This document shows, in pieces, positions 1 through 64,000 of a stretch of DNA of 64,000 bases. Under the pieces are notes generated by a model. The model made no database searches, was not told the DNA's origin, and saw nothing but the letters and a program-made list of their open reading frames with translations. Source of the DNA: Eretmocerus hayati (Eukaryota > Arthropoda > Insecta > Hymenoptera > Aphelinidae). Position numbers and translations under genes: made by a program. The DNA lies in assembly GCA_029851415.1 (NCBI GenBank), contig CM056741.1, positions 83,776,282 through 83,840,281 of the forward strand, read 5' to 3'. The number at the start of each line of letters is the position of its first letter. The stretch's first letter is position 1.

Positions 1-480
1 TGAGCATTTTAAGAGACGCTGAAATGGCCAATCGAGAGGAGAAACGGTGAAGGAATCAGTCTTGCGATAGGGATCTAATTCTTCTGGCACCAAATTTCCC
101 TTTCCCAGCAAATATCAATCGAGATTCGGGTTTTGCGTAAAACTTGACATGAATAACGACAGTTTTGGACATGATGTTTTGCTTTGAGAATGGCTGGGAC
201 GGCTAGAAAAGAGGGGAAACGCCTTGAACATTGATATTACGACGGAAAATTCAATTTTCCCGGACCGGATGTCCAGTTGACGGCAAATTCGATAACGGAT
301 TTAGATTGAGCGTAGAATTTTACTTAAAGAATGACAGCTTTGGCCATGATGTTCTACTTTGAGAGTCGCTGGGATGGCCAGAAGTGAGGGAAAACTCCGA
401 AAGAATCGATTTTTCGAAGGAAAATTGAATTTCCCAGGACCGGATGTTCAGTTCACGGCGAATTTCAGGTCGGATTTGGA
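1..480. repeat. Diverged tandem repeat, period about 171 bp
   Basis: Similar blocks start near 1, 170 and 341. Each contains a version of TTTGAGA(A/G)(T/C)GCTGG followed by a purine-rich AGGGGAAAC-like stretch and a cggaccggatgtccag-type segment. The copies are clearly diverged, so this is an old array. It lies upstream of the ATP synthase exon, probably in its intron. Confidence 0.5.
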
Positions 481-1184
481 TTCAACGTGGAATTCAACGT
501 CCAAAACCATGTTTCTGAACATTCTCGAGTGAGTTTTGAGTACCTGTGCAACAGCTTAATGACACGAGACGATAAACCCTGTCGAGTCTCGGGACAGCGG
601 GTGGGGAGTATCTAGGAGCACCATCTCATGATTTTTCCGGGCCCGGTATAAGTTGATCACTATTCTTTGAGCCATTCCAAGACGATCTAGGGGGCACCCG
701 TGAGTGTGCGCCCAATTCGTTGAATAACGAACACCCTTGACGTTGTCACATTGTGACAACGTCTGTAAATTTTCACCTCGTCCCAAATATAGGGGCTTCA
801 TATGTTGATATGTATATCATCCACGGAATTTGATTTTCGCCCCAATCTGATACCGTCTGACCAAGACGATCCTCCAGCCACAGGAATCTAATAACTCCCA
901 ATCGACTGTGGAGTTTCCTCCGCTTGTGGGTTCTTCCAAAGCAATATTCTTCCACTGAATGACCGTTGAATCATGGATGCATGTAATTATTGTTCCACAT
1001 CAGATAAAATGTTTCCAATTGAGTCTCCCTGCATAGAACTGTGAATTGCCCATGTCAGAAAACTTCGTCCAGGGAGATCTGCGGAGGATCAAATATTCCG
1101 AGAGCTAAATATCCCAGTATTGCTCCCATCAATCATGCAAATAAACCCGGTACTATCTCCTACCTTTTGCTCTAATTTCTTTAG
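481..1184 (+). other. Probable intron of the ATP synthase b gene; no exon recognised
   Basis: The stretch ends in a pyrimidine-rich 3' splice site (CTAATTTCTTTAG, ending at 1184) immediately before the conserved exon. I looked for the preceding exon, which encodes the mitochondrial targeting region in this family, and did not find it here. It is probably upstream of the window. Confidence 0.5.
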
Positions 1185-1714
1185 GTCCCTACGTCTTCGG
1201 TGGAGCTCTTTCAACGTTCCTGTTGTCGAAGGAGATATATGTTTGTGAACATGAATTCTATTCTGGATTATCTCTCTTCATGGTGCTGATAGTAGGAATC
1301 AAGAAATTCGGCCCGGCTGTCGCAAAATATCTTGACAAGGGCATTGATGATTATGAAAGATCTTGGGAATCTTCCAGAACAGATCAAATAGATGGTTTAA
1401 AAGATTGCATTGAGCATGAAAAGAGAGAACAGTGGCGCACAGATGGCCAGCGTATGATAATAGATATAAAAAAAGAGAACATCAACTTGCAGCTCGAAGC
1501 AGCATATCGTGAGCGTTTATCAGTCGTCTACCAGGAAATTAAACGACGATTAGATTATCATGTCCAACTACAAAACGCTCAGCGCAAGCTAGCTCAAAAG
1601 CAGATGGTGCGATGGATCGTAGAGAATGTCAAGAAATCTTTCACTCCCGAGCAAGAGAAGTTAGTTCTGTCACGGTGCATCGTCGATCTTCAAAACCTCA
1701 CTAATAAAAATTGA
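1185..1714 (+). CDS. ATP synthase F(0) subunit b, mitochondrial; terminal coding exon
   Basis: This host gene encodes the b subunit (ATP5PB in vertebrates, ATPsynB in flies) of the mitochondrial ATP synthase stator stalk. The exon starts after a 3' splice site in codon phase 1 and reads GPYVFGGALSTFLLSKEIYV, the conserved hydrophobic membrane segment. The long charged helix follows, with EKREQWRTDGQR and LQLEAAYRERL, ending at TGA 1712-1714. About 176 codons fit the mature part of the ~240-residue family. No frameshift or stop is present, so it looks functional. The N-terminal exon(s) with the mitochondrial targeting peptide are outside the window or unrecognised. It is the only clear single-copy host gene here. 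Confidence 0.92.
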
Positions 1715-1765
1715 ATATTCTGTGGGAGAAGTCCAGCCCGTTAGAATTACATGATCATGTTGTTT

Positions 1766-1771
1766 AATAAA
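1766..1771 (+). terminator. Poly(A) signal of the ATP synthase b gene
   Basis: AATAAA lies 52 nt after the stop codon of the preceding exon, the expected position for a short insect 3' UTR. Confidence 0.7.
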
Positions 1772-3000
1772 CTAGGTAGACCAGACGGCTTTGAGCTTAT
1801 CCCTACCAAAAAGTTTGATATACAATCACACGTTCATCTACATGTGTGATCACACGTCCATTTCCACCATATTCAGGTTGTAAAGAGTGATATGAATATA
1901 TAACATTAGAAAGGTGGAGACGTGGGATTGTATTTGGAAAAAGGGGTCAGAGAATGGCCCACTCTTGTCTCATCAAATCCCATTCACTTTCGGGCGTGTA
2001 AATATACATCCATATTCGACGTCCAGATGGATGTGGAATCACATAGGCCAAACGCAATGATATGGACCTGTTTTATGTGCAAAACACGGAGACTATTTGT
2101 AAACAAGGATGCCAACATCGGAGTTTACCCAACAGGCCCCCATACGGTTTTCTCGGGGAGGCGTGCAGTATGGCTTTTTTTACCAATCAGAACGTGTTTA
2201 TCAGGTCGAAATAGGTAAGAAACAGTGTTTTGAACCACCGAAAAGCTCCAAATGTGCATGGTGATAAAAACACTTTATCGCCGATTTCCATCATTCATTT
2301 CGGAAGAATTTGGCTCCAATCGATCCAGTTTGGACGTAGTTTAGGCTATTTTGAAGGTCTTCAAACAAACTTCAAAACGAGTTCACGCACAATGAAAATC
2401 GTTGAAGTAAACCGAACTTATTGAGAAAAAGGCTTAATGGGGGCGAGTTGGGTACACACTCTTGTAAACTCTCAAAAGTCACCTTTTGGGAGATTTACAA
2501 CAGTTTGGCTCCAGTTGGTTCGAATTGAATGTACTTCAACTGATTTCGAAGGTCTTAAGACAGGCTTTAGAATGTATCTAGTCGCACAGAATTCGTTGGA
2601 TCGATCTGTAAATTTTTCTAGTAGTATTCTTTATGAATTAGACCAAAATATCGTATGGGTTTAGCGATCAAGCGAAAGAGGCAAAAACCAGTGGACAAAA
2701 ATGGTCGAAAATTTTTTTTCTTTTTCAAAAAACTGACTACGCCATCGTTTTTGGATCGGAAAAATACATATAAATCCAGATCTTCAGCCCTCCATGATTC
2801 CCCAGGCCAGACTTCAAGATCGGGGGTGCACCTTCCCTCAAACAAGCAATTTCGTGCTATAGTATGCTTAAACTTCATGTAGAACTGAAGCCTCTCGAGC
2901 ATTCTTGGATGACTCTACACTTTGAGCAGTCTATTTCCGAATTGAATCCTTCCTCAACAAATTGTACAGTAGACTCATCATGAGAGCAAGATTTTATCAC
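1772..3000. other. Intergenic, no supported gene
   Basis: Only short open frames without recognisable domains are present. A nearly uninterrupted A/T-rich stretch lies around 2700-2760. Nothing was assigned. Confidence 0.6.
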
Positions 3001-3140
3001 TAACTTGTTTGATTGGTAATTCTTGTCCTTGATGTGATACAATTAGTATTGAGATTTCTCGTCGATCTTGAAGGACTAGGTGACAAGGAACCGGCAGAAA
3101 AATTCCTAACTTTTCATGTATATCAGGAAGAGTTTTTAAT

Positions 3141-3185
3141 TCTTCGAACGTCTCGTCTACGTGGTTCGTAGGCCTCTTCAGTACA
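3141..3185 (-). ncRNA. Degenerate hammerhead ribozyme in PLE1 terminal repeat
   Basis: The minus strand reads CTGAAGAGG, then CCTACG, AACCA and CGTAG, then CGAGACG. This is the order of a hammerhead core (CUGAUGA, stem II, GAAAC) with substitutions in both conserved boxes, so it should be inactive. Penelope elements are known to carry hammerheads in their terminal repeats. Confidence 0.55.
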
Positions 3186-3421
3186 GTTTCTACAACAATA
3201 TCACCAATATTACATCACATTATTGCACTGAGCACATTGGCCAAACCACTCAATTTCACATACAAGTCAAGACATATAAAATATAAATTCAAGATCGACC
3301 GTACTCATTATGAGCAACCGTCCGTCTCTTGTCAAAATGAACCTTACTGTGACCCGTATGTCGATGACACGCACATGAGTATATTGCCGAACTTATAAAT
3401 ATATATGTATCTAGGTCGTAA

Positions 3422-3787
3422 CTATGGTAGTAGAGATGGACAAGTGGGAAAGCAACAAGAGACATTTCGAAGAGTTGATATCAATGGTACATAAATCTCA
3501 CTCAGTTTTTGGACATCTTTTTTGTTGATACAAGTTTCCTCACGGTCAATAAAAACCATCTCAGGAATAATTCGTTTGTAATACCTAGGTTCTGAATCAC
3601 AAATTTCAACATCATCCCAGTTCAAATCATGGTTCAAATTCCTTTTATGCAAGGTTACAACTAACTCCTTATCTTTATTTCTTTCATGTTCGTCAATGCG
3701 TGCTGCTAAAGACCTTTTGGTTTCGCCAACATGAGAGGCTGTGCAATTATTACACTTGAATTTATTGACCACACCTGTCCTTTCCAT
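3422..3787 (-). pseudogene. PLE1 GIY-YIG endonuclease domain
   Basis: The C-terminal endonuclease of the Penelope polyprotein. The segment GVVNKFKCNNCTASHVGETK aligns with GVVYKFQCKDCPATYVGETK of PLE2 in this window. The GIY-YIG fold nicks target DNA for insertion. The canonical second motif (TYVG) is altered to SHVG. The frame is separated from the upstream reverse transcriptase by a C-rich stretch near 3810, so the polyprotein is broken. Confidence 0.8.
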
Positions 3788-3829
3788 TTTCTCTAAACAG
3801 TCTCCCCCCCCCCCATTGGATATAATTTT

Positions 3830-5293
3830 TTAATGAACCAGAAATCCTCGGCAGCGTGAAAGTAGATTCGCCTTTGAATAGTGAAGAACATTTTTCAAAA
3901 AATCTTCCGTAATATGGAATGCACAATTTCTCTCTCTCTCTTTCTCCAAATCAATTCTACGCGGGTGTGTTTTATTGAAACCATACTTATGGTACATAAT
4001 TCGCTTCCTCATATACTTTTCAATAAACTCTTGCGGATAATCATCATCGGAAAGGATCTTGTTGACTTTGGATAGGTCATGACTATGAAAACTTTTGTGT
4101 GACAATAACAAAGCACGATCTGTGAGATAAAACACAATATTTCTTTTCAAACTCAAAGGATGATTTGGATTGAAGCTCAAAGTTCTACCAGATGACGTAG
4201 GCTTCTGATACCAATTAGTTATGATGCAGTTATTACTATCTCGGGTCAATGAAACTTCAACAAAATTCATCGTTCCATTCTGTTCTACCTCATGGGTAAA
4301 TTGTAAACGTGGATCGAAACTGTTGAATGTCTTTGAGACCAAATCCATATGGTCTTTGTGTACACAAACAAGTATGTCATTAACATATCTGAGATAGAAC
4401 AGAGGTACACATTCGAATTTTTCTTTCAATCCATTCAAACAAAATGTTTCGATATTCTCCATCACCATGTCAGCGAAAATTGGAGAAATTGGTGATTCCA
4501 TAGGACTACCTGAAATCTGTTGCTAAAATTTTTCATCAAATTGAAAACATGTGTTGTTAAACAGAAATTTTATGCCGTCCCTTATCTCATCGGAAGGCAT
4601 TTTAGATTTGTTATGAAAGTCAGAAAATCGTTTATCTAAACTCAAAAGAACTTAGTAGCACAAAATATTGGTGAACAAGGAGATAACATTTGGTGATAAA
4701 AGAACATGCGTGTCAGGAATTTTAATGCCTTCTAATTCTTTTTCAAGTTCAAAACTATTGTTGATATGGGAAGCCGGTTCTTCAATGCAAGCCTTTATAA
4801 TTTCGTATAGGAAAGACGCTAATCGATGAGTTAGGCTATTGATGGTCGAGATAATGAGTCTCAAACGAACGTTATTCTTGTGAATTCTTGGCAAACCATA
4901 AGCTCTCGCTAACGTGGTGTCATTTTGAGTCAGGGAATTTTTATGGACAGATTTCTGTTAATATTTCTGTTCATACCTAAATTCCAAAATCTCATATACT
5001 TTTCCTAATTGGTCAACTAATGGATTCACCTGGATAGGTAGAGATGTATTCTGATCAGACAACAACTCCAACATTTTGGCTTTGTATACCGATCTATTTA
5101 TAAAAACAGTAACATTGCCTTTATCAGCACGCGTAAACATAATATCAGGATTTGACTTCAAAAACTCTTTTGTGACTTTTATATTTTTATTGAAAGACCT
5201 ATCATTAGTGAAAATATGTCGTTTTTTATTATTTTCTGTTTGAATGACCTTGGTAATTTCTTGACGAACCCAATCTTTTTTGACAGAGTTCAA
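3830..5293 (-). pseudogene. PLE1 reverse transcriptase, fragmented
   Basis: Three open segments on the minus strand (5293-4958, 4894-4652, 4501-3830) together cover a Penelope reverse transcriptase. The core motif that is YVDD in PLE2 reads YVND here, and the first catalytic region LSLDVSSLFTN reads LSPNVISLFTN. Both catalytic aspartates are therefore replaced by asparagine. Stops and frame breaks separate the segments. Upstream to 5512 the same frame continues with further stops (LTDLTLLNEVVGIVSLG is recognisable) and runs into the Polinton insertion site. Confidence 0.85.
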
Positions 5294-5506
5294 CTGCGCA
5301 AAACGTGAACATTGTTCTACATTTTTGATGATATTGAAAATATCCTTATTATCTAGATTTTATTTGTGACTAACTTCATCCCCAAGGGAGACAATACCAA
5401 CTACTTCGTTCAGTAGAGTTAAGTCCGTAAGATTTTTAACCCAAGAGCTTCTATCTTTATGAGAATTAGTGATAGATGAACAAACTTACCGAAACTTTTG
5501 AGCATG

Positions 5507-5513
5507 TATCACA
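5507..5513. repeat. Polinton target-site repeat, left
   Basis: TATCACA occurs here and at 30903-30909. Polintons make 6-bp target duplications; the seventh base is ambiguous with the first base of the terminal repeat. Confidence 0.85.
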
Positions 5514-5806
5514 GTAGAGAGGCTAGGCCGGTTTCAAAACAGCAGTTTTAAAACACGGGTGTTTTAAGACTGCTGTTTTGAAACTGGCCTAGCCTTGGTG
5601 GGAAGATGAAACAGCAAGTTTGAAACACGGGTGCTGTTTTGAAACCGGCCGTGCCTTGGCGTGTTTTTGAGCCTGCTGGGTGTTTCAAGGCTGCTGTTTT
5701 GAAACCGGCCCAGGCTTTGCGGGACTCAAGAGCCGTGTCTCGCGCCAGACACCAGCCTGTTCCATCGCTCGCTGTGCTCAAACCAGCCTGTCCCGGTGTG
5801 TGTGTG
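5513..5806 (+). repeat. Polinton left terminal inverted repeat
   Basis: It matches the reverse complement of 30610-30903 with few differences and ends inwards in a (TG)n run. It contains several copies of a CTGTTTTGAAACCGGCC-like unit in both orientations, so the repeat can itself form local hairpins. Confidence 0.92.
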
Positions 5807-5875
5807 TGTGTTTGTGTGTGTCTATGTGTGCGCGTGCGTGTTCTAGATTCTACTTTACACACTCTACGTTTGTAA

Positions 5876-5946
5876 GCCAGAATGGCTCAACGGTAGAGCG
5901 CCTGACTTTTGATCATGAGATCCCGGTTCGATTCCGGGTTCTGGCA
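5876..5946 (+). tRNA. tRNA-Lys(UUU)-like gene inside the Polinton
   Basis: A 71-nt cloverleaf. The acceptor is GCCAGAA/TTCTGGC (7 of 7 pairs). The D arm is GCTC-AACGGTA-GAGC with the GG pair. The anticodon stem is CCTGA/TCATG with one mismatch, and the loop CTTTTGA gives anticodon UUU. The variable loop is AGAT, the T arm CCCGG-TTCGATT-CCGGG and the discriminator A. The A box (TGGCTCAACGG) and B box (GGTTCGATTCC) are intact and a T9 terminator follows at 5949-5957. No CCA is encoded. The anticodon mismatch and A73 are unlike a standard animal tRNA-Lys, so its identity is provisional. Confidence 0.85.
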
Positions 5947-5989
5947 AATTTTTTTTTGGACAGTCTGTTCATACGTATGAATTTTTGGT

Positions 5990-6005
5990 GGCCCTGAAAA
6001 GGGCC
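5990..6005 (-). terminator. Histone-type 3' stem-loop
   Basis: The minus strand reads GGCCCTTTTCAGGGCC followed by ACCAAA. This matches the histone mRNA stem-loop layout: 6-bp stem, UUUC loop and ACCA 3' flank. It starts 20 nt past the stop of the 6026-6514 gene, in sense orientation. Confidence 0.85.
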
Positions 6006-6025
6006 GATTGGGTTGGGTGTTCACA

Positions 6026-6514
6026 TCAGTATTTCCTCCATTCATCCTCGAATGTAGGATAGTCGTGCTCGTAAACTTCAATGTCCAATGCCTGCATACG
6101 TGAATGATCTCCTTTGCCGATTCCACAGTCGTTCAACTTATCCACGCATACTTTCAGCTTGCCTAAATATTGTGTGGAACGCTGATACTTTTCGTTGGCG
6201 AGGTACATTGCAGCATCTTCAATGATCCGCTCACGATAGTAATCATAATAATTTTTGGTCTCAAAATTATAGAAGAAACGATCGGAAATCCACAAATTGT
6301 TATTCATGGTATCAAATCCAAACTTTGCTGTCTCCAAGCATGTCTTGCATAAATCATCCTCGTGGTAGAAATTGACCTTGACCTTGACTTCTCCAGGTAG
6401 AAGACTCCAAGTTTCGATGGCAGGCGCCCCTTTGTAAGAGTGTAAGACCTCGATCCTCTGAGATTTTCCAGCCTCATCGAGGAAGTGCACGCAGACAGTG
6501 AAGAAGTAACCCAT
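6026..6514 (-). CDS. Unrecognised Polinton accessory protein with histone-type mRNA end
   Basis: About 162 residues starting MGYFFTVCVHFLDEAGK. I chose this ATG because a TATA box (6566-6576) lies about 50 nt upstream and the longer frame begins only at GTG. The protein is soluble, with a CKTCLE pair of cysteines, an aromatic segment (FFYNFETKNYYDYYRERI) and an acidic C-terminus. I do not recognise the family. A histone-type stem-loop follows the stop. It is the only gene of that class at the left end of the element, next to the tRNA. Confidence 0.75.
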   Translation of the reverse strand: MGYFFTVCVHFLDEAGKSQRIEVLHSYKGAPAIETWSLLPGEVKVKVNFYHEDDLCKTCLETAKFGFDTMNNNLWISDRFFYNFETKNYYDYYRERIIEDAAMYLANEKYQRSTQYLGKLKVCVDKLNDCGIGKGDHSRMQALDIEVYEHDYPTFEDEWRKY

Positions 6515-6565
6515 CTTGCTCGTCACAAGTGCTGAACAAGAATGTTTCTCCACAGTTCTTCACTC

Positions 6566-6598
6566 GGTTTTATACCTTTCAGACGGCGCTCCCCCACT
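6566..6598 (-). promoter_or_regulatory. TATA box with upstream AGTGGGGGAG element
   Basis: On the minus strand AGTGGGGGAG (6598-6589) is followed after 12 nt by GGTATAAAACC (6576-6566). It serves the gene starting at 6514. The same G-rich element precedes several other TATA boxes in the element. Confidence 0.6.
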
Positions 6599-6632
6599 CT
6601 TCCAAAGTCGAGCCGCCGCCACCGCCTCCCAC

Positions 6633-6812
6633 TCATTTCCAAGGCCTCACTTTTTCATTATCCTTCTTGTCTGGACGAGGAACCTTAGGTGGGGCAGAAG
6701 AGGGATTGCGCCCATAACTCTTCCACTCGTCACGAGATGGCGCATCTTGATTTTTTCTGTAATCCTCTAAAAGAGGAGTACGCTCTTGCTTGTCGCTGTG
6801 ACTGTTACCCAT
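6633..6812 (-). CDS. Small MGNS-type protein, 59 aa
   Basis: The frame starts MGNSHSDKQERTPLLEDY and ends VRPWK. It is hydrophilic, proline- and lysine-rich. MGNS followed by small or polar residues is an N-myristoylation signal, and another gene of this element (22973-23470) starts MGNSTSSS. Support for a real gene is its own TATA box at 6851-6860, correctly spaced, and a good ATG. No histone-type stem-loop follows; the next promoter begins directly downstream. Function unknown; membrane association is inferred. Confidence 0.6.
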   Translation of the reverse strand: MGNSHSDKQERTPLLEDYRKNQDAPSRDEWKSYGRNPSSAPPKVPRPDKKDNEKVRPWK

Positions 6813-6850
6813 CGTATTGATAGAATGACGTCAGTTCAGCCGGTCAACGC

Positions 6851-6870
6851 CTTTTATAGTCACTCCCACT
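6851..6870 (-). promoter_or_regulatory. TATA box and AGTGGGAG element embedded in the upstream gene's stop region
   Basis: The minus strand reads AGTGGGAGTG followed by ACTATAAAAG. The AGTGGGAG element is formed by the last codons and stop of the 6860-7360 gene (GAG TGG GAG TGA). Gene end and next promoter therefore overlap, a virus-like degree of compaction. Confidence 0.65.
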
Positions 6871-7360
6871 CCATCTCATTTCTCTTGTGATATTTCAGAA
6901 ATTTTCTGATCAATTCCACATTATGCTGAGCACACACCGCTTTGTAAGACTCTGTGTGATGCGGACAGACAGTCACCAACTTCTGTGAGTATATCATTTC
7001 TAAGTTTACAAATCCTGATTCTGTGACGTCACGAACTTTGAATTTGAAGCGCTCCAACCACTTCTTCTTTATTTGACCCACTACGTGAATCATTGTTGCA
7101 TCCTTAAGATTTTCTCGGAGTGCATTGCCTATCTCAGTATAGGGAATTTCACCAGCCTCCCAAGAGATGCCATGATAAGCTCTTTCAAGCCAAGTATTTT
7201 CTCGTCTGTATTTCTCTGCAAATCTCCGGAACGAGAATGGTTGTTTGAATAGAAATACTCGAGGCTTCGAATCACCATTGAATGGAGCAATGGACAGCTC
7301 TTTCAAGACGAAATCATCTACTGGCTGCTTGAAACCTTGCATGTCCACCACGTACTCCAT
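6860..7360 (-). CDS. Conserved Polinton protein, MEYVVD family, paralogue 1
   Basis: 166 residues starting MEYVVDMQGFK. A paralogue at 21435-22031 shares MEY.VD.QGFK, YHGI.W, YV/HV.G..KK.WLE and a C-terminal histidine/cysteine-rich segment (CPHHTESYKAVCAQHN against CTHHYLCATPICAAIN). The alternating hydrophobic start followed by Asp, and a late His/Cys cluster, could fit an RNase H-like nuclease or a zinc site, but neither is demonstrated. The ATG lies 37 nt from a TATA box at 7397-7408. Unlike its paralogue it has no histone-type stem-loop. Confidence 0.75.
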   Translation of the reverse strand: MEYVVDMQGFKQPVDDFVLKELSIAPFNGDSKPRVFLFKQPFSFRRFAEKYRRENTWLERAYHGISWEAGEIPYTEIGNALRENLKDATMIHVVGQIKKKWLERFKFKVRDVTESGFVNLEMIYSQKLVTVCPHHTESYKAVCAQHNVELIRKFLKYHKRNEMEWE

Positions 7361-7396
7361 CTCGAGGCAGAATAACTTTTAGAGAATCCGACGGCT

Positions 7397-7419
7397 GCTT
7401 TTATAGAGTTTCTCCCACT
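7397..7419 (-). promoter_or_regulatory. TATA box with upstream AGTGGGAGA
   Basis: AGTGGGAGA (7419-7411) precedes CTCTATAAAAGC (7408-7397) on the minus strand, upstream of the ATG at 7360. Confidence 0.6.
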
Positions 7420-7427
7420 CTCCCTCC

Positions 7428-8666
7428 TCAAACAAGTTTATTCACGTTGCCGCTGATTGGATTATACTCAACAATCCTGTCGTGTAATATCAAACAATAG
7501 GCTGACGTATTCGCGGGAAAATTATTCCTAGATTCAAACTCGAGGCGAATATCAACCGGTGCGCTCTTCATTGTCTCATTTTGTTTTGAACAATCGATAA
7601 ATATCAATGGTTCGTACGCAATGAATTGAGATTTTGTTAACATGGGCTCATTCTCTTTTCCATAAAATGAACTCTGGAAATTAGAGTACATGTCATACAG
7701 AATGGCGAATTGATTGCGATCAATTTGCAAATTCATGTTTCCATATGGATAACATTGTGAGTTGAGAAATAGTTTGATATCACTAATACTGCAGTGGTCG
7801 AATTGACTCAAACTCTTGTCCTTGACATTCTTCCGATTCGTTTGAAAAGCAAGAATAACGAAGCGTGGTTTTTCGAGTTGACTCGAAGTCTTGACTGTCC
7901 ATACATGTTTTTGAGCAGTTGGTAAGAGCGGATACTCGTACAACTCCCACGTTCGAAAACTCATACTGATGGGCTTGTCTCTCTGAATATATTTGAAGAG
8001 ATGAATCTTCACTCTATCCGAGACCACGACATACGGCATGAGCCATTCTACTTTATTCAATGTGATTTTGAAATTTTCATACACCCGATTTTCACCATCC
8101 CGCACAGTAGTTTGAGTGACACAGTCCAAGTCCGAACGAGATCGGACAAGCACTAGTTCGTGCTTAGCATTGACAACAATTTTCCTATAATCTTCAGCAA
8201 AGCCGAACATAATGTTCAAAGGAATCAATACATCAAAATTGCCATTTGCGTCACATATCGAATGAGTTTCCTCTACATCAATCCAACCAGCATTCTCTAA
8301 TGTTACTTTCTGATTTGGTTGAAATGATAACCAACCTTTCATGACACTTGTCATACCCACATTCTTACACCTATCTATCTCCACCCCATTGACATTGTAA
8401 CTGCCATCTTCAAAAAGGTAACATGGGCCATTATTCACAAACTTTGTAGCAGTCAATGGAGTTCCATCTGTCTTGGTTAACTTACCGCTTACGTGGATTT
8501 TACTCCGAGAAGGGAGCAGACTCAAGTCTTGATGTTGAATTGATATTCTAATCTCATCACCGTTGTTGAATGTTGATGTGGCGTACGGCTGATGCGCGTG
8601 AACCTCGTAGTGCGCGACCGATTCGTCGTAAGCGACCGGTGATTGAATATTTAGAGCCTCTTCCAT
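7428..8666 (-). CDS. Putative major capsid protein (double jelly-roll)
   Basis: 412 residues, starting MEEALNIQSPVAYDES and containing HYEVHAHQPYATSTF and DEIRISIQHQDLSLLPSRS. The protein is rich in beta-strand-like alternation, with no signal peptide or membrane segment. Arrangement supports a capsid role: it is one of three consecutive minus-strand virion-type genes, next to the putative penton and the maturation protease, with the packaging ATPase just beyond. Arthropod Polintons carry a conserved protein of this type in this place. The double jelly-roll assignment is inferred from position and size, not from a visible motif. No stops or frameshifts are present. Confidence 0.7.
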   Translation of the reverse strand: MEEALNIQSPVAYDESVAHYEVHAHQPYATSTFNNGDEIRISIQHQDLSLLPSRSKIHVSGKLTKTDGTPLTATKFVNNGPCYLFEDGSYNVNGVEIDRCKNVGMTSVMKGWLSFQPNQKVTLENAGWIDVEETHSICDANGNFDVLIPLNIMFGFAEDYRKIVVNAKHELVLVRSRSDLDCVTQTTVRDGENRVYENFKITLNKVEWLMPYVVVSDRVKIHLFKYIQRDKPISMSFRTWELYEYPLLPTAQKHVWTVKTSSQLEKPRFVILAFQTNRKNVKDKSLSQFDHCSISDIKLFLNSQCYPYGNMNLQIDRNQFAILYDMYSNFQSSFYGKENEPMLTKSQFIAYEPLIFIDCSKQNETMKSAPVDIRLEFESRNNFPANTSAYCLILHDRIVEYNPISGNVNKLV

Positions 8667-8805
8667 TGCAACAGAAAAATATACAAGTTATTTTCCACCA
8701 CGGGCAGCAATTTTCAGACCGATGCTCTTCAGGAACTGAATGTTCTGTCGTGTTAACGGCTTCATAGCTCTTTGCCGACTGATGATGGCTCCGCATGGCT
8801 TTCGA

Positions 8806-8815
8806 CTTTTATACC
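8806..8815 (-). promoter_or_regulatory. TATA box of the capsid gene
   Basis: GGTATAAAAG on the minus strand, about 140 nt upstream of the ATG at 8666, which leaves a rather long leader. No AGTGGG element is adjacent. Confidence 0.45.
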
Positions 8816-8856
8816 CTCGGCCAACTTTGGTGTTGTAGACGATACCCATCGCAATG

Positions 8857-9549
8857 TCAGCTCGATAGTAAAAATCTGACCGTTATTGTCTCACCTCTGA
8901 AATTGATCAACTCCCCGTTCTCATCAACAATTCTTATCTCCAAGTACTTGATACAGTCCGCTCTCACGCGAAAAGGGATAAAGTGCCTCGGTACCTCTGT
9001 GATTTTATATCCTGATGGAACTGGTGGGAAAAAACCGTGGATCGTGTGCACTTTTTGCCCGTTCAGATAAGAGGTAGTGATTAGATTACACTCAATCCGT
9101 ATTGTGTTGACTTTGAGGATACGTATAGGTGAATCTGAGTTGTGTACTTGTCCAGCAATGAGCACACGTTTTGAGAATCCCAAGAGCGTAGCTATAGAAT
9201 CTTTGCGAGTGAAATCTATACTCTCGCTGCACTCAATCTCACTACAAAGAGTATTGTTGTTTGGCTTCAAACTGAATTTGATACCCAAGGGAGCCAGCTG
9301 TTTAACTAAATATTTCTCTATATCTTCTATCTCGTAGCTACCAGTTGGTATGACTATTGTATATTTTCCAACGTATAACCTATTACACCCAGTATCGATG
9401 TTGGGTATGGAGTTGAAGGTTTCAAATGCTAACAGACCTAGCTTGAAGGGCTTACGATATACACGCGCCTCAATTGGTGGAAAGAAAAAAGATGCAAGGA
9501 CTGATGAAGTACCAGTAAGACAAATCAAATATTCTTCTTCTTCTTCCAT
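8857..9549 (-). CDS. Putative minor capsid (penton-type, single jelly-roll) protein
   Basis: 230 residues starting with an acidic run (MEEEEEYLICLTGTSS). Beta-rich segments include VGKYTIVIPTGSYEIEDIEK, a KDSIATLLGFSKRVL stretch, and a C-terminus ending ETITVRFLLSS. Its place between the major capsid and protease genes is where Polintons keep the vertex protein. The fold is inferred. The ATG lies 53 nt from a TATA box (9605-9611) located inside the 3' end of the neighbouring protease gene. Confidence 0.65.
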   Translation of the reverse strand: MEEEEEYLICLTGTSSVLASFFFPPIEARVYRKPFKLGLLAFETFNSIPNIDTGCNRLYVGKYTIVIPTGSYEIEDIEKYLVKQLAPLGIKFSLKPNNNTLCSEIECSESIDFTRKDSIATLLGFSKRVLIAGQVHNSDSPIRILKVNTIRIECNLITTSYLNGQKVHTIHGFFPPVPSGYKITEVPRHFIPFRVRADCIKYLEIRIVDENGELINFRGETITVRFLLSS

Positions 9550-9588
9550 GATTCTCCCATGACGGTCGAATTGAAAATGATTAAGTAC

Positions 9589-10485
9589 TCACACTCTACC
9601 ATCCTTATATAGTCTCCCACTTAAGAAGTCGAGACATAAATGCCCACAGTTGAAACTATCATAATCCTGAAACCTTGTGTGATTATACTTCACCTCCTCG
9701 ACTCCGAGGTACAATAGTACTTCCACAGGCGGCTGTAGATCTCCAAAACTATCGAAATAGAAAACATCATCACATTGCTTCCGCCAGCAAACCCAATGAG
9801 TACCAGGATTGCGAGACGAATCTAGATTGCATATGCAGGCCTCATTCTCAAGGGGACCCGATGATGGCAAAGTATCTCTCATAAATACGCCTCTGAAATG
9901 TGGAATTCTCATCATTCGAGCATATTTCACCAAATCAAGATTTGTCAACGCACGGTTCGGGAGCGAGATGTTTTTTTTTTGCCCCTTTCGTGTCTTTTTC
10001 CTTCGCACAGTTTTTCGCTTCTTGATGCGGCGGGTCGTCTTCTTTTTCGTTGTGATGAATCGTGATGGAATGTGCAGACCCAAACCAGTCTTGTATGGTT
10101 TGAGATAGAGACCCTTCCCAAGAGCAATCTGTTCCATGGCCCTGTTATGCCTCGAATCTTCTTCGTATTGCTTCTTAGCAGACTTGGCGTCGTTGATAGC
10201 CTTGACTACACCTGCAGCACCTCCAGCTAAAGCACCCGTTGCGCTCAATCCCGCAAACAAAGGAACTAGGAATGGTAAAAATCCACCAACCTTCTTTGGT
10301 ATCAGTAGAATCCGAGGTGTCTTGACGTACTTCCTTCCTCCGACCGCTTTTATAGCCTCGCGAGCACCCTTGACTGCTGATCTTATGACAACTCGAGAAT
10401 TTCGACTAGGTTTGATTGATTTCAGAGCAGCTTTGACGACTTTGTTGAAAGCAATTCCCATACCCAACTTGGACTTTAATTTCAT
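9589..10485 (-). CDS. Basic/hydrophobic core segment fused to adenain-like maturation protease
   Basis: 298 residues from the first ATG after the break; the true gene probably starts at 10824. Residues ~60-100 contain a hydrophobic glycine/alanine-rich segment (FLPFLVPLFAGLSATGALAG), as in membrane-active minor virion proteins. Residues ~145-175 are a Lys/Arg block (TRRIKKRKTVRRKKTRKG) that could bind DNA. Residues ~215-298 are a Ulp1/adenain-type cysteine protease with H230 (GTHWVCW), D245 (FYFDSFG), Q273 and C280 (NCGHLC). All catalytic residues are present. The role would be virion protein cleavage during maturation. Confidence 0.85.
   Translation of the reverse strand: MKLKSKLGMGIAFNKVVKAALKSIKPSRNSRVVIRSAVKGAREAIKAVGGRKYVKTPRILLIPKKVGGFLPFLVPLFAGLSATGALAGGAAGVVKAINDAKSAKKQYEEDSRHNRAMEQIALGKGLYLKPYKTGLGLHIPSRFITTKKKTTRRIKKRKTVRRKKTRKGQKKNISLPNRALTNLDLVKYARMMRIPHFRGVFMRDTLPSSGPLENEACICNLDSSRNPGTHWVCWRKQCDDVFYFDSFGDLQPPVEVLLYLGVEEVKYNHTRFQDYDSFNCGHLCLDFLSGRLYKDGRV
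9605..9621 (-). promoter_or_regulatory. Penton promoter inside the protease coding end
   Basis: On the minus strand AGTGGGAGA is followed by CTATATAAGG. Both lie within the last codons of the protease frame (stop at 9589), another case of overlap between coding end and promoter. Confidence 0.6.
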
Positions 10486-10551
10486 AGCATTAGTTACGAA
10501 ATAAGCTGCAGCTTTTTCGCCTACACCAGCGTCCTCGGCAGAAACTCGTGC

Positions 10552-10824
10552 TCAAGCTTTATCAGCGAGAATTTTATCAGCTATATTCCTCTCCTTTATA
10601 TTCTCCCGATTCTGAGAGTAAGCTATATCGTGCTCGCGGCCCGCGGTGTCTAGTGGATTAATCCCCTTATCACCTCTAGCGATACGCTTTTTGAGTTTGG
10701 TGCCAGGCCCACAGAATTGATATCCTGGAATATGGAGCTCAACAGGCAATTTATTGAGAACTTTATTCACTAGCCCACGTCCGATCTCACGCTTTCGCGG
10801 AAGACGTCTGTAAGTGATCATCAC
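10552..10824 (-). pseudogene. Phospholipase A2-like domain, cut off by an in-frame TGA
   Basis: 90 residues. FCGPGTKLKKR resembles the calcium loop and GREHDIAYSQ the HD..Y catalytic helix of the PLA2 domain found in parvovirus capsid proteins and many Polintons, where it helps cross membranes. The cysteine usually preceding the HD helix is Gly here. The frame stops at TGA 10552-10554 but stays open without another stop for 22 codons to the ATG at 10485 and on through the protease. The simplest reading is one PLA2-basic-protease gene (10824 to 9589) broken by a single nonsense change. Confidence 0.8.
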
Positions 10825-10852
10825 TCTTCGACTGATGAAGCATGACTGATCC

Positions 10853-10880
10853 GCGGCTATATAAGCGCGCTATTTATACC
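10853..10880. promoter_or_regulatory. Divergent promoter between PLA2-protease and ATPase genes
   Basis: GGCTATATAAGC (10855-10866) faces the plus-strand ATPase and TATAAATAGC (10878-10869, minus) faces the PLA2-protease gene. The two ATGs are only 88 nt apart. Confidence 0.6.
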
Positions 10881-10912
10881 CCTCGAGCCATTCAGGAACT
10901 TACCCTCCTCCG

Positions 10913-11617
10913 ATGAACATGGACTTTGCAGAGCAGGACCTCAAATTGCCAGTCGTCAATTTTGATGTTGGCGAAGAGAAGAGAGTTGGTAGACATGGAG
11001 AGCTGTTACCCGACAGCATTCGCGCCGTTTTTTGTGGCCCATCAAACTGCGGTAAGACAAATACACTGCTAGCTCTGATCACACATCCGAATGGGTTGAA
11101 ACTCGAGAATGTTTACGTGTATTCAAAATCATTGAACCAACCGAAATATCAGTTCTTAAAAAAGTTGTTGGAGTCAATCGATGGGATCCGATATCATCCG
11201 TTTGGTGAGCATGAGTCCGTAGTATCGCCTGATGAAGCATTACCCAACAGTATCATGATCTTTGATGACGTAGCAACCGAGAATCAAGACCATATAAGGA
11301 ATTATTTTTGTATGGGGAGACACAAGAGTGTCGATAGTTTTTATCTCGCACAGTCCTACGCGCGTGTGCCAAAACAGCTAGTACGAGACAATGTTAATCT
11401 ACTTGTTTTGTATCGCATGGATCTCCTGAATAGTCGCCACGTGTATGATGATCACGTCAATTCAGATATGACGTTCGAAGCATTCAAAAGTCTATGCTCA
11501 CATTGCTGGAATAACGATAAATTCGGTTTTCTAGTGATTGATAAAGATAGACCGCTGAATAAAGGTCGATACAGAAAGGGCTTCGACAATTTTGCTATAA
11601 ATATAGGTGCCCAATGA
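10913..11617 (+). CDS. FtsK/HerA-superfamily DNA packaging ATPase
   Basis: 234 residues. Walker A is GPSNCGKT (residues 42-49) and Walker B NSIMIFDDVA (112-121). GRHKSVDSFYLAQSYARVPKQ follows, typical of A32-like packaging ATPases, which translocate DNA into capsids. The ATG is a few codons after the predicted transcript start, since the TATA box is at 10855-10866. It opens a tight plus-strand cluster of four genes separated by only 30-44 nt. The frame is intact. Confidence 0.9.
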   Translation: MNMDFAEQDLKLPVVNFDVGEEKRVGRHGELLPDSIRAVFCGPSNCGKTNTLLALITHPNGLKLENVYVYSKSLNQPKYQFLKKLLESIDGIRYHPFGEHESVVSPDEALPNSIMIFDDVATENQDHIRNYFCMGRHKSVDSFYLAQSYARVPKQLVRDNVNLLVLYRMDLLNSRHVYDDHVNSDMTFEAFKSLCSHCWNNDKFGFLVIDKDRPLNKGRYRKGFDNFAINIGAQ

Positions 11618-11661
11618 TTAACACCAATTAGTTGACCTTCGACTATCAAGGTGTATGCACA

Positions 11662-12600
11662 ATGGATTTCCAAAAGAATTCAGATATCTTACATCAACTC
11701 GTTCAATCGAGGGATGCTATCCGTAAAAAATACAATTTATTGAAACATGGCAAAGCGCATATTGAGAAAAATCTCAAGGAGACTTTCAAGCCGATCGTTG
11801 ATCCCCTTCAACAGCTGATATCGCAAACTCAAAATAAGCCCACTCATCGAGAGAAAATCCGACCGCGTAAACTCAATTTCACGCCAGGACTCGACCAATC
11901 GAGGCTGGATGAATCAACGATGAATGAATCAACATTTTTAAACGATACTGTACGAAACAACATCTCATTCGGAACTGCTGATGACGATAGTGATGTAGAC
12001 ACCAAAGAGCAGTCGTTCTTCTCACCAGCTCCAACATCTGATAAATATTTCGCTCTACTGAATAAGAATGCCCAGGGTAGCCCACTCGATAAAATATATG
12101 GTGTGAGTAAAGTTGGTCAGAGGATCATGCTCGGCAATTCCGATGTAGAATTCACTGATAATGATTTTATAATCAATAACACTCGATTTCCAAAAACAGT
12201 TGGTTTGCTCGAGCTTCTTTTTAAAAAAGCACCGAGCCAGCAGTTGATCAGTATAAACGATATGACTAATTATCGGAAAATTCTCGATATATCGAGTGCT
12301 CACAGGAAGAGACATAGTCCTGATGAGCCCATACGAGAGCAAAAGAGTACTAAATTCACTACAATCATAGCTCCATTATTCCCTAATCCTAAAAAAAGCA
12401 AATCTGTTGGAAAAGGTTTGCCTCAATATAAGGTTGCTAAAATTGGAAGAGCTTTTGATTACGTCTATTGGGATGACCCGAATGGATTAGTGGATCGATT
12501 ACGGCTTCTTGTAGCAGAGCAAGCAGCAGGAAATACGAGTCATCACAATGAAATACAGTCTATAATCGAAGAATTGCAAGAAGCAGGGTATATATATTGA
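11662..12600 (+). CDS. Conserved Polinton protein of unknown function, 312 aa
   Basis: I start at the ATG of MDFQKNSDILHQLVQSRDA; ten codons further upstream are open but begin only with TTG. The N-terminal ~70 residues are charged and helical, probably coiled coil. A Ser/Thr/Asp-rich linker follows (~85-125). The C-terminal part contains SPLDKIYGVSK, a KKSKSVGKGLPQY basic patch and FDYVYWDDPNGLVDRLRLL. The order next to the ATPase and integrase is typical of Polintons, and the conserved C-terminal half suggests a structural or DNA-associated role, but I assign no function. Confidence 0.75.
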   Translation: MDFQKNSDILHQLVQSRDAIRKKYNLLKHGKAHIEKNLKETFKPIVDPLQQLISQTQNKPTHREKIRPRKLNFTPGLDQSRLDESTMNESTFLNDTVRNNISFGTADDDSDVDTKEQSFFSPAPTSDKYFALLNKNAQGSPLDKIYGVSKVGQRIMLGNSDVEFTDNDFIINNTRFPKTVGLLELLFKKAPSQQLISINDMTNYRKILDISSAHRKRHSPDEPIREQKSTKFTTIIAPLFPNPKKSKSVGKGLPQYKVAKIGRAFDYVYWDDPNGLVDRLRLLVAEQAAGNTSHHNEIQSIIEELQEAGYIY

Positions 12601-12630
12601 GTAAAGAGTAGTGCAGCCATCAGTCTCATC

Positions 12631-13014
12631 ATGAGCATCGACGTATTCGGACGTAAACTTGAGAAGAGTGAGGGCGCTCCTGGTCCTCCGGGCATCGGTT
12701 TCAGTTTAACAGAAGATGGACAATATGATGTTGCAAATAAACAAATTTGTAATCTCAGATCTCCCGAGAGACCCTTGGACGCAGTCAATTTCGACACGTT
12801 GCTTCAACATCTGAAGAATATTACGACGAGTTTAGAGAGTAAAATAACTGAAATTAATAACAATATGAAAATTCTAAGTGATCGAGTTGACATGGATCGA
12901 GGTGACATTGAAAACGAGCTTGACATGTTTCATCGAGTGATTTTCTCCATAAGATATAACATGGATTTACCGGAGGATTATGTCAATAAATATGGAGTCA
13001 CCACCAACACATGA
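12631..13014 (+). CDS. Possible fibre- or spike-like small protein
   Basis: 127 residues. A short collagen-like GAPGPPGIGF (residues ~15-24) precedes QYDVANKQICNLRSPERPLD and an AVNFDTLL segment. The latter resembles the neck of trimeric viral fibres, where domains read NK.i.nl..P....DAVN. A heptad-type coiled coil follows (LKNITTSLESKITEINNNMK). This combination suggests a trimeric appendage, but that is inference. It sits 30 nt after the previous gene and 32 nt before the integrase. No signal peptide is visible. Confidence 0.65.
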   Translation: MSIDVFGRKLEKSEGAPGPPGIGFSLTEDGQYDVANKQICNLRSPERPLDAVNFDTLLQHLKNITTSLESKITEINNNMKILSDRVDMDRGDIENELDMFHRVIFSIRYNMDLPEDYVNKYGVTTNT

Positions 13015-13046
13015 CTCATTCCTGTTTGCATCATTGATTCAGCAAC

Positions 13047-13952
13047 ATGGAGAATGTTGTAAATGAAATACACAAGCCAGTGAGGCGTAATTATCCTCAT
13101 CGAAAAATCATCATACGTGGCTTGGATGAAACTTGGCAAGCTGATTTGGTCGAGATGATACCGTTTGCAAAAGAGAATAAAAATCACAAGTACATGTTGA
13201 CTGTGATTGATAACTTTTCAAAGTTTGCATGGGCCGTTCCCATTAAGAGTAAAACAGGTCGAGATGTTACTGCAGCAATGCAATCAATTCTGCGTAAAGG
13301 ACGTGTACCAAAAAATCTTCAAGTAGATAAAGGAAAAGAGTTCTACAACTCTCATTTCCAAGGTCTCATGAAGAAGTACAATATCAATCTATACTCTACC
13401 GAATCAACTGTTCACTGCGCCATCTGTGAGAGATTCAATAGGAGTATTAAGGAACTAATGTGGAAAAAGTTCAGCTTACAAGGGAGCTACAAATGGCTTA
13501 AGATTCTCCCTGAGCTCTTGAATAAGTATAATTCGAGAAAACATCGTAGCATTGGTATTGAGCCAGTACGTGAAAATGAGAAGCAGATTCAGAAGAAATT
13601 CTCAACTATCGCTGTGCAGTATGATCGGAAAAAACCAAAATTCAAGATAGGCGATCAAGTTCGTGTTAGCTGGGTCAAAGGGGTGTTTGATAAAGGATAT
13701 TCACCCAATTGGTCAACAGAAGTGTATACTATCACAAAAATTAGTAAAACGAATCCAGTCATGTATTATTTGAAAGACTATCAAGACAAACCAATCGTCG
13801 GCGGATTTTATGAAGAAGAAATATCGAAAACTCTACATCCAGACATTTACCTAGTTGAAAAAGTATTGAAAAGACGTGGCAATCAACTCTTCGTGAAATG
13901 GTTAGGGTTTGATGATACTCACAACAGCTGGATTGACAAGAGTGATTTATAA
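13047..13952 (+). CDS. Polinton integrase (rve family) with C-terminal chromodomain
   Basis: 301 residues. The catalytic triad is D33 (WQADLVEM), D94 (LQVDKGKEFYN) and E128 (CERFNRS), giving a DD33E spacing. HKPVRRNYPHRKIIIRG precedes the core. A C-terminal chromodomain (~268-301: YLVEKVLKRRG, FVKWLGF, NSWI) could target insertion to methylated histone tails. The enzyme inserts the element with a 6-bp staggered cut, consistent with the TATCAC duplication here. The frame is intact although the polymerase is broken. Confidence 0.95.
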   Translation: MENVVNEIHKPVRRNYPHRKIIIRGLDETWQADLVEMIPFAKENKNHKYMLTVIDNFSKFAWAVPIKSKTGRDVTAAMQSILRKGRVPKNLQVDKGKEFYNSHFQGLMKKYNINLYSTESTVHCAICERFNRSIKELMWKKFSLQGSYKWLKILPELLNKYNSRKHRSIGIEPVRENEKQIQKKFSTIAVQYDRKKPKFKIGDQVRVSWVKGVFDKGYSPNWSTEVYTITKISKTNPVMYYLKDYQDKPIVGGFYEEEISKTLHPDIYLVEKVLKRRGNQLFVKWLGFDDTHNSWIDKSDL

Positions 13953-14148
13953 AAATTTTTGGATGATGAGAGCCCCAACCATCGCTCTCACCAGTGAGGT
14001 GCAGCCATCCAACTCATATTCAATCAGTTTGCATTGAATTCTCAATGAAAAGAGTTGGAGTTTGAGTTGGTTTCGACCTCTCCTTAGGGAATGGATGTGT
14101 GGAGGGGTTTCTTAGAAGAGAATACACGAAAGTTGAATTCAAAAATGT

Positions 14149-14451
14149 TTATTGCGTTGTAAATTCTACGTTAGAATCTCCAAGATATTTGAGGTACAAC
14201 TCATTTCTACTGATTGATTGTGTCATATTTGTGAACAAACTGTCATCATTACATATCAGTTCACCAATTCGTTTTGGAAGAAACACTTGCGTAGTTTCAT
14301 CAATATCAGTAATCACTCTGGACCCGTATCTTGTATTCATTTTTCTCATGTCAGAGATTCTGTAACTTTTACCCGGTACTAATTCATTAAGTTTGACAGT
14401 TGGGAGAAAGCCTCCGTTGGCAGCAAGGCGGTTCAGATTAGCTAGATCCAT
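14149..14451 (-). CDS. Small conserved Polinton protein, 100 aa
   Basis: Starts MDLANLNRLAANGGFL, with LNELVPGKSYRISDMRKMNTRYG and TTQVFLPKRIGELI. The pattern hydrophobic-PGK.Y.I..M....TRYG.R.....V.LP.R suggests a compact beta-rich fold, perhaps OB-like, and similar small proteins occur in insect Polintons. Its place directly after the polymerase would suit a replication accessory. Function is not established. The frame is intact. Confidence 0.65.
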   Translation of the reverse strand: MDLANLNRLAANGGFLPTVKLNELVPGKSYRISDMRKMNTRYGSRVITDIDETTQVFLPKRIGELICNDDSLFTNMTQSISRNELYLKYLGDSNVEFTTQ

Positions 14452-15166
14452 TTCGGAAATAAATATTACGTCTTAGATAGAGATCAAAAGTGAATGTTGG
14501 GAATGCGAGAAGGTATACTCACTCAATGACAGATTTATATCTTGGAGTCGAGTCTGATGCGTTTGCTCGCTGGCTCGTCGTCTGATGCAATGCGATTCTC
14601 GCCGCAATTTATAGCCTTTTCTAGCTGATTCCCCACCATGTTCTCTCGAGCCGCCGACGCCGCTGCCCCACTCTCGTTGGCAGCTTCTTCTTCATTGGTG
14701 CAGGCATCTCGATGCCCCCAAGGTAGAGTGTCGGTCTCCCCACTCTTCAAGCATCGTTTGTCGTCATGCGCACTGAGCGCGACCTTGTATTGAAGCTCGC
14801 TGTAGATCACATGCAAACGAGATCGAATGGTGCGCTGCTCACGGTTGATGGAAGTGCCGTCGAAGAGGCAATTCAGATAATCTTGAAAAGTAATAGTGGC
14901 CTTGACGACATTCGATTTCACTCCTTTGGCTTTCTTCACAGGTCTCTGTCCCATGATCCGGAGGCTATAGAGTTTACTGCGCAAGCCTGCAAACTCTTGG
15001 ATGATGTTACCATTTGTTTCGTCTGACATGAGCCCCACGACTTTTTTATTCACTCGAGGCATCCCAAACTGGTTGTCCTCGGGATAGTCGGACGTATCAA
15101 ACTCGTGCAAGTTTTCCTTCATTATTTCATACATGTTGGCGTCTGCTATCTCGTATAGGAGCGAAT

Positions 15167-15249
15167 CTGTGAATGAATGAATGCCTTCATTTATCACTAG
15201 ACGTGCAGAGATCTACGATAGATAGAGAAAAAAGGAAGTTGATACTGAC
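15167..15249 (-). other. Polymerase intron 2 (83 nt), inside motif C
   Basis: The donor is ACAG|GTCAGTATC at 15250/15249 and the acceptor TTCATTCACAG at 15167. Splicing joins the codons for YTDT to those for DSLLYE, regenerating the catalytic YxDTDS sequence in phase 1. Without splicing, the frame runs into unrelated residues and stops. Confidence 0.8.
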
Positions 15250-16774
15250 CTGTGTCGGTGTAAAGAAGCTTACACTTGTCACCTAGTTGACGCTTCATAA
15301 AGTCATAGTGGAAGCGGTACAGTCTAGTCTTTGATATATCCAAAATGGCGAGGCCGACGTATGTCGGTTTTGAGATAGTCACCTCAGTTCGGGAGAGCTG
15401 GATGGCTGCAAAATTCTCACCGAAGATTGAAGAGCTGTGGAAGTTTGGTTTGGAGATTAGAGCCTCTGCGCCATACCTCCCATTCCACTTGGTAACTAAT
15501 TTCACATCGATCTCTTTCCTCTGGTCCTGCATCGATTTTCCGAATATACTGTTATTATAAAGTTTGTAATGCATTTTTTCGAATTCAGATTTGGAATTCT
15601 TGCGTTGTTCACTGTTCAGGTCGATATATTTCCTCAGCCATGCACTCTGATTGAATTTTAGAGCTCGGTGAATCTTTTTCAGCTTGAGTCCATGTTGTAG
15701 AGCTTGTTTGAGAGCTCTATAATGAATGACATACCTCTCCTTGTCGTATAGAGTAGTCAAAAGTTTCTTCTGTTTCGAACCTGGAGGCACCATACTTTCC
15801 GGACATAGTGGAAGATCTTTGTGTTCGTCGTGAATTTCTTCTGGATACTGCAAATCCACCTCCAGGATGTAACCGATCGGTGAGTCGTCTGGAACGTCAA
15901 AGAAGTTTGGCTGCGAGCAGTCTTCTATCCATGCAAATCCTCCAGTTGGTAAATTTTCTCGCATAGCCAACCCATAGAGATTCACTATATCATAGAAGTG
16001 AATGTACTTCAAGGGCTGAGTCTCGTCGAACTCAGCACCCATGTACTTATTGTTAGCCTTTGAGTATCGGTTTGAACACTGACTGACACCACCACGAATT
16101 CCACGTTGGATAAACATGAGCTGGTCGATGTCGGTTATCAGCTCCAGTTTGACTTGGGTATACTTGAGTATTGCATCCCAACTGTAGCCAGGCAAAGTGT
16201 GATAGTGTGCAGGATCCAGGCCAAACGATTCAATGCTGTTTGTTCGAAAATTTTCAAAGATATCGGCTAGCAATAAGACATCAATCATCAAGTACAGATC
16301 AGAGTATTCTCCAAGATCTGAGATGTCAAATGCTCTCCAAACTTCTTGAGCATGCTTGTAATCTTCATCGCTGATTTCACTCTGATACAATGTGCTGTAA
16401 AAATCTTCTTTGTTCGGCAAATGAGCCTCTAGTAAAGACTCGGAAGAGGTCACATAATCGTATGGAAAAATACCCTTCTTCTTGACGAGGGAGATTTGTC
16501 TGTTCGAAAATTCAGCGGCTTGGAATGTGCTCTCAACCATTTGCAGCTCGTCCATGCTGGAAGCTAATTCGTCGAGAGATGCTGGTAAGAATCTGAATGT
16601 ATCGATGAATCTGAGCTTGATCTCGGTCCCATCGACGAACTTTGTAAAGGAGATGTATTTTTCTTTGTTCAGAGGGATCAGTGACACCCGTCCGGGGAAC
16701 GATGTAGCCAGCTCATTGATAAATAGGTGTGAATCATATCCAGAGTTGTTATGAGCCCCAATCGCGATGGTTCT

Positions 16775-16777
16775 TTA
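16775..16777 (-). other. In-frame TAA in polymerase exon 2
   Basis: The stop follows the conserved NYKD and precedes RTIAIGAHNNSGYDSHLF in the same frame, so it is a nonsense change in otherwise conserved sequence. Confidence 0.8.
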
Positions 16778-16823
16778 GTCCTTGTAGTTCAAGTTACAAT
16801 TTGAGTGCGCAGGGCCGCGATAT

Positions 16824-16884
16824 CTGGAAAAAAAAAAGAATTCATGAGTGATTGGGCATGGAAAAAGATATGTCATTCACTCAC
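16824..16884 (-). other. Polymerase intron 1 (61 nt)
   Basis: The donor is AGGAT|GTGAGTGA at 16884. A polypyrimidine run of 13 T/C precedes the acceptor CCAG at 16824. Splicing joins DHNHLTR to YRGPAHSNCNLNYKD, the conserved polymerase sequence. Unspliced, the frame stops at once (TGA). Confidence 0.85.
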
Positions 16885-18031
16885 ATCCTCGTCAAGTGGT
16901 TATGATCCTTGACTGGCTGCTCTTCCGGTGAGAACGCTTTTCTACAGATGTGACAGATCTTCGCAATTTGGAAGAGGCATTCCTCTCTTTCTGTGAGTGG
17001 TTTCATAGGTACTTGGTTCTCATTCTTGACGAGTTCATTCAGTTCCACAGCTAGATCGTATAACTGTTCCATCAACCATGTGACCGGACTCTTTGCGTCT
17101 GCATTTTCTTGGCGATAGGATCTGTAGCCAGATTTTGAATCGTCGAAACTGCATTTGATGTACAGCCCAACACTGAAAGGCTCGTGGCGTTGATATGCCC
17201 TTTTCTCATTCTCTACAGGCTTCAACAAACACTCAAAATCAAAATAAGCGACAAACGGCATTCTTTCACTGTACTTGTGATTTGTGAAAGAGACCAGACT
17301 CTTCTCCTTGGGTGGTAGCTTGATTTTGCATTTGTTCACTGCTGCACAATCAATCTCATGCGCGTCTAATTTATCTTGGTCTCTGAAAAAATGTAAACAC
17401 CGATCACAAATGAAGAGTCGATGAGCTCTTTTTGTCAAACTCGATCCCACCAGCCGCGACAAGTCCTTGATCCATACATAATGGATTGTTGGTGGCACAT
17501 CGTAGTCATTATCGGAGTCATCACCATTTTCATCAGAGTAGCGGCTCTGAACAAGAAGCAAGTTCACATGAACATCTCGTTTCAGCTTGGTCACTTGACA
17601 CGTACCCACTTCATATTTGTCCCCATATTTTTTCAAGATAAAAAAGTTCACTGAAATATTGTTCTGTTTCTCGAATTTTGGGATATGTTTCGGCAGCACA
17701 AGAAACTGGATACCCTCAAAATTGAGCTCATCAGCGAATCTCTCATACTTGCTGACTCGATTTGGATTCTGTTCTGTAGGATGCAAACCGGAAAGCACAG
17801 CCCACTTGAAACACTGGTTATCTTCATTCTGCACATTCACGCAGGCACGACGTTTTTTTATTACTGCTGGTAATTCAACGTAAGAGCTGCCTCTCATAGG
17901 GTTGAATTTATTGATGTTCAAAGTTAAGTTGATTATTGAACGCAAAGACCAGCCAGATTCTCGCTCTGCGAATTCTTCCATCTCCTTAGCTATAGGTTCA
18001 CTGAAATGTTCCTTGAAAAACTCTGGTAGAG

Positions 18032-18044
18032 AATCTGTGTAATA
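18032..18044. repeat. PLE2 target duplication, left copy
   Basis: AATCTGTGTAATA here and at 20638-20650, directly flanking PLE2 within the polymerase gene. Confidence 0.85.
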
Positions 18045-18131
18045 TACAAGTTGAACCTTTGGTCTCGTCGATCTTGAAGGACGGTGGGGAACTAAATAAA
18101 TTCCCAAAATTTCATGATGGAAATTTTATTG

Positions 18132-18171
18132 CAACGTTTCGTCCACTAGGTTTTGTAGACCTCATCAGGCT
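18132..18171 (-). ncRNA. Hammerhead ribozyme, inverted arm of PLE2
   Basis: The minus strand reads CCTGATGAGG, stem GTCTAC/GTGGAC around AAAACCTA, then GAAACGTTGC. It is the inverted copy of the motif at 20468-20507. Confidence 0.75.
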
Positions 18172-18439
18172 TCCGGTTTCTGTTTCGACATATGTATAAT
18201 GATAGGAAATATGAAAAATTTTTTTTTACAAATGATGGATGTATAAATATTAAAGATGCGCAACTTACGTTATTCTTTAGATCGTCATGATATTTTGGAC
18301 GATCTTGAAATAGAGCACAGACATAACGTCTGGCTCCTGTCAATACAAGTAAACAGAGTGAGTCATCGGTCTCATTTTTCACTCATATTTATATTAGCGC
18401 GATCGCTAATAACCAAAACCAAAAAAAAACAAAAAAAAA

Positions 18440-20167
18440 TTGAGCTTCACTAAGCACTTCTTGAAACAAAATTCAGATATTTTTTTCACTCGTGCAGATA
18501 AGGGCAATGTCACCGTCTGTTTGAATAAGTCTGATTACACCAATAAAATGAACGGTTTGTTGAGTGACAAAAAAGTATACGTTCCGATCAAAAATAATCC
18601 ACTCAAAAGTTTACAGACAAAAGTACATAAAATACTAGGAAGTTGGAATGATTTAAATTATTTGTCAAGAAAATATCATAATAATGCTCTCACACAGACG
18701 GACACCAACTTATCTCGTTGTTATGGGTTACCAAAAATTCATAAAGAAAATGTTCCACTCAGACCAATAATTTCTACAGTCAATAGCCCTACTCATTTTC
18801 TTGCTTCCGTTTTATATAAAGAGCTGAAGAAATGTATTAAACCGCCTGCATCACGCATTGACAATAGCTTTGAATTAAAAAAACGGTTGGAGACTTTAAC
18901 GATCCCAAAAGATCATATACTCCTTTCTCTCGACGTTAGCTCTCTGTTTACAAACATCCTATGCTGGTTAGTGCTAGAGGCGCTTGACCGCAGATTTTCA
19001 GATATACATAATAAGTCCAACATACCATTTGATGAAATTCGTAAATGCACTGAGTTCCTTTTTGACAACACATTTTTTCAATTTAATAATAAAATTTATC
19101 AACAAATTTTTGGTAGTCCGATGGGATCACCCATTTCTCCACTTTTCGCAGACATTGTTATGGATGACTTGGAAACTTCATGTTTACGTAAATTGAAAAA
19201 TGATCACGATTGCACTCCTCTATTCTATTATAGATATGTCGATGACACTCTAATGTGTGTGAAGAAAGAACAGGTAGATGTAGTCCTCAATGTTTTCAAC
19301 AGCTACAATGAGCATTTACAGTTCACACATGAGATTGAAAACAATAATACCATCAATTTCCTTGACATATCTCTGATCCGAGAGGATGAAAAAATCATCA
19401 CCAATTGGTATCAAAAGCCAACGTCATCAGGCAGGATCTTGAATTTCAAATCCAATCATACCATGAATCAAAAGAGGAACATAGTGTTCAATTTAGTCGA
19501 CAGAGCCACGTCACTTTCACATAAAAAATTTCATTCCTCCAACTTATCAATTGTAAAACAACTCCTTTCTGACAATGATTATCCTGAAGATTTCACTGAC
19601 AAATGTATAAAAACCAGATTACATCGTTCAAAAGATCTGATGAACAGAGCAGAAAGAATACGTTGCAACCAAATTCTATATGCTGGCCAGAACAAAATTT
19701 GTATTCCATACCACGAACGCTTATTCGAAAAATGTAATGCTCTGTTCAAACATAACGATATTCACACTCTTCCAAAAGTTTCCAAGTCATTAAGCTCAAT
19801 AGTAAAATTAGGTAAGGACCAACTAGATAAATTTAGCAAAACTGGTGTTGTTTACAAATTTCAGTGTAAAGATTGCCCAGCAACGTATGTGGGAGAGACA
19901 AAAAGACAACTAGGTACACGCATTAAAGATCATATTACAAACAAAGATAAAAAATCCGTAGTTTCTGTTCACAGACTCAATGATAAACACGATTTCCATT
20001 GGGATCAAACCAAAATTTTAGACACAGAGAAAAATTGGAAAAAACGGTTGATTTCTGAAATGATCCATATAAAATTCGATGAGAATTGCATCAATAGAAA
20101 AGACGATATTCAAAATCTCAGTCAAGTATATAACCCGTTGTGGGCAACGGCTGACAAAGCTCGTTGA
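18440..20167 (+). CDS. PLE2 reverse transcriptase with GIY-YIG endonuclease, 5'-truncated
   Basis: 575 open codons without a good start: the frame opens in an A-rich stretch and the first residues (FLKQNSDIFFTRADKGNVTV) are already the reverse transcriptase. The N-terminal domain is therefore missing, as usual for 5'-truncated copies. Motifs are GLPKIHKENVPLRPIIST, LSLDVSSLFTN (first catalytic Asp), FGSPMGSPISPLFADIV, YYRYVDDTLM (YVDD) and a C-terminal GIY-YIG domain (GVVYKFQCKDCPATYVGETK, followed by RIKDH). The catalytic residues are intact. Penelope RTs are related to telomerase and use target-primed reverse transcription. Confidence 0.9.
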   Translation: MSFTKHFLKQNSDIFFTRADKGNVTVCLNKSDYTNKMNGLLSDKKVYVPIKNNPLKSLQTKVHKILGSWNDLNYLSRKYHNNALTQTDTNLSRCYGLPKIHKENVPLRPIISTVNSPTHFLASVLYKELKKCIKPPASRIDNSFELKKRLETLTIPKDHILLSLDVSSLFTNILCWLVLEALDRRFSDIHNKSNIPFDEIRKCTEFLFDNTFFQFNNKIYQQIFGSPMGSPISPLFADIVMDDLETSCLRKLKNDHDCTPLFYYRYVDDTLMCVKKEQVDVVLNVFNSYNEHLQFTHEIENNNTINFLDISLIREDEKIITNWYQKPTSSGRILNFKSNHTMNQKRNIVFNLVDRATSLSHKKFHSSNLSIVKQLLSDNDYPEDFTDKCIKTRLHRSKDLMNRAERIRCNQILYAGQNKICIPYHERLFEKCNALFKHNDIHTLPKVSKSLSSIVKLGKDQLDKFSKTGVVYKFQCKDCPATYVGETKRQLGTRIKDHITNKDKKSVVSVHRLNDKHDFHWDQTKILDTEKNWKKRLISEMIHIKFDENCINRKDDIQNLSQVYNPLWATADKAR

Positions 20168-20467
20168 CCCCCGCTCTCTTTCTCTCTCCCACATGCACTA
20201 CTTTTCATATATATGTCACCTACTGTACACTGCGATCGCGCTAATATAAATATGAGTGAAAAATGAGACCGATGACTCACTCTGTTTACTTGTATTGACA
20301 GGAGCCAGACGTTATGTCTGTGCTCTATTACAAGATCGTCCAAAATATCATGACGATCTAAAGAATAACGTAAGTTGCGCATCTTTAATATTTATACATC
20401 CATCATTTGTAAAAAAAAAATTTTCATATTTCCTATCATTATACATATGTCGAAACAGAAACCGGAA

Positions 20468-20507
20468 GCCTGATGAGGTCCACAAAACCTAGTGGACGAA
20501 ACGTTGC
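20468..20507 (+). ncRNA. Hammerhead ribozyme in PLE2 3' terminal repeat
   Basis: CTGATGA (20470-20476) is followed by stem II GTCCAC/GTGGAC around AAAACCTA, then GAAACGTTGC. Both invariant boxes are perfect. Stem III would be the 4-nt palindrome ACGT, so cleavage probably needs a dimer, as described for minimal hammerheads of Penelope elements. It would release unit-length element RNA. Confidence 0.85.
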
Positions 20508-20637
20508 AATAAAATTTCCATCATGAAATTTTGGGAATTTATTTAGTTCCCCACCGTCCTTCAAGATCGACGAGACCAAAGGTTCAACTTGTATATTAAC
20601 CATCAAGGACGAAAAAATCTACCAAAATCACTTATGA

Positions 20638-20650
20638 AATCTGTGTAATA
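20638..20650. repeat. PLE2 target duplication, right copy
   Basis: AATCTGTGTAATA, identical to 18032-18044. Confidence 0.85.
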
Positions 20651-21311
20651 GACTTCTGCATTTTTCGTATTGAAATATTTGATGTCAATTAGCTCTTCGT
20701 CATCTTTCACGATGATGAAATCAGCGGCAAGAACTGCATTGATTTTCAAACATTCATCAGCCTCAAGCAACTGACTGACTTGTTCAACGAAGATCTTTGA
20801 AGCGTCCTGCATAAAAGTCTGAATGTCTAGGTGGTTGAGATTTGTAATTATGGCAGTCTTCAATCGAGACTCGAAAGCTGTATCAATGATATCCCAGGCA
20901 ACACTCTTCTCTGGTTGCTCAAGGCTACCACCTCTCTTCAAAGATTCATTGAGTATTCTACCAATACTCTTCAAATGACCCAAATATGAGCAACAGCTTT
21001 TTTTCTCGTGGAGTTTCAGTGTCCTTGATGTTGAAAGACCGGTGAGTGCTTCTGTGGCGTAGTGTGTGAGATCGATCCATCTTGATATGTACCCTAGATC
21101 AGCTTCTCCTCTCGAAATATATCCAAGTGCCTTGTAGAGCCTCGAAACAGCATCTGCATAGTACTCAAGTTTGAAAGTTTCACCACTGCAAACTTCGTCC
21201 ATGATAGCAGCGATACTCCAAGTACGTCTTGCTTACAAGAGATGAGGTTCGATAATGGAATTTCAGGGCAACAGTAGTCGTATTTATTCCTTCGGATATG
21301 ATGGGGTGCGG

Positions 21312-21395
21312 GTGGGGGAGTTACGGCGGCTCGAGTCAGCGGTGGGCTCTGATTGGTTGAGAGGATCGGGAGAGCCGCGAGGAAGGCTATATAAT
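21312..21395 (+). promoter_or_regulatory. Promoter with GTGGGGGAGTTAC and TATA box
   Basis: GTGGGGGAGTTAC (21312-21324) and CTATATAAT (21387-21395) lie upstream of the ATG at 21435. The region also separates this gene from the divergent polymerase gene (ATG at 21202). Confidence 0.6.
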
Positions 21396-21434
21396 GAGCG
21401 TTATGTCGCGAGGGAAATCATTCTCCTCCGAGAG

Positions 21435-22031
21435 ATGAACCAAGTCACAAGTTTCAAAGAGCAGCAAAGGATCTATCGCCAATTCTGCGCCATGGAATAC
21501 ATTGTGGACGTTCAAGGATTCAAAACTGCACTGAACGAGTTCATCTTCAAGGAAGTTGCCGTGACACGCATCGAACAAGATGCTATCCCATCGGTCTACA
21601 TATTCAAACCACCCTACAACTGGGACAAGTTGCTGCCTAAGAACCAGAGTGAGAACCGATGGTTGGAATACAATTATCATGGCATCCCTTGGTGTCACGG
21701 AGACATAGCTTACGACGAACTTCCTCGATTATTGCGCAGTCGACTCGGCGATGCAAGGAGGATATACGTCAAGGGGCTCGAGAAGAAGAGATGGCTCGAG
21801 ATATATGTTGATAATGTCATCAATATTGAGGATTTCAACTGCCCAGCATTCAAGAATCTCAGACTTGGGACTGTAGTAATTTTCTGCACTCATCATTATC
21901 TATGTGCTACTCCAATTTGTGCTGCTATAAATGTCTCATTGTTGAAAGATTGGGCTCTCGAAAATCTCTCACAGAAGAAGAAGAAGGTTGGAATAATGAG
22001 CGATGAAGTTCTTAACTCTATGTATACTTGA
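21435..22031 (+). CDS. Conserved Polinton protein, MEYIVD family, paralogue 2
   Basis: 198 residues from the first ATG after the TATA box. An ATG at 21492 (MEYIVDVQGFK) has a stronger context and matches the start of paralogue 1 (6860-7360), so it may be the real start. Upstream codons to 21255 are open but lie before the TATA box. Shared blocks are MEY.VD.QGFK, YHGIPWCHGDIAYDE, RRIYVKGLEKKRWLE and a late His/Cys segment (CTHHYLCATPICAA). A C-terminal QKKKKVG stretch could be a nuclear signal. Unlike paralogue 1 it ends with a histone-type stem-loop. Function unknown. Confidence 0.75.
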   Translation: MNQVTSFKEQQRIYRQFCAMEYIVDVQGFKTALNEFIFKEVAVTRIEQDAIPSVYIFKPPYNWDKLLPKNQSENRWLEYNYHGIPWCHGDIAYDELPRLLRSRLGDARRIYVKGLEKKRWLEIYVDNVINIEDFNCPAFKNLRLGTVVIFCTHHYLCATPICAAINVSLLKDWALENLSQKKKKVGIMSDEVLNSMYT

Positions 22032-22067
22032 AAAAATAAAGATTACCTACCCCCCATGAAAAAAATC

Positions 22068-22083
22068 GGCCCTTTTAAGAGCC
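22068..22083 (+). terminator. Histone-type stem-loop, variant
   Basis: GGCCCTTTTAAGAGCC, 37 nt past the stop in sense orientation. One stem pair is mismatched and the loop is UUUA, so it is the most diverged of the series. AATAAA-like signals nearby (22035-22040 and 22147-22152) suggest a polyadenylation alternative. Confidence 0.65.
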
Positions 22084-22401
22084 AAAAAAAATTTACAACG
22101 TACGACAGACTATCGTTTGATGACATAATGTGACTTCATCCCACCTCAATAAAGATTACCCTCAAGAGTATTGAGTTGTATGATTGAAACTCTAATTCAA
22201 AATAATGTTGAGATCTTAAGAATGTCAGCTCTTCAATAAAAATGATTCTGATAAATTTTCAATGATAGATCGGAGCTGATATTGAATTTCAGTTTAGAAG
22301 CGAAGTATCAGAAGACTACATCATTTTTTCCAATAAACCAAAATGAAATCAAATACTATTATAGAGGACGAAAGCGAGTTCCATCGTTTTCAATGATTTG
22401 T
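22084..22401. other. Polinton intergenic, no gene seen
   Basis: A/T-rich, with two AATAAAGATTACC copies (22035 and 22147) and no convincing frame or promoter. Confidence 0.5.
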
Positions 22402-22417
22402 GGCCCTGAAAAGGGCC
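22402..22417 (-). terminator. Histone-type 3' stem-loop
   Basis: The minus strand reads GGCCCTTTTCAGGGCC, starting 19 nt past the stop of the 22436-22711 gene, with CAATC on its 5' side and ACAAA on its 3' side. Confidence 0.85.
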
Positions 22418-22435
22418 GATTGTTTCTCCTCAAAT

Positions 22436-22711
22436 TCAATTCTTCTTCATCTCAGCATCAGTGGACTTATTCTCAGTCGTTGGGAATTTAATTTCAACCT
22501 TGTGCTCTACAAAAGTCAGCACTAAAGTCTCGCTTGGCTCTTTGACTGCTTCATCTTCACACTTGAGAACCCACTCAAGAATTTCATCCAGAATCGCATC
22601 ATCCATGTCGTGTGGATTGGGTTGTTGTCCCCAACACTCTTCAGCATCCGCCAGAAACAAAGTCAAGGCAAGATCCGTATCGAGCTCATCGAATTCTTGC
22701 TTCTTCTCCAT
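22436..22711 (-). CDS. Small acidic accessory protein with histone-type mRNA end
   Basis: 91 residues starting MEKKQEFDELDTDLALTLFL, strongly acidic in the middle (HDMDDAILDEILEWVLKCED) and potentially amphipathic helical, with a lysine-rich end. The ATG is preceded by a TATA box (TTTTATAAG, 22758-22766). No family recognised. Acidic helices of this kind can be histone- or transactivation-type interaction surfaces; that is speculation prompted by the histone-like neighbour. Confidence 0.65.
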   Translation of the reverse strand: MEKKQEFDELDTDLALTLFLADAEECWGQQPNPHDMDDAILDEILEWVLKCEDEAVKEPSETLVLTFVEHKVEIKFPTTENKSTDAEMKKN

Positions 22712-22784
22712 TTCGCCGCTGAGTCTCGAATGATGATTCCTCGAGAAAAGATGTGACTTTTATAAGCATTTTTTCATCATCATA

Positions 22785-22806
22785 GGTGGGGGTGGGGGAG
22801 TTACTC
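22785..22806. promoter_or_regulatory. G-rich promoter element GGTGGGGGAGTTACTC
   Basis: It lies upstream of the TATA box at 22758-22766 and is followed by an inverted half (ACCCCCACTCC, 22819-22829). The same GTGGG(G)GAGTTAC motif occurs at 21312 and, inverted, at 24263. Confidence 0.5.
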
Positions 22807-22941
22807 GTTGATCTGAACCCCCACTCCGCATCTCGTATCAAGAGAATGAGTATTTCTTCCATCATAAGTAGAAGAAAGATCGATATTGCTATGCGAATCT
22901 TGCATCAAGAGAATAATTTCCACTCGTTTGATCAGATTGGT

Positions 22942-22957
22942 GGCCCTGAAAAGGGCC
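22942..22957 (-). terminator. Histone-type 3' stem-loop
   Basis: The minus strand reads GGCCCTTTTCAGGGCC then ACCAATC, starting 15 nt past the stop of the 22973-23470 gene. Confidence 0.85.
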
Positions 22958-22972
22958 AATTGTTTTGTAGAT

Positions 22973-23470
22973 TCAAGGGAACTCTAAAAATTTCTTCTTT
23001 CTCAGCTTTGCCTCTCTAACATGTGGCGGATCTCCTGTTGGTACACGCTGAGGTCGAGTTGGGCGGCGTATCCACGGATCGTATTGAATCGTTGAGACAC
23101 AATCCAACGAGAGTTGCTCAAAAGACCGCAAGATTGCGGAGACATTCGGTGGGCGCAGATCCGAGCGCACTGTACCAACATAAATGGGCTTTGGTGTTCT
23201 GATTAGGCGCCGGATCCTCGTCCTCTTGCATCTCTCACACATACCTCGACGTTTCTTTGGTTTTTTAGCCAGAAGTCGCACAGCTCTCTTGATTTCATTT
23301 GCTATTTCTCCACACGGTTCCTTCTTACAAACTGTGAATTCCTTCGGATGCCTCGGTTTGCTGCTGCTACTTTCCACGACACTAGAAGTGAATGAGAATC
23401 CCATCTTCTCTTGCCACCTAAGAGGTGTCCCGAGCTCCCTCCTTCTGCTGCTGCTTGTAGAGTTTCCCAT
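22973..23470 (-). CDS. Basic MGNS-type accessory protein with histone-type mRNA end
   Basis: 165 residues starting MGNSTSSSRRRELG, a candidate N-myristoylation signal as in the 59-residue protein at 6633-6812. The middle is very basic, with paired cysteines (KKPKKRRGMCERCKRTRIRR), perhaps a zinc or nucleic-acid-binding patch. The C-terminus is Pro/Arg-rich. A TATA box (23503-23510) lies about 35 nt upstream of the ATG. No known family recognised. It is not histone-like by sequence. Confidence 0.65.
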   Translation of the reverse strand: MGNSTSSSRRRELGTPLRWQEKMGFSFTSSVVESSSSKPRHPKEFTVCKKEPCGEIANEIKRAVRLLAKKPKKRRGMCERCKRTRIRRLIRTPKPIYVGTVRSDLRPPNVSAILRSFEQLSLDCVSTIQYDPWIRRPTRPQRVPTGDPPHVREAKLRKKKFLEFP

Positions 23471-23519
23471 GATGGAATGATGATAAACCCAAGAATCAGT
23501 CGTTATATAAGCCTTTTCA

Positions 23520-23700
23520 GCTCAGTTTAGGGTCTCGTTGTCAAGGCGACACCAGTAGTGGGGCTAATTTGAATAGTGCGGACGTCGGAGAGAGATAGAC
23601 TGCTGCTGCTGCTGCCACGGACTTATTCAGATCCTCGTTGCCAAGGTGATGCCAGTAGTGGGGGCGATTTGAAGATTGCGGACGTCAGAGAGAGACTGCT
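23520..23700. promoter_or_regulatory. Duplicated promoter block, about 108-bp period
   Basis: Two copies of CTCGTTG(T/C)CAAGG..GA..CCAGTAGTGGGG..ATTTGAA..TGCGGACGT with a following CTGCTGCTG run (about 23532-23605 and 23634-23705). A GTTGCC(A)AGG half-site resembles an RFX X-box. The AGTAGTGGGG part is the G-rich element found before other genes of this class. Confidence 0.5.
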
Positions 23701-23743
23701 GCTGACACGAATGACTTTGACATACGTTTTAGAATTGTTTGTT

Positions 23744-23759
23744 GGCCCTGGAAAGGGCC
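23744..23759 (-). terminator. Histone-type 3' stem-loop of the H3-like gene
   Basis: The minus strand reads GGCCCTTTCCAGGGCC: a 6-bp stem with a one-base change from the series, starting 15 nt past the stop of the H3-like gene. 5' flank CAATC, 3' flank AACAA. Confidence 0.8.
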
Positions 23760-23774
23760 GATTGGAGAGATGAA

Positions 23775-24155
23775 TTAATATCGCTTGCTTCGAATCAAAT
23801 TAGCAAGCTCCATATCACGGGCGATGACTGTCACTCTGTGTGCATGTTGAGCACATGAGTTGGCATCGGCAAAGACCTCGACCAGGAACTGCTCGCTCAC
23901 TTCCTGTAATGCCATCACCGCAGCGCTTTGGAATTTTATCCCTTCCTTGAAACTCCGGGCGATGTCTCGAACAATGCGCTGGAAGGTTCGCTTCTTGATC
24001 ACAAAGCCGCCATTCTTCTTTTCGAGTATGTTGTGCCTCTGTACAGGTGTGCCAGGTTGGATCCGATGTGGGGTTGTGACACCTTTCAGTCGAGTAGAGT
24101 TGATGTCGGCTCTGTCCTCGATGAATTTTTTTGATGTAGCCTCTATCCGCACCAT
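23775..24155 (-). CDS. Histone H3-like protein encoded by the Polinton
   Basis: 126 residues from the ATG at 24155 (MVRIEATSKKF), chosen because a TATA box at 24211-24220 precedes it at normal distance; the longer frame starts at TTG upstream of the TATA box. The histone fold is clear: RTFQRIVRDIARSFKEGIKF, then QSAAVMALQEVSEQFLVEVF, then CAQHAHRVTVIARDMELA, in the order and spacing of H3 alpha1 to alpha3 including the H3-specific C-terminal interface. The pre-fold PHRIQPGT fits the H3 alphaN region. The N-terminal tail lacks the usual K4, K9 and K27 contexts. Its mRNA end is a histone-type stem-loop. Role inferred: packaging or marking of element DNA, or competition with host H3. Confidence 0.9.
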   Translation of the reverse strand: MVRIEATSKKFIEDRADINSTRLKGVTTPHRIQPGTPVQRHNILEKKNGGFVIKKRTFQRIVRDIARSFKEGIKFQSAAVMALQEVSEQFLVEVFADANSCAQHAHRVTVIARDMELANLIRSKRY

Positions 24156-24210
24156 TGCTGCTCGCTGCTGCTGCTCGATTGGTAATGAATTCCACAAGTT
24201 CCGTGTGCCT

Positions 24211-24314
24211 CTTTTATAGACATCAGGAGAGCGGTGGCGCTGCAATCCTCACACATTAGCGCAGAGTTACTCCCACTACAGTCTTCGGCGGAGATTAATG
24301 AAAATCTATAAAAG
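24211..24314. promoter_or_regulatory. Divergent promoter of the H3-like gene and the 24347 gene
   Basis: TCTATAAAAG on the minus strand (24220-24211) serves the H3-like gene and CTATAAAAG on the plus strand (24306-24314) serves the gene at 24347. Between them lies GAGTTACTCCCACTAC (24264-24279), the inverted G-rich element of this gene class. Confidence 0.7.
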
Positions 24315-24346
24315 TGGTCTCAAAATTGCATTAAAATCATTTCACC

Positions 24347-24733
24347 ATGGAAAGCGACGACTGCTTAGAAATACGAGACGACGCTCTTGTCGAAGAGATG
24401 GAGCAAGAACTTTCTTTTTCTCAAGAAATTGAGAACTCTACAGAAAGTTTATCTCAATTGAGAATTTGTGAAACACCAGAGCCCGAAAGTAGTTCGAGCG
24501 AGAGTCTCTATCCGATGGAGGACTCTTCTGATGGCTACATCACGATCTCATCAGTCTCATCTTCTCCAGAAGCCGTTGAATTACCACCAAGGTCACTCAA
24601 AAGGAGGAGAACGACAAGTACCAGCAGCGGTAATAGCAGTGACAATGAGCAACAACCACGGTGTAGACGGCGACTGAGATACACACCAAAGAGGCGGCGG
24701 CTTATTGCAAGAAGGAACAGTAATAAATGGTGA
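24347..24733 (+). CDS. Acidic-to-basic Ser-rich accessory protein
   Basis: 128 residues. The first half is acidic and Ser/Glu-rich (EEMEQELSFSQEIENSTES). The middle has GYITISSVSSSPE. The last ~40 residues are strongly basic (RCRRRLRYTPKRRRLIARR), as in DNA- or nucleosome-binding proteins. ATG with good context 33 nt after the TATA box. Ends with a canonical histone-type stem-loop. No family recognised; a chromatin-type role is suggested by composition and by the divergent promoter shared with the H3-like gene. Confidence 0.7.
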   Translation: MESDDCLEIRDDALVEEMEQELSFSQEIENSTESLSQLRICETPEPESSSSESLYPMEDSSDGYITISSVSSSPEAVELPPRSLKRRRTTSTSSGNSSDNEQQPRCRRRLRYTPKRRRLIARRNSNKW

Positions 24734-24770
24734 AAGACTTTGGAGAAAAACTTGAGAAGCAAAAACAATC

Positions 24771-24786
24771 GGCCCTTTTCAGGGCC
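24771..24786 (+). terminator. Histone-type 3' stem-loop, canonical
   Basis: GGCCCTTTTCAGGGCC followed by ACCAAAG, with AACAATC before it, 37 nt past the stop. This is the closest match in the window to the animal histone mRNA signal. Confidence 0.88.
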
Positions 24787-24975
24787 ACCAAAGTATTGGA
24801 CGTGAACAAAACCATTCGTTTTTCAAAGTTACAAACAGATTAACAACATGCAGTTGCTCCGCAACAATCAGAGTCGAGCTCGATTCTCATTGGCACGGAG
24901 CAACGACCATGAGTGTGAGAGAGATTCACACAGAATATAGAATGAATAGTTCTCTACGTTGTGATATTATTGGTT

Positions 24976-24991
24976 GGCCCTGAAAAGGGCC
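24976..24991 (-). terminator. Histone-type 3' stem-loop
   Basis: The minus strand reads GGCCCTTTTCAGGGCC then AACCAAT, starting 24 nt past the stop of the 25015-25377 gene. Confidence 0.85.
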
Positions 24992-25014
24992 GATTGTTAG
25001 TAACAAAAAAAAAT

Positions 25015-25377
25015 TTAATCCTCTTCTTCACTACTGCTGATGAGCCTTTGACGCTTCCTCGGTGCAGCTTCTTCATCCTCCTCCTCATCGCTGCTGGATA
25101 TCAGTCGTCTGCGATTTTGTCTGAGACTGGGCCTCGGTGGTGTTATAGGCGGCGATGGAATTGCTGCTACTGCTGCTCGACGAGCCTCCTCTCGAGCTGC
25201 AAAGCGCGCCTCCATCTCAACTTGGAGCTGACGTAGCTCTTCTGCAATGAATCGAGAAAAGTTGGCTTCAACAATGTCGAAGTCACCAGGCTCCAAGTTC
25301 TCCAGGTCCTCTGCGATCTCCTCCTCTAGCTGATCATCCTCGCTGACTTCTGCTGCGATGTATTTGGATGGATCCAT
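25015..25377 (-). CDS. Acidic protein with repeated basic-acidic motif
   Basis: 120 residues starting MDPSKYIAAEVSEDDQ. The N-terminal half is acidic and helical (EEEIAEDLENLEPGDFDIVE, then ELRQLQVEMEARFAAREEARR). The C-terminus has two copies of a motif: RRRLISSSDEEEDEE and RKRQRLISSSEEED. The repeats combine an arginine nuclear signal, a casein-kinase-2-like SSSDEEE cluster, and LISSS plus acid that resembles a SUMO-interacting motif. The ATG lies ~35 nt from TATATAAC-like sequence at 25411-25418. Function unknown. Confidence 0.68.
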   Translation of the reverse strand: MDPSKYIAAEVSEDDQLEEEIAEDLENLEPGDFDIVEANFSRFIAEELRQLQVEMEARFAAREEARRAAVAAIPSPPITPPRPSLRQNRRRLISSSDEEEDEEAAPRKRQRLISSSEEED

Positions 25378-25410
25378 GGCTGATGAGTGGAGATAATGCT
25401 CATAACTTAC

Positions 25411-25505
25411 CCGTTATATGCACTTGGGTGAAACTCTACCGCACCAATCATGACCACTGTTGGCCAACCATCCCCATGGCAACGCGCGAGTGGTGGGGGT
25501 AATTT
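25411..25505 (-). promoter_or_regulatory. Promoter region with TATA-like box, GTGGGGGTAATTT and CCATGGCAAC
   Basis: A TATA-like ATATAACG is followed upstream by a CCATGGCAAC palindromic X-box half-site (25474-25483) and by GAGTGGTGGGGGTAATTT (25488-25505). These are the same two element types as the 23520-23700 block. Confidence 0.45.
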
Positions 25506-25749
25506 ATGGCTAGTAGCACATGTGTCGGTAGATGTAGTGGAGGGAGGCTAAAGAAGAATATTGATTCTTTTAGAATGACCTTGATGTCCTACTATCACTC
25601 GAAGTAGGAGAAAAGCGAGTTTGTTCTGTATGAATATAATTACAGGGCCAAATACACCATGGACTCAGTTAGACTATGGCTCTAGACTGGGAGGTGATCA
25701 TTCAAGTTCAGGGATATATAAGTATATTGAGAGCATATAGTATAATGTT
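25506..25749. other. Polinton intergenic leading into tandem array
   Basis: No gene recognised. The first decayed repeat unit begins about 25750. Confidence 0.5.
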
Positions 25750-28700
25750 AGGTCAAATGTTCATTCTTTTCATCAAGAATGGCCAGATGGGACATATATA
25801 TACCTTTCCTGATGATCATAGAGGTGTGATAGACAATATGGGTTTCCAACATGGTTATGTCAAGGAAAAAGTAACTGAAAAAATCAAAACTTCTCAAAAC
25901 ATGTTTTAACCACTGAATTGACTTGTGTCCTTGTAATATCTCAAAGAACACACCTTGATCTAGCTGAAACATGTGTCAGAAGCATTCCAGAATGGTTTTG
26001 AGAAGATTTTTGAACAAAAGTTGACTTTTCACTTTCCAAAAATTTGTTGATTTTTTTACTCAGAAATGGTTCGTTTTAGAGGAAATGACCAAGAGTAATG
26101 AAAAATCACAAAAAAATCAAAGATTATGGTGGTATTTTTTGTTTAGGTCTGCAAGCAACTTGAGAAAATGTCACAATTGGCGTATCGAATGGGTTTTTCA
26201 GAAAACTCACTTGTGAGCATCCCAAATGGACTTGGAGGGTTGGAAATGGTTTCTTTCATTAAGATAAGCTAGATGGGGCATAGATATACACTTTCTGATG
26301 ATCATAGAGGTGTGAAAGACAATATGGGTTTCCAACATGGTCATGTCAAAGAAAGTGTGACTGAAAAATTCAAAACTTCTCAAAACATGTTTTAACCACT
26401 GAATTGACTTGTATCCTTGTAATATCTCAAAGAACACACCTCAATCTGTTTGAAGCATGTGTCAGAAGCATTCCAGAATGGTTTTGAGAAGATTCTTGAA
26501 CAACTTGAGAAAATGTCCAAATCAACGTATCGAAGGGTTTTTTCAGAAAACTCACTTGTGAGCATCCCAAATGGACTTGGAGGGTTGGAAATGGTTTCTT
26601 TCATCAAGATAAGCTAGATGGGGCATAGATATACACTTTCTGATGATCTTAGAGGTGTGAAAGACAATATGGGTTTCCAACATGGTCATGTCAAAGAAAG
26701 TGTAACTGAAAAACTCAAAACTTCTCAAAACATGTTTTAACCACTGAATTGACTTGTATCCTTGTAATATCTCAAAGAACACACCTTAATCTGATTGAAG
26801 CATGTGTCAGAGGCATTCCAGAATGGTTTTGAGAAGATTCTTGAACAACTTGAGAAAATGTCCAAATCAACGTATCGAAGGGTTTTTTCAGAAAACTCAC
26901 TTTTGAGCATCCCAAATGGACTTGGAGGGTTGGAAATGGTTTCTTTCATCAAGATAAGCTAGATGGGGCATAGATATACCTTTTCTGATGATCTTAGAGG
27001 TGTGAAAGACAATATAGGGGTTTCCAACATGGTCATGTCAAAGAAAGTGTAACTGAAAAATTCAAAACTTCTCAAAACATGTTTTAACCACTGAATTGAC
27101 TTGTATCCTTGTAATATCTCAAAGAACACACCTTAATCTGATTGAAGCATGTGTCAGAAGCATTCCAGAATGGTTTGGAGAAGATTTTTGAACAACTTGA
27201 GAAAATGTCCAAATCAACGTATCGAAGGGTTTTTTCAGAAAACTCACTTGTGAGCATCCCAAATGGACTTGGAGGGTTGGAAATGGTTTCTTTCATCAAG
27301 ATAAGCTAGATGGGGCATAGATATACACTTTCTGATGATCTTAGAGGTGTGAAAGACAATATGGGTTTCCAACATGGTTATGTCAAAGAAGGTGTAACTG
27401 AAAAATTCAAAACTTCTCAAAACATGTTTTAATCACTGAATTGACTTGTGTCCTTGTAATATCTCAAAGAACACACCTTGATCTAGCTGAAACATGTGTC
27501 AGAAGCATTCCAGAATGGTTTTGAGAAGATTTTTGAACAAAAGTTGACTTTTCACTTTCCAAAAATTTGTTGATTTTTTTACTCAGAAATGGTTCGTTTT
27601 AGAGGAAATGACCAAGAGTAATGAAAAATCACAAAAAAATCAAAGATTATGGTGGTATTTTTTGTTTAGGTCTGCAAGCAACTTGAGAAAATGTCACAAT
27701 TGGCGTATCGAATGGGTTTTTCAGAAAACTCACTTGTGAGCATCCCAAATGGACTTGGAGGGTTGGAAATGGTTTCTTTCATTAAGATAAGCTAGATGGG
27801 GCATAGATATACACTTTCTGATGATCATAGAGGTGTGAAAGACAATATGGGTTTCCAACATGGTCATGTCAAAGAAAGTGTGACTGAAAAATTCAAAACT
27901 TCTCAAAACATGTTTTAACCACTGAATTGACTTGTATCCTTGTAATATCTCAAAGAACACACCTCAATCTGTTTGAAGCATGTGTCAGAAGCATTCCAGA
28001 ATGGTTTTGAGAAGATTCTTGAACAACTTGAGAAAATGTCCTAATCAACGTATCGAAGGGTTTTTTCAGAAAACTCACTTGTGAGCATCCCAAATGGACT
28101 TGGAGGGTTGGAAATGGTTTCTTTCATTAAGATAAGCTAGATGGGGCATAGATATACACTTTCTGATGATCTTAGAGGTGTGAAAGACAATATGGGTTTC
28201 CAACATGGTCATGTCAAAGAAAGTGTAACTGAAAAACTCAAAACTTCTCAAAACATGTTTTAACCACTGAATTGACTTGTATCCTTGTAATATCTCAAAG
28301 AACACACCTTAATCTGATTGAAGCATGTGTCAGAAGCATTCCAGAATGGTTTTGAGAAGATTCTTGAACAACTTGAGAAAATGTCCAAATCAACGTATCG
28401 AAGGGTTTTTTCAGAAAACTCACTTTTGAGCATCCCAAATGGACTTGGAGGGTTGGAAATGGTTTCTTTCATCAAGATAAGCTAGATGGGGCATAGATAT
28501 ACCTTTTCTGATGATCTTAGAGGTGTGAAAGACAATATAGGGGTTTCCAACATGGTCATGTCAAAGAAAGTGTAACTGAAAAATTCAAAACTTCTCAAAA
28601 CATGTTTTAACCACTGAATTGACTTGTATCCTTGTAATATCTCAAAGAACACACCTTAATCTGATTGAAGCATGTGTCAGAAGCATTCCAGAATGGTTTG

Positions 28701-29170
28701 GAGAAGATTTTTGAACAACTTGAGAAAATGTCCAAATCAACGTATCGAAGGGTTTTTTCAGAAAACTCACTTGTGAGCATGTCAAATGGACTTGGAGGGT
28801 TGGAAATGGTTCCTTTCATCAAGATAAGCTAGATGGGGCATAGATATACACTTTCTGATGATCTTAGAGGTGTGAAAGACAATATGGGTTTCCAACATGG
28901 TTATGTCAAAGAAGGTGTAACTGAAAAATTCAAAACTTCTCAAAACATGTTTTAATCACTGAATTGACTTGTGTCCTTGTAATATCTCAAAGAACACACT
29001 TGAATCTAGTTGAAGCATGTGTCAGGAGCATTCAGAATGGTTTTGAAAAGATTTTTGAACAAAAGTTGACTTTTCACTTTCCAAAAATTTGTTGATTTTT
29101 TACTCAGAAATGGTTCATTTTGGAGGAAATGACCAAGAGTAATGAAAAATCACAAAAAAATCAAAGATGA
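25750..29170. repeat. Higher-order tandem repeat, 345-bp units in about 1.52-kb blocks
   Basis: Basic units of 345-348 bp share CTTGTGAGCATCCCAAATGG, GATGGGGCATAGATATAC and CTCAAAACATGTTTTAA. A unit carrying an extra ~180-bp segment (TTGACTTTTCACTTTCC onward) recurs at 26021, 27544 and 29065, giving a period of 1521-1523 bp. Corresponding units in successive blocks are nearly identical (for example 26207-26952 and 27730-28475), showing recent duplication of a four-unit block. Open frames of 71-76 codons recur on the minus strand, but unit lengths vary around 345-348 and frames do not join, so I do not call coding. Unusual cargo for a Polinton. Confidence 0.9.
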
Positions 29171-29297
29171 TGATGGTTTTTTTGTTCAGAGGGTTGTGGG
29201 TACTACGGATAAGCCTAAGTTTCTATTCTCATTTTTCAACTTTTTTCTCAATTTACATCAGGAGCAGAGTATGTGCTCAACGTTTGAATCGTTTCGT

Positions 29298-29313
29298 GGC
29301 CCTGAAAAGGGCC
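29298..29313 (-). terminator. Histone-type 3' stem-loop
   Basis: The minus strand reads GGCCCTTTTCAGGGCC then ACGAAAC, starting 13 nt past the stop of the 29327-29611 gene. Confidence 0.85.
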
Positions 29314-29326
29314 GTTTTGAAGCTAA

Positions 29327-29611
29327 TTAATCATCACTATCGCTGCCTAGGATGACTGTATCATCATCTGAACTGATGAAGATTGTTCCATCATCATCGT
29401 CGTTTTCATCCGAGGACGATACGCTGGCATTAGCAAGCTTGTGACTGCTATTCATACGAGGATAATGGCATTCCTCCATCGACACCTCGCAAACAATCTC
29501 GCAATCATCTTCGGATGATGATGCTCCATCATCCGAAGATGGTTGCTGCCACAGCTGTTTTTGGGTAGCAGTAGAAGCACAGCTTCGTTCGGGAGTAGCT
29601 TTGGGCTGCAT
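29327..29611 (-). CDS. Acidic Ser/Asp-rich protein with tandem SUMO-interaction-like motifs
   Basis: 94 residues starting MQPKATPERSCAS. The C-terminal half alternates hydrophobic triplets and acidic Ser/Asp runs: CEIVCEVSMEE, GTIFISSDDD and TVILGSDSDD. The last two fit the SUMO-interacting motif (hydrophobic core plus flanking acid or phosphoserine). A TATA box (29651-29657) lies 40 nt upstream and a histone-type stem-loop downstream. It could interact with SUMOylated nuclear proteins or act as an acidic histone-binding protein; neither is shown. Confidence 0.68.
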   Translation of the reverse strand: MQPKATPERSCASTATQKQLWQQPSSDDGASSSEDDCEIVCEVSMEECHYPRMNSSHKLANASVSSSDENDDDDGTIFISSDDDTVILGSDSDD

Positions 29612-30203
29612 GGCACATCCGTGAATGATCGATATCGATCAGATGGCCCATTATATAGTGGCGCTGTCAACCAATGGGAGTCGAGGTCATGGTTCTAGTA
29701 GGGGTAAGAAAAGATTGTCTGCATCAAAAATCTACAGCGGTCTCAGCAACCAATGATGCGCAAGTATGCATGTGGTGGGAGAACTTTGATTTGTTGGGAT
29801 CGGTGGGAGGTTAGGATTTCGACCCCCACATGCGGGCTGCTTGCTGGATTCTAATTGGTACTCCCGCAGGCCGGAAAAGTGCTTAAAACGGGCCACTTTC
29901 ACTGCGCACGCGTATTCGACAAGGGGGAGGCAGCAGAGCAACAACCCGGAGCTGGTGGCAGCAGCAGCGGCAGCGACGACGTGTGGCAGCGAGGACGAGC
30001 GTGGCAGGGACGATCTGGAGGGGCGACGGCGAGCAACCCCATCAATGACCTCGTCCACGGTCCACCGATGACCCCGCACACGGTCCAACAATAAGAAGGG
30101 GCCCCCGCCCACGGGTCACAACGGAGAAGATACGTCGGCGGTGATGGCAGCGACCCTGTGGCAACGTCGGCGACAACCTGGTGGCAACGGCGGGCGACAT
30201 GAC

Positions 30204-30225
30204 CTCTGTCCTTTTCAGGACAGAG
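30204..30225 (+). terminator. Histone-stem-loop-like hairpin, longer stem
   Basis: CTCTGTCCTTTTCAGGACAGAG: a 9-bp perfect stem with a UUUC loop. The CTTTTCAG apex is identical to the other stem-loops but the lower stem differs, so it evolved or was acquired separately. No assigned gene ends before it. Confidence 0.5.
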
Positions 30226-30319
30226 ATTAAAACGTATGAACATGGATTCGTTCCTGGTGTGCAGCTGCTCCAAGTACCACGGTAGGCACTAGTGGCCCCC
30301 GACTCGAGGAGTATCAATT

Positions 30320-30335
30320 TGCCCTTCTCAGGGCA
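30320..30335 (+). terminator. Histone-stem-loop-like hairpin, UCUC loop
   Basis: TGCCCTTCTCAGGGCA: a 6-bp stem with loop UCUC, 94 nt after the previous hairpin and in the same orientation. Weaker than the others because the loop is non-canonical and no gene is attached. Confidence 0.35.
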
Positions 30336-30609
30336 GTAGGACAGGCGATTCGTCCGCCAAATGTTTCCAACGAGAAACATTTATCGTCCTGGACAAGATA
30401 TTGTGTGTGTGTGTGTAAAAGTGAGGTTATAGGGTGACACCATGTGTGCGCGTTAGGTTATGTCACCTACCCGCGTGCGCGCTGCATCTTCGTCGCATCA
30501 TCTCACGCGATCGGGCTGGTGTGCGGTACGCGGTTGCTGGTGGTTGAGCAGCGTCGATCGTCTCAAGCGAGCGTCGTTGTCGTGTGCCAGCTGAGCCATC
30601 GAAGAAAAA

Positions 30610-30903
30610 CACACACACACCGGGACAGGCTGGTTTGAGCACAGCGAGCGATGGAACAGGCTGGTGTCCGGCGCGAGACACGGCTCTTGAGTCCCGCAAA
30701 GCCTGGGCCGGTTTCAAAACAGCAGCCTTGAAACACCCAGCAGGCTCAAAAACACGTCAAGGCACGGCCGGTTTCAAAACAGCACCCGTGTTTCAAACTT
30801 GCTGTTTCATCTTCCCACCAAGGCTAGGCCGGTTTCAAAACAGCAGTCTTAAAACACCCGTGTTTTAAAACTGCTGTTTTGAAACCGGCCTAGCCTCTCT
30901 ACT
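30610..30903 (-). repeat. Polinton right terminal inverted repeat
   Basis: Reverse complement of 5513-5806, starting inwards with (CA)n and ending CCTCTCTACT at the TATCACA target repeat (30903-30909). Confidence 0.92.
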
Positions 30904-31274
30904 ATCACATCAAATTTTCTCCGAACTTTTTTCGATTTTCCTGAAGTTAAGAAATGAACATCGGTCGAGACATTATCATCAAGATCCATATTACTGAATG
31001 CAATTGTACATTTCAAAATTGTCTGAATAAGAACGTAGATAAAAGTATCAACATCTTCAATTTTGTTATTGAGAAGTCTCTTGCAGTAAAGTGCGTTCTG
31101 GGTCTTACACACAGTTTGAGAAAACTTACCATAGAAAGTAGTTCGATCTAATCGTTTGATCATATTGTGGATATGTGGCGGTAGTACATCATTGCTACGA
31201 CATCGAAGGAGGAAAACACGACGTGATGATACTTCAGCTATGCGGTGTTGCAAACTTGTGAATTTTTTCATCAA
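30904..31274 (-). pseudogene. PLE1 N-terminal coding part, right of the Polinton
   Basis: The minus-strand frame from 31274 includes HRIAEVSSRRVFLLRCRSND, VLPPHIHNMIKRL and GKSKKVRRKFDVI. The PPHI segment is typical of the N-terminal region of Penelope polyproteins. It runs directly to the Polinton border, and the frame continues on the other side at 5512. The start codon is uncertain. Confidence 0.7.
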
Positions 31275-31520
31275 TCTGACGATGCTTGGGTGGTTGTTTC
31301 TCGATTAATGTTGACTGAAAAAAGCCCATAGTGATGAAACGGGCTGTTGATGACAATGACCTATCTTCGATCTCAGACCAAAAACACTTGTTTGATTAGT
31401 AATTTTGGTCCTTAATGTGGTACAATTAGTATCGAGACTTTTCGTCGATCTTCAAGGACTGGGTGACAAGGAACTTGTGGAGAAATTCCTCACTTTTCAT
31501 GTATATTAGAGAGAGTTTTT

Positions 31521-31570
31521 AACTATTTGAAGTTCCATCTCCGTGGTTCGTAGACCTCTTCAGGATAGCT
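31521..31570 (-). ncRNA. Degenerate hammerhead, second PLE1 terminal repeat
   Basis: The minus strand has CTGAAGAGG, TCTACG, AACCA, then CGGAGATGGAAC. Both core boxes are altered, more so than at 3141-3185. Confidence 0.4.
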
Positions 31571-31777
31571 CCTACAGCGATATCACCAATATTGCGTCAC
31601 ATTATTGCACTAAGCACATTGGCCAAACACTCAATTTTACTTACGAGTCTAACACATATAAAATATAAATTTGAGATCGAACGTACTCATTATGAGCGAC
31701 CGTCCGTCTCTCGTTGAAACGAATATTACTGTGAACCGAATGTCGATGACACGTACATGAGACTATCGCCGAACTTT

Positions 31778-31785
<8 letters not shown>

Positions 31786-31828
<43 letters not shown>
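31786..31828. repeat. (TG)n microsatellite
   Basis: An uninterrupted TG/GT run of about 43 nt inside the PLE1 terminal repeat. The other copy of the repeat has no such expansion. Confidence 0.95.
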
Positions 31829-31834
<6 letters not shown>

Positions 31835-32030
31835 ATGTCGTGACTATGGTAGTAGAGATGGATAAGTGGGAAAGCAACAAAAGACATCTCCAAGAGTTGA
31901 TATCAATGGTACATAAATCTTACTCAGTTTTTGGACATCTTTTTTTTTGTTAATACAAGTTTTCTCATGGTTAATAGAAATTATCTCAGAAATGATTCGT
32001 TTGTAATACCTAGGTTCTGAATCACAAATT

Positions 32031-32560
32031 TCACCATGATTTTTGGACCGGCTAGATCTCAGGTTTTACTGCATCAAATTGATCTCCTCAAGTGGTCATT
32101 TTTGAAGGGAATTGCATCTGCTATCAATCGAAAATAAATTCAGAGACGTAGAAAAACGCACATGCGCGAAAGATGCCAATTACTGATTCGAAATTCACTT
32201 CAGAAACGACTTTTTGCATTTTGACCTTGTACCACAACCTAAAAGATTCTAAAAATACCTATTTTCGATGCAAAGTGACCTGATGAATACGATGAAATGG
32301 TTTCCTAACGTTGTTCTTTCCAATTCACATGAGAAAATTGACTTCATAGTTTTGAAGAATTTTTTTCGGGGCCTAAATCCAAAGTTGTGAGAATGCAAAT
32401 ATCTTTCGCCTGTTTGTCAAAGTTTCCAAATCATATCAAAAATTTTTCAGATCGATTCGTTGAAATGCCTCAGAATGCGATTTGATAGGAGGAACATCCA
32501 TTTTCAGCGCTTTTTAGAAGGTTTTTAGGGTGCCGTAGGAACCAGGGGTGACTTTGGGAC
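32031..32560. other. Unassigned, A/T-rich
   Basis: No frame, repeat boundary or RNA recognised. Confidence 0.5.
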
Positions 32561-32817
32561 TGTCACGTGGGAATTTGTGGAAAGTCGATAAACTCGTGAA
32601 GAAGTAAGCCATCGATTTTGCATGGAAACCGCGGAGATTCGAACCCAGGCCCTCTGACTTCACGATATCCATGTGTCCCGGAAACCAAGCGCCCGAACCA
32701 CTGGACCACGACCGCCTATTTTTCCGTCGTCTCATCGACTTACATCTCCAGAGATAGAATCTGAAGATGCCCGCGTTGCACTTATCCGAGGCTCGGCGCC
32801 AAGTGACGTACGTCACA
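32561..32817 (-). mobile_element. tRNA-derived SINE, copy 1
   Basis: 257 bp, about 90% identical to 40682-40938. The minus strand has a pol III A box TGGTCCAGTGG (near 32705) and B box GGTTCGAATC (near 32640), the signature of a tRNA-derived promoter. No poly(A) tail or target duplication could be fixed, so the ends are taken from the shared region (TGTCACG to CGTCACA). Confidence 0.65.
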
Positions 32818-32966
32818 CCCGAAGGGGGATGGGGATCTACGAGTGTCCCCACTCGTGTCGGTATCTCCCTTATCATTATGAAGGAGTGGTCAGTATGCGC
32901 GGATAAGTCCCACAAACAGGGCGCGTCATTACCATACATCACTTTGCATGGTCACACAGTCTCTCA

Positions 32967-33394
32967 TGTAATGATTTGAATATGTGGGTTGTTGGTGATT
33001 ATTCGGGTTGAACAGTGAATAAGTAAGTCTCCGACTTGAGAGAAAGATGCATGTTTATTCGACAGAGTGTCGCAGGTTTTGGGTTGGAATACAAACGTTG
33101 AATGTCCCGAATCGTCCGGGTGCACCCTTTATATAAACTTGAAATTAGTGACCTATATACATCGAATCCTCGGACACTTGCATATTACATCAATGAATAT
33201 AGCACATCATCTAATAAGCCCGTGCTATATGATAGGTATATCTGTATTCATGTTCTGTCCAATATGCATAGTGTGAATGTGGTGTAGATAGGTATAGTCT
33301 ATTTGGGCTCGAGCGGACAAGTATAACTGTATCTATTATTGGAGTGCGGCTCGGCGTGTTTCATCAGTATATAGCCATATACTAATACGTTACA
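32967..33394 (-). repeat. 3' LTR
   Basis: 428 bp, TG..CA termini, nearly identical to 40114-40541. Confidence 0.92.
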
Positions 33395-33411
33395 CCTTCC
33401 CCCTTTTCTCG
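33395..33411 (-). other. Polypurine tract
   Basis: The minus strand reads GAGAAAAGGGGGAAGG immediately before the 3' LTR, the plus-strand priming site of LTR elements. Confidence 0.75.
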
Positions 33412-36400
33412 AAAAAAAAAGTGTGATACAAGAACACTTTTTTTTCTTACAAAATCATAATATAACGTCATATCTTTCAAACATTATCTTGAAAATTCAT
33501 AATCTACGTTCATCAATTTTTGAATAGTGAAATATTTCATGATGAAAAAGTCTTGAATCATTCAAACGTTCGGAAACTTATTGGTCATAATGTAATAATC
33601 ATATACTCCATATTCTGTAATTATTCTCTATTATCTCTCGCATTTGCCCGGGTCGCAGACCCGTGGACTCAGGGAAACTCTCAAAAACCTCTTGGGAAAA
33701 ACATAAGAGAAACCTGGTCCAAGAGATCTCATATTTCTGTCAATACAATGATACATATCTCGAATTCAATAATCATCATTTTCACAATTAATAATCTAGG
33801 TTCTGCTTTTCATCGTGCTGCTCGTAGTTTGTTAATATCTGTAACTTTCCATAATTTTTCGAAAGAAGTATACTACTCGGTCCCCATTCATTCAGACTCT
33901 CCAAAGTTAACCAACTATCTAGAATTCTACATCTCCTGGAGAAAAAATTTTTTCTTCTCAATTTGTCACTGAAAATCATTAATAACTCGACTCTCATGTG
34001 AAATCCTTATACAATTTCTCTTCCTTTCAACTAATTCTAATTTTATCATGAATCATCCATAATGTAACTTTTGAAATCACATCCCATAACATTCAATTTT
34101 AAAATCTCTAATTAACCATCTTCGTCATATCATAATTTTGAACTTCTATAGAAATATCACTGATACACATTCGGATAAACTGCTCATTCAAATGTACAAT
34201 AATCATATCATATTCCTTTCGTCATAATTGCTTCGCATGATTTCCGTATTGAATTTCATCATCAAATAAATTGGCCTATTTTCAACATTATTGACTCAAA
34301 TATTCTCAAAAACATATGTTTATTTCATCATCTATGAACTGATCCATAAATGATCATGAAAAACTCATACTTTCGTGTTGGGTTATTCGAAATTGGCAGC
34401 ATATTCCACTACAAGGTTCTCTTATTCATAAAATTCTCACAAAAAAAAGTACACGACGTAATCAATTCACATTTCCATTAATACGGATCAATTTTTTTTT
34501 TTATTATTTAACCTGTGAAATCCCTAAAGTATTATATTATAGTCATTGACACTCAACGCAACAATGTGTGACTCCCGAATAATGTAATTCATATGTGGCT
34601 ACTTTTCGCGCGCTACTTGTTGCTCGTGGCGCTGAGCGCTCATTGGTCTAGCTGCCTAGCAGACGCTTGGCGTTCAAGATGGCGTAGTGTTGTTGTGATT
34701 CTGGCGCGCGGTGGCAACCCTCTGCGTAAAAGACAAGTGTTTTGTGAAAAATGAATATTTTGAGAAAAGTCTGAGGTATGTATGTATGCAAATATTGTTC
34801 ACCGATCTCTTATGAAGAAAGCACGTAAGTCTTGGTAACTATACTCATTTACTTTTTTAGTTATGCTCCAAATTATCTTGAAAAATACATGCCGAATTTC
34901 ACTCACAAATATTTCAAAGTTATGATGTTCTCCAATTATTGAAATTGTTCATATTACTTGTGTTCAATGTTCAAGAAGCTTTCTAGGCCATTTGCACCTC
35001 TTGGAATGTTACTCATGTCATGAATCAGATGTTACAAGTTGGACATGTTTCCTATGCTGTAGTATGGGACTACTCATAACCAATGTGAATTCTTTCCTTT
35101 AAATACCATTTGATGATTCAACTCATTCCAATCACTGCTATATCATTTCAATTATATGTTACAACATTTAGAGACTATATATTCTTTTCCATTCAATTGT
35201 CAAGTGAAAGTCGTGTCCTTTCAAGTCATGATTTTCAAACTTTGTATACATGTTACCAGTCAACTTTTTTCACAAGGACTCTATACTTTTTCCAGAGTTC
35301 ATGAAATACTCTCTGTGGACTGTACAATCATCTAGCACTTTGGACGAGGACTCTACTACTTCCAGAAATGAAATTATCCTTAAAAATGAGGTACGCCCTG
35401 GTAACGCTTTTACATGTTATTCATCAAAATTGTCTCATGAGTGCATTTGACATTATTCATTCCATTTACAACTAGATGGTTATATTTGTCACAACCTAAA
35501 GGTATGTAATAACATGTGTATTCACTACTTTGCCTCAAATTTTTAATCATCATTACTTGGCGTAAGCACTTGTATTCAAAGGTTATCAAATTGTGTTAGG
35601 GTAATTCCTTGTAATAATCACCAAAATCATATACCATTGTTAGAGGTGCTATCACCTAGTCTATCTGATATTAACCTTGTCATTGAGATTGAAATTTACT
35701 GTCAAATGAAGATTACTTGTGTCTTTGTTGGACCAAAAAGTCTGATTGTTAGTATAGCTGTCAACTTGTCCAAAATTGTGTCTCTCTCTTCTTACTTTGT
35801 TTTGTATGTGTAGGTGACCATGTGACCAGTATGTTCCTGTACAAGATCAGTTCAAAAATTGGAAAATCTGCAAGTATCAGTATACTGCCTAGATGTGTTT
35901 TCAATCAATGGGGTTACGCTGAGTGAAAATTTCACACTACTCGACACCAAAATTTCCTCCTTCGAATAACAAGTAATCTACTTTTGATTATTCATTATTG
36001 GCTCAATGTGAAAATTTATTATTTGGACTCTTCCTTTTTTAGGTTGCATTGGTACCGTGGCACAAGTCAAGAAGTACTCAAGGAGAGGAGAAAAAAATTT
36101 TTTCGCTCAAGGTATTCCTTTGAAATGATTCAATTCTCTACTGGTTTTCTGCATCCTTTTTGTTTCCTTAAGGGCATTTCCGATCCAAATCTACATGCAT
36201 GAATACGTTGACTCATGCTCATTGTACTGGCTATTTTATATTAATGTGCCTTTGTTTAGATTTAATATCATACTTTATAAACCTCATTATCCTAGTTCTG
36301 AGTCTGTCATCTTCAATTGTCTCTCATAGAGATGAGTTATGTTCATAAAATCTACCATTTCTTTGCCAAAAGCCTAACTTTGCAAAATTTAGTTTCCATA

Positions 36401-38159
36401 GTAATTGATCATTCGGCTCATTTCAATTTTGCAATCAAGTTAAGAAAAAAAAAAATTTTCTTTCATTCTCTATTGTACATTTTTCTCACTTCAAACAAAC
36501 TACTTCGATTGTCAATTTACCTTAACATAAAAAACTTAAAAATCATTTCCTCATTTTTACTATCAACTCCTTATTCTTGGCTCTCCTGTCAAATACTTTC
36601 CATTTAAAATTTCTTGTAAGCAATCTACTTTCAATTAATTCCACGTGTGCGATTCATTGTTCATCCGGAGATACATTGGTCCCCGTCGGAGCTTTTTACC
36701 GTTTTTTCCATTTCTTTGAAATTTCCATAATTTATCTCTGATCTTTTAAATTTTTAGCGACTGATCAGAAATTAACCTCAAAAACCTTATGGGGAATTGG
36801 GGATGTGCCCTAATGTCAATGATATTTGGACCAAAATTCTGAATCACTTCTTACTCTTCGAATTGACTAAATACGACTTCTCTAAGAAATAAATAGCAGT
36901 AGAAATTGTGTCCCCGATCTCACATTTCATATTTTTCTAGGTGCAGCGATATGTGTGGTTCCTGTTGTGTAAAATTCGTTTGCATGTAAATGACTTCACG
37001 AGGAATCAAATATTACCTAAATCTATAGACACGTATTCTGAAGTTGTTGTGAACAACTCAATTTTTTTCATAGACAAGTACATCAATTTTGTATTTTTGG
37101 TAATGTGACAGTTTTATAGTGATTTGATCTATTCATTTTCTCTTTTCTTTCAGGTGGCTTTTTTCATGTGTGTGACTAGAATGACCGTCTAATATCATCT
37201 TCAAATTTTAATTTCTTTCATTGTTTCGATTGATCATATACGACAACTATATTTGACCTAAAATTTCAGCTTTTCTCGTGTAACTCAATTTTGAATTTTT
37301 CTTCCCACAAGATATTCCGTACTGTATCTACATCTTGTAACAACTTGAATAGATATTATTTGAAATTGGTGTTCACTCAGATTCCTTCTTCCATGTCTTT
37401 ATGATTTTGTCTTTTTGGCTCCAAAAATATTCCAACACGTCCATAACTTTTCCTGAGAATTTTCGATTCGTTGCTATGTAATTTCGGTGACTGTGTTCGC
37501 TGATTTGACACCTTTTCATCTTTCATTTTACTCATTTATATTGTTGATAAAATTTTGCTATTTTGCAAGTAATGAAAATTTTCGTGATCGGAATTCAATC
37601 TGTTTCTCACCATGTCTAATTTACTTTTTGTCTTTCAAAATCTCATCTTACGTATCTTATGAGCTCATAAAATTCTTCATTAGTCAAACGTTCAAGCTTT
37701 GTCTTTCTGTTATTTTGTGATTGCCTCAGTCACTCAGACTGGTACCCATAACCATTCTTTATTCGTGTATTGTAGCCTCATTTTTTCAACTAAATTGTGT
37801 GTTCATTATAGCGGAACAAATATCAACAAAAATTTTACCTTGATCTTTTCTTTCTGAAAAATTAGTTCACAATCCATTTTTCATGCCAACAAAAATCATG
37901 TCAATATGAAATATCGTTTTGCGTTTCTTCGTTCAATCTGTCATAGTCACACAGACCAAGAGTACCGGTACGACACACGCCACCGTACTCAATGACACAT
38001 GAACTTGAGATACGATACGACACACGCACCGATCTCTTGATCACACAGATCCGAGTTTGATACCACACAGTTATCAACCTCGTTGTCAATGAAACTTCTG
38101 AGTATAATACCACACAAGTATTTCTGTACTGTGAGTGAACTGAAAATAGACGTTTATGT
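33412..38159. other. Non-coding interior of the LTR element, 4.7 kb
   Basis: Very A/T-rich without protease, reverse transcriptase or integrase motifs in any frame. A GC-rich island at 34605-34745 contains CAAGATGGCG and is followed by AGTCTGAG|GTATGTATG, a plausible plus-strand splice donor; an acceptor-like CCTTTTTTAG lies at 36034-36043. This could be captured host promoter/exon sequence, but no coding content supports it. Confidence 0.5.
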
Positions 38160-38915
38160 TTATTCGACTTTGCGTACGCAAGGAACTTTACACTCATGTG
38201 CGAGGTGGTCTTTCTTCCTGCACCTGTAACACAGTCTTCCTTTTTTCTTACGTCTTTCATTGAGCTTTGTAGTATAAACGGAAAGTAATGATTCGGATTC
38301 TTTACCATGTAAATCGTCATAATCTCTCAATTTCCTTTCAATTTTCAGAGCAGCATTTATAGCTTCGTCCAAAGAACTGTAGTCACTATCGTTCATCTGG
38401 TAGAAATATCGATAACTCAAGCCTCTTATAAATTGTTGAATTGTAATTTTGTTCACAACTTCTTGAGCTCCGATCCTAGATCTCTCATCAAATTCATCGC
38501 CAATCAGGTCCAATATATCATTTTGTACTTTGAGGATTTTATGTGCGTATGCAAAAACTGACTCACCCTCGTTTTTCACAATCTTAGACAACTCAAGTAG
38601 CAAATTTGAATAAGTTTTATTTGGACCATAGTTTCTTTTGAGAATATGAAATAATTCATGTATAGAATCACACGCGTACGCTTCGATACAGATCTGCGCT
38701 TCTCCTATAATTTTTGATTTGACAACGTGTATAAAAAGTGATTTATCTGTGTTCTCGAGTAATTGTTCGAATTCTGTGCATTGTCGAATGAATGAAGAAA
38801 CAGGTATATTTTTCCCATCAAATGTTGGTAATATTTTCAGAATTTCAGATATGGTAGATTTCCCGATACCAGTAGTCGGAATATTTTGTGTTTTCGAAGT
38901 CCTTGAATATCTCAT
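38160..38915 (-). CDS. Gag-like protein with zinc knuckle
   Basis: About 252 residues from the ATG of MRYSRTSKTQNIP; the longer frame starts at GTG. The capsid-like region contains LPTFDGKNIPVSSFIRQCTEF, typical of arthropod gag, with helices following. A CCHC zinc knuckle CYRCRKKDHLAHEC (C-x2-C-x4-H-x4-C) near the C-terminus binds RNA for packaging. The frame is intact, but no pol follows, so mobility would need a partner element. Confidence 0.85.
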   Translation of the reverse strand: MRYSRTSKTQNIPTTGIGKSTISEILKILPTFDGKNIPVSSFIRQCTEFEQLLENTDKSLFIHVVKSKIIGEAQICIEAYACDSIHELFHILKRNYGPNKTYSNLLLELSKIVKNEGESVFAYAHKILKVQNDILDLIGDEFDERSRIGAQEVVNKITIQQFIRGLSYRYFYQMNDSDYSSLDEAINAALKIERKLRDYDDLHGKESESLLSVYTTKLNERRKKKGRLCYRCRKKDHLAHECKVPCVRKVE

Positions 38916-40084
38916 TGTTGCTATATTATTTACCAAAATGTTCACCTCTCAAATTTTATTCTATCAATACTCTTCCTGAATTTGGATATGAAAATCGTTC
39001 ATGTAATCTAGTTCTAAATTTGTCAATTTCTTCTTGTGAATTCGTTATGGAACACTGCCAATTCCAATCTCCAGCCTTCAATTAAAATATGTCATAAAAA
39101 TCGAGACAATATTCTTTTCAAATTTTTTTCTCAAAATTCCGATGAAAATTCAAACATCTTCACATTAGGTCAAATCTAAACATTCCAATTTTCTCAAAAC
39201 TTTCCTTCTGAACACGCAATAGAATACTGCCAATTTCGATTCCCTATTCTCAATTCCAAAATTTGATCAAAATCGGAAAAATTCTAAAAATTTTCTCAAA
39301 ATTTCAGATAAAAAATTGGAAGATTCTCACAATAATCTAAATCTGGACATTTCACTTAGTTCCAAAAATATTTCTCCGAGTTGAATCACCTCAAATATAT
39401 ATATATCACCTATAGGTAACTCGTGTATAAAACGAATGAATATATCACTCAGCCCGGCACAAAGTCAATCATCCTTCTATCGGTTCAACCACTTAATAAA
39501 TAGTACTTATCAGTTCAAAAATTGTTTCCAGTAATGCGCGTCGAATTTCTCAACCGTTGTTTGCAGTTTTTTCAATCAGCAATTCGTCAAGTTAGATGAG
39601 TGTTTCGATGTATGCACCGCCACTGGACAGATGTGTCCACGGAATACCAGCCGATTCACAACTTTTTCAAGCCACAACCATCGTCCCACATAACTTATAA
39701 TTCACAGTTCAAGACAGGCCATTCACTATCACTTTTGACACTTTGGTGATGAGTAATCACTCCTCTTGTTCTGAAAACTGCAAAAATCGATGACTGCAAC
39801 TCTGCTTATCCAATAAAACAGCAATCCGAATAGAAATGTAATATCTCCAAAATTTCTTTCCGATGGTTACAGGATTCGCCAGCTGCGAGTTCCTGCTGGT
39901 CCGTCGATCTGGGATAGCAATCAGGATTTGGTTCCTGCAAGCGAATGCTTCGCTCGGAAATTCTCAGCTTTTTCCAGAAAATTTTCGAGAAAAAGTTTTT
40001 TTTTTTTCGAAAAATTTTCAAAAAATTTCCACAAAATTATTTCCTCAAAATTTTGGAAAAACTGCTAACACTTGATTTTCACTG

Positions 40085-40113
40085 CCTTGTAACCCAACAC
40101 CGCTGTCACCAGT
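40085..40113 (-). other. Primer-binding-site-like sequence
   Basis: Directly inside the 5' LTR the minus strand reads ACTGGTGACAGCGGTGTTGG. The TGG start matches complementarity to a tRNA CCA end. I could not assign the tRNA. Confidence 0.5.
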
Positions 40114-40541
40114 TGTAATGATTTGAATATGTGGGTTGTTGGTGATTATTCGGGTTGAACAGTGAATAAGTAAGTCTCCGACTTGAGAGAAAGATGCGTG
40201 TTTATTCGACAGAGTGTCGCAGGTTTTGGGTTGGAATACAAACGTTGAATGCCCCGAATCGTCCGGGTGCACCCTTTATATAAACTTGAAATTAGTGACC
40301 TATATACATCGAATCCTCGGACACTTGCATATTACATCAATGAATATAGCACATCATCTAATAAGCCCGTGCTATATGATAGGTATATCTGTATTCATGT
40401 TCTGTCCAATATGCATAGTGTGAATGTGGTGTAGATAGGTATAGTCTATTTGGGCTCGAGCGGACAAGTATAACTGTATCTATTATTGGAGTGCGGCTCG
40501 GCGTGTTTCATCAGTATATAGCCATATACTAATACGTTACA
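40114..40541 (-). repeat. 5' LTR
   Basis: 428 bp, the pair of 32967-33394. Confidence 0.92.
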
Positions 40542-40681
40542 CTCACGGAGCTGGTCTGCCATCTATTGCGACACCCGACAACTAATAATTTTTCTCATTA
40601 ATTAATTTTCAATTTATTTCATTTATCTACAAATGCACCGAGTCGCGAATAGTGATGCGGTACCCCACACCTAGCACCAGT

Positions 40682-40938
40682 TGTCACGTGGGAATTTGTG
40701 GAAAGTTGATAAACTCGTGAAAAAGTAAGCGATCGATTTTACATGGAAACCGCGGAGATTCGAACCCAGAACCTTCGACTTCACGATATCCATGTGTCCC
40801 GGAAACCAAGCGTCCGAACCACTGGACCACGACCGCCTATTCTTCCGTCGTCTCATCGGCTTACACCTCCAGAGATAGAATCCGAAGATGCCCGCGTTGC
40901 ACTTATTCGAGGCTCGGCGCGTAGTGACATACGTCACA
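40682..40938 (-). mobile_element. tRNA-derived SINE, copy 2
   Basis: Same 257-bp unit as 32561-32817, with A and B boxes on the minus strand. The two copies have the same orientation and lie on either side of the LTR element, but the sequence between SINE and LTR differs on the two sides. Confidence 0.65.
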
Positions 40939-41517
40939 GGACTTACGAACCTTTGCTTTTCTCATAGTAGTGGGATTAGAATGTGGGGAAAAATACTTCC
41001 GCGGCCATAGCTGACAAGGTCCACTTCACCATGCCTAACCGCTCAGTCCCTTCCTGGGAGACTCGATTCCAAATCCGCGGGGATCCTTCGCACGTAGCAT
41101 TTTGCGATGACTGTGAAAAATTTTTCGATCAATTTATTGTTTGTCTTGAATCATTTTTACAGCAATATCGCACTGCAAAAGACTAGAAACTACTCTCAAC
41201 ACTAGAATCTTCTCCTCTTGGAGGTCCTCCTGTAACAAAATAGGAGTGACGACTTTTCCCGAGAAGTAATTAGGGTATTTTTCAGTAAATACCTTCAATA
41301 TTTACAAGATAGATCGTTTCACATCAATCCGAAAGCGACGAGCAACCACGCGATTGTTGAATGAACAAAAAATACTGCAGGAGCTTGGTAAATTTCTTGC
41401 ACTGGTCCTGTTGTTCCTTTGACTCTCATTCTGGACCCTATTTTTTCACATATCTGGACTCATTATCTTCTGACTCTTCGAAAATATACGAAAATTCATC
41501 ATACACAATTTTTCATA

Positions 41518-42304
41518 CAGTGGAACTCCGTTAATTCGAACCTCTATGATCTACGGAAAAAACTTCGAGTTAGCGGAAATTCAAATTACCGGAGATCCAA
41601 GTTATCGCTTGAGTTTCAAATGATTCCGAGTTCAAGAAGGTTTTGTAAATATGAGTCCCCTTCCTCGTAAATCAGTAAGGGACTAAAAACCACCCAAATT
41701 TCATGACAGAACGAGAACAGATCCGGGTAATTTCTTTAGGATAACAATCATACTTGACGTGAATGATTCTCTCCTGAATCAAGTTTCGAGCGATCTACTT
41801 ACAAACAGCGTCTCCAACCCTTATTTTTGCTGAGTTTACATCATCAAAATTCATATCCGACTCCCCAAAAAGAGAGCTGATGGCATGGACAGCATATTCC
41901 ACTCCCCATCATAATGTGTGCTATCGTTAAAATGATCAAAACCACCGTCACCTCCATCATCCAAACTAACCTAGATAATATACGTATCCTTCAAGCTCTC
42001 GATGACTTCAATGTCAATCATCAACCCAGTTACGACAAATTCTTCAGCACTCTGCGTCCTTGTTTCCTTCTTCTCATTTGCAGCTCGGATCATTTTCAGT
42101 TAATCCGCCACTTTTAGAGTTCTCAAATTGCGTTTACTGCTTCTCATCGTCACTCAAAGTTTACCAAGAACTTCGAGTCAGCGAGCTCCATGAAAGCCTA
42201 TTATGAAATTTCGAGTTACGAAAGTTGAGTCAAGATCCGGACTAGGCATTTAAAGTTGTCGAGACTTTTGAGTAAGCGGAGTTCGAGTTAACGAAGTTTC
42301 ACTG
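41518..42304. mobile_element. pogo/Tigger-like non-autonomous element
   Basis: The ends are CAGTGGAACTCCGTTAATTCGA and its diverged inverse ending TTAACGAAGTTTCACTG. CAGTGGAAC is the hallmark terminus of pogo/Tigger elements. The left flank is TA; the right flank is TT, so the TA duplication is mutated. The interior holds no intact transposase. Confidence 0.6.
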
Positions 42305-42479
42305 TTTCACTCACTTGAGACTCATCATGTAGAAACATCGAAAGAGACGGGAAATTGCGGCATAGACAACTTCTTACCTCTTATCCACGATGGAAATATT
42401 GGAATAATTGACTTTCTTTCAAAAATTCACCGACGAAAGACTTTTATTCCCTTTCAAAAATGATTTTAAACTAAACTCT

Positions 42480-43560
42480 AGACTAATTGATCGCTTCTCT
42501 CTTTCATTTGTACCATATTTCTCGACATGGATGTTGGAAAGTCGAAGGCGATCGATATGCTTTGCGAGAAGATAATTCGACGCTCGAGCGGTAGTCGACA
42601 CTTTCTGCAATAACATTCTTTCCGAAGCCCATGAAAGAGTCAGGCGGATGTGATCTCAAGTTCTTAGCGCTTTTCCTCTTCTTGTCCAAAGAGCTCTCTT
42701 GCCAATGACAAAAGTACAGATACAAACGGAGGCTTGTCTCCTGATATTGGGAGACGCGACAAGATCATCCGATCCCCGAGTAGTAGTCGATGCTCTTGAC
42801 AATTTGATGCGGTGCGGAAATTCCCGGATTTCAATCAAACCCTAGAGCAAAGTGGGTTCTTTGGAAAATGAAAGAGGAAAAGTCCTGGATATTTGAGATT
42901 GAATCCGCATAATTTTCTCATCCGCATTGGAGAGAATGTTATTCCAGAAAGTGTCGACTACCACTCGAGCATCGAGTCACCTTCTCGCGTACACCAATTC
43001 TCAGAAATCGATCGCCATCAACTTTTCAACATCCACGTCAAGAAAAATGGCGAAGATGGATGGGGAGAACGATCAATTAGTTTGGAGTTCGAGTCGAATA
43101 CGCGAAGTCTTGAATCTGCTTTGAATTGTAGGGAGCGTTGACCACCGCTCGAGCATTGAATTATATTTACGTGGACCCAAAGTTTCAGAAGTCGATCGCA
43201 AACGGCTCCTCAACGACCATATAGTAGAAAATGTTGCAAAAGAAGATAAGCAGTGATCGATTGCTTCGAGATTCGATTTGACGCCGGAATTTCTCACATC
43301 TGCATCGAATTGTGGAGAGCGTCGATTAACACTCGAGCATAGAATCATCTTCCCATGTACACCGATTTTGAATAAGCGATCGCCATCGACTTCTCTCATC
43401 AACGTGAAGAAAAATGCAGAAATTTGAGGAGCGAAACGATCTATCACTCTGGAGATCGATTCGAATCCGCAATTTCGTACATTTGCACTGAATCATAGAG
43501 AGCGTCGAATACCGCTCGAGCATCCAATCGTCTTCTCTCAAACCTCTATCGCTTTTTTTG
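42480..43560. repeat. Minisatellite of 184-188-bp units with an internal inversion
   Basis: Direct units carry GTCGA(C/T)(T)ACC(G)CTCGAGCAT-like boxes at about 42950, 43138, 43322 and 43504. Two units at about 42580 and 42775 have the same box inverted (GAGCGGTAGTCGAC). The array therefore changes orientation near 42860. Confidence 0.7.
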
Positions 43561-44117
43561 AAGAGGAAGCTTTGTTCTCAACCCAAAGAAAATTCGATCA
43601 AATTTTTCATTAAAACCAACACATTCTTCAACAAAATCCATTACATCTAAAAAAGCCTCAGACCATTCTTCTCGTCTAACCAGAATCTATCAATTGCAGG
43701 TAATACTTTTCCTCCTAATGTCCTTCCAAATCTGCAAGAGATTCATCTTCGCACCCCGTCGTCCGTGTTTGTGTGTGTCTTATTTGATACAGGACACACT
43801 TTCTCTTTTACTGCTCATCTTGTCAACTTTTGGCTTCGTAGAAGTTGTACAGAATCCAATTCCTGAGAGCCCAGTAATTTGGCTGCTTTCGGCTCCCAGT
43901 CAAATTTGATCCATGGGCTTTTCCAAGCAAAAGTGCTTGAATTTTGACTTCTCACAGAGTACTTTTAGTGGCGAATTTCAAAGATGAAGTGAACTATTCC
44001 AATTTTGCCATTGTGAATAAGGGGTGAGAAGTTGTCTAAGCCGCAGTTTCTCGTCTCTTTCTATATTTCTTCATGATTAGTCTGAAGAGGTGAGTCATAT
44101 AAAAAAATGTGTAGGAT
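43561..44117. other. Unassigned between minisatellite and right arm
   Basis: No gene or recognisable element end. Confidence 0.5.
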
Positions 44118-44575
44118 GAATTTTCGTGTTCTTTGGAGAGTTACAAAATAATGAGCCCACTCGTGTGAAGAAGTAGGATCCACAATGGATAGTCAAAGGA
44201 ACAACGGGACCAGTGCGAAAAATTTACCAAGTTCCTGCGATATCTTTTGTTTACTCAACAATCTCACAGTGGTTGCTCATTGCTTCTGGATCGATTGGGT
44301 ACTGAGTCATAGATATTGAAGGGATTTGCTGGAAACTACCCCAGTTATTCCTCGGGAAAAGGCATCACTCCTATTTGGTTACAGAAGGACCACAAAAAAG
44401 GAGAGAATGACAATGTTGAGAGTGCTTTCTAGCTTTTTCCAGTGCGATATTGCAGAAAAATTATACATGACAAACCATAAATTGATCGAACAACCTTGTA
44501 CATACATCGCAAAATGCTACGTCCGAAGAATTCCCGCGGATTTCGAATTGAGCCTTATAGAAATTCGTGAGAAAA

Positions 44576-45229
44576 CGCACGAGTCTAGTTAGGGAGACGA
44601 TTTTTATCAATTTGCAACATCAGCCCGATCATTTCCTAACTGAACTCACTCAATTTTTCACCAATCTTCCTGAATCTTGTAATTGTTCTTAAGAAGGGAA
44701 AGAATAACCTAATCTGAATCGCATGCACAGAAAAATCCTCTGCACCAAAACTACGCAGATCGTTCTTATACCGTCGTTTATCACCGTATGATGATGCACT
44801 ATTCATACGCCCGACATTTATTGTGCTGATATAGCCGTATAAGAAACATCTGCAGGGCTGAATCACTAAGCGACCACGAGGTCGAGGTCAACATGTCGAC
44901 TGCTACAGATGCACGTGTGCTTGGAACGCCTACGCGTTTACAGCTTTGCCACCGCTGCTGTAGCTTACATACGACACGTCTCATGAAAACACTCAATTAC
45001 ACTTGATCGAAACTGAAAAACGAATACACGCACGAATTGGCCTCTTACATTTTCCTAATTACCTCAAAGAAAGCTTCGGCAAATTCTAGCAAATGTAGAT
45101 AAGTATTGTGCAATTGAAAGAAAAATTTCCAAAAATCCTTTTCATCTTATGCGAATTGTGTGGAAAGCGTCGACTGTATCCCCGTGACGTCACACGATGC
45201 AAGTTATTCGACTCCCCGACCATTTGCGC
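44576..45229. other. Unassigned
   Basis: No convincing frame. A GTGACGTCACAC palindrome lies at 45184-45195. Confidence 0.5.
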
Positions 45230-45425
45230 GAGATAAATAGTATATTACGCAACGATGTCGAAAAGTTGGATTTACGCACGAGTGAAAATCTTTACACACG
45301 AGTGCGTAAAGTATCTCAACAGTGCGTAAAGATTCACATCTCGGGTGTAAAGTTTTTCCGAGTGCGGAAACCTTTCGACAGAGTTGCGTACGATATTTTT
45401 CGAAATTTTGTGCGGAAAGTTAGTA
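45230..45425. repeat. Foldback palindrome of the TGCGTAAAG family
   Basis: It begins ATAGTATATTACGCAAC and ends with a diverged inverse (GTTGCGTACGATATTT). Inside, GTGCGTAAAG/TTTACGCAC motifs alternate on both strands. Related palindromes lie at 51205-51360 and 57186-57727. Confidence 0.65.
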
Positions 45426-46585
45426 TTCTGTCAGTCACCCCATACGCCAGTAATCAAATCGTGATCGGGGCAGGTGGAGGAAGATGGAGTAGAGCGGGGT
45501 CCAGGGGTGGTAGCCCCTGGTGGGGGTTCGGGGGGCGGAGCCCTCCGACTGAAAAAAAATTCTGAAAATGTATCAGAAAAAGATCTTTTGTTTGATATAT
45601 CATATGTTACCGCATAGTTTGGAAATATCCATGTCAATTCTCAAAAGTACTAATAGTGGAAAAGATCCGAAGTATGTAAGTTCATAAGATATTATCAGTT
45701 CTGAATTTCGAGGAAAATTATTATAGAGTTTTATTAATATCGTCAAGGACGGGCAAAAATAAATCAACGGGTTGATGAAATAATATGCTATTTCTATGGT
45801 TCAATAGAAAGAACTTGGACGATTATAATGATAATAATAATGTTCTGAATACACGGGATAGAAAGCGATTTCGAAAGAAGAGAACCTATGGATTCTTTCT
45901 TATAAACAAATATGAATACATCACCGACACTCTTTATTGAGGCGAAGTATCCGAAGAGTGAATTTACATTCCCTTTGGACGTACGGTCCAAGGTAGATTT
46001 CAAACCACCGAAACCGCGGTGGAAGCACTCCAAAAAGCTCTCAGTCGTATATATTGTATTGAAGTCAATTAAATTCATTGGGGCGAAGCCCCTTTCCTTA
46101 CCGCGACTCAAACCAGCTTTTTCGCACCTTTATTTGAAGAAACTACTGAACCGATCTTTACCAAATTTTACATACATGTTCGGGGCATACCCAAGGGTGC
46201 ATATCTCCAGAATCGCAGTGGTCCAATGGCTCAAATTTGAAAGAGCGTCATGAATGTGAAATATGCATTAAAGACATAGCAGACTATAGCAGACCGCTGT
46301 CCTCGGTGTCTCTCTCTTCTCATATTCGCGTTGCTGCACGGCTCGCTGTTTCGCGGCACTACCACTAGGTGGCAACGCTCAACCTCGCCCGCTCACTAAC
46401 GAAAAGCAATAGTGCGGAAACGAAAGTAGGCTCTGCAGCAACCATAAATCACTACGTTGTATCCTGCGTCACCAGTCCCCGTGGCTGTTGCTGGTGCTAG
46501 GAAATCGTGTATACCACTTAGGTAATCCTGCCGTGTAACCGCTTGATCAAGTCCCTTTTCGAACTGACGAAAACATAAGTCGACA
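45426..46585. other. Upstream region of the Helitron gene; no other gene supported
   Basis: An open frame at 45912-46253 has no recognisable domain. A GC-rich stretch at 46290-46500 may be the Helitron promoter or leader. I could not fix the 5' Helitron end. Confidence 0.5.
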
Positions 46586-49500
46586 ATGCCTCCACGCAGA
46601 CGTCGCGGAGCTGGCGCATTGGGCCGTCATTCTCGCTTCCAGCGTTACCGTGCTTCACTCCATGTCGATGAGGCAGAATTAGCAGATGCGATACCTGACA
46701 TCCGTCAAATTCCACCCCCTGAGAATCGCACTAATGGTGCATATCGCTCACTCCAAGTCGAATTTGAGCATTCTCTCGAAATGCTAGAGCTGTATTCTTG
46801 CAGCAATTGCGGCAGAACTTTGTTACAAGATCGAGAATTTGTACTCTGTCCACCATGCAAGAAAAATCCGGCAAAGTTTACTGCATCCAACAATATGGAT
46901 CCGGGAGAAGTGCCGGATGAGCTCCGAAATCTCACTCACGTTGAGCAGCTTTTAATTGCCAGGGTCCAGCCAGTAATTCGAGTCTATCGGATAAATTGTC
47001 GTGGTAACCCTGGCCAATATGCCTACAAGGGGAATATTATCAATATAGGTCAAGATATCACTGAGATTGCTGATCATTTGCCCCGAGTACCATCATCTTT
47101 GGATGTCGTGGTCGTTAGACGTGGCTCAGTCCCAGAGCATCGTGATTTTCATGTTAGGCGTGAAAAAGTCACCACCGCGCTGAGATTTTTGAAATCAAAT
47201 AATCCGTATTTTGCTGACATCCATATAAATGAAGATCATCTTTCACAATTACCTCTGGATGGTAATATTTCTGATCAAGTACGGGAGGTTGAGGTCCCAG
47301 AGATAGTCGATGGAGATGGGGAAGTCGAAGATAATGACCAAATATATGAAAGTGTTATTCCCAACGATATACGACTTCAAGAGATTGAGCGTATCCAAGA
47401 TGCTGTTAATGATGTAATATCATGGCCACGAGCAACTGATGTTATCAACGAATTTACTTGTGAAGGGTATGTTTCAATGGCTTTTCCTGCATTGCTTCCT
47501 CGCGGATCTGCAGAAATGAATGATTTTTCGCGCCCCAATAACATGAAAGTCACTCTCCTAGAATATTTCAAATTCTTGATGCAGTACAAGGATAAACGCT
47601 TCGCTCAAGATCCTAGATTCCGCTATTTTGCTATGAATACTGTTCAACGGCATGATGCATTGAAGAGAGGGACTGTTTTTGCCAAGAAATCGGCATTCAA
47701 TGGGACTGTGCAAGAGCTCAGAGATTCAATGGCAAACAATCCGCAAATAGTAAGAAGCCTGTATTATTGGTGTGCGAAGGTGAGGGGTTCCAATTCTTAC
47801 TGGTTCCAAAGGAAAAGCGAATTACAGTGTATGATAGATCAACTTTATGAAGATCATGGAATCTTGCCAACAGCATTTTTCACTTTGAGTGCTGCAGACT
47901 TATGGTGGCCTGATCTAGCTAGGCTCATAGGATGTCAATTTGAGCGAGAAGAGCTTCTGAGTGAGAGCCAGATTGCGCAACAGAGGCAGAGACTCGTCAA
48001 TGAAAATCCGTTGATTGTTGAAGAGTATTTCACATTCAGAGCGACAATTTTCGTCAACAAAGTGATAGCCAAACGGTATGATGTCATCGACAAGTGGTTC
48101 CGTTTTGAGTTCCAACATCGTGGATCATGTCATCTCCACGGTCTGCTATGGATCGCTGGTGCCCCTGATTACAAGCATTTCGATGATGCTTCAGAACATG
48201 AGTTACTTGAGATAAAAAGTTTCTACGACCAACTTGTGAGTGCTGTTATTCCATTACAAAATATTCCACCCGCAGCAAAGCATCCATCACGGATTCGGTC
48301 CACCGATGTTGAGATTGACAACGAACAATCTGTTTCGGAGCTCTTGAATCGATTTCAACGTCATACTCGATGTACTAAGGGATATTGTTTGAAGTGGGAT
48401 GGAAACAAATTCGTGTGCCGTTTCAACTATCCAAAGCCATTACAGGTCGAGTCCACTCTAACAAGAAATGACAAAGGGCGATGGGTGTATACTCCGGCAA
48501 GAAACGATGAGAAACTGAATCAATTCAACCCATTCATAGCCCAAACGTGGAGAGCTAACACTGACTTCCAAATCATTACGTCGTACAGAGCTTTGATTAG
48601 TTACGTGGCAAAATACGCATCAAAATCTGAGCCTGCCTCCAAGACTTTGCTCGAGATGTTCGAAGAAATCGTCCAGTCCAGAGAGGCAACAGATGAGTCT
48701 TCTAAAGCTTACACCAGCCTGATGATGCGGGTAATAGGTGAGCGAGATATTGGTGCATGTGAATCTTGCCATATCCTCATGAGCCTACCATTATTCCATT
48801 CCTCAAGAAGTTTTCAAGTACTGACCATCAAACTGGATGATTTCATTGCTGTTCAAGGTAGTGAACATGAGGCCACTAGCACATCTTTCATTGACTTCTA
48901 CACAAAACGACCTCAGAACATGGAGAATACGAACCTACTTGAATTCTCAAAAAAGTATAATAAAGGTGTTCAAGGTAGGATTGTGATTTGTAGAAAAAAT
49001 AAGATAGTCCAGATATACCCCAAGGTAGATGGCCGGACGGATGAACTCAGCATCGAGTTAGCCGCAAAGCAACATTTGATGCTAAAGAAACCTTGGAGAA
49101 CTGAACGAGACTTAAAAGATGATAACCAAACTTGGAAATCTGCCTTGGAAGGAAGTGAATTGGTTCCACGACAACTAGCAGACTCACAATTGGACTCTGA
49201 TGTATCTTCTGATGAAGAACTGCATCACCAACATGGTGAAAATTTTGACACGATCATGAATGATAGAGATTGGGTCGCCATCGCTGGAGTTATGCCAAAT
49301 GATTTGCCACCTCACGTTCTCCTCGGCAATAGAGATATGGACGTACATCACGATTGGGGACAAGCATTTCATACTTACGAGAATATCAAAAATAACCTCG
49401 ACTTTATCGAAAGGTGCAAAGTTATTGATGAATCTCGAAATGAAACATATGAGTCTCCGAACATCGAGTTCAATGAAGAACAGACGAAAGTCCTTTCATT

Positions 49501-50869
49501 TTTAAACAAACAGTTGGCGAATTACAATAGCACTGAGGACAAGCTTGCAATCATTCAAGGCAAAGCGGGCACCGGTAAGAGCATTCTCATAAACGAGATG
49601 GTATGTCGCATTAATCGATTCTTCCAGTGTAACGCTACTCTCATAATAGCCCCTACAGGAGTTGCAGCAAATAATATCAATGGCACTACTATTCACGCTG
49701 GTGCCAGGATCTGCGCATCAAAGGGAGCAATTTCTGCCCTTACTGGGGAGGCTAAAATCGCTTTCCAAGAGGATCTCCGAGATATCAAATTTGTCATCAT
49801 TGATGAAGCCAGCATGGTCGGACTGAACCTCTTCTTTAAATTGGATCAAAGGTTGAGAGAAGCACATCCACAGAATGCACATCTTCCATTTGGTGGTTTA
49901 TGCATCTATCTGGTGGGAGATTGGTCGCAACTCCCACCAGTGTGTGACCTCAGTTTATACAGCTCTGGTAAGAGCGCAATGACAATTCAGGCAAGTTTGT
50001 TGTACAAGCAGTTCACGAATGTATTTTTCCTGAAACAAATTATGAGACAATCTGGCGATGATCAAATAGCTTTCAGAGAAACTCTGGACAGAGTTTCAAA
50101 CGGAACTATCGTTGATCAAGACTTCGAATTATTAAGCTCTCGTTTCTATATCAATAATCTTGGGCTAGTACCACATTTTTACGATGCTATCTGTATTATG
50201 GCGAAAAATGCTGAAATTGATTCGTTCAACTACAAAAAACTAGAGAACAACAATCAGCCAGTAGCTCTGATAAAAGCTATTCACAACTGTCACGTGGCGT
50301 CCCAAGCTTCAACCGACGAAGCTCAAGGTTTGTTTGCTGAACTACGTTTGTGTAAAGGAGCAAGGATTCTTTTGCGAAGAAACTTATGGGTTCGAAAAGG
50401 TCTCGCAAATGGTTCCGTAGGAACCGTTACTGACATCATCTACGATCCTTTGATGAATGACGGCATCTATCACGAAAATATGCCATTATGTATTCTCGTG
50501 CACTTTGAAAAATATACTGGACCCACGCTTTATGGTGATTCGATTCCTATATTACCTACTACTTCATCATTCAAAAAACAAGATATTTCTTGCACTCGAA
50601 AACAATTTCCTCTTATGCTTGGATACGCTGTTAGCATTCATCGATCTCAGGGGATAACCCTGGATAAAGCAATTGTTGATATCGGAGATAGCGAATTTCA
50701 AGTGGGACTGACTTATGTTGCTCTGTCTCGAGTCAGAAAATTAGATGGATTGCTCTTAAAACCCTCATTCAATATTGATAGACTTCTCAGAATCAATTCA
50801 AGCTCTTCAATGATAGCGAGACGGAGCGAGTTACAGAGACTATCAAATATTGCCAGCCGACTATCGTAA
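46586..50869 (+). CDS. Helitron Rep-helicase, intact, 1427 aa
   Basis: Rolling-circle transposase. An N-terminal zinc-finger-like segment (CSNCGRTLLQDREFVLCPPC, ~73-92) precedes a conserved block VEQLLIARVQPVIRVYR. The HUH nuclease has FQHRGSCHLHGLLW (HxH near residue 513) and the two catalytic tyrosines in ISYVAKYASK (near 673). The Pif1-type helicase has Walker A GKAGTGKS (~992-999), Walker B VIIDEASMV (~1070) and the terminal YAVSIHRSQG and LTYVALSRVR motifs. No stops or frameshifts, so this copy may be active. The HUH protein nicks and joins single strands while the helicase unwinds. Confidence 0.95.
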   Translation: MPPRRRRGAGALGRHSRFQRYRASLHVDEAELADAIPDIRQIPPPENRTNGAYRSLQVEFEHSLEMLELYSCSNCGRTLLQDREFVLCPPCKKNPAKFTASNNMDPGEVPDELRNLTHVEQLLIARVQPVIRVYRINCRGNPGQYAYKGNIINIGQDITEIADHLPRVPSSLDVVVVRRGSVPEHRDFHVRREKVTTALRFLKSNNPYFADIHINEDHLSQLPLDGNISDQVREVEVPEIVDGDGEVEDNDQIYESVIPNDIRLQEIERIQDAVNDVISWPRATDVINEFTCEGYVSMAFPALLPRGSAEMNDFSRPNNMKVTLLEYFKFLMQYKDKRFAQDPRFRYFAMNTVQRHDALKRGTVFAKKSAFNGTVQELRDSMANNPQIVRSLYYWCAKVRGSNSYWFQRKSELQCMIDQLYEDHGILPTAFFTLSAADLWWPDLARLIGCQFEREELLSESQIAQQRQRLVNENPLIVEEYFTFRATIFVNKVIAKRYDVIDKWFRFEFQHRGSCHLHGLLWIAGAPDYKHFDDASEHELLEIKSFYDQLVSAVIPLQNIPPAAKHPSRIRSTDVEIDNEQSVSELLNRFQRHTRCTKGYCLKWDGNKFVCRFNYPKPLQVESTLTRNDKGRWVYTPARNDEKLNQFNPFIAQTWRANTDFQIITSYRALISYVAKYASKSEPASKTLLEMFEEIVQSREATDESSKAYTSLMMRVIGERDIGACESCHILMSLPLFHSSRSFQVLTIKLDDFIAVQGSEHEATSTSFIDFYTKRPQNMENTNLLEFSKKYNKGVQGRIVICRKNKIVQIYPKVDGRTDELSIELAAKQHLMLKKPWRTERDLKDDNQTWKSALEGSELVPRQLADSQLDSDVSSDEELHHQHGENFDTIMNDRDWVAIAGVMPNDLPPHVLLGNRDMDVHHDWGQAFHTYENIKNNLDFIERCKVIDESRNETYESPNIEFNEEQTKVLSFLNKQLANYNSTEDKLAIIQGKAGTGKSILINEMVCRINRFFQCNATLIIAPTGVAANNINGTTIHAGARICASKGAISALTGEAKIAFQEDLRDIKFVIIDEASMVGLNLFFKLDQRLREAHPQNAHLPFGGLCIYLVGDWSQLPPVCDLSLYSSGKSAMTIQASLLYKQFTNVFFLKQIMRQSGDDQIAFRETLDRVSNGTIVDQDFELLSSRFYINNLGLVPHFYDAICIMAKNAEIDSFNYKKLENNNQPVALIKAIHNCHVASQASTDEAQGLFAELRLCKGARILLRRNLWVRKGLANGSVGTVTDIIYDPLMNDGIYHENMPLCILVHFEKYTGPTLYGDSIPILPTTSSFKKQDISCTRKQFPLMLGYAVSIHRSQGITLDKAIVDIGDSEFQVGLTYVALSRVRKLDGLLLKPSFNIDRLLRINSSSSMIARRSELQRLSNIASRLS

Positions 50870-51204
50870 GAAAAGTTGATGAATGCCCTAAGGTGCTTCG
50901 CCCCGTTTCGTCCGCAGCACGGACTCCTAGTAATCCACCGAAGTGAACTATTTCCATGTTCAACTCGATGGCCGACCAAGATATTTCAATCGTATGGACT
51001 TATCAAGAGAGCAAGATTGAGAATAACAATTCAGAGAGCTCATAAGTATTCATTCTATCGAGTGAAAGAAATCATTAACACTTGCTTTGGGCAGATTCAA
51101 ATAAACGATTGGAGCACTCCGATTCTACAGAATTAAGACAGAGATCATTTTGCTAAACAACGCAGAAACTTCAAGAGATGTTGTAGAATATCAGGCTAGA
51201 AAGA
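50870..51204. other. Downstream of Helitron gene; 3' end not fixed
   Basis: Helitrons end CTRR after a short hairpin. No unambiguous example was identified here. Confidence 0.4.
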
Positions 51205-51360
51205 AAATACGGCAGTGCGTAAAGATACGTAGCGGTGTGTAAAGACATACCTTACGCACTGTTGGTTACTTTACGCACAGGTCTTTACGCATTCCGTGCG
51301 CAAAAATTTCTTTACGCACGGAAAAATGTTCCTTACGCACTAACTTTACGCACATGATTT
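51205..51360. repeat. Hairpin-rich TGCGTAAAG cluster
   Basis: At least eight GTGCGTAAAG/CTTTACGCAC motifs in both orientations in 156 bp, related to 45230-45425. Confidence 0.7.
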
Positions 51361-51361
51361 C

Positions 51362-51686
51362 GAAATAGTATATTTCGCACCGAGTTCATGAGGTTGTAGC
51401 TTGCTTTCGAGCGATTCGTTTTCGGCCCGAGCCGCAGGCGAGGGTCGAGATAATCGTTCGGAAGCGGGGAACTTCATGAGCGAGGCGCGAAAGTTATTTT
51501 TCGCAATTTTCCGATGTTTGGGTGCCTACAAAATTGCGAAAAATAACTTTCGCGCCTCGCACATGAGGTTCCCCGCTTCCGAGCGATCATTTCAACCCTC
51601 GCCTCCGGCTCGGGCCGAAATCCGATCGCTCAGAAGCGAACTACAACCTCATGAACTCGGTGCGAAATATACTATTTCGTAATTTT
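51362..51686. repeat. Foldback palindrome A, about 325 bp
   Basis: It starts AAATAGTATATTTCGCACCG and ends with the inverse. The arms pair almost throughout, with the centre near 51525 (CGAAAGTTATTTTTCGCAAT and its inverse). Confidence 0.85.
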
Positions 51687-51707
51687 GTAGGCACCCAAAC
51701 ATTGGAA

Positions 51708-52030
51708 AATTGCGAAATAGTATATTTCGCACCGAGTTCATGAGGTTGTAGCTCGCTTTTGAGCGATCGGTTTTCGACCCGAGCCGGAGGCGAGGGTTGA
51801 AATGATCGCTCGGAAGCGGGGAACCTCGTGTGCGAGGCGCGAAAGTTATTTTTCGCAATTTTGTAGGCACTCAAACCTACAAAATTGCGAAAAATAACTT
51901 TCGCGCCTCGCACACGAGGTTCCCCGCTTCCGAGCGATCATTTCAACCCTCGCCTCCGGCTCGGGTCGAAAACCGATCGCTCAAGAGCGAGCTACAACCT
52001 CATGAACTCGGTGCGAAATATACTATTTTG
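51708..52030. repeat. Foldback palindrome B, about 323 bp
   Basis: Same family as palindrome A, centre near 51867, separated from it by ~20 bp (AATTTTGTAGGCACCCAAAC). The tandem arrangement gives four alternating arms of the same ~160-bp sequence. Confidence 0.85.
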
Positions 52031-52195
52031 GAATTCTTTTCCAATTGCACAATACTCATATCGGTTTGCTCGAATTCGCCAAACCTTTTCTTGATGGGGT
52101 TGAAGGAGATGTAAAAAGCCAATTGCAGGATCTTGGCGGAGACGGGATATTGACTAACTTGAGCATGGACAGGTTATCACAACTGGGTACATGTT

Positions 52196-54530
52196 ATATC
52201 TGATGAAAGTAGGTGAAAAGCACAGTTTTCAGGCCCGGACAGTGATCCGTGGAGGTTTGGGGACCTATTTTCGTTTTGAAAATTTGCGAAAAAATCGGTT
52301 TTATCATTTTTTGATCGATTTTTCACGCGTATAGGACCCAAGAAAAAGAATATCCCAAACACATAGTTCAACGTAAAAGAATTTGAATTCTTTGAAAAAA
52401 GTACTTGCCGAATCAAAAAATGTCAACATAACCTCAAAAATAGAGTTATTTTGAAGAAAAGTAATTTTTGGGGCCTTAGGGCCCATTTTACATCAAATCT
52501 GACATTTTTATCGGATTCCTCATCAAATTTTACGTCGATAATCGTTCAGAACAGATTGGGATCTACTTTGGATGGGTTGCTTTGAATGAAATTCCAAGAA
52601 AATTCGTCGAAAAATTGCCTTCATTCGTGCTTTCGCAAGGTGAGCACCTGCGTACAGTGCCATGCGGTCGAGTTATACGATTTGGCTGAACATGTTTCCA
52701 TACGTAATTTTTGACGTAGAAACTGAATCTGCAGCCCATTTTATCCCAGTACTTCAGATTTTCCCTTAACATCGTAAGATATTCTTCATATAGAAATCAT
52801 TTGTGACCATTTTTTAAACATTTTCAAAGTTCACGATCTCAAAAATGCAGCCGTGACAATATCATCATAATACTCAAAACTAGATTCTTCCCCGGAAACT
52901 GAGGTGCTTACCGTGATTTTGGTGATGATTTCGTCCAAGAATGCTCCTGGTGGGAGAGGCGAACCAATCATTTGAGTTGCTATCAGCAACATTTGCATGA
53001 TTTCATCGTTTATCGTTCAGAAGCTCATTGAGTGAGTTAAAATCATCCTTCCTTGAACCGAGGTGCACTTTCTTTGTTCCCACATGATCACTCAGGAAAT
53101 ATGATTATCATCTCAAGTATGGATGTCCTGAATCTATGAATCTGTGAAGCATATTATACCAACAACTGATGAACTAGCGACTATTGAGATTCGAGGAAAG
53201 CTCCCACTAGATAGGAGAATTCAAATCGTCCGAGGTCACTATCCCATCACGAGGACAAGGAAATGTTTCCGTCTGCCAGGACAAGATGACATTTTCAGTT
53301 GAGAATGCCGGAATTCATTCTGCTTTCGTAGAATTGAGGCACTGATTCATTTGGATGCGTACTGAAGCTGTCCACATTGTTTGTCAGCGTCAAGGTTACC
53401 TCACATCGGGATACTTCTACTAATTTTCTACAGCTCACTGGATCGTAGTAGAGTATTAAACATGATGAAGAGGAAATAACATCTCGTTATGATGGACGAA
53501 GACCCATCCCATGTTCCTTGAGGTACCGACCCCCAACGCTTTGAATTGTCCCCACCAAGTGATAGTCTCATAATATCACGATGAATATTGACCCATTCGA
53601 TTTGTACATCCTAGACATCTATACTTGAGAACAACGATCATATTTCCTGAGAGATCATACTAAAACAGAGAAAATGCACCTTCCTGGTTCGAGGAAGGGT
53701 GATTTTAATGCACTCAACGAGGTTTTGAACGATAAACGATGAAATCATGCAAATGTTGCTGATAGCAACTCAAATGATTGGTTCGCATCTCACACCAGTA
53801 GCATTTTCGGGCGAAATCATCATCAAGATCACGTTGAGCACCTCAATTTCCAGGGAAAAATCTAGTTTTGAATATTATGATGACATTGTCAAGACTGCAT
53901 TCTTGAGATCGTGAGGTTCGAAAATGTTTAAAAAATGGTCAAAAATGTTTTCTATATGAACAATATCCTACGATGTTAAGGGAAAATCTGAATTACTGGG
54001 ATAAAATGGGCTGCAGATTTGGTTTCTACGTCAAAAATTACGTATGAAAACATGTTCAGCCAAATCGTATAACTCGACCGCATGACACTGTACGCAGGAG
54101 CTCACCATGCGAAAGCACGAATGAAGGCAATTTTTCGACGATTTTTCTTGGAATTTCATTCAAAGCGACCCATTCCAAGTAGATCCCAATTTGTTCTGAA
54201 CGGTTTTCGACGTAAAATTTGACGAGGAATCCGATAAAAATATCAGATTTGATGTAAAGTGGCTTAAGGCCCCAAAAATTACTTTTTCTCAAAATGACTT
54301 TTTTTGAGGTTATGTTGACATTTTTCGATTCTGCGAGTATTTTTTTGAAAAAATTCAAATTCTTTTACTTTGAACTATGTGTTGGTAATATTTTTTCCTT
54401 GGGTCCTGTACGCGTGAAAAATCAATCAAAAAATGAATAAACCGATTCTTTCGCAAATTTTCAAAACGAAAATAGGTCGCCAAACCTCCGCGGATCACTC
54501 TCCGGGCGTAAAAACTGTGCTTTCCACGTA
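52196..54530. repeat. Long inverted repeat, arms about 950 bp
   Basis: 52196-53150 and 53560-54530 are inverted copies (for example GAATTTCATTCAAAGC and its inverse, and AAACGATGAAATCATGCAAATG in the centre-proximal part). The loop is about 400 bp. No protein-coding content. Probably a foldback-type element or an inverted duplication. Confidence 0.8.
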
Positions 54531-55344
54531 CCCAAAGTTACAAAAAAATCCGTGACCCTCGACACAAAAGTTGTCGATATTAAAAAGAATGACTCATACA
54601 CAAGGCATTTTCCGCTCCGAGTGTCCGCACACATCAAGAAATCACAGAACAATAAGCATTCGTCCCATTAAATGATTCTAATGACTCACAACCAGCGGGA
54701 AACCTAGATAGCATATGTCACCTAGCTTCGGCGCGCTTGTTCAGGATTGCTCGAGCTGGCTAGCAGACGCTCATGAGAGGCAAGCAAATGTAAACGAAGC
54801 GTCACACATTTGTCAACAATGCCGACTAAATTTCTTCCTCCAATAGACTTTGATAACGGAATGCAATATAATCAAGCCGGAAACAACCGTTTCCAACTTG
54901 AAATCCCTCGATCTTTCCAACGGTGACCTCGAAATTAGGATCAGATCGATATCTACTAAGATAGCAAATACACGCAACCGAGAATTCGTTTGTAACTGAG
55001 AAACTCTTCGAAATATCTCCACATCGGCATCGGTAATCGACTCTGAAGACATTTTCATTCTGGAAGTGTGCTCGCCGATTTTATCTCTGATGATTTCCAA
55101 CAATTTTCAGATCAAATACGCGCGCAAAAAAATGCACGAACTCATCTTTGTCATTTAGTATAAGCGATGAATCATGATGATCAATGATAATTATATCAAT
55201 TAGTGATCTATCGCGTGTATAAGTGGCCTACTAAGTGTTATCACTTGTGTTTCTCACCCCTCGAACCAAATCAAATCATTAAATCTACAGACTTAACAAA
55301 GATCCTCTGACGAGGGGAGGTCCAACCTTGCGAAACACGGATCT
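54531..55344. other. Unassigned
   Basis: No supported gene. An AGCAGACGCT segment near 54760 resembles the GC island at 34670. Confidence 0.4.
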
Positions 55345-55615
55345 TGATGAAACTCTGGGAATCATCTTCTTTTGTTGCAAAATGAAGGTATCCCCAAGGA
55401 TTTAATCCAATGGGCCTTCTATCCCGAGATACAGCTATGAAGATTAGCATTAACCATATAGGCCCATGTTAAAATGATACGTATATAGATATACTAACAA
55501 TGCTAATCTCTGTAGCTGTATCTCAGGATAGGAGGCCCATTGGACGAAACCCTCTCGGGTACCTTCATTTCTCACCAAAACAAGATGATTCCCAGAGTTT
55601 CATCAAGGTTGGACC
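55345..55615. repeat. Foldback palindrome, about 270 bp
   Basis: GATGAAACTCTGGGAATCAT at 55347 and its inverse near 55606; the arms pair through CCCATTGGA and TACAGCTA segments around a centre near 55475. Confidence 0.8.
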
Positions 55616-55959
55616 TCTCCTTGTGAGTCTATTCTGTAATCTAGGGAATCACTTTGATCCCCGGCGAAAGTGGTGGAGGTTCCATAGTTTTGGTCAACAT
55701 GGTCTCATCATTAGTTAACCACTATAGCTCATGGTTATGATAAACCATCTCACTTGATCATGCACTTCGAACCGATCCATCTTTTGACTGTTATAACTCA
55801 CTAAATTTTGATAGTATGATGAACATGCTCGTCGCGTCATGTATCTGATCCGAATTGATAATCTCCCATGTATTTTATCATGAAATACCCGTTGCTCGTG
55901 CCTAGTTCGTATTTGATCTGGAAGAGTTCATGATGCCATATCTGACATGACATAACTTT

Positions 55960-56480
55960 ATCATACCTTGTTTGGGCTCAAAATAATTCTCACCATCCCC
56001 ACTATAGGATCTAGTGGAAACCGAAGGTCTAAGAGCACAGGAGGTAAGTGCGTGCACGAAGAGGTCAAGACTTCCTTGAGGGCAATGTTATGTTGTCCAA
56101 CTGTGGCACCAAAAACAGATACATCATCGAGAAATATAACGACACCCCTTATGCCTCTCAAAATTTACTCTATTCTATCTTGATATCTCCCAGGAGCTGA
56201 TGTCATTCCATCAAATGAAACTCTCCTATTGAGTACCCCTTCGTGAGTTGGAATTGTTAGGCACTCCTGCAATTCTTCATCGATGGGAAAATGTTGATGT
56301 GCATGGAACAAATCTAATTTCGTGAGTACCTCCACCGTTGAATTGGGTTTAATGAGTCTTGGACTCTAGAGATCGCAGGTCCATTCATTATCAGCTGGAA
56401 TGAGCAGCGACATCAAAATCCACATTCATTCTGACCTATCGATCTCCTTTCAGAATTGTCAGAATGGGAGTACCCAACTC
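55960..56480 (-). pseudogene. Ty3/gypsy reverse transcriptase fragment
   Basis: The minus strand carries TPILTILKGD, VRMNVDFDV and RGVVIFLDDVSVFGATVGQH, the last holding the FLDD form of the catalytic YxDD box. Frame changes and stops separate these, so it is a relic. No LTRs recognised. Confidence 0.7.
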
Positions 56481-57185
56481 ACTGAGTTTTACTGATATCA
56501 ATGATTTTATTCCTACTACTCTATTTATTTCTCTTTCCATTTTTTGTTTTGATGCATAGGGTACTGGTCGATGTTTGGAAGAAAACTTGTTCAGCATCAC
56601 TATTCAATCTCGATTTCATCTTTCCTTGGATATATATGGGTCATTCTGGACCAAGGTGAACATTTTGAAAATCGACGAAATTTGAAAATGCCCCAAACAT
56701 TTTTTTTCCGTTAGTACTACTAGAATATAGTTGAAAAAAATTTTTTTTCAGATTTTTTTGGGACCCATGGCGGGCCCTACGAATTTTCCAAGTCCCATTT
56801 TTGAGGAGTTTTTCGCCTATTTTTCGCTATCTTGGAAAATTCGTAGCTCGGACCCAAATGCATCTTTTTCATCCTAGCTGGGCGCATTTTTTTTGGTATG
56901 ATGTACACTTTCAAGAAAAAAATTGCCCGGTCCAAAAAATTGATATCTGGTAGGTCCCACGGTTGCATCAAAAAAGGCCCAAAAATACGACTTTGCACCA
57001 CCTTTGGAGGCGTATAGGTCAAAATGGAAGCCTCGTAGCAAAATTTTGCAGGAGAAGAAACTTGTAGGCCTTGAAAAAAACTTCAATTGCCTTTTTGGAA
57101 CGTGTCATTATCTTATCTCACGTACGATCTACAGCCGATTTAAGTTGGGCATTTTTGTAAAAACGTGAAACTTCAAGGCCAATTT

Positions 57186-57727
57186 AAAAATAGTATATTA
57201 CGCAACAAGTGCGAGAAGGTCAATTTCCGCACAAGTTGCCAAACGAGTGCGAGAAGTTAATATTCACGCACACTTTGGAACTTCTCGCACAGCCAGAAGA
57301 CCACATTTACGCACGCTCGCGAAACGAGCGTGCGTAAATATGTACTTCTAGGTGTGCGAGAAGTTTCGAAGTGTGCGTGAATGTTACTTCTCGCGCGAGT
57401 TGGCAACGTGTGCGGAAACTTCTCGCACTTGTTGCGTATACTCTTTTTTGCAACTGTGCGCGAAGTTGTAATTAGATGCACCACTGTCTGAGCAAGATCA
57501 TCTTGAAAACGAAGTTTTCAAGGAAGGCGAAATTCAGAGGGATGACGTGACATCATATTTTGGAACTGTGCGTAAATGAAAATGCATTTGAGCGAGAAGT
57601 TACATATACGCACTCTCCACCAGTGCGTAAATGTAAAACTGTGCGAGAAGTCATTCACGCATTACTTCTCGCACTGTAAATAATGAAGAGAAGTCTCATT
57701 TTTTTACAACTTCGCGCACACAGTTGC
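57186..57727. mobile_element. Foldback element inserted in left arm
   Basis: It starts TAGTATATTACGCAACAAG and ends near CACAGTTGC. It is made of GTGCGAGAAGT/TTACGCAC motifs forming a long palindrome centred near 57322 and a second cluster at 57545-57720. The right arm of the surrounding inverted repeat lacks it and reads continuously through the equivalent point (61245-61260). Confidence 0.8.
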
Positions 57728-58527
57728 AAAAAATCGTTTATTTTTTATCGACCCCAAACCTACGAGAAAATGTTCTTTCAGGTGTCTATTTGAAGGTCCA
57801 ACAATAATTTGGTTGTTCCTTTCAAATCCCGATTTTATACGAGCTGTTAAAAACAGTCGAAAATACCGAAAATTCGTGTCGAATTCGGGCCTTATCATGA
57901 AGCTTCGTGGACTGGGTCTTCCCTTGGTCTCGATTCGTGGACTCTAATTATACAGCACTCGGCATAAAATATTGTGGAAGATGAGACCTAGAGCTGAAAA
58001 ATGGCCTCTCGTGCGATGTTTTACAATGGAACCGTCCAAAACTAAAGTAAATTGAGTAAATACAAGATAAATCGAGAACGGCCGCTTTGGCACTCCGCGT
58101 ATGCTCCGCACTGCATGTCATCCTCCGTTAATGCGGGAGTGATAAGTGATATTAACAGTTAATGCAGTATCGTCAGGTAGACAGAGATAAGAAGGTTCTC
58201 TAATCTCCGTTATAGACTGTAGACTGTACGAGGTTTTGGTTGTTAGTGACCACCACGAAAAAATTGTATGTGTCAGTCAGCGTCTCGATCAGAAATTTTG
58301 GTACACTCGAGGACAAGGTGAACCATGGCGTGAAGATAACTTTTGTTATCTTTACGCCATGAGGTGAATTGCAATGGGATGACGGTCAGTGACCGTTCGA
58401 GATCTGTCGTCTCCCTCGCACTCATGGCATGACCTATTAGGTGCGAGTGAGATGGGAGATCTCGAATGGCCGCTGACCGCCATTAACTTCCCCGCGGGGC
58501 TTGCTCCGAACCATGGCGGAATGATAA

Positions 58528-58801
58528 TGTAGGAATAAGCTGATGGCTTATCCACTACTAATGAATGATTCTACACGCTTTGAGCAGAAGGCTCTTGTGC
58601 GTTTCGTCCCCCACCTGCAACCTGGTTCATCGTAACCGGACTCATCAGCAGGGCTGGAGTTGCAGGTGGTGCCCTGGACGCTTGGCGATGAAGCACTTAT
58701 GCGCTCTTATATACTAATCGAGGTCTTGAGCCGTCGATTGCGGGAAAGGAGCTGGATCTGTCATCCATCTATTGCGCATGTGAGGTATTATGTACCCCAC
58801 A
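58528..58801 (-). repeat. Retrozyme 3' LTR
   Basis: 274 bp, TG..CA on both strands, preceded by ATAA. Confidence 0.88.
58599..58681 (-). ncRNA. Type III hammerhead ribozyme, 3' LTR copy
   Basis: Minus strand, 83 nt. Stem III GCGT, cleavage base C, stem I CAGGGC/GCCCTG, CTGATGA (58648-58642), stem II GTCC/GGAC, GAA, then ACGC closing stem III. All invariant residues are present. Loop 1 contains CCACCTGCAA and loop 2 TTGCAGGTGG, perfectly complementary over 10 nt. Confidence 0.92.
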
Positions 58802-58818
58802 GCCACTCCCCCCGCTTC
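58802..58818 (-). other. Retrozyme polypurine tract
   Basis: The minus strand reads GAAGCGGGGGGAGTGGC directly before the 3' LTR. Confidence 0.75.
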
Positions 58819-59077
58819 AGAGCCAAAGCGTTCAAGGGATGATTTTAATTGATATTTTAAATTGCACTTTCATCTCTTCCATGGCCCCGCATTATAGCTG
58901 CGAATGCCGAGAGCGGATTCATCGTGACACCGAACTACCGTGTCTCACGTGCAGTGCCGAGTCGATGCTTCGAGGCTATCTGCGTGTCGTGGACAACGGC
59001 GCTTAGCTAAAGGTCGAATGTGAAGAGAGGAAAGGTTTTACTGAGCGTACTCGTAATGAGCATATGCTTCAGACTGA

Positions 59078-59123
59078 TCTGACTCCATGAAAGTTGCGTG
59101 TTCAAATCACGTCGGGGTCACCA
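59078..59123 (+). other. tRNA-Trp-like 3' half serving as extended primer site
   Basis: On the plus strand, 59093-59123 reads as the 3' 31 nt of a tRNA with T arm CGTGTTCAAATCACG, acceptor strand CGGGGTC, discriminator A and CCA. This agrees with eukaryotic tRNA-Trp as I recall it. Ten further bases TCTGACTCCA (59078-59087) match its anticodon arm, including anticodon CCA. On the minus strand the same bases form the primer site. Confidence 0.75.
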
Positions 59124-59124
59124 A

Positions 59125-59398
59125 CGTAGGAATAAGCTGATGGCTTATCCACTACTAATGAATGATTCTACACGCTTTGAGCAGAAGGCTCTTGTGCGTT
59201 TCGTCCCCCACCTGCAACCTGGTTCATCGTAACCGGACTCATCAGCAGGGCTGGAGTTACAGGTGGTGCCCTGGACGCTTGGCGATGAAGCACTTATGCG
59301 CTCTTATATACTAATCGAGGTCTTGAGCCGTCGATTGCGGGAAAGGAGCTGGATCTGTCATCCATCTATTGCGCATGTGAGGTATTATGTACCCCACA
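59125..59398 (-). repeat. Retrozyme 5' LTR
   Basis: 274 bp, followed by ATAA. It differs from the other LTR at few positions, including T to C at its inner end and one base in hammerhead loop 1. Confidence 0.88.
59196..59278 (-). ncRNA. Type III hammerhead ribozyme, 5' LTR copy
   Basis: Same core as 58599-58681. One base of loop 1 differs (plus strand GTTACAGG instead of GTTGCAGG), so the 10-nt loop pairing has one mismatch. Confidence 0.9.
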
Positions 59399-59402
59399 AT
59401 AA

Positions 59403-60615
59403 CAAGGTGTGTGACACCGAAGCCTCAAAACTCGTCTACTCTCGCGCAGACATGGCCCTGTCTCCACTAGAGACCCTCCTTTCAGGGTCTCTAATCTCTG
59501 AGTGGAGATTCTCTAAGTCTCCAGTTGTCTCCACTCGCCTTTCTTACGTATTTCAGTTCGAGCCGCGTGTAAGTGTTGGTGACCGACAAGCGTGTATGGC
59601 TTGGCTTACCAACAATTGTTGTCCCACTATCCAGATCATTCTGTCGATGTGCAAAAAAGGCACAGGATCAGTTGTCGATGTTAAGAATGTGCAGTTTCAC
59701 CGATTCCCTCAAAATGTTAGTCTCGTGGACAGTTAAATTGAAAATAAATACCCATTTTGATTGAAATGAATTCATGATTTTATTCTTCATTACAACTGCA
59801 ATATCATTGCGGCATCGTCCTAGATTTACGTATTTGCCTATGATTACGCTGAAACTTGCTTGTTCACGCTAGGACTTCTTACCTTCCTCAAAATAAGACC
59901 TACTTGCAACTCGTTTGTACAGTACTATACAGGGAGCATGATTTGGAAGTTCGCGGTCAAGAATATCAAAATGGCGTCGAGTGGAGACACATCGAAAACG
60001 TGCGCGGTCACACACATTGTTATTTTTACGCCATGCCCCGAACATCGCGGGTATTAGGGCAAATGTATTGTGAAGCATATGAAGTGTAACGCCTTCCCCG
60101 CAGGGCCCCCGCAAAGTATCTGATCACTTTCACAACATTCCTGCATAGTGTCTCAGAGTTAACCTCACTTCTGTGGGTGTATGATGGAAATTTTAACAGA
60201 GGCATTGAACGTGAACATACTGTATTTTAATATCATTGATGAGCACCACTCACTTTTCACACAAATCTCAGTCCAGCAAAATTAATTTCTTCGTCACACG
60301 CTGCAAAGTCAAGTGACTATTTGCCCTCAGTAGAAGTAAACACAGGCTGGATATAAGAAGCTCTTATGAGGCTTTCCCAGGTCTTCAATGAATTTTCAAC
60401 TTTACTTGAACATACTTTACTTAAACTGTCACATAATAGTGATAACATTACAAACATATCCGAAATTATTTTAAAGGTCTCAACAGAAACTGCACTAATT
60501 TTGCGCAAATATTGCCCCGATGATACCTCGCGGGTGCCCCGCGGGGAAGGCGTTACACTTCATATGCTTCACAATACAATTGGGACATCTTCGGGGCAAA
60601 CCCCGCGGGGAAGGT
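59403..60615. other. Interior of the large inverted repeat, no gene supported
   Basis: A frame at 59263-59736 starts in the retrozyme LTR and has no recognisable domain. 60060-60110 and 60535-60580 are inverted copies around GCGGGGAAGGCGTTACACTT. A/T-rich otherwise. Confidence 0.5.
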
Positions 60616-61806
60616 ACCAAAATTTCTGATCGGGACGCTGACTGACACATACAATTTTTCCGTGATGGTCACTAACAACCGAAACCTCGTACAGTCTACA
60701 GTCTATAACGGAGATTAAAGAACCTTCTCATCTCTGTCTATACTGGATAATACTTGACAATACTGCATCAGCTGTTAATATCACTTATCACTTCCGCATA
60801 AACGGAGGATGGCATGCAGTGCGGAGCATACGCGGAGTGCCAAAGCGGCCGGTTGGGCTAGTGAGCGCGGGCTAGTTAAGTGAGAGATGCATCACAATCG
60901 ATTCCCTCGATTTATCTTGTATTTACTCAATTTACTCTAGTTTTGGACGGTTCCATCGTAAAACATCGCACGAGAGGCCATTTTTCAGCTCTAGGTCTCA
61001 TCTTCCACAATATTTTATGCCGAGTGCTGTATAATTAGAGTCCACGAATCGAGACCAAGGGAAGACCCAGTCCACGAAGCTTCATGATAAGGCCCAAATT
61101 CGACACGATTTTCGGTATTTTCGACTGTTTTTAACAGCTCGTATAAAATCGGGATTTGAAAGGAACAACCAAATTATTGTTGGACCTTCAAATAGACACC
61201 TGAAAGAACATTTTCTCGTAGGTTTGGGGTCGATGAGAAATAAACGATTTTTTTAAATTGGCCTTGAAGTTTCACGTTTTTACAAAAATGCCCAACTCAA
61301 ATCGGCTGTAGATCGTACGTGAGATAAGATAATGACACGTTCCAAAAAAGAAATTGAAGGTTTTTCCAAGACTTACAAGTTCGTTCTCCTGCAAAATTTT
61401 GCTACGAGGCTTCCATTTTGACCTATACGCCTCCAAAGGTGGTGCAAAGTCGTATTTTTGGGCCTTTTTTGATGCAACCGTGGGACCTACCAGATATCAA
61501 TTTTTTGGACCGGTCAATTTTTTTCTTGAAAGTGTACGTCATACCGAAAAAAATGCGCCCAGTTGGGACGAAAAAGATGCATTTGGGTCCGAGCTACGAA
61601 TTTTCCAAGATAGCGAAAAATAGGCGAAAAACTGCTGAAAAATGGGACTTGGAAAATTCGTAGGGCCCGCCATGGGTCCCAAAAAAATCTGAAAAAAATT
61701 TTTTTCAACTATATTCTAGTAGTACTAACGGAAAAAAAATTTTTGGGGCATTTTGAAATTTCGTCGATTTTCAGAATGTTCACCTTGGTCCAGAATGACC
61801 CATATC

Positions 61807-64000
61807 TTCGTGGCTTGTCGCTGAGAACTGTTCCATACTTTTTCATAATCTTCTGATGAGTACTACCTCTCTTCTGTCTTCTGAAATTCGTCTAAATTCC
61901 AAAACTTTCTGACCATTCTCGTCCGATGTGAGGTTAAGTTTTTCCTGGCACAATAAAAAATTCTAATTCTCTCTTTTTGCCAAGAAATCTTGCTATCACA
62001 TTCACACCTCCGGCTGGAATCATGCGAGCATGTTGGCAGCTCGCGGAATGTCGCACAGTGGGGTGAAACATGAACTTTGGGCCTCAAATTGTATCCGCGT
62101 AAAGTTTTGATCGATTGACGTGATTCGAAAGAGATGGTCTTCGATTTTCCACCCTCTACCACCTGTCACTGCATTATTTTTTATTGAAACCATCCTGGAG
62201 TCTCGGGAGGGCATCCAATCTTGCCCTGTATTCGAGACAGGAGCACGTTACTTTCCTGCGCACCATACCCGTGTTTGGCAGAGATGACGCTTGGAGTGTT
62301 CTCCAGTCGTTTTGCACTCCCGATGTTATCGATTCTCCTTCAAAGTGGTGTAGAAAGCATATGGGCCATTTCGGATCATGTCGACGAATGCCTGAACCAG
62401 GGGATCTGGAAAAGATACATAAGAATTTTTTCCGTTAGTACTATATCAAAATAGAACGAAAGAATTTCTTTTGAATTCCTTCTGCGGCCCCCGTGGGCCC
62501 GGGGGCCTATGAAAAGTCCTTTTAGGGGCCCCTCTCTAGCCTATTTCCAGAAAATCATAACTCCGACTAGAATCAACATTTTTTGGCGTACCTAGGCGGA
62601 TTTCCTTTCTTGAGCCTAGTACTTTTGAGAAAAAATTGTCCATGGTCGATACTTGAGCCTAGCAACTTTTAAGAGCTATTTGCTGAGAGCGCATCTTAGC
62701 GATTTTTGGGCTTGCTTCAAAGTGATGTAGCTCCCAATAGACATGCGATAATTGACTTCAACAAGTGGTCATTTTGAAGGTCTTGAGAAAGCCTACAATT
62801 TGACCACTGGTAAAGGTCGATTACTGTACTTCCTCTAGGAGTTACAGTCGTTACAAGCCGAGCAAATTCGTGGAAATGCCAAACTTTGAGCCCAATTAAA
62901 GAAAATCTTACAACAAACCCGCCCTGGAACCATTTGTTTATAAAATTTGAAAAATTAACTTTTCGTTTTGCACGTGGAGCTAAAAATACAATCGATATCG
63001 ATCCATTCCCTTTGCATCATATTGTGCTATTTTCTTTCTAAATCTAAAAAAAAACATTGCTCTACTACCTTTCGATTCGGAGATACCGATTTTTTTTAAA
63101 CCGATATTGTTCAAACAATTGAAGATTAAGAGCTGTAATTTTGGGTAAAGGTGAAAGAAGACCTAAAGTTTATTATAGGAAATATTTGGTATACATACCT
63201 CATCTCATATCTTCACCACAGCAAGTGAAAGTTGATGTTCAAATTCGTTTGTATGAAAAGTGCTATAGAAAGGCATGTTGGGGGTAATCCCGCGACGGCG
63301 TGCCGCAGCTCCGCAGAAACCGAGGCGCAACCTTTAAACTCGAGCGCACGGATTTTTTGACGATATTTCAAGTTCTACTGAAACAATTTTCACCATTATC
63401 TCTGAATGGGGTAGCTTCTCAAAAAAATGACAATGGTGATCATTTCAAAACGATTCGGTCATTCATTTTATGTGTAAATGGGGTGTACGAATAAAGGTAT
63501 CACTAGAATGATTTAATTATCGATTCACCTCCATTTTTCAACTAGGAGACCGTTGGTTGTCCCTGGGAGATCAGATTTTCCAGGAAAAGCAAAGTGGAAA
63601 TTTTGGAAAATGTGAAAATTTTCCGAATTTTCAAGAAAAAAATTCGCTTTTTTTGAACAATTTAATCTCTCAGCGCATATTCACTAGGGCTAAAAGTTCA
63701 GTGTGGCATATCAATCATCTTAAAAAATACTTTTATTGATTTCACATTACAGGCTGGGAACAAAAAATTGTAGAAAGTGTTTCAACATTGACAATATTTG
63801 AACAGAAACCAATCATTGATCGTTGGGATTAGAAGAAATCATCACAACACCCATTCTCGAGAATACATTTGTTATTCCGTGGATTTCTTTCCTCGAAATC
63901 AAAATTGTCAAAAGCCATTGTCTGCATGATATTCTGATTTGGAAGTTGTCTAGGAGGCCCGCGATCTCTGATGGGCTCAAGCCGTGCAATCTGATTATCC
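61807..64000. other. Unassigned right end of window
   Basis: No intact gene. Around 62470-62770 there is distant similarity to the arms of the large inverted repeat (GGGCCC and AGAAAATCATAACTC segments). At 63665-63739 a plus-strand frame ends SVWHINHLKKYFY, reminiscent of the C-terminal tail of gypsy integrase; weak. Confidence 0.4.

Follow-up and report, generated by a model that had tools for sequence, protein, structure and literature searches.

In a 64,000-nucleotide stretch of the Eretmocerus hayati genome (hereafter the window), a mobile virus-like element carries eight genes that end close to a short hairpin resembling the 3' signal of animal histone mRNAs. As far as is known, the stem-loop/U7 pathway is almost exclusive to replication-dependent histones. 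The locus raises the question of whether these hairpins are processing signals of the histone type and, if so, how genes that are mostly not histones came to carry them.

The element and its stem-loop genes

The element is an adintovirus-class Polinton of 25.4 kb, located at 5514..30902. It has terminal inverted repeats of 295 nt with 99% identity (5513-5807 and 30609-30903), and a 7-nt direct repeat, TATCACA, flanks it at 5507-5513 and 30903-30909. A Polinton had been called here in the first-pass annotation, and the following constituents were found: the inverted repeats, a short target duplication, a double-jelly-roll (DJR) capsid, an rve integrase, a type-B DNA polymerase (PolB) and a PLA2-like domain. 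The major capsid gene (7428..8666, minus strand) encodes a protein that is 63% identical to the hexon of a Megastigmus wasp adintovirus (P0025), and no capsid relatives were found in public viral contigs or in phages. The putative A32-like packaging ATPase (10913..11617, plus strand) scores 19.8 bits, below the Pfam cut-off of 22.8. The integrase (13047..13952, plus strand) has an rve core and a chromodomain-like end, the latter below the Pfam cut-off. The polymerase domain covers 15197..16687 (minus strand), and ORF 16881-18107 (minus strand), which has no Pfam polymerase match, is presumably its N-terminal part, given its position. A gene without a Pfam protease match is, also from its position, a candidate for the maturation protease.

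The genes that end with a stem-loop lie on both strands. Gene g6026 (6026..6514, minus strand; 162 aa) is followed after 20 nt by the hairpin 5990..6005; none of four candidates was a homologue at E 1e-3, and its AlphaFold2 model was discarded (pLDDT 32.2). Gene g21255 (21492..22031, plus strand), whose ORF opens at 21255, has its hairpin at 22068..22083, 36 nt past the stop codon. Its true start is likely to be 21435 or 21492, as suggested by a TATA near 21388, and it is a paralogue (36%) of 6860-7360 (minus strand), which has no stem-loop. Gene g22436 (22436..22711, minus strand; 91 aa, acidic) precedes hairpin 22402..22417 by 18 nt, and g22973 (22973..23470, minus strand; 165 aa, basic, with the N-terminus MGNS) precedes hairpin 22942..22957 by 15 nt. 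The same gap of 15 nt separates a histone H3 homologue (23775..24155, minus strand; 126 aa) from hairpin 23744..23759. Gene g24347 (24347..24733, plus strand; 128 aa), in which the N-terminal half is acidic and the C-terminal half basic, has its hairpin at 24771..24786, after 37 nt. The remaining two genes, g25015 (25015..25377, minus strand; 120 aa) and g29327 (29327..29611, minus strand; 94 aa), are acidic and end 23 nt and 13 nt before hairpins 24976..24991 and 29298..29313, respectively. A search of PHROGs gave one weak match among the signal genes, that of g29327 to a protein of unknown function (E 0.0024), and no LxCxE motif is present in the eight proteins.

The H3 homologue matches Pfam PF00125 (Histone; 6.8e-24) and H3 in the PDB (7.8e-27), and a core of 107 residues is 48% identical to canonical H3. 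Its N-terminal tail is altered: the PDB alignments start at residue 15-28, so that the canonical tail is not matched. Its relative P0002 starts with MVRTKATSKK. The H3 cluster, P0001, has eight member sequences, which are not necessarily separate copies. An AlphaFold2 model made from 3 sequences only had a pLDDT of 32.9 and was discarded. No H3 relatives were found in public viral contigs.

The hairpins and the downstream element

A search with GGCCCTTTTCAGGGCC, allowing up to 3 mismatches, gave 9 matches in 64 kb against 0.21 expected, a number reached in 0/100 shuffles. All eight hairpins reported in the first-pass annotation were confirmed by this search, six as exact copies (5990, 22402, 22942, 24771, 24976 and 29298) and two as variants. 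Site 23744 differs by one mismatch in the loop (GGCCCTTTCCAGGGCC), while site 22068 has two (GGCCCTTTTAAGAGCC), so that one stem position is a C-A mismatch. The ninth match, at 30320, is a different hairpin outside the reported eight. In the gene-end table, a stop codon precedes the hairpin on the same strand at every site. The sense position on both strands thus stands as first described, and the distance from the stop codon, given then as 13-39 nt, is corrected to 13-37 nt. Under uniform placement, the estimate for all eight falling in the zone 13-39 nt past 22 gene ends is 3.5e-16. None of the remaining 14 gene rows has a stem-loop within 400 nt past the stop, and these include the capsid, ATPase, integrase and polymerase genes, as had been stated.

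The pairwise identity among the sites is 95% in the hairpin and about 27% (26-28%) beyond -6 and beyond +33, which indicates a conserved signal and not a copied repeat: either selection maintains the units or they had separate origins, and a larger repeat copied recently would not fit. A dispersed repeat unrelated to gene ends, which the first-pass annotation had named as one finding that would overturn its reading, is ruled out, as the flanks are unrelated among the sites. The shared flanks described at that stage are narrower than claimed, CAATC being exact on the 5' side at five of the eight sites and ACCAA on the 3' side at three; what all eight have in common is A at -4, -3, +1 and +5 relative to the hairpin. 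In a leave-one-out profile, the non-sites in 64 kb all scored more than 25 bits below every left-out site. Chance is ruled out by the shuffles, the placement estimate, this profile and the rotations described below. A bacterial-type terminator was also rejected, because the element is eukaryotic.

RNA folding predicts a 6-bp stem with a 4-nt loop at seven of the eight sites, and 22942 adds a seventh pair. The predicted energies, for seven of the eight G+C-strong hairpins, are -11.4 to -12.2 kcal/mol. Site 22068, with its one stem mismatch, has a predicted fold no better than 8/200 shuffles. No stem is changed on both sides among the eight, and there is thus no support from covariation.

Covariance-model scoring, a check that the first-pass annotation had suggested, matched Rfam Histone3 (RF00032) to all eight sites, with E from 2.7e-6 to 0.45 in 31 kb. 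The scores are 33.8 bits (22402), 33.4 (22942), 33.0 (5990), 29.4 (24976), 29.2 (24771), 29.1 (29298), 22.6 (23744) and 19.8 (22068), and no other Histone3 match up to E 5 was found in 1-31000 or 31001-64000. None of the eight reaches the curated gathering score of 34 bits, the best three being within 1 bit below it. For this reason we describe the hairpins as working like a histone signal and not as formal members of RF00032.

Downstream of each hairpin, on the same strand, is an ACG that begins at +14 to +17, extended to AACG at six of the eight sites. It lies at +14 at sites 5990 (5974..5976) and 24771 (24800..24802), at +15 at 22068 (22098..22100), 22402 (22385..22387), 22942 (22925..22927) and 29298 (29281..29283), and at +17 at 23744 (23725..23727) and 24976 (24957..24959). 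In 0/5000 rotations was there any 3-mer that occurred at all eight sites within four adjacent positions. Two invariant columns, seen here at +14 and +30 (T at +30), arose in 0/20000. The position of the ACG is about where the U7 snRNP would bind, which makes it a predicted downstream element. Compared with the mammalian histone downstream element (HDE), its core is ACG and not the purine core AAAGAG. The hallmarks of a U7 snRNA gene are the Sm site AAUUUGUCU and a 3' hairpin; six one-mismatch matches to U7-type Sm sites occur in the window against 10.1 expected, no excess over chance. The H3 homologue and the common ACG, both absent from the first-pass annotation, strengthen the case for a histone-type signal.

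Two further hairpins, at 30207-30222 and 30320-30335 (both plus strand), have perfect 6-bp stems in which the first pair is T-A in place of G-C. In hairpin 30207 the third pair is also changed, from C-G to T-A. It is followed by AAAACGTATGAAC, which resembles what follows the hairpins at 5990 and 23744, though its ACG lies at +10. With a model built from the eight sites, 30207 ranked behind five chance-like places (13.0 bits, E 4.1), and 30320 was not among the matches listed. Neither hairpin has an Rfam match or an ATG-started ORF of at least 60 aa ending just before it, and neither was counted as a site. An open frame of 35 codons that lacks an ATG stops at 30202. One further perfect stem of similar G+C content was found by a structural scan at 60369, outside the element.

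Other signals around the gene ends were also compared. AATAAA occurs within 400 nt past the stop in one of the eight signal genes and in 6 of 14 others (p 0.19). The one is g21255, which has four AATAAA within 400 nt, lying on both sides of its hairpin; with the broken stem pair, this suggests that its transcript may be polyadenylated. Upstream, a promoter-like motif of the GTGGG(A/G)G type lies within 300 nt of all eight signal genes and of 4 of 13 others (p 0.005), a lead only, since the motif was picked from an inspection of these same promoters, PolB is outside the table and two matches are each common to a divergent gene pair. The small ORF 6633-6812 has the motif and no stem-loop.

Probable host processing and its alternatives

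We consider it probable that host SLBP and U7 snRNP cut the eight transcripts between the stem-loop and the ACG, giving mRNAs without poly(A) tails, with capture of an H3 gene as the likely origin of the signal. Host SLBP would bind the stem-loops, and U7 snRNP would direct a cut 4-5 nt past the hairpin, upstream of the ACG. The H3 gene, with the 3' signal attached, was probably acquired from among the host's replication-dependent histones. Seven unrelated neighbour genes then likely received the signal or came to carry it under selection. Histone-type 3' processing, as read in the first-pass annotation, is partly supported: the hairpin type, the sense position, the downstream motif and the H3 gene speak for it, with model scores that miss the Rfam cut-off narrowly or clearly.

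Six of the hairpins are identical letter by letter, and a histone, the natural source, is among the signal genes; both would fit a captured H3 3'UTR that was copied by recombination to other genes and is now functionless. Old functionless copies would lose the hairpin, however, and young ones would share their flanks, whereas here the flanks are at background identity and yet the hairpin, A at +1 and +5, ACG and T at +30 are kept, all in sense and at most 37 nt from a stop codon. Such relics are very unlikely. The hairpins could instead act in stability, translation or localisation, read by SLBP or by a protein of the element, in mRNAs polyadenylated further down. SLBP does have roles in translation and decay, and the AATAAA on either side of the g21255 hairpin would agree with this; but seven of the eight genes have no AATAAA within 400 nt past the stop (no significant difference from the others), and the ACG/T element beyond the predicted mature mRNA is left unexplained, which makes this account unlikely.

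A device at the level of DNA or transcription (for example a cruciform, a terminator, or an insulator that separates convergent genes) would draw on the strength of these G+C hairpins so close to gene ends and on the pairs 22068/22402 and 24771/24976, which sit between convergent genes. It is extremely unlikely: 22942 and 23744 sit between tandem genes, the loop has a direction, as do the flanks and the downstream element, and orientation tracks the gene at all eight sites on both strands.

Because the named virion and replication genes are without the signal, the mRNA ends of the element are likely to fall into two classes. Least certain is that expression of the eight genes follows S phase. 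SLBP is cell-cycle-limited in mammals and not clearly so in Drosophila, and ends without poly(A) are therefore better supported than S-phase timing. The wider proposition, that a stolen H3 3' end was turned into a regulon whose eight mRNAs lack poly(A) and depend on the replication-coupled histone RNA machinery of the host, with the virion and replication genes using other ends, we hold to be somewhat more probable than its opposite. It would be, as far as we know, the first non-histone regulon on the SLBP/U7 pathway. If so, the histone 3' signal would be a module that is transferable to new genes, viral genes could be tied to host DNA replication, such messages could escape poly(A)-selected RNA-seq, and the eight sites would offer a natural multi-substrate set from which the pairing rule of wasp U7 could be read.

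Comparison with known systems

According to PMC7026596, SLBP binds the stem-loop of histone pre-mRNA and the 5' end of U7 pairs with the downstream element. The cut, made by CPSF73, falls between the two, 5 nt past the stem-loop in mouse and 4 nt past it in Drosophila. The sites described here share with the animal histone signal the 6-bp stem, the 4-nt loop, a G-C second pair, an A-rich 5' flank, an AC(C)A-like 3' flank, an element about 15 nt downstream and uninterrupted ORFs, one of the genes being H3. They differ in that seven of the eight genes are not histones, in their location in a mobile virus-like element, in scores under the Rfam cut-off and in a downstream core that is not purine-rich as in the mammalian type.

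Among public viral contigs, one pattern scan picked out 7 and a second picked out 1, every one of them with a single match, and no contig with several such hairpins was found. The model of the eight sites scored 19.2-23.8 bits on the 7 matches, in the hairpin core only, and 58.8-63.1 bits on its own training sites; one further weak place (19.5 bits) lies in contig L006, and L008 is the single-contig match of the other scan. No report of Polinton or viral genes with histone-type stem-loop ends, or of a viral histone H3 in a Polinton, was found in the literature covered, in which subscription journals are thinly represented.

Hymenopteran adintoviruses and Polintons share with this element the DJR capsid, PLA2-like domain, rve integrase, PolB and terminal inverted repeats, and probably the A32-like ATPase. 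Relative to them, in a comparison at the protein level, this element may be set apart by a right-end block of small genes with the histone H3 and the histone-type 3' signals. Virus-borne histone-fold genes are known elsewhere; bracoviruses carry histone H4. Histone-like 'Histoid' genes occur in adomaviruses and a tailtomavirus (PMC11071296, in whose searchable text 'stem-loop' and 'SLBP' are absent). With all of these the present element has a histone-fold gene in common, and it differs from them in that the gene is a clear H3, lies in a Polinton and has a 3' signal common to seven other genes.

Hairpins behind eight genes of the Polinton

A pattern search of the window allowing up to 3 mismatches gave nine matches to the hairpin. 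Eight are the sites reported by the first-pass annotation, at 5990, 22068, 22402, 22942, 23744, 24771, 24976 and 29298, and the ninth is another, weaker hairpin. The expected number is 0.21, and none of 100 shuffles gave nine. Six sites are identical in hairpin sequence, while the hairpin at 23744 has a single change, in the loop, and that at 22068 has two, giving a C-A mismatch. All eight follow a stop codon on the sense strand, as had been claimed, and lie close behind it, but with a gap of 13-37 nt in place of the earlier 13-39 nt. The observation of eight hairpins at gene ends is confirmed.

Scanning the full 64 kb for structures of this kind gave many places, mostly AU-rich. Selection of perfect stems (6 pairs, at least 3 G/C within the first five stem bases) retained, besides the eight, stems at 30207 and 30320 within the element and at 60369 outside it. 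The hairpins at 30207-30222 (+), which is followed by AAAACGTATGAAC, and 30320-30335 (+) have a similar core in which T-A replaces G-C or C-G pairs. Neither received a Histone3 score and no clear ORF ends at either; they could be the end of an untranslated RNA, or decayed sites.

When the first 31 kb were scanned with all 4227 Rfam families, Histone3 (RF00032) matched exactly the eight sites, with scores of 33.8, 33.4, 33.0, 29.4, 29.2, 29.1, 22.6 and 19.8 bits, and in the remainder of the window it had no match up to E 5. The covariance model proposed as a check thus finds all eight sites and no other, but none exceeds the curated cut-off of 34 bits, and because of this a scan at that cut-off returns no site. 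A 6-bp stem with a 4-nt loop is predicted for seven of the eight hairpins, with a seventh pair at 22942. At 22068 the predicted fold is interrupted by an internal mismatch; of 200 shuffles of this site, 8 fold equally well or better.

The sites could instead be copies of a dispersed repeat. This was rejected, since ungapped pairwise comparison gives a mean identity of 95% in the hairpin and only 26-28% beyond -6 and beyond +33 (nt before and after the hairpin). Between these limits the identity is 76% over the preceding six bases, 72% over the following five, 38% from +6 to +13, 44% from +14 to +18, 28% from +19 to +29 and 58% from +30 to +32. When a profile covering the hairpin plus six bases per side was built with one site left out at a time, the omitted site always outscored every other place in the 64 kb by more than 25 bits.

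The histone H3 gene and the other signal genes

Decisive among the genes carrying the signal is 23775-24155 (-), which by its sequence is a histone H3. It matched Pfam Histone at 6.8e-24 (ORF taken from 24245) and PDB H3 chains down to 7.8e-27, with 48% identity over a 107-residue core. Of 11 candidates in a protein search, two were relatives, each from the parasitoid wasp Eretmocerus hayati: P0001, which is 98% identical, represents 8 member sequences and lies on a contig of chromosome size, and the diverged P0002, whose N terminus is MVRTKATSKK. The window therefore probably derives from this wasp or a near relative. Histone H3 starts with ARTKQTARK, of which the P0002 start is reminiscent; this is consistent with an origin from a host H3 whose tail is eroding. 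Beyond the H3 hairpin, upstream of signal gene g22973, a 62-nt block is duplicated at 84% (23534-23595 and 23634-23695).

The seven other signal proteins have no Pfam match above the curated cut-off, and the PHROG search told nothing of their function. Several of them are either strongly acidic or strongly basic. The protein of g21255 is a 36% paralogue of that at 6860-7360, whose gene is without the hairpin. An LxCxE motif was sought in the signal proteins and none was found. A GTGGG(A/G)G-type motif, chosen post hoc, occurs within 300 nt upstream of 8/8 signal genes and 4/13 others. A small ORF of 59 aa at 6633-6812 (-), starting MGNSHSDKQERTPLLEDY, has a TATA and GTGGGAG upstream and is without a stem-loop; its MGNS start is shared by g22973.

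Gene content of the element

The element is limited to 5514-30902 by 295-nt inverted repeats, 99% identical, and an outer 7-nt direct repeat, TATCACA. With Pfam, the capsid was recognised as double-jelly-roll (4.2e-111), the integrase as rve, and 15197-16687 as a type-B polymerase domain; an A32-like ATPase matched under the cut-off (6e-4). The element also has a clear PLA2-like domain (1.8e-11). By their position we take other ORFs to be the penton and protease, and ORF 16881-18107 to be the N-terminal part of the polymerase. The capsid has 1238 relatives in the protein search; the organism-named ones among the 120 matches listed are hymenopterans, and the matches listed include a Megastigmus wasp adintovirus hexon at 63%. 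The polymerase region is split between reading frames, which may mean that the copy is defective. Adjoining this region, inside the Polinton, is a Penelope-like retroelement (RT and GIY-YIG, 18440-20167) with long inverted arms.

The retroelement extends over 18040-20598, with arms of 367 nt. Inspection by eye shows comparable RT/GIY-YIG ORFs (3422-4501), and direct repeats (3003-3615 and 31386-32040), on both sides of the Polinton. A tRNA-Lys(TTT) gene is predicted at 5876-5946 (+) (Rfam 69.6 bits, ARAGORN), with a nine-T run close behind; it belongs to the element, past the left inverted repeat and short of the 5990 hairpin. Between g25015 and g29327, 25768-29181 is a repeat of nine register copies spaced 345-486 nt, five of which hold a 70-aa minus-strand ORF.

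The virion and replication genes that can be named here are without the hairpin signal, which bears out the earlier statement on capsid, ATPase, integrase and polymerase. AATAAA does not separate the classes (1/8 signal genes vs 6/14 others, p 0.19).

Proposed processing and the downstream element

In the simplest account, a host H3 gene would have been taken up by the element together with its 3' signal, which would afterwards have been placed on neighbour genes, and host SLBP and U7 snRNP would cut the eight transcripts a few nt past the hairpin. The window does not hold more U7-type Sm sites than chance would give, and therefore the processing machinery would be the host's. S-phase timing of expression is the weakest step.

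Among titles and abstract openings, we found no published report of viral genes, those of Polintons included, with histone-type ends; Starrett et al. 2021, reportedly the main adintovirus paper, was outside this search. The eight hairpin-ended Polinton genes would put a known signal to a new use. One article (PMC11071296) describes 'Histoid' genes of adomaviruses and a tailtomavirus; the terms 'stem-loop' and 'SLBP' are absent from its text.

According to passages of a study of histone pre-mRNA (PMC7026596), recognition is double, by SLBP on the stem-loop and by U7 snRNA pairing with the histone downstream element (HDE), and the cut falls between the two, 5 nt past the stem-loop in the mouse and 4 nt past it in Drosophila. 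In the element, ACG starts 14-17 nt past the hairpin at 8/8 sites, against a background chance of 3.5-3.9% per site over those positions, and AACG is found at six. The runner-up 3-mer covers 6/8 sites, and 8/8 coverage was reached by a 3-mer in 0 of 5000 rotations of the downstream sequences. All eight sites have A at +14 and T at +30. The histone-mRNA type of the hairpins, as first annotated, is supported, and this interpretation is strengthened because one signal gene is an H3 and a downstream element is present. The ACG motif is unlike the AAAGAG core of the mammalian HDE; the Drosophila HDEs, as characterized in part of the same study (PMC7026596), are AU-rich and also unlike that core.
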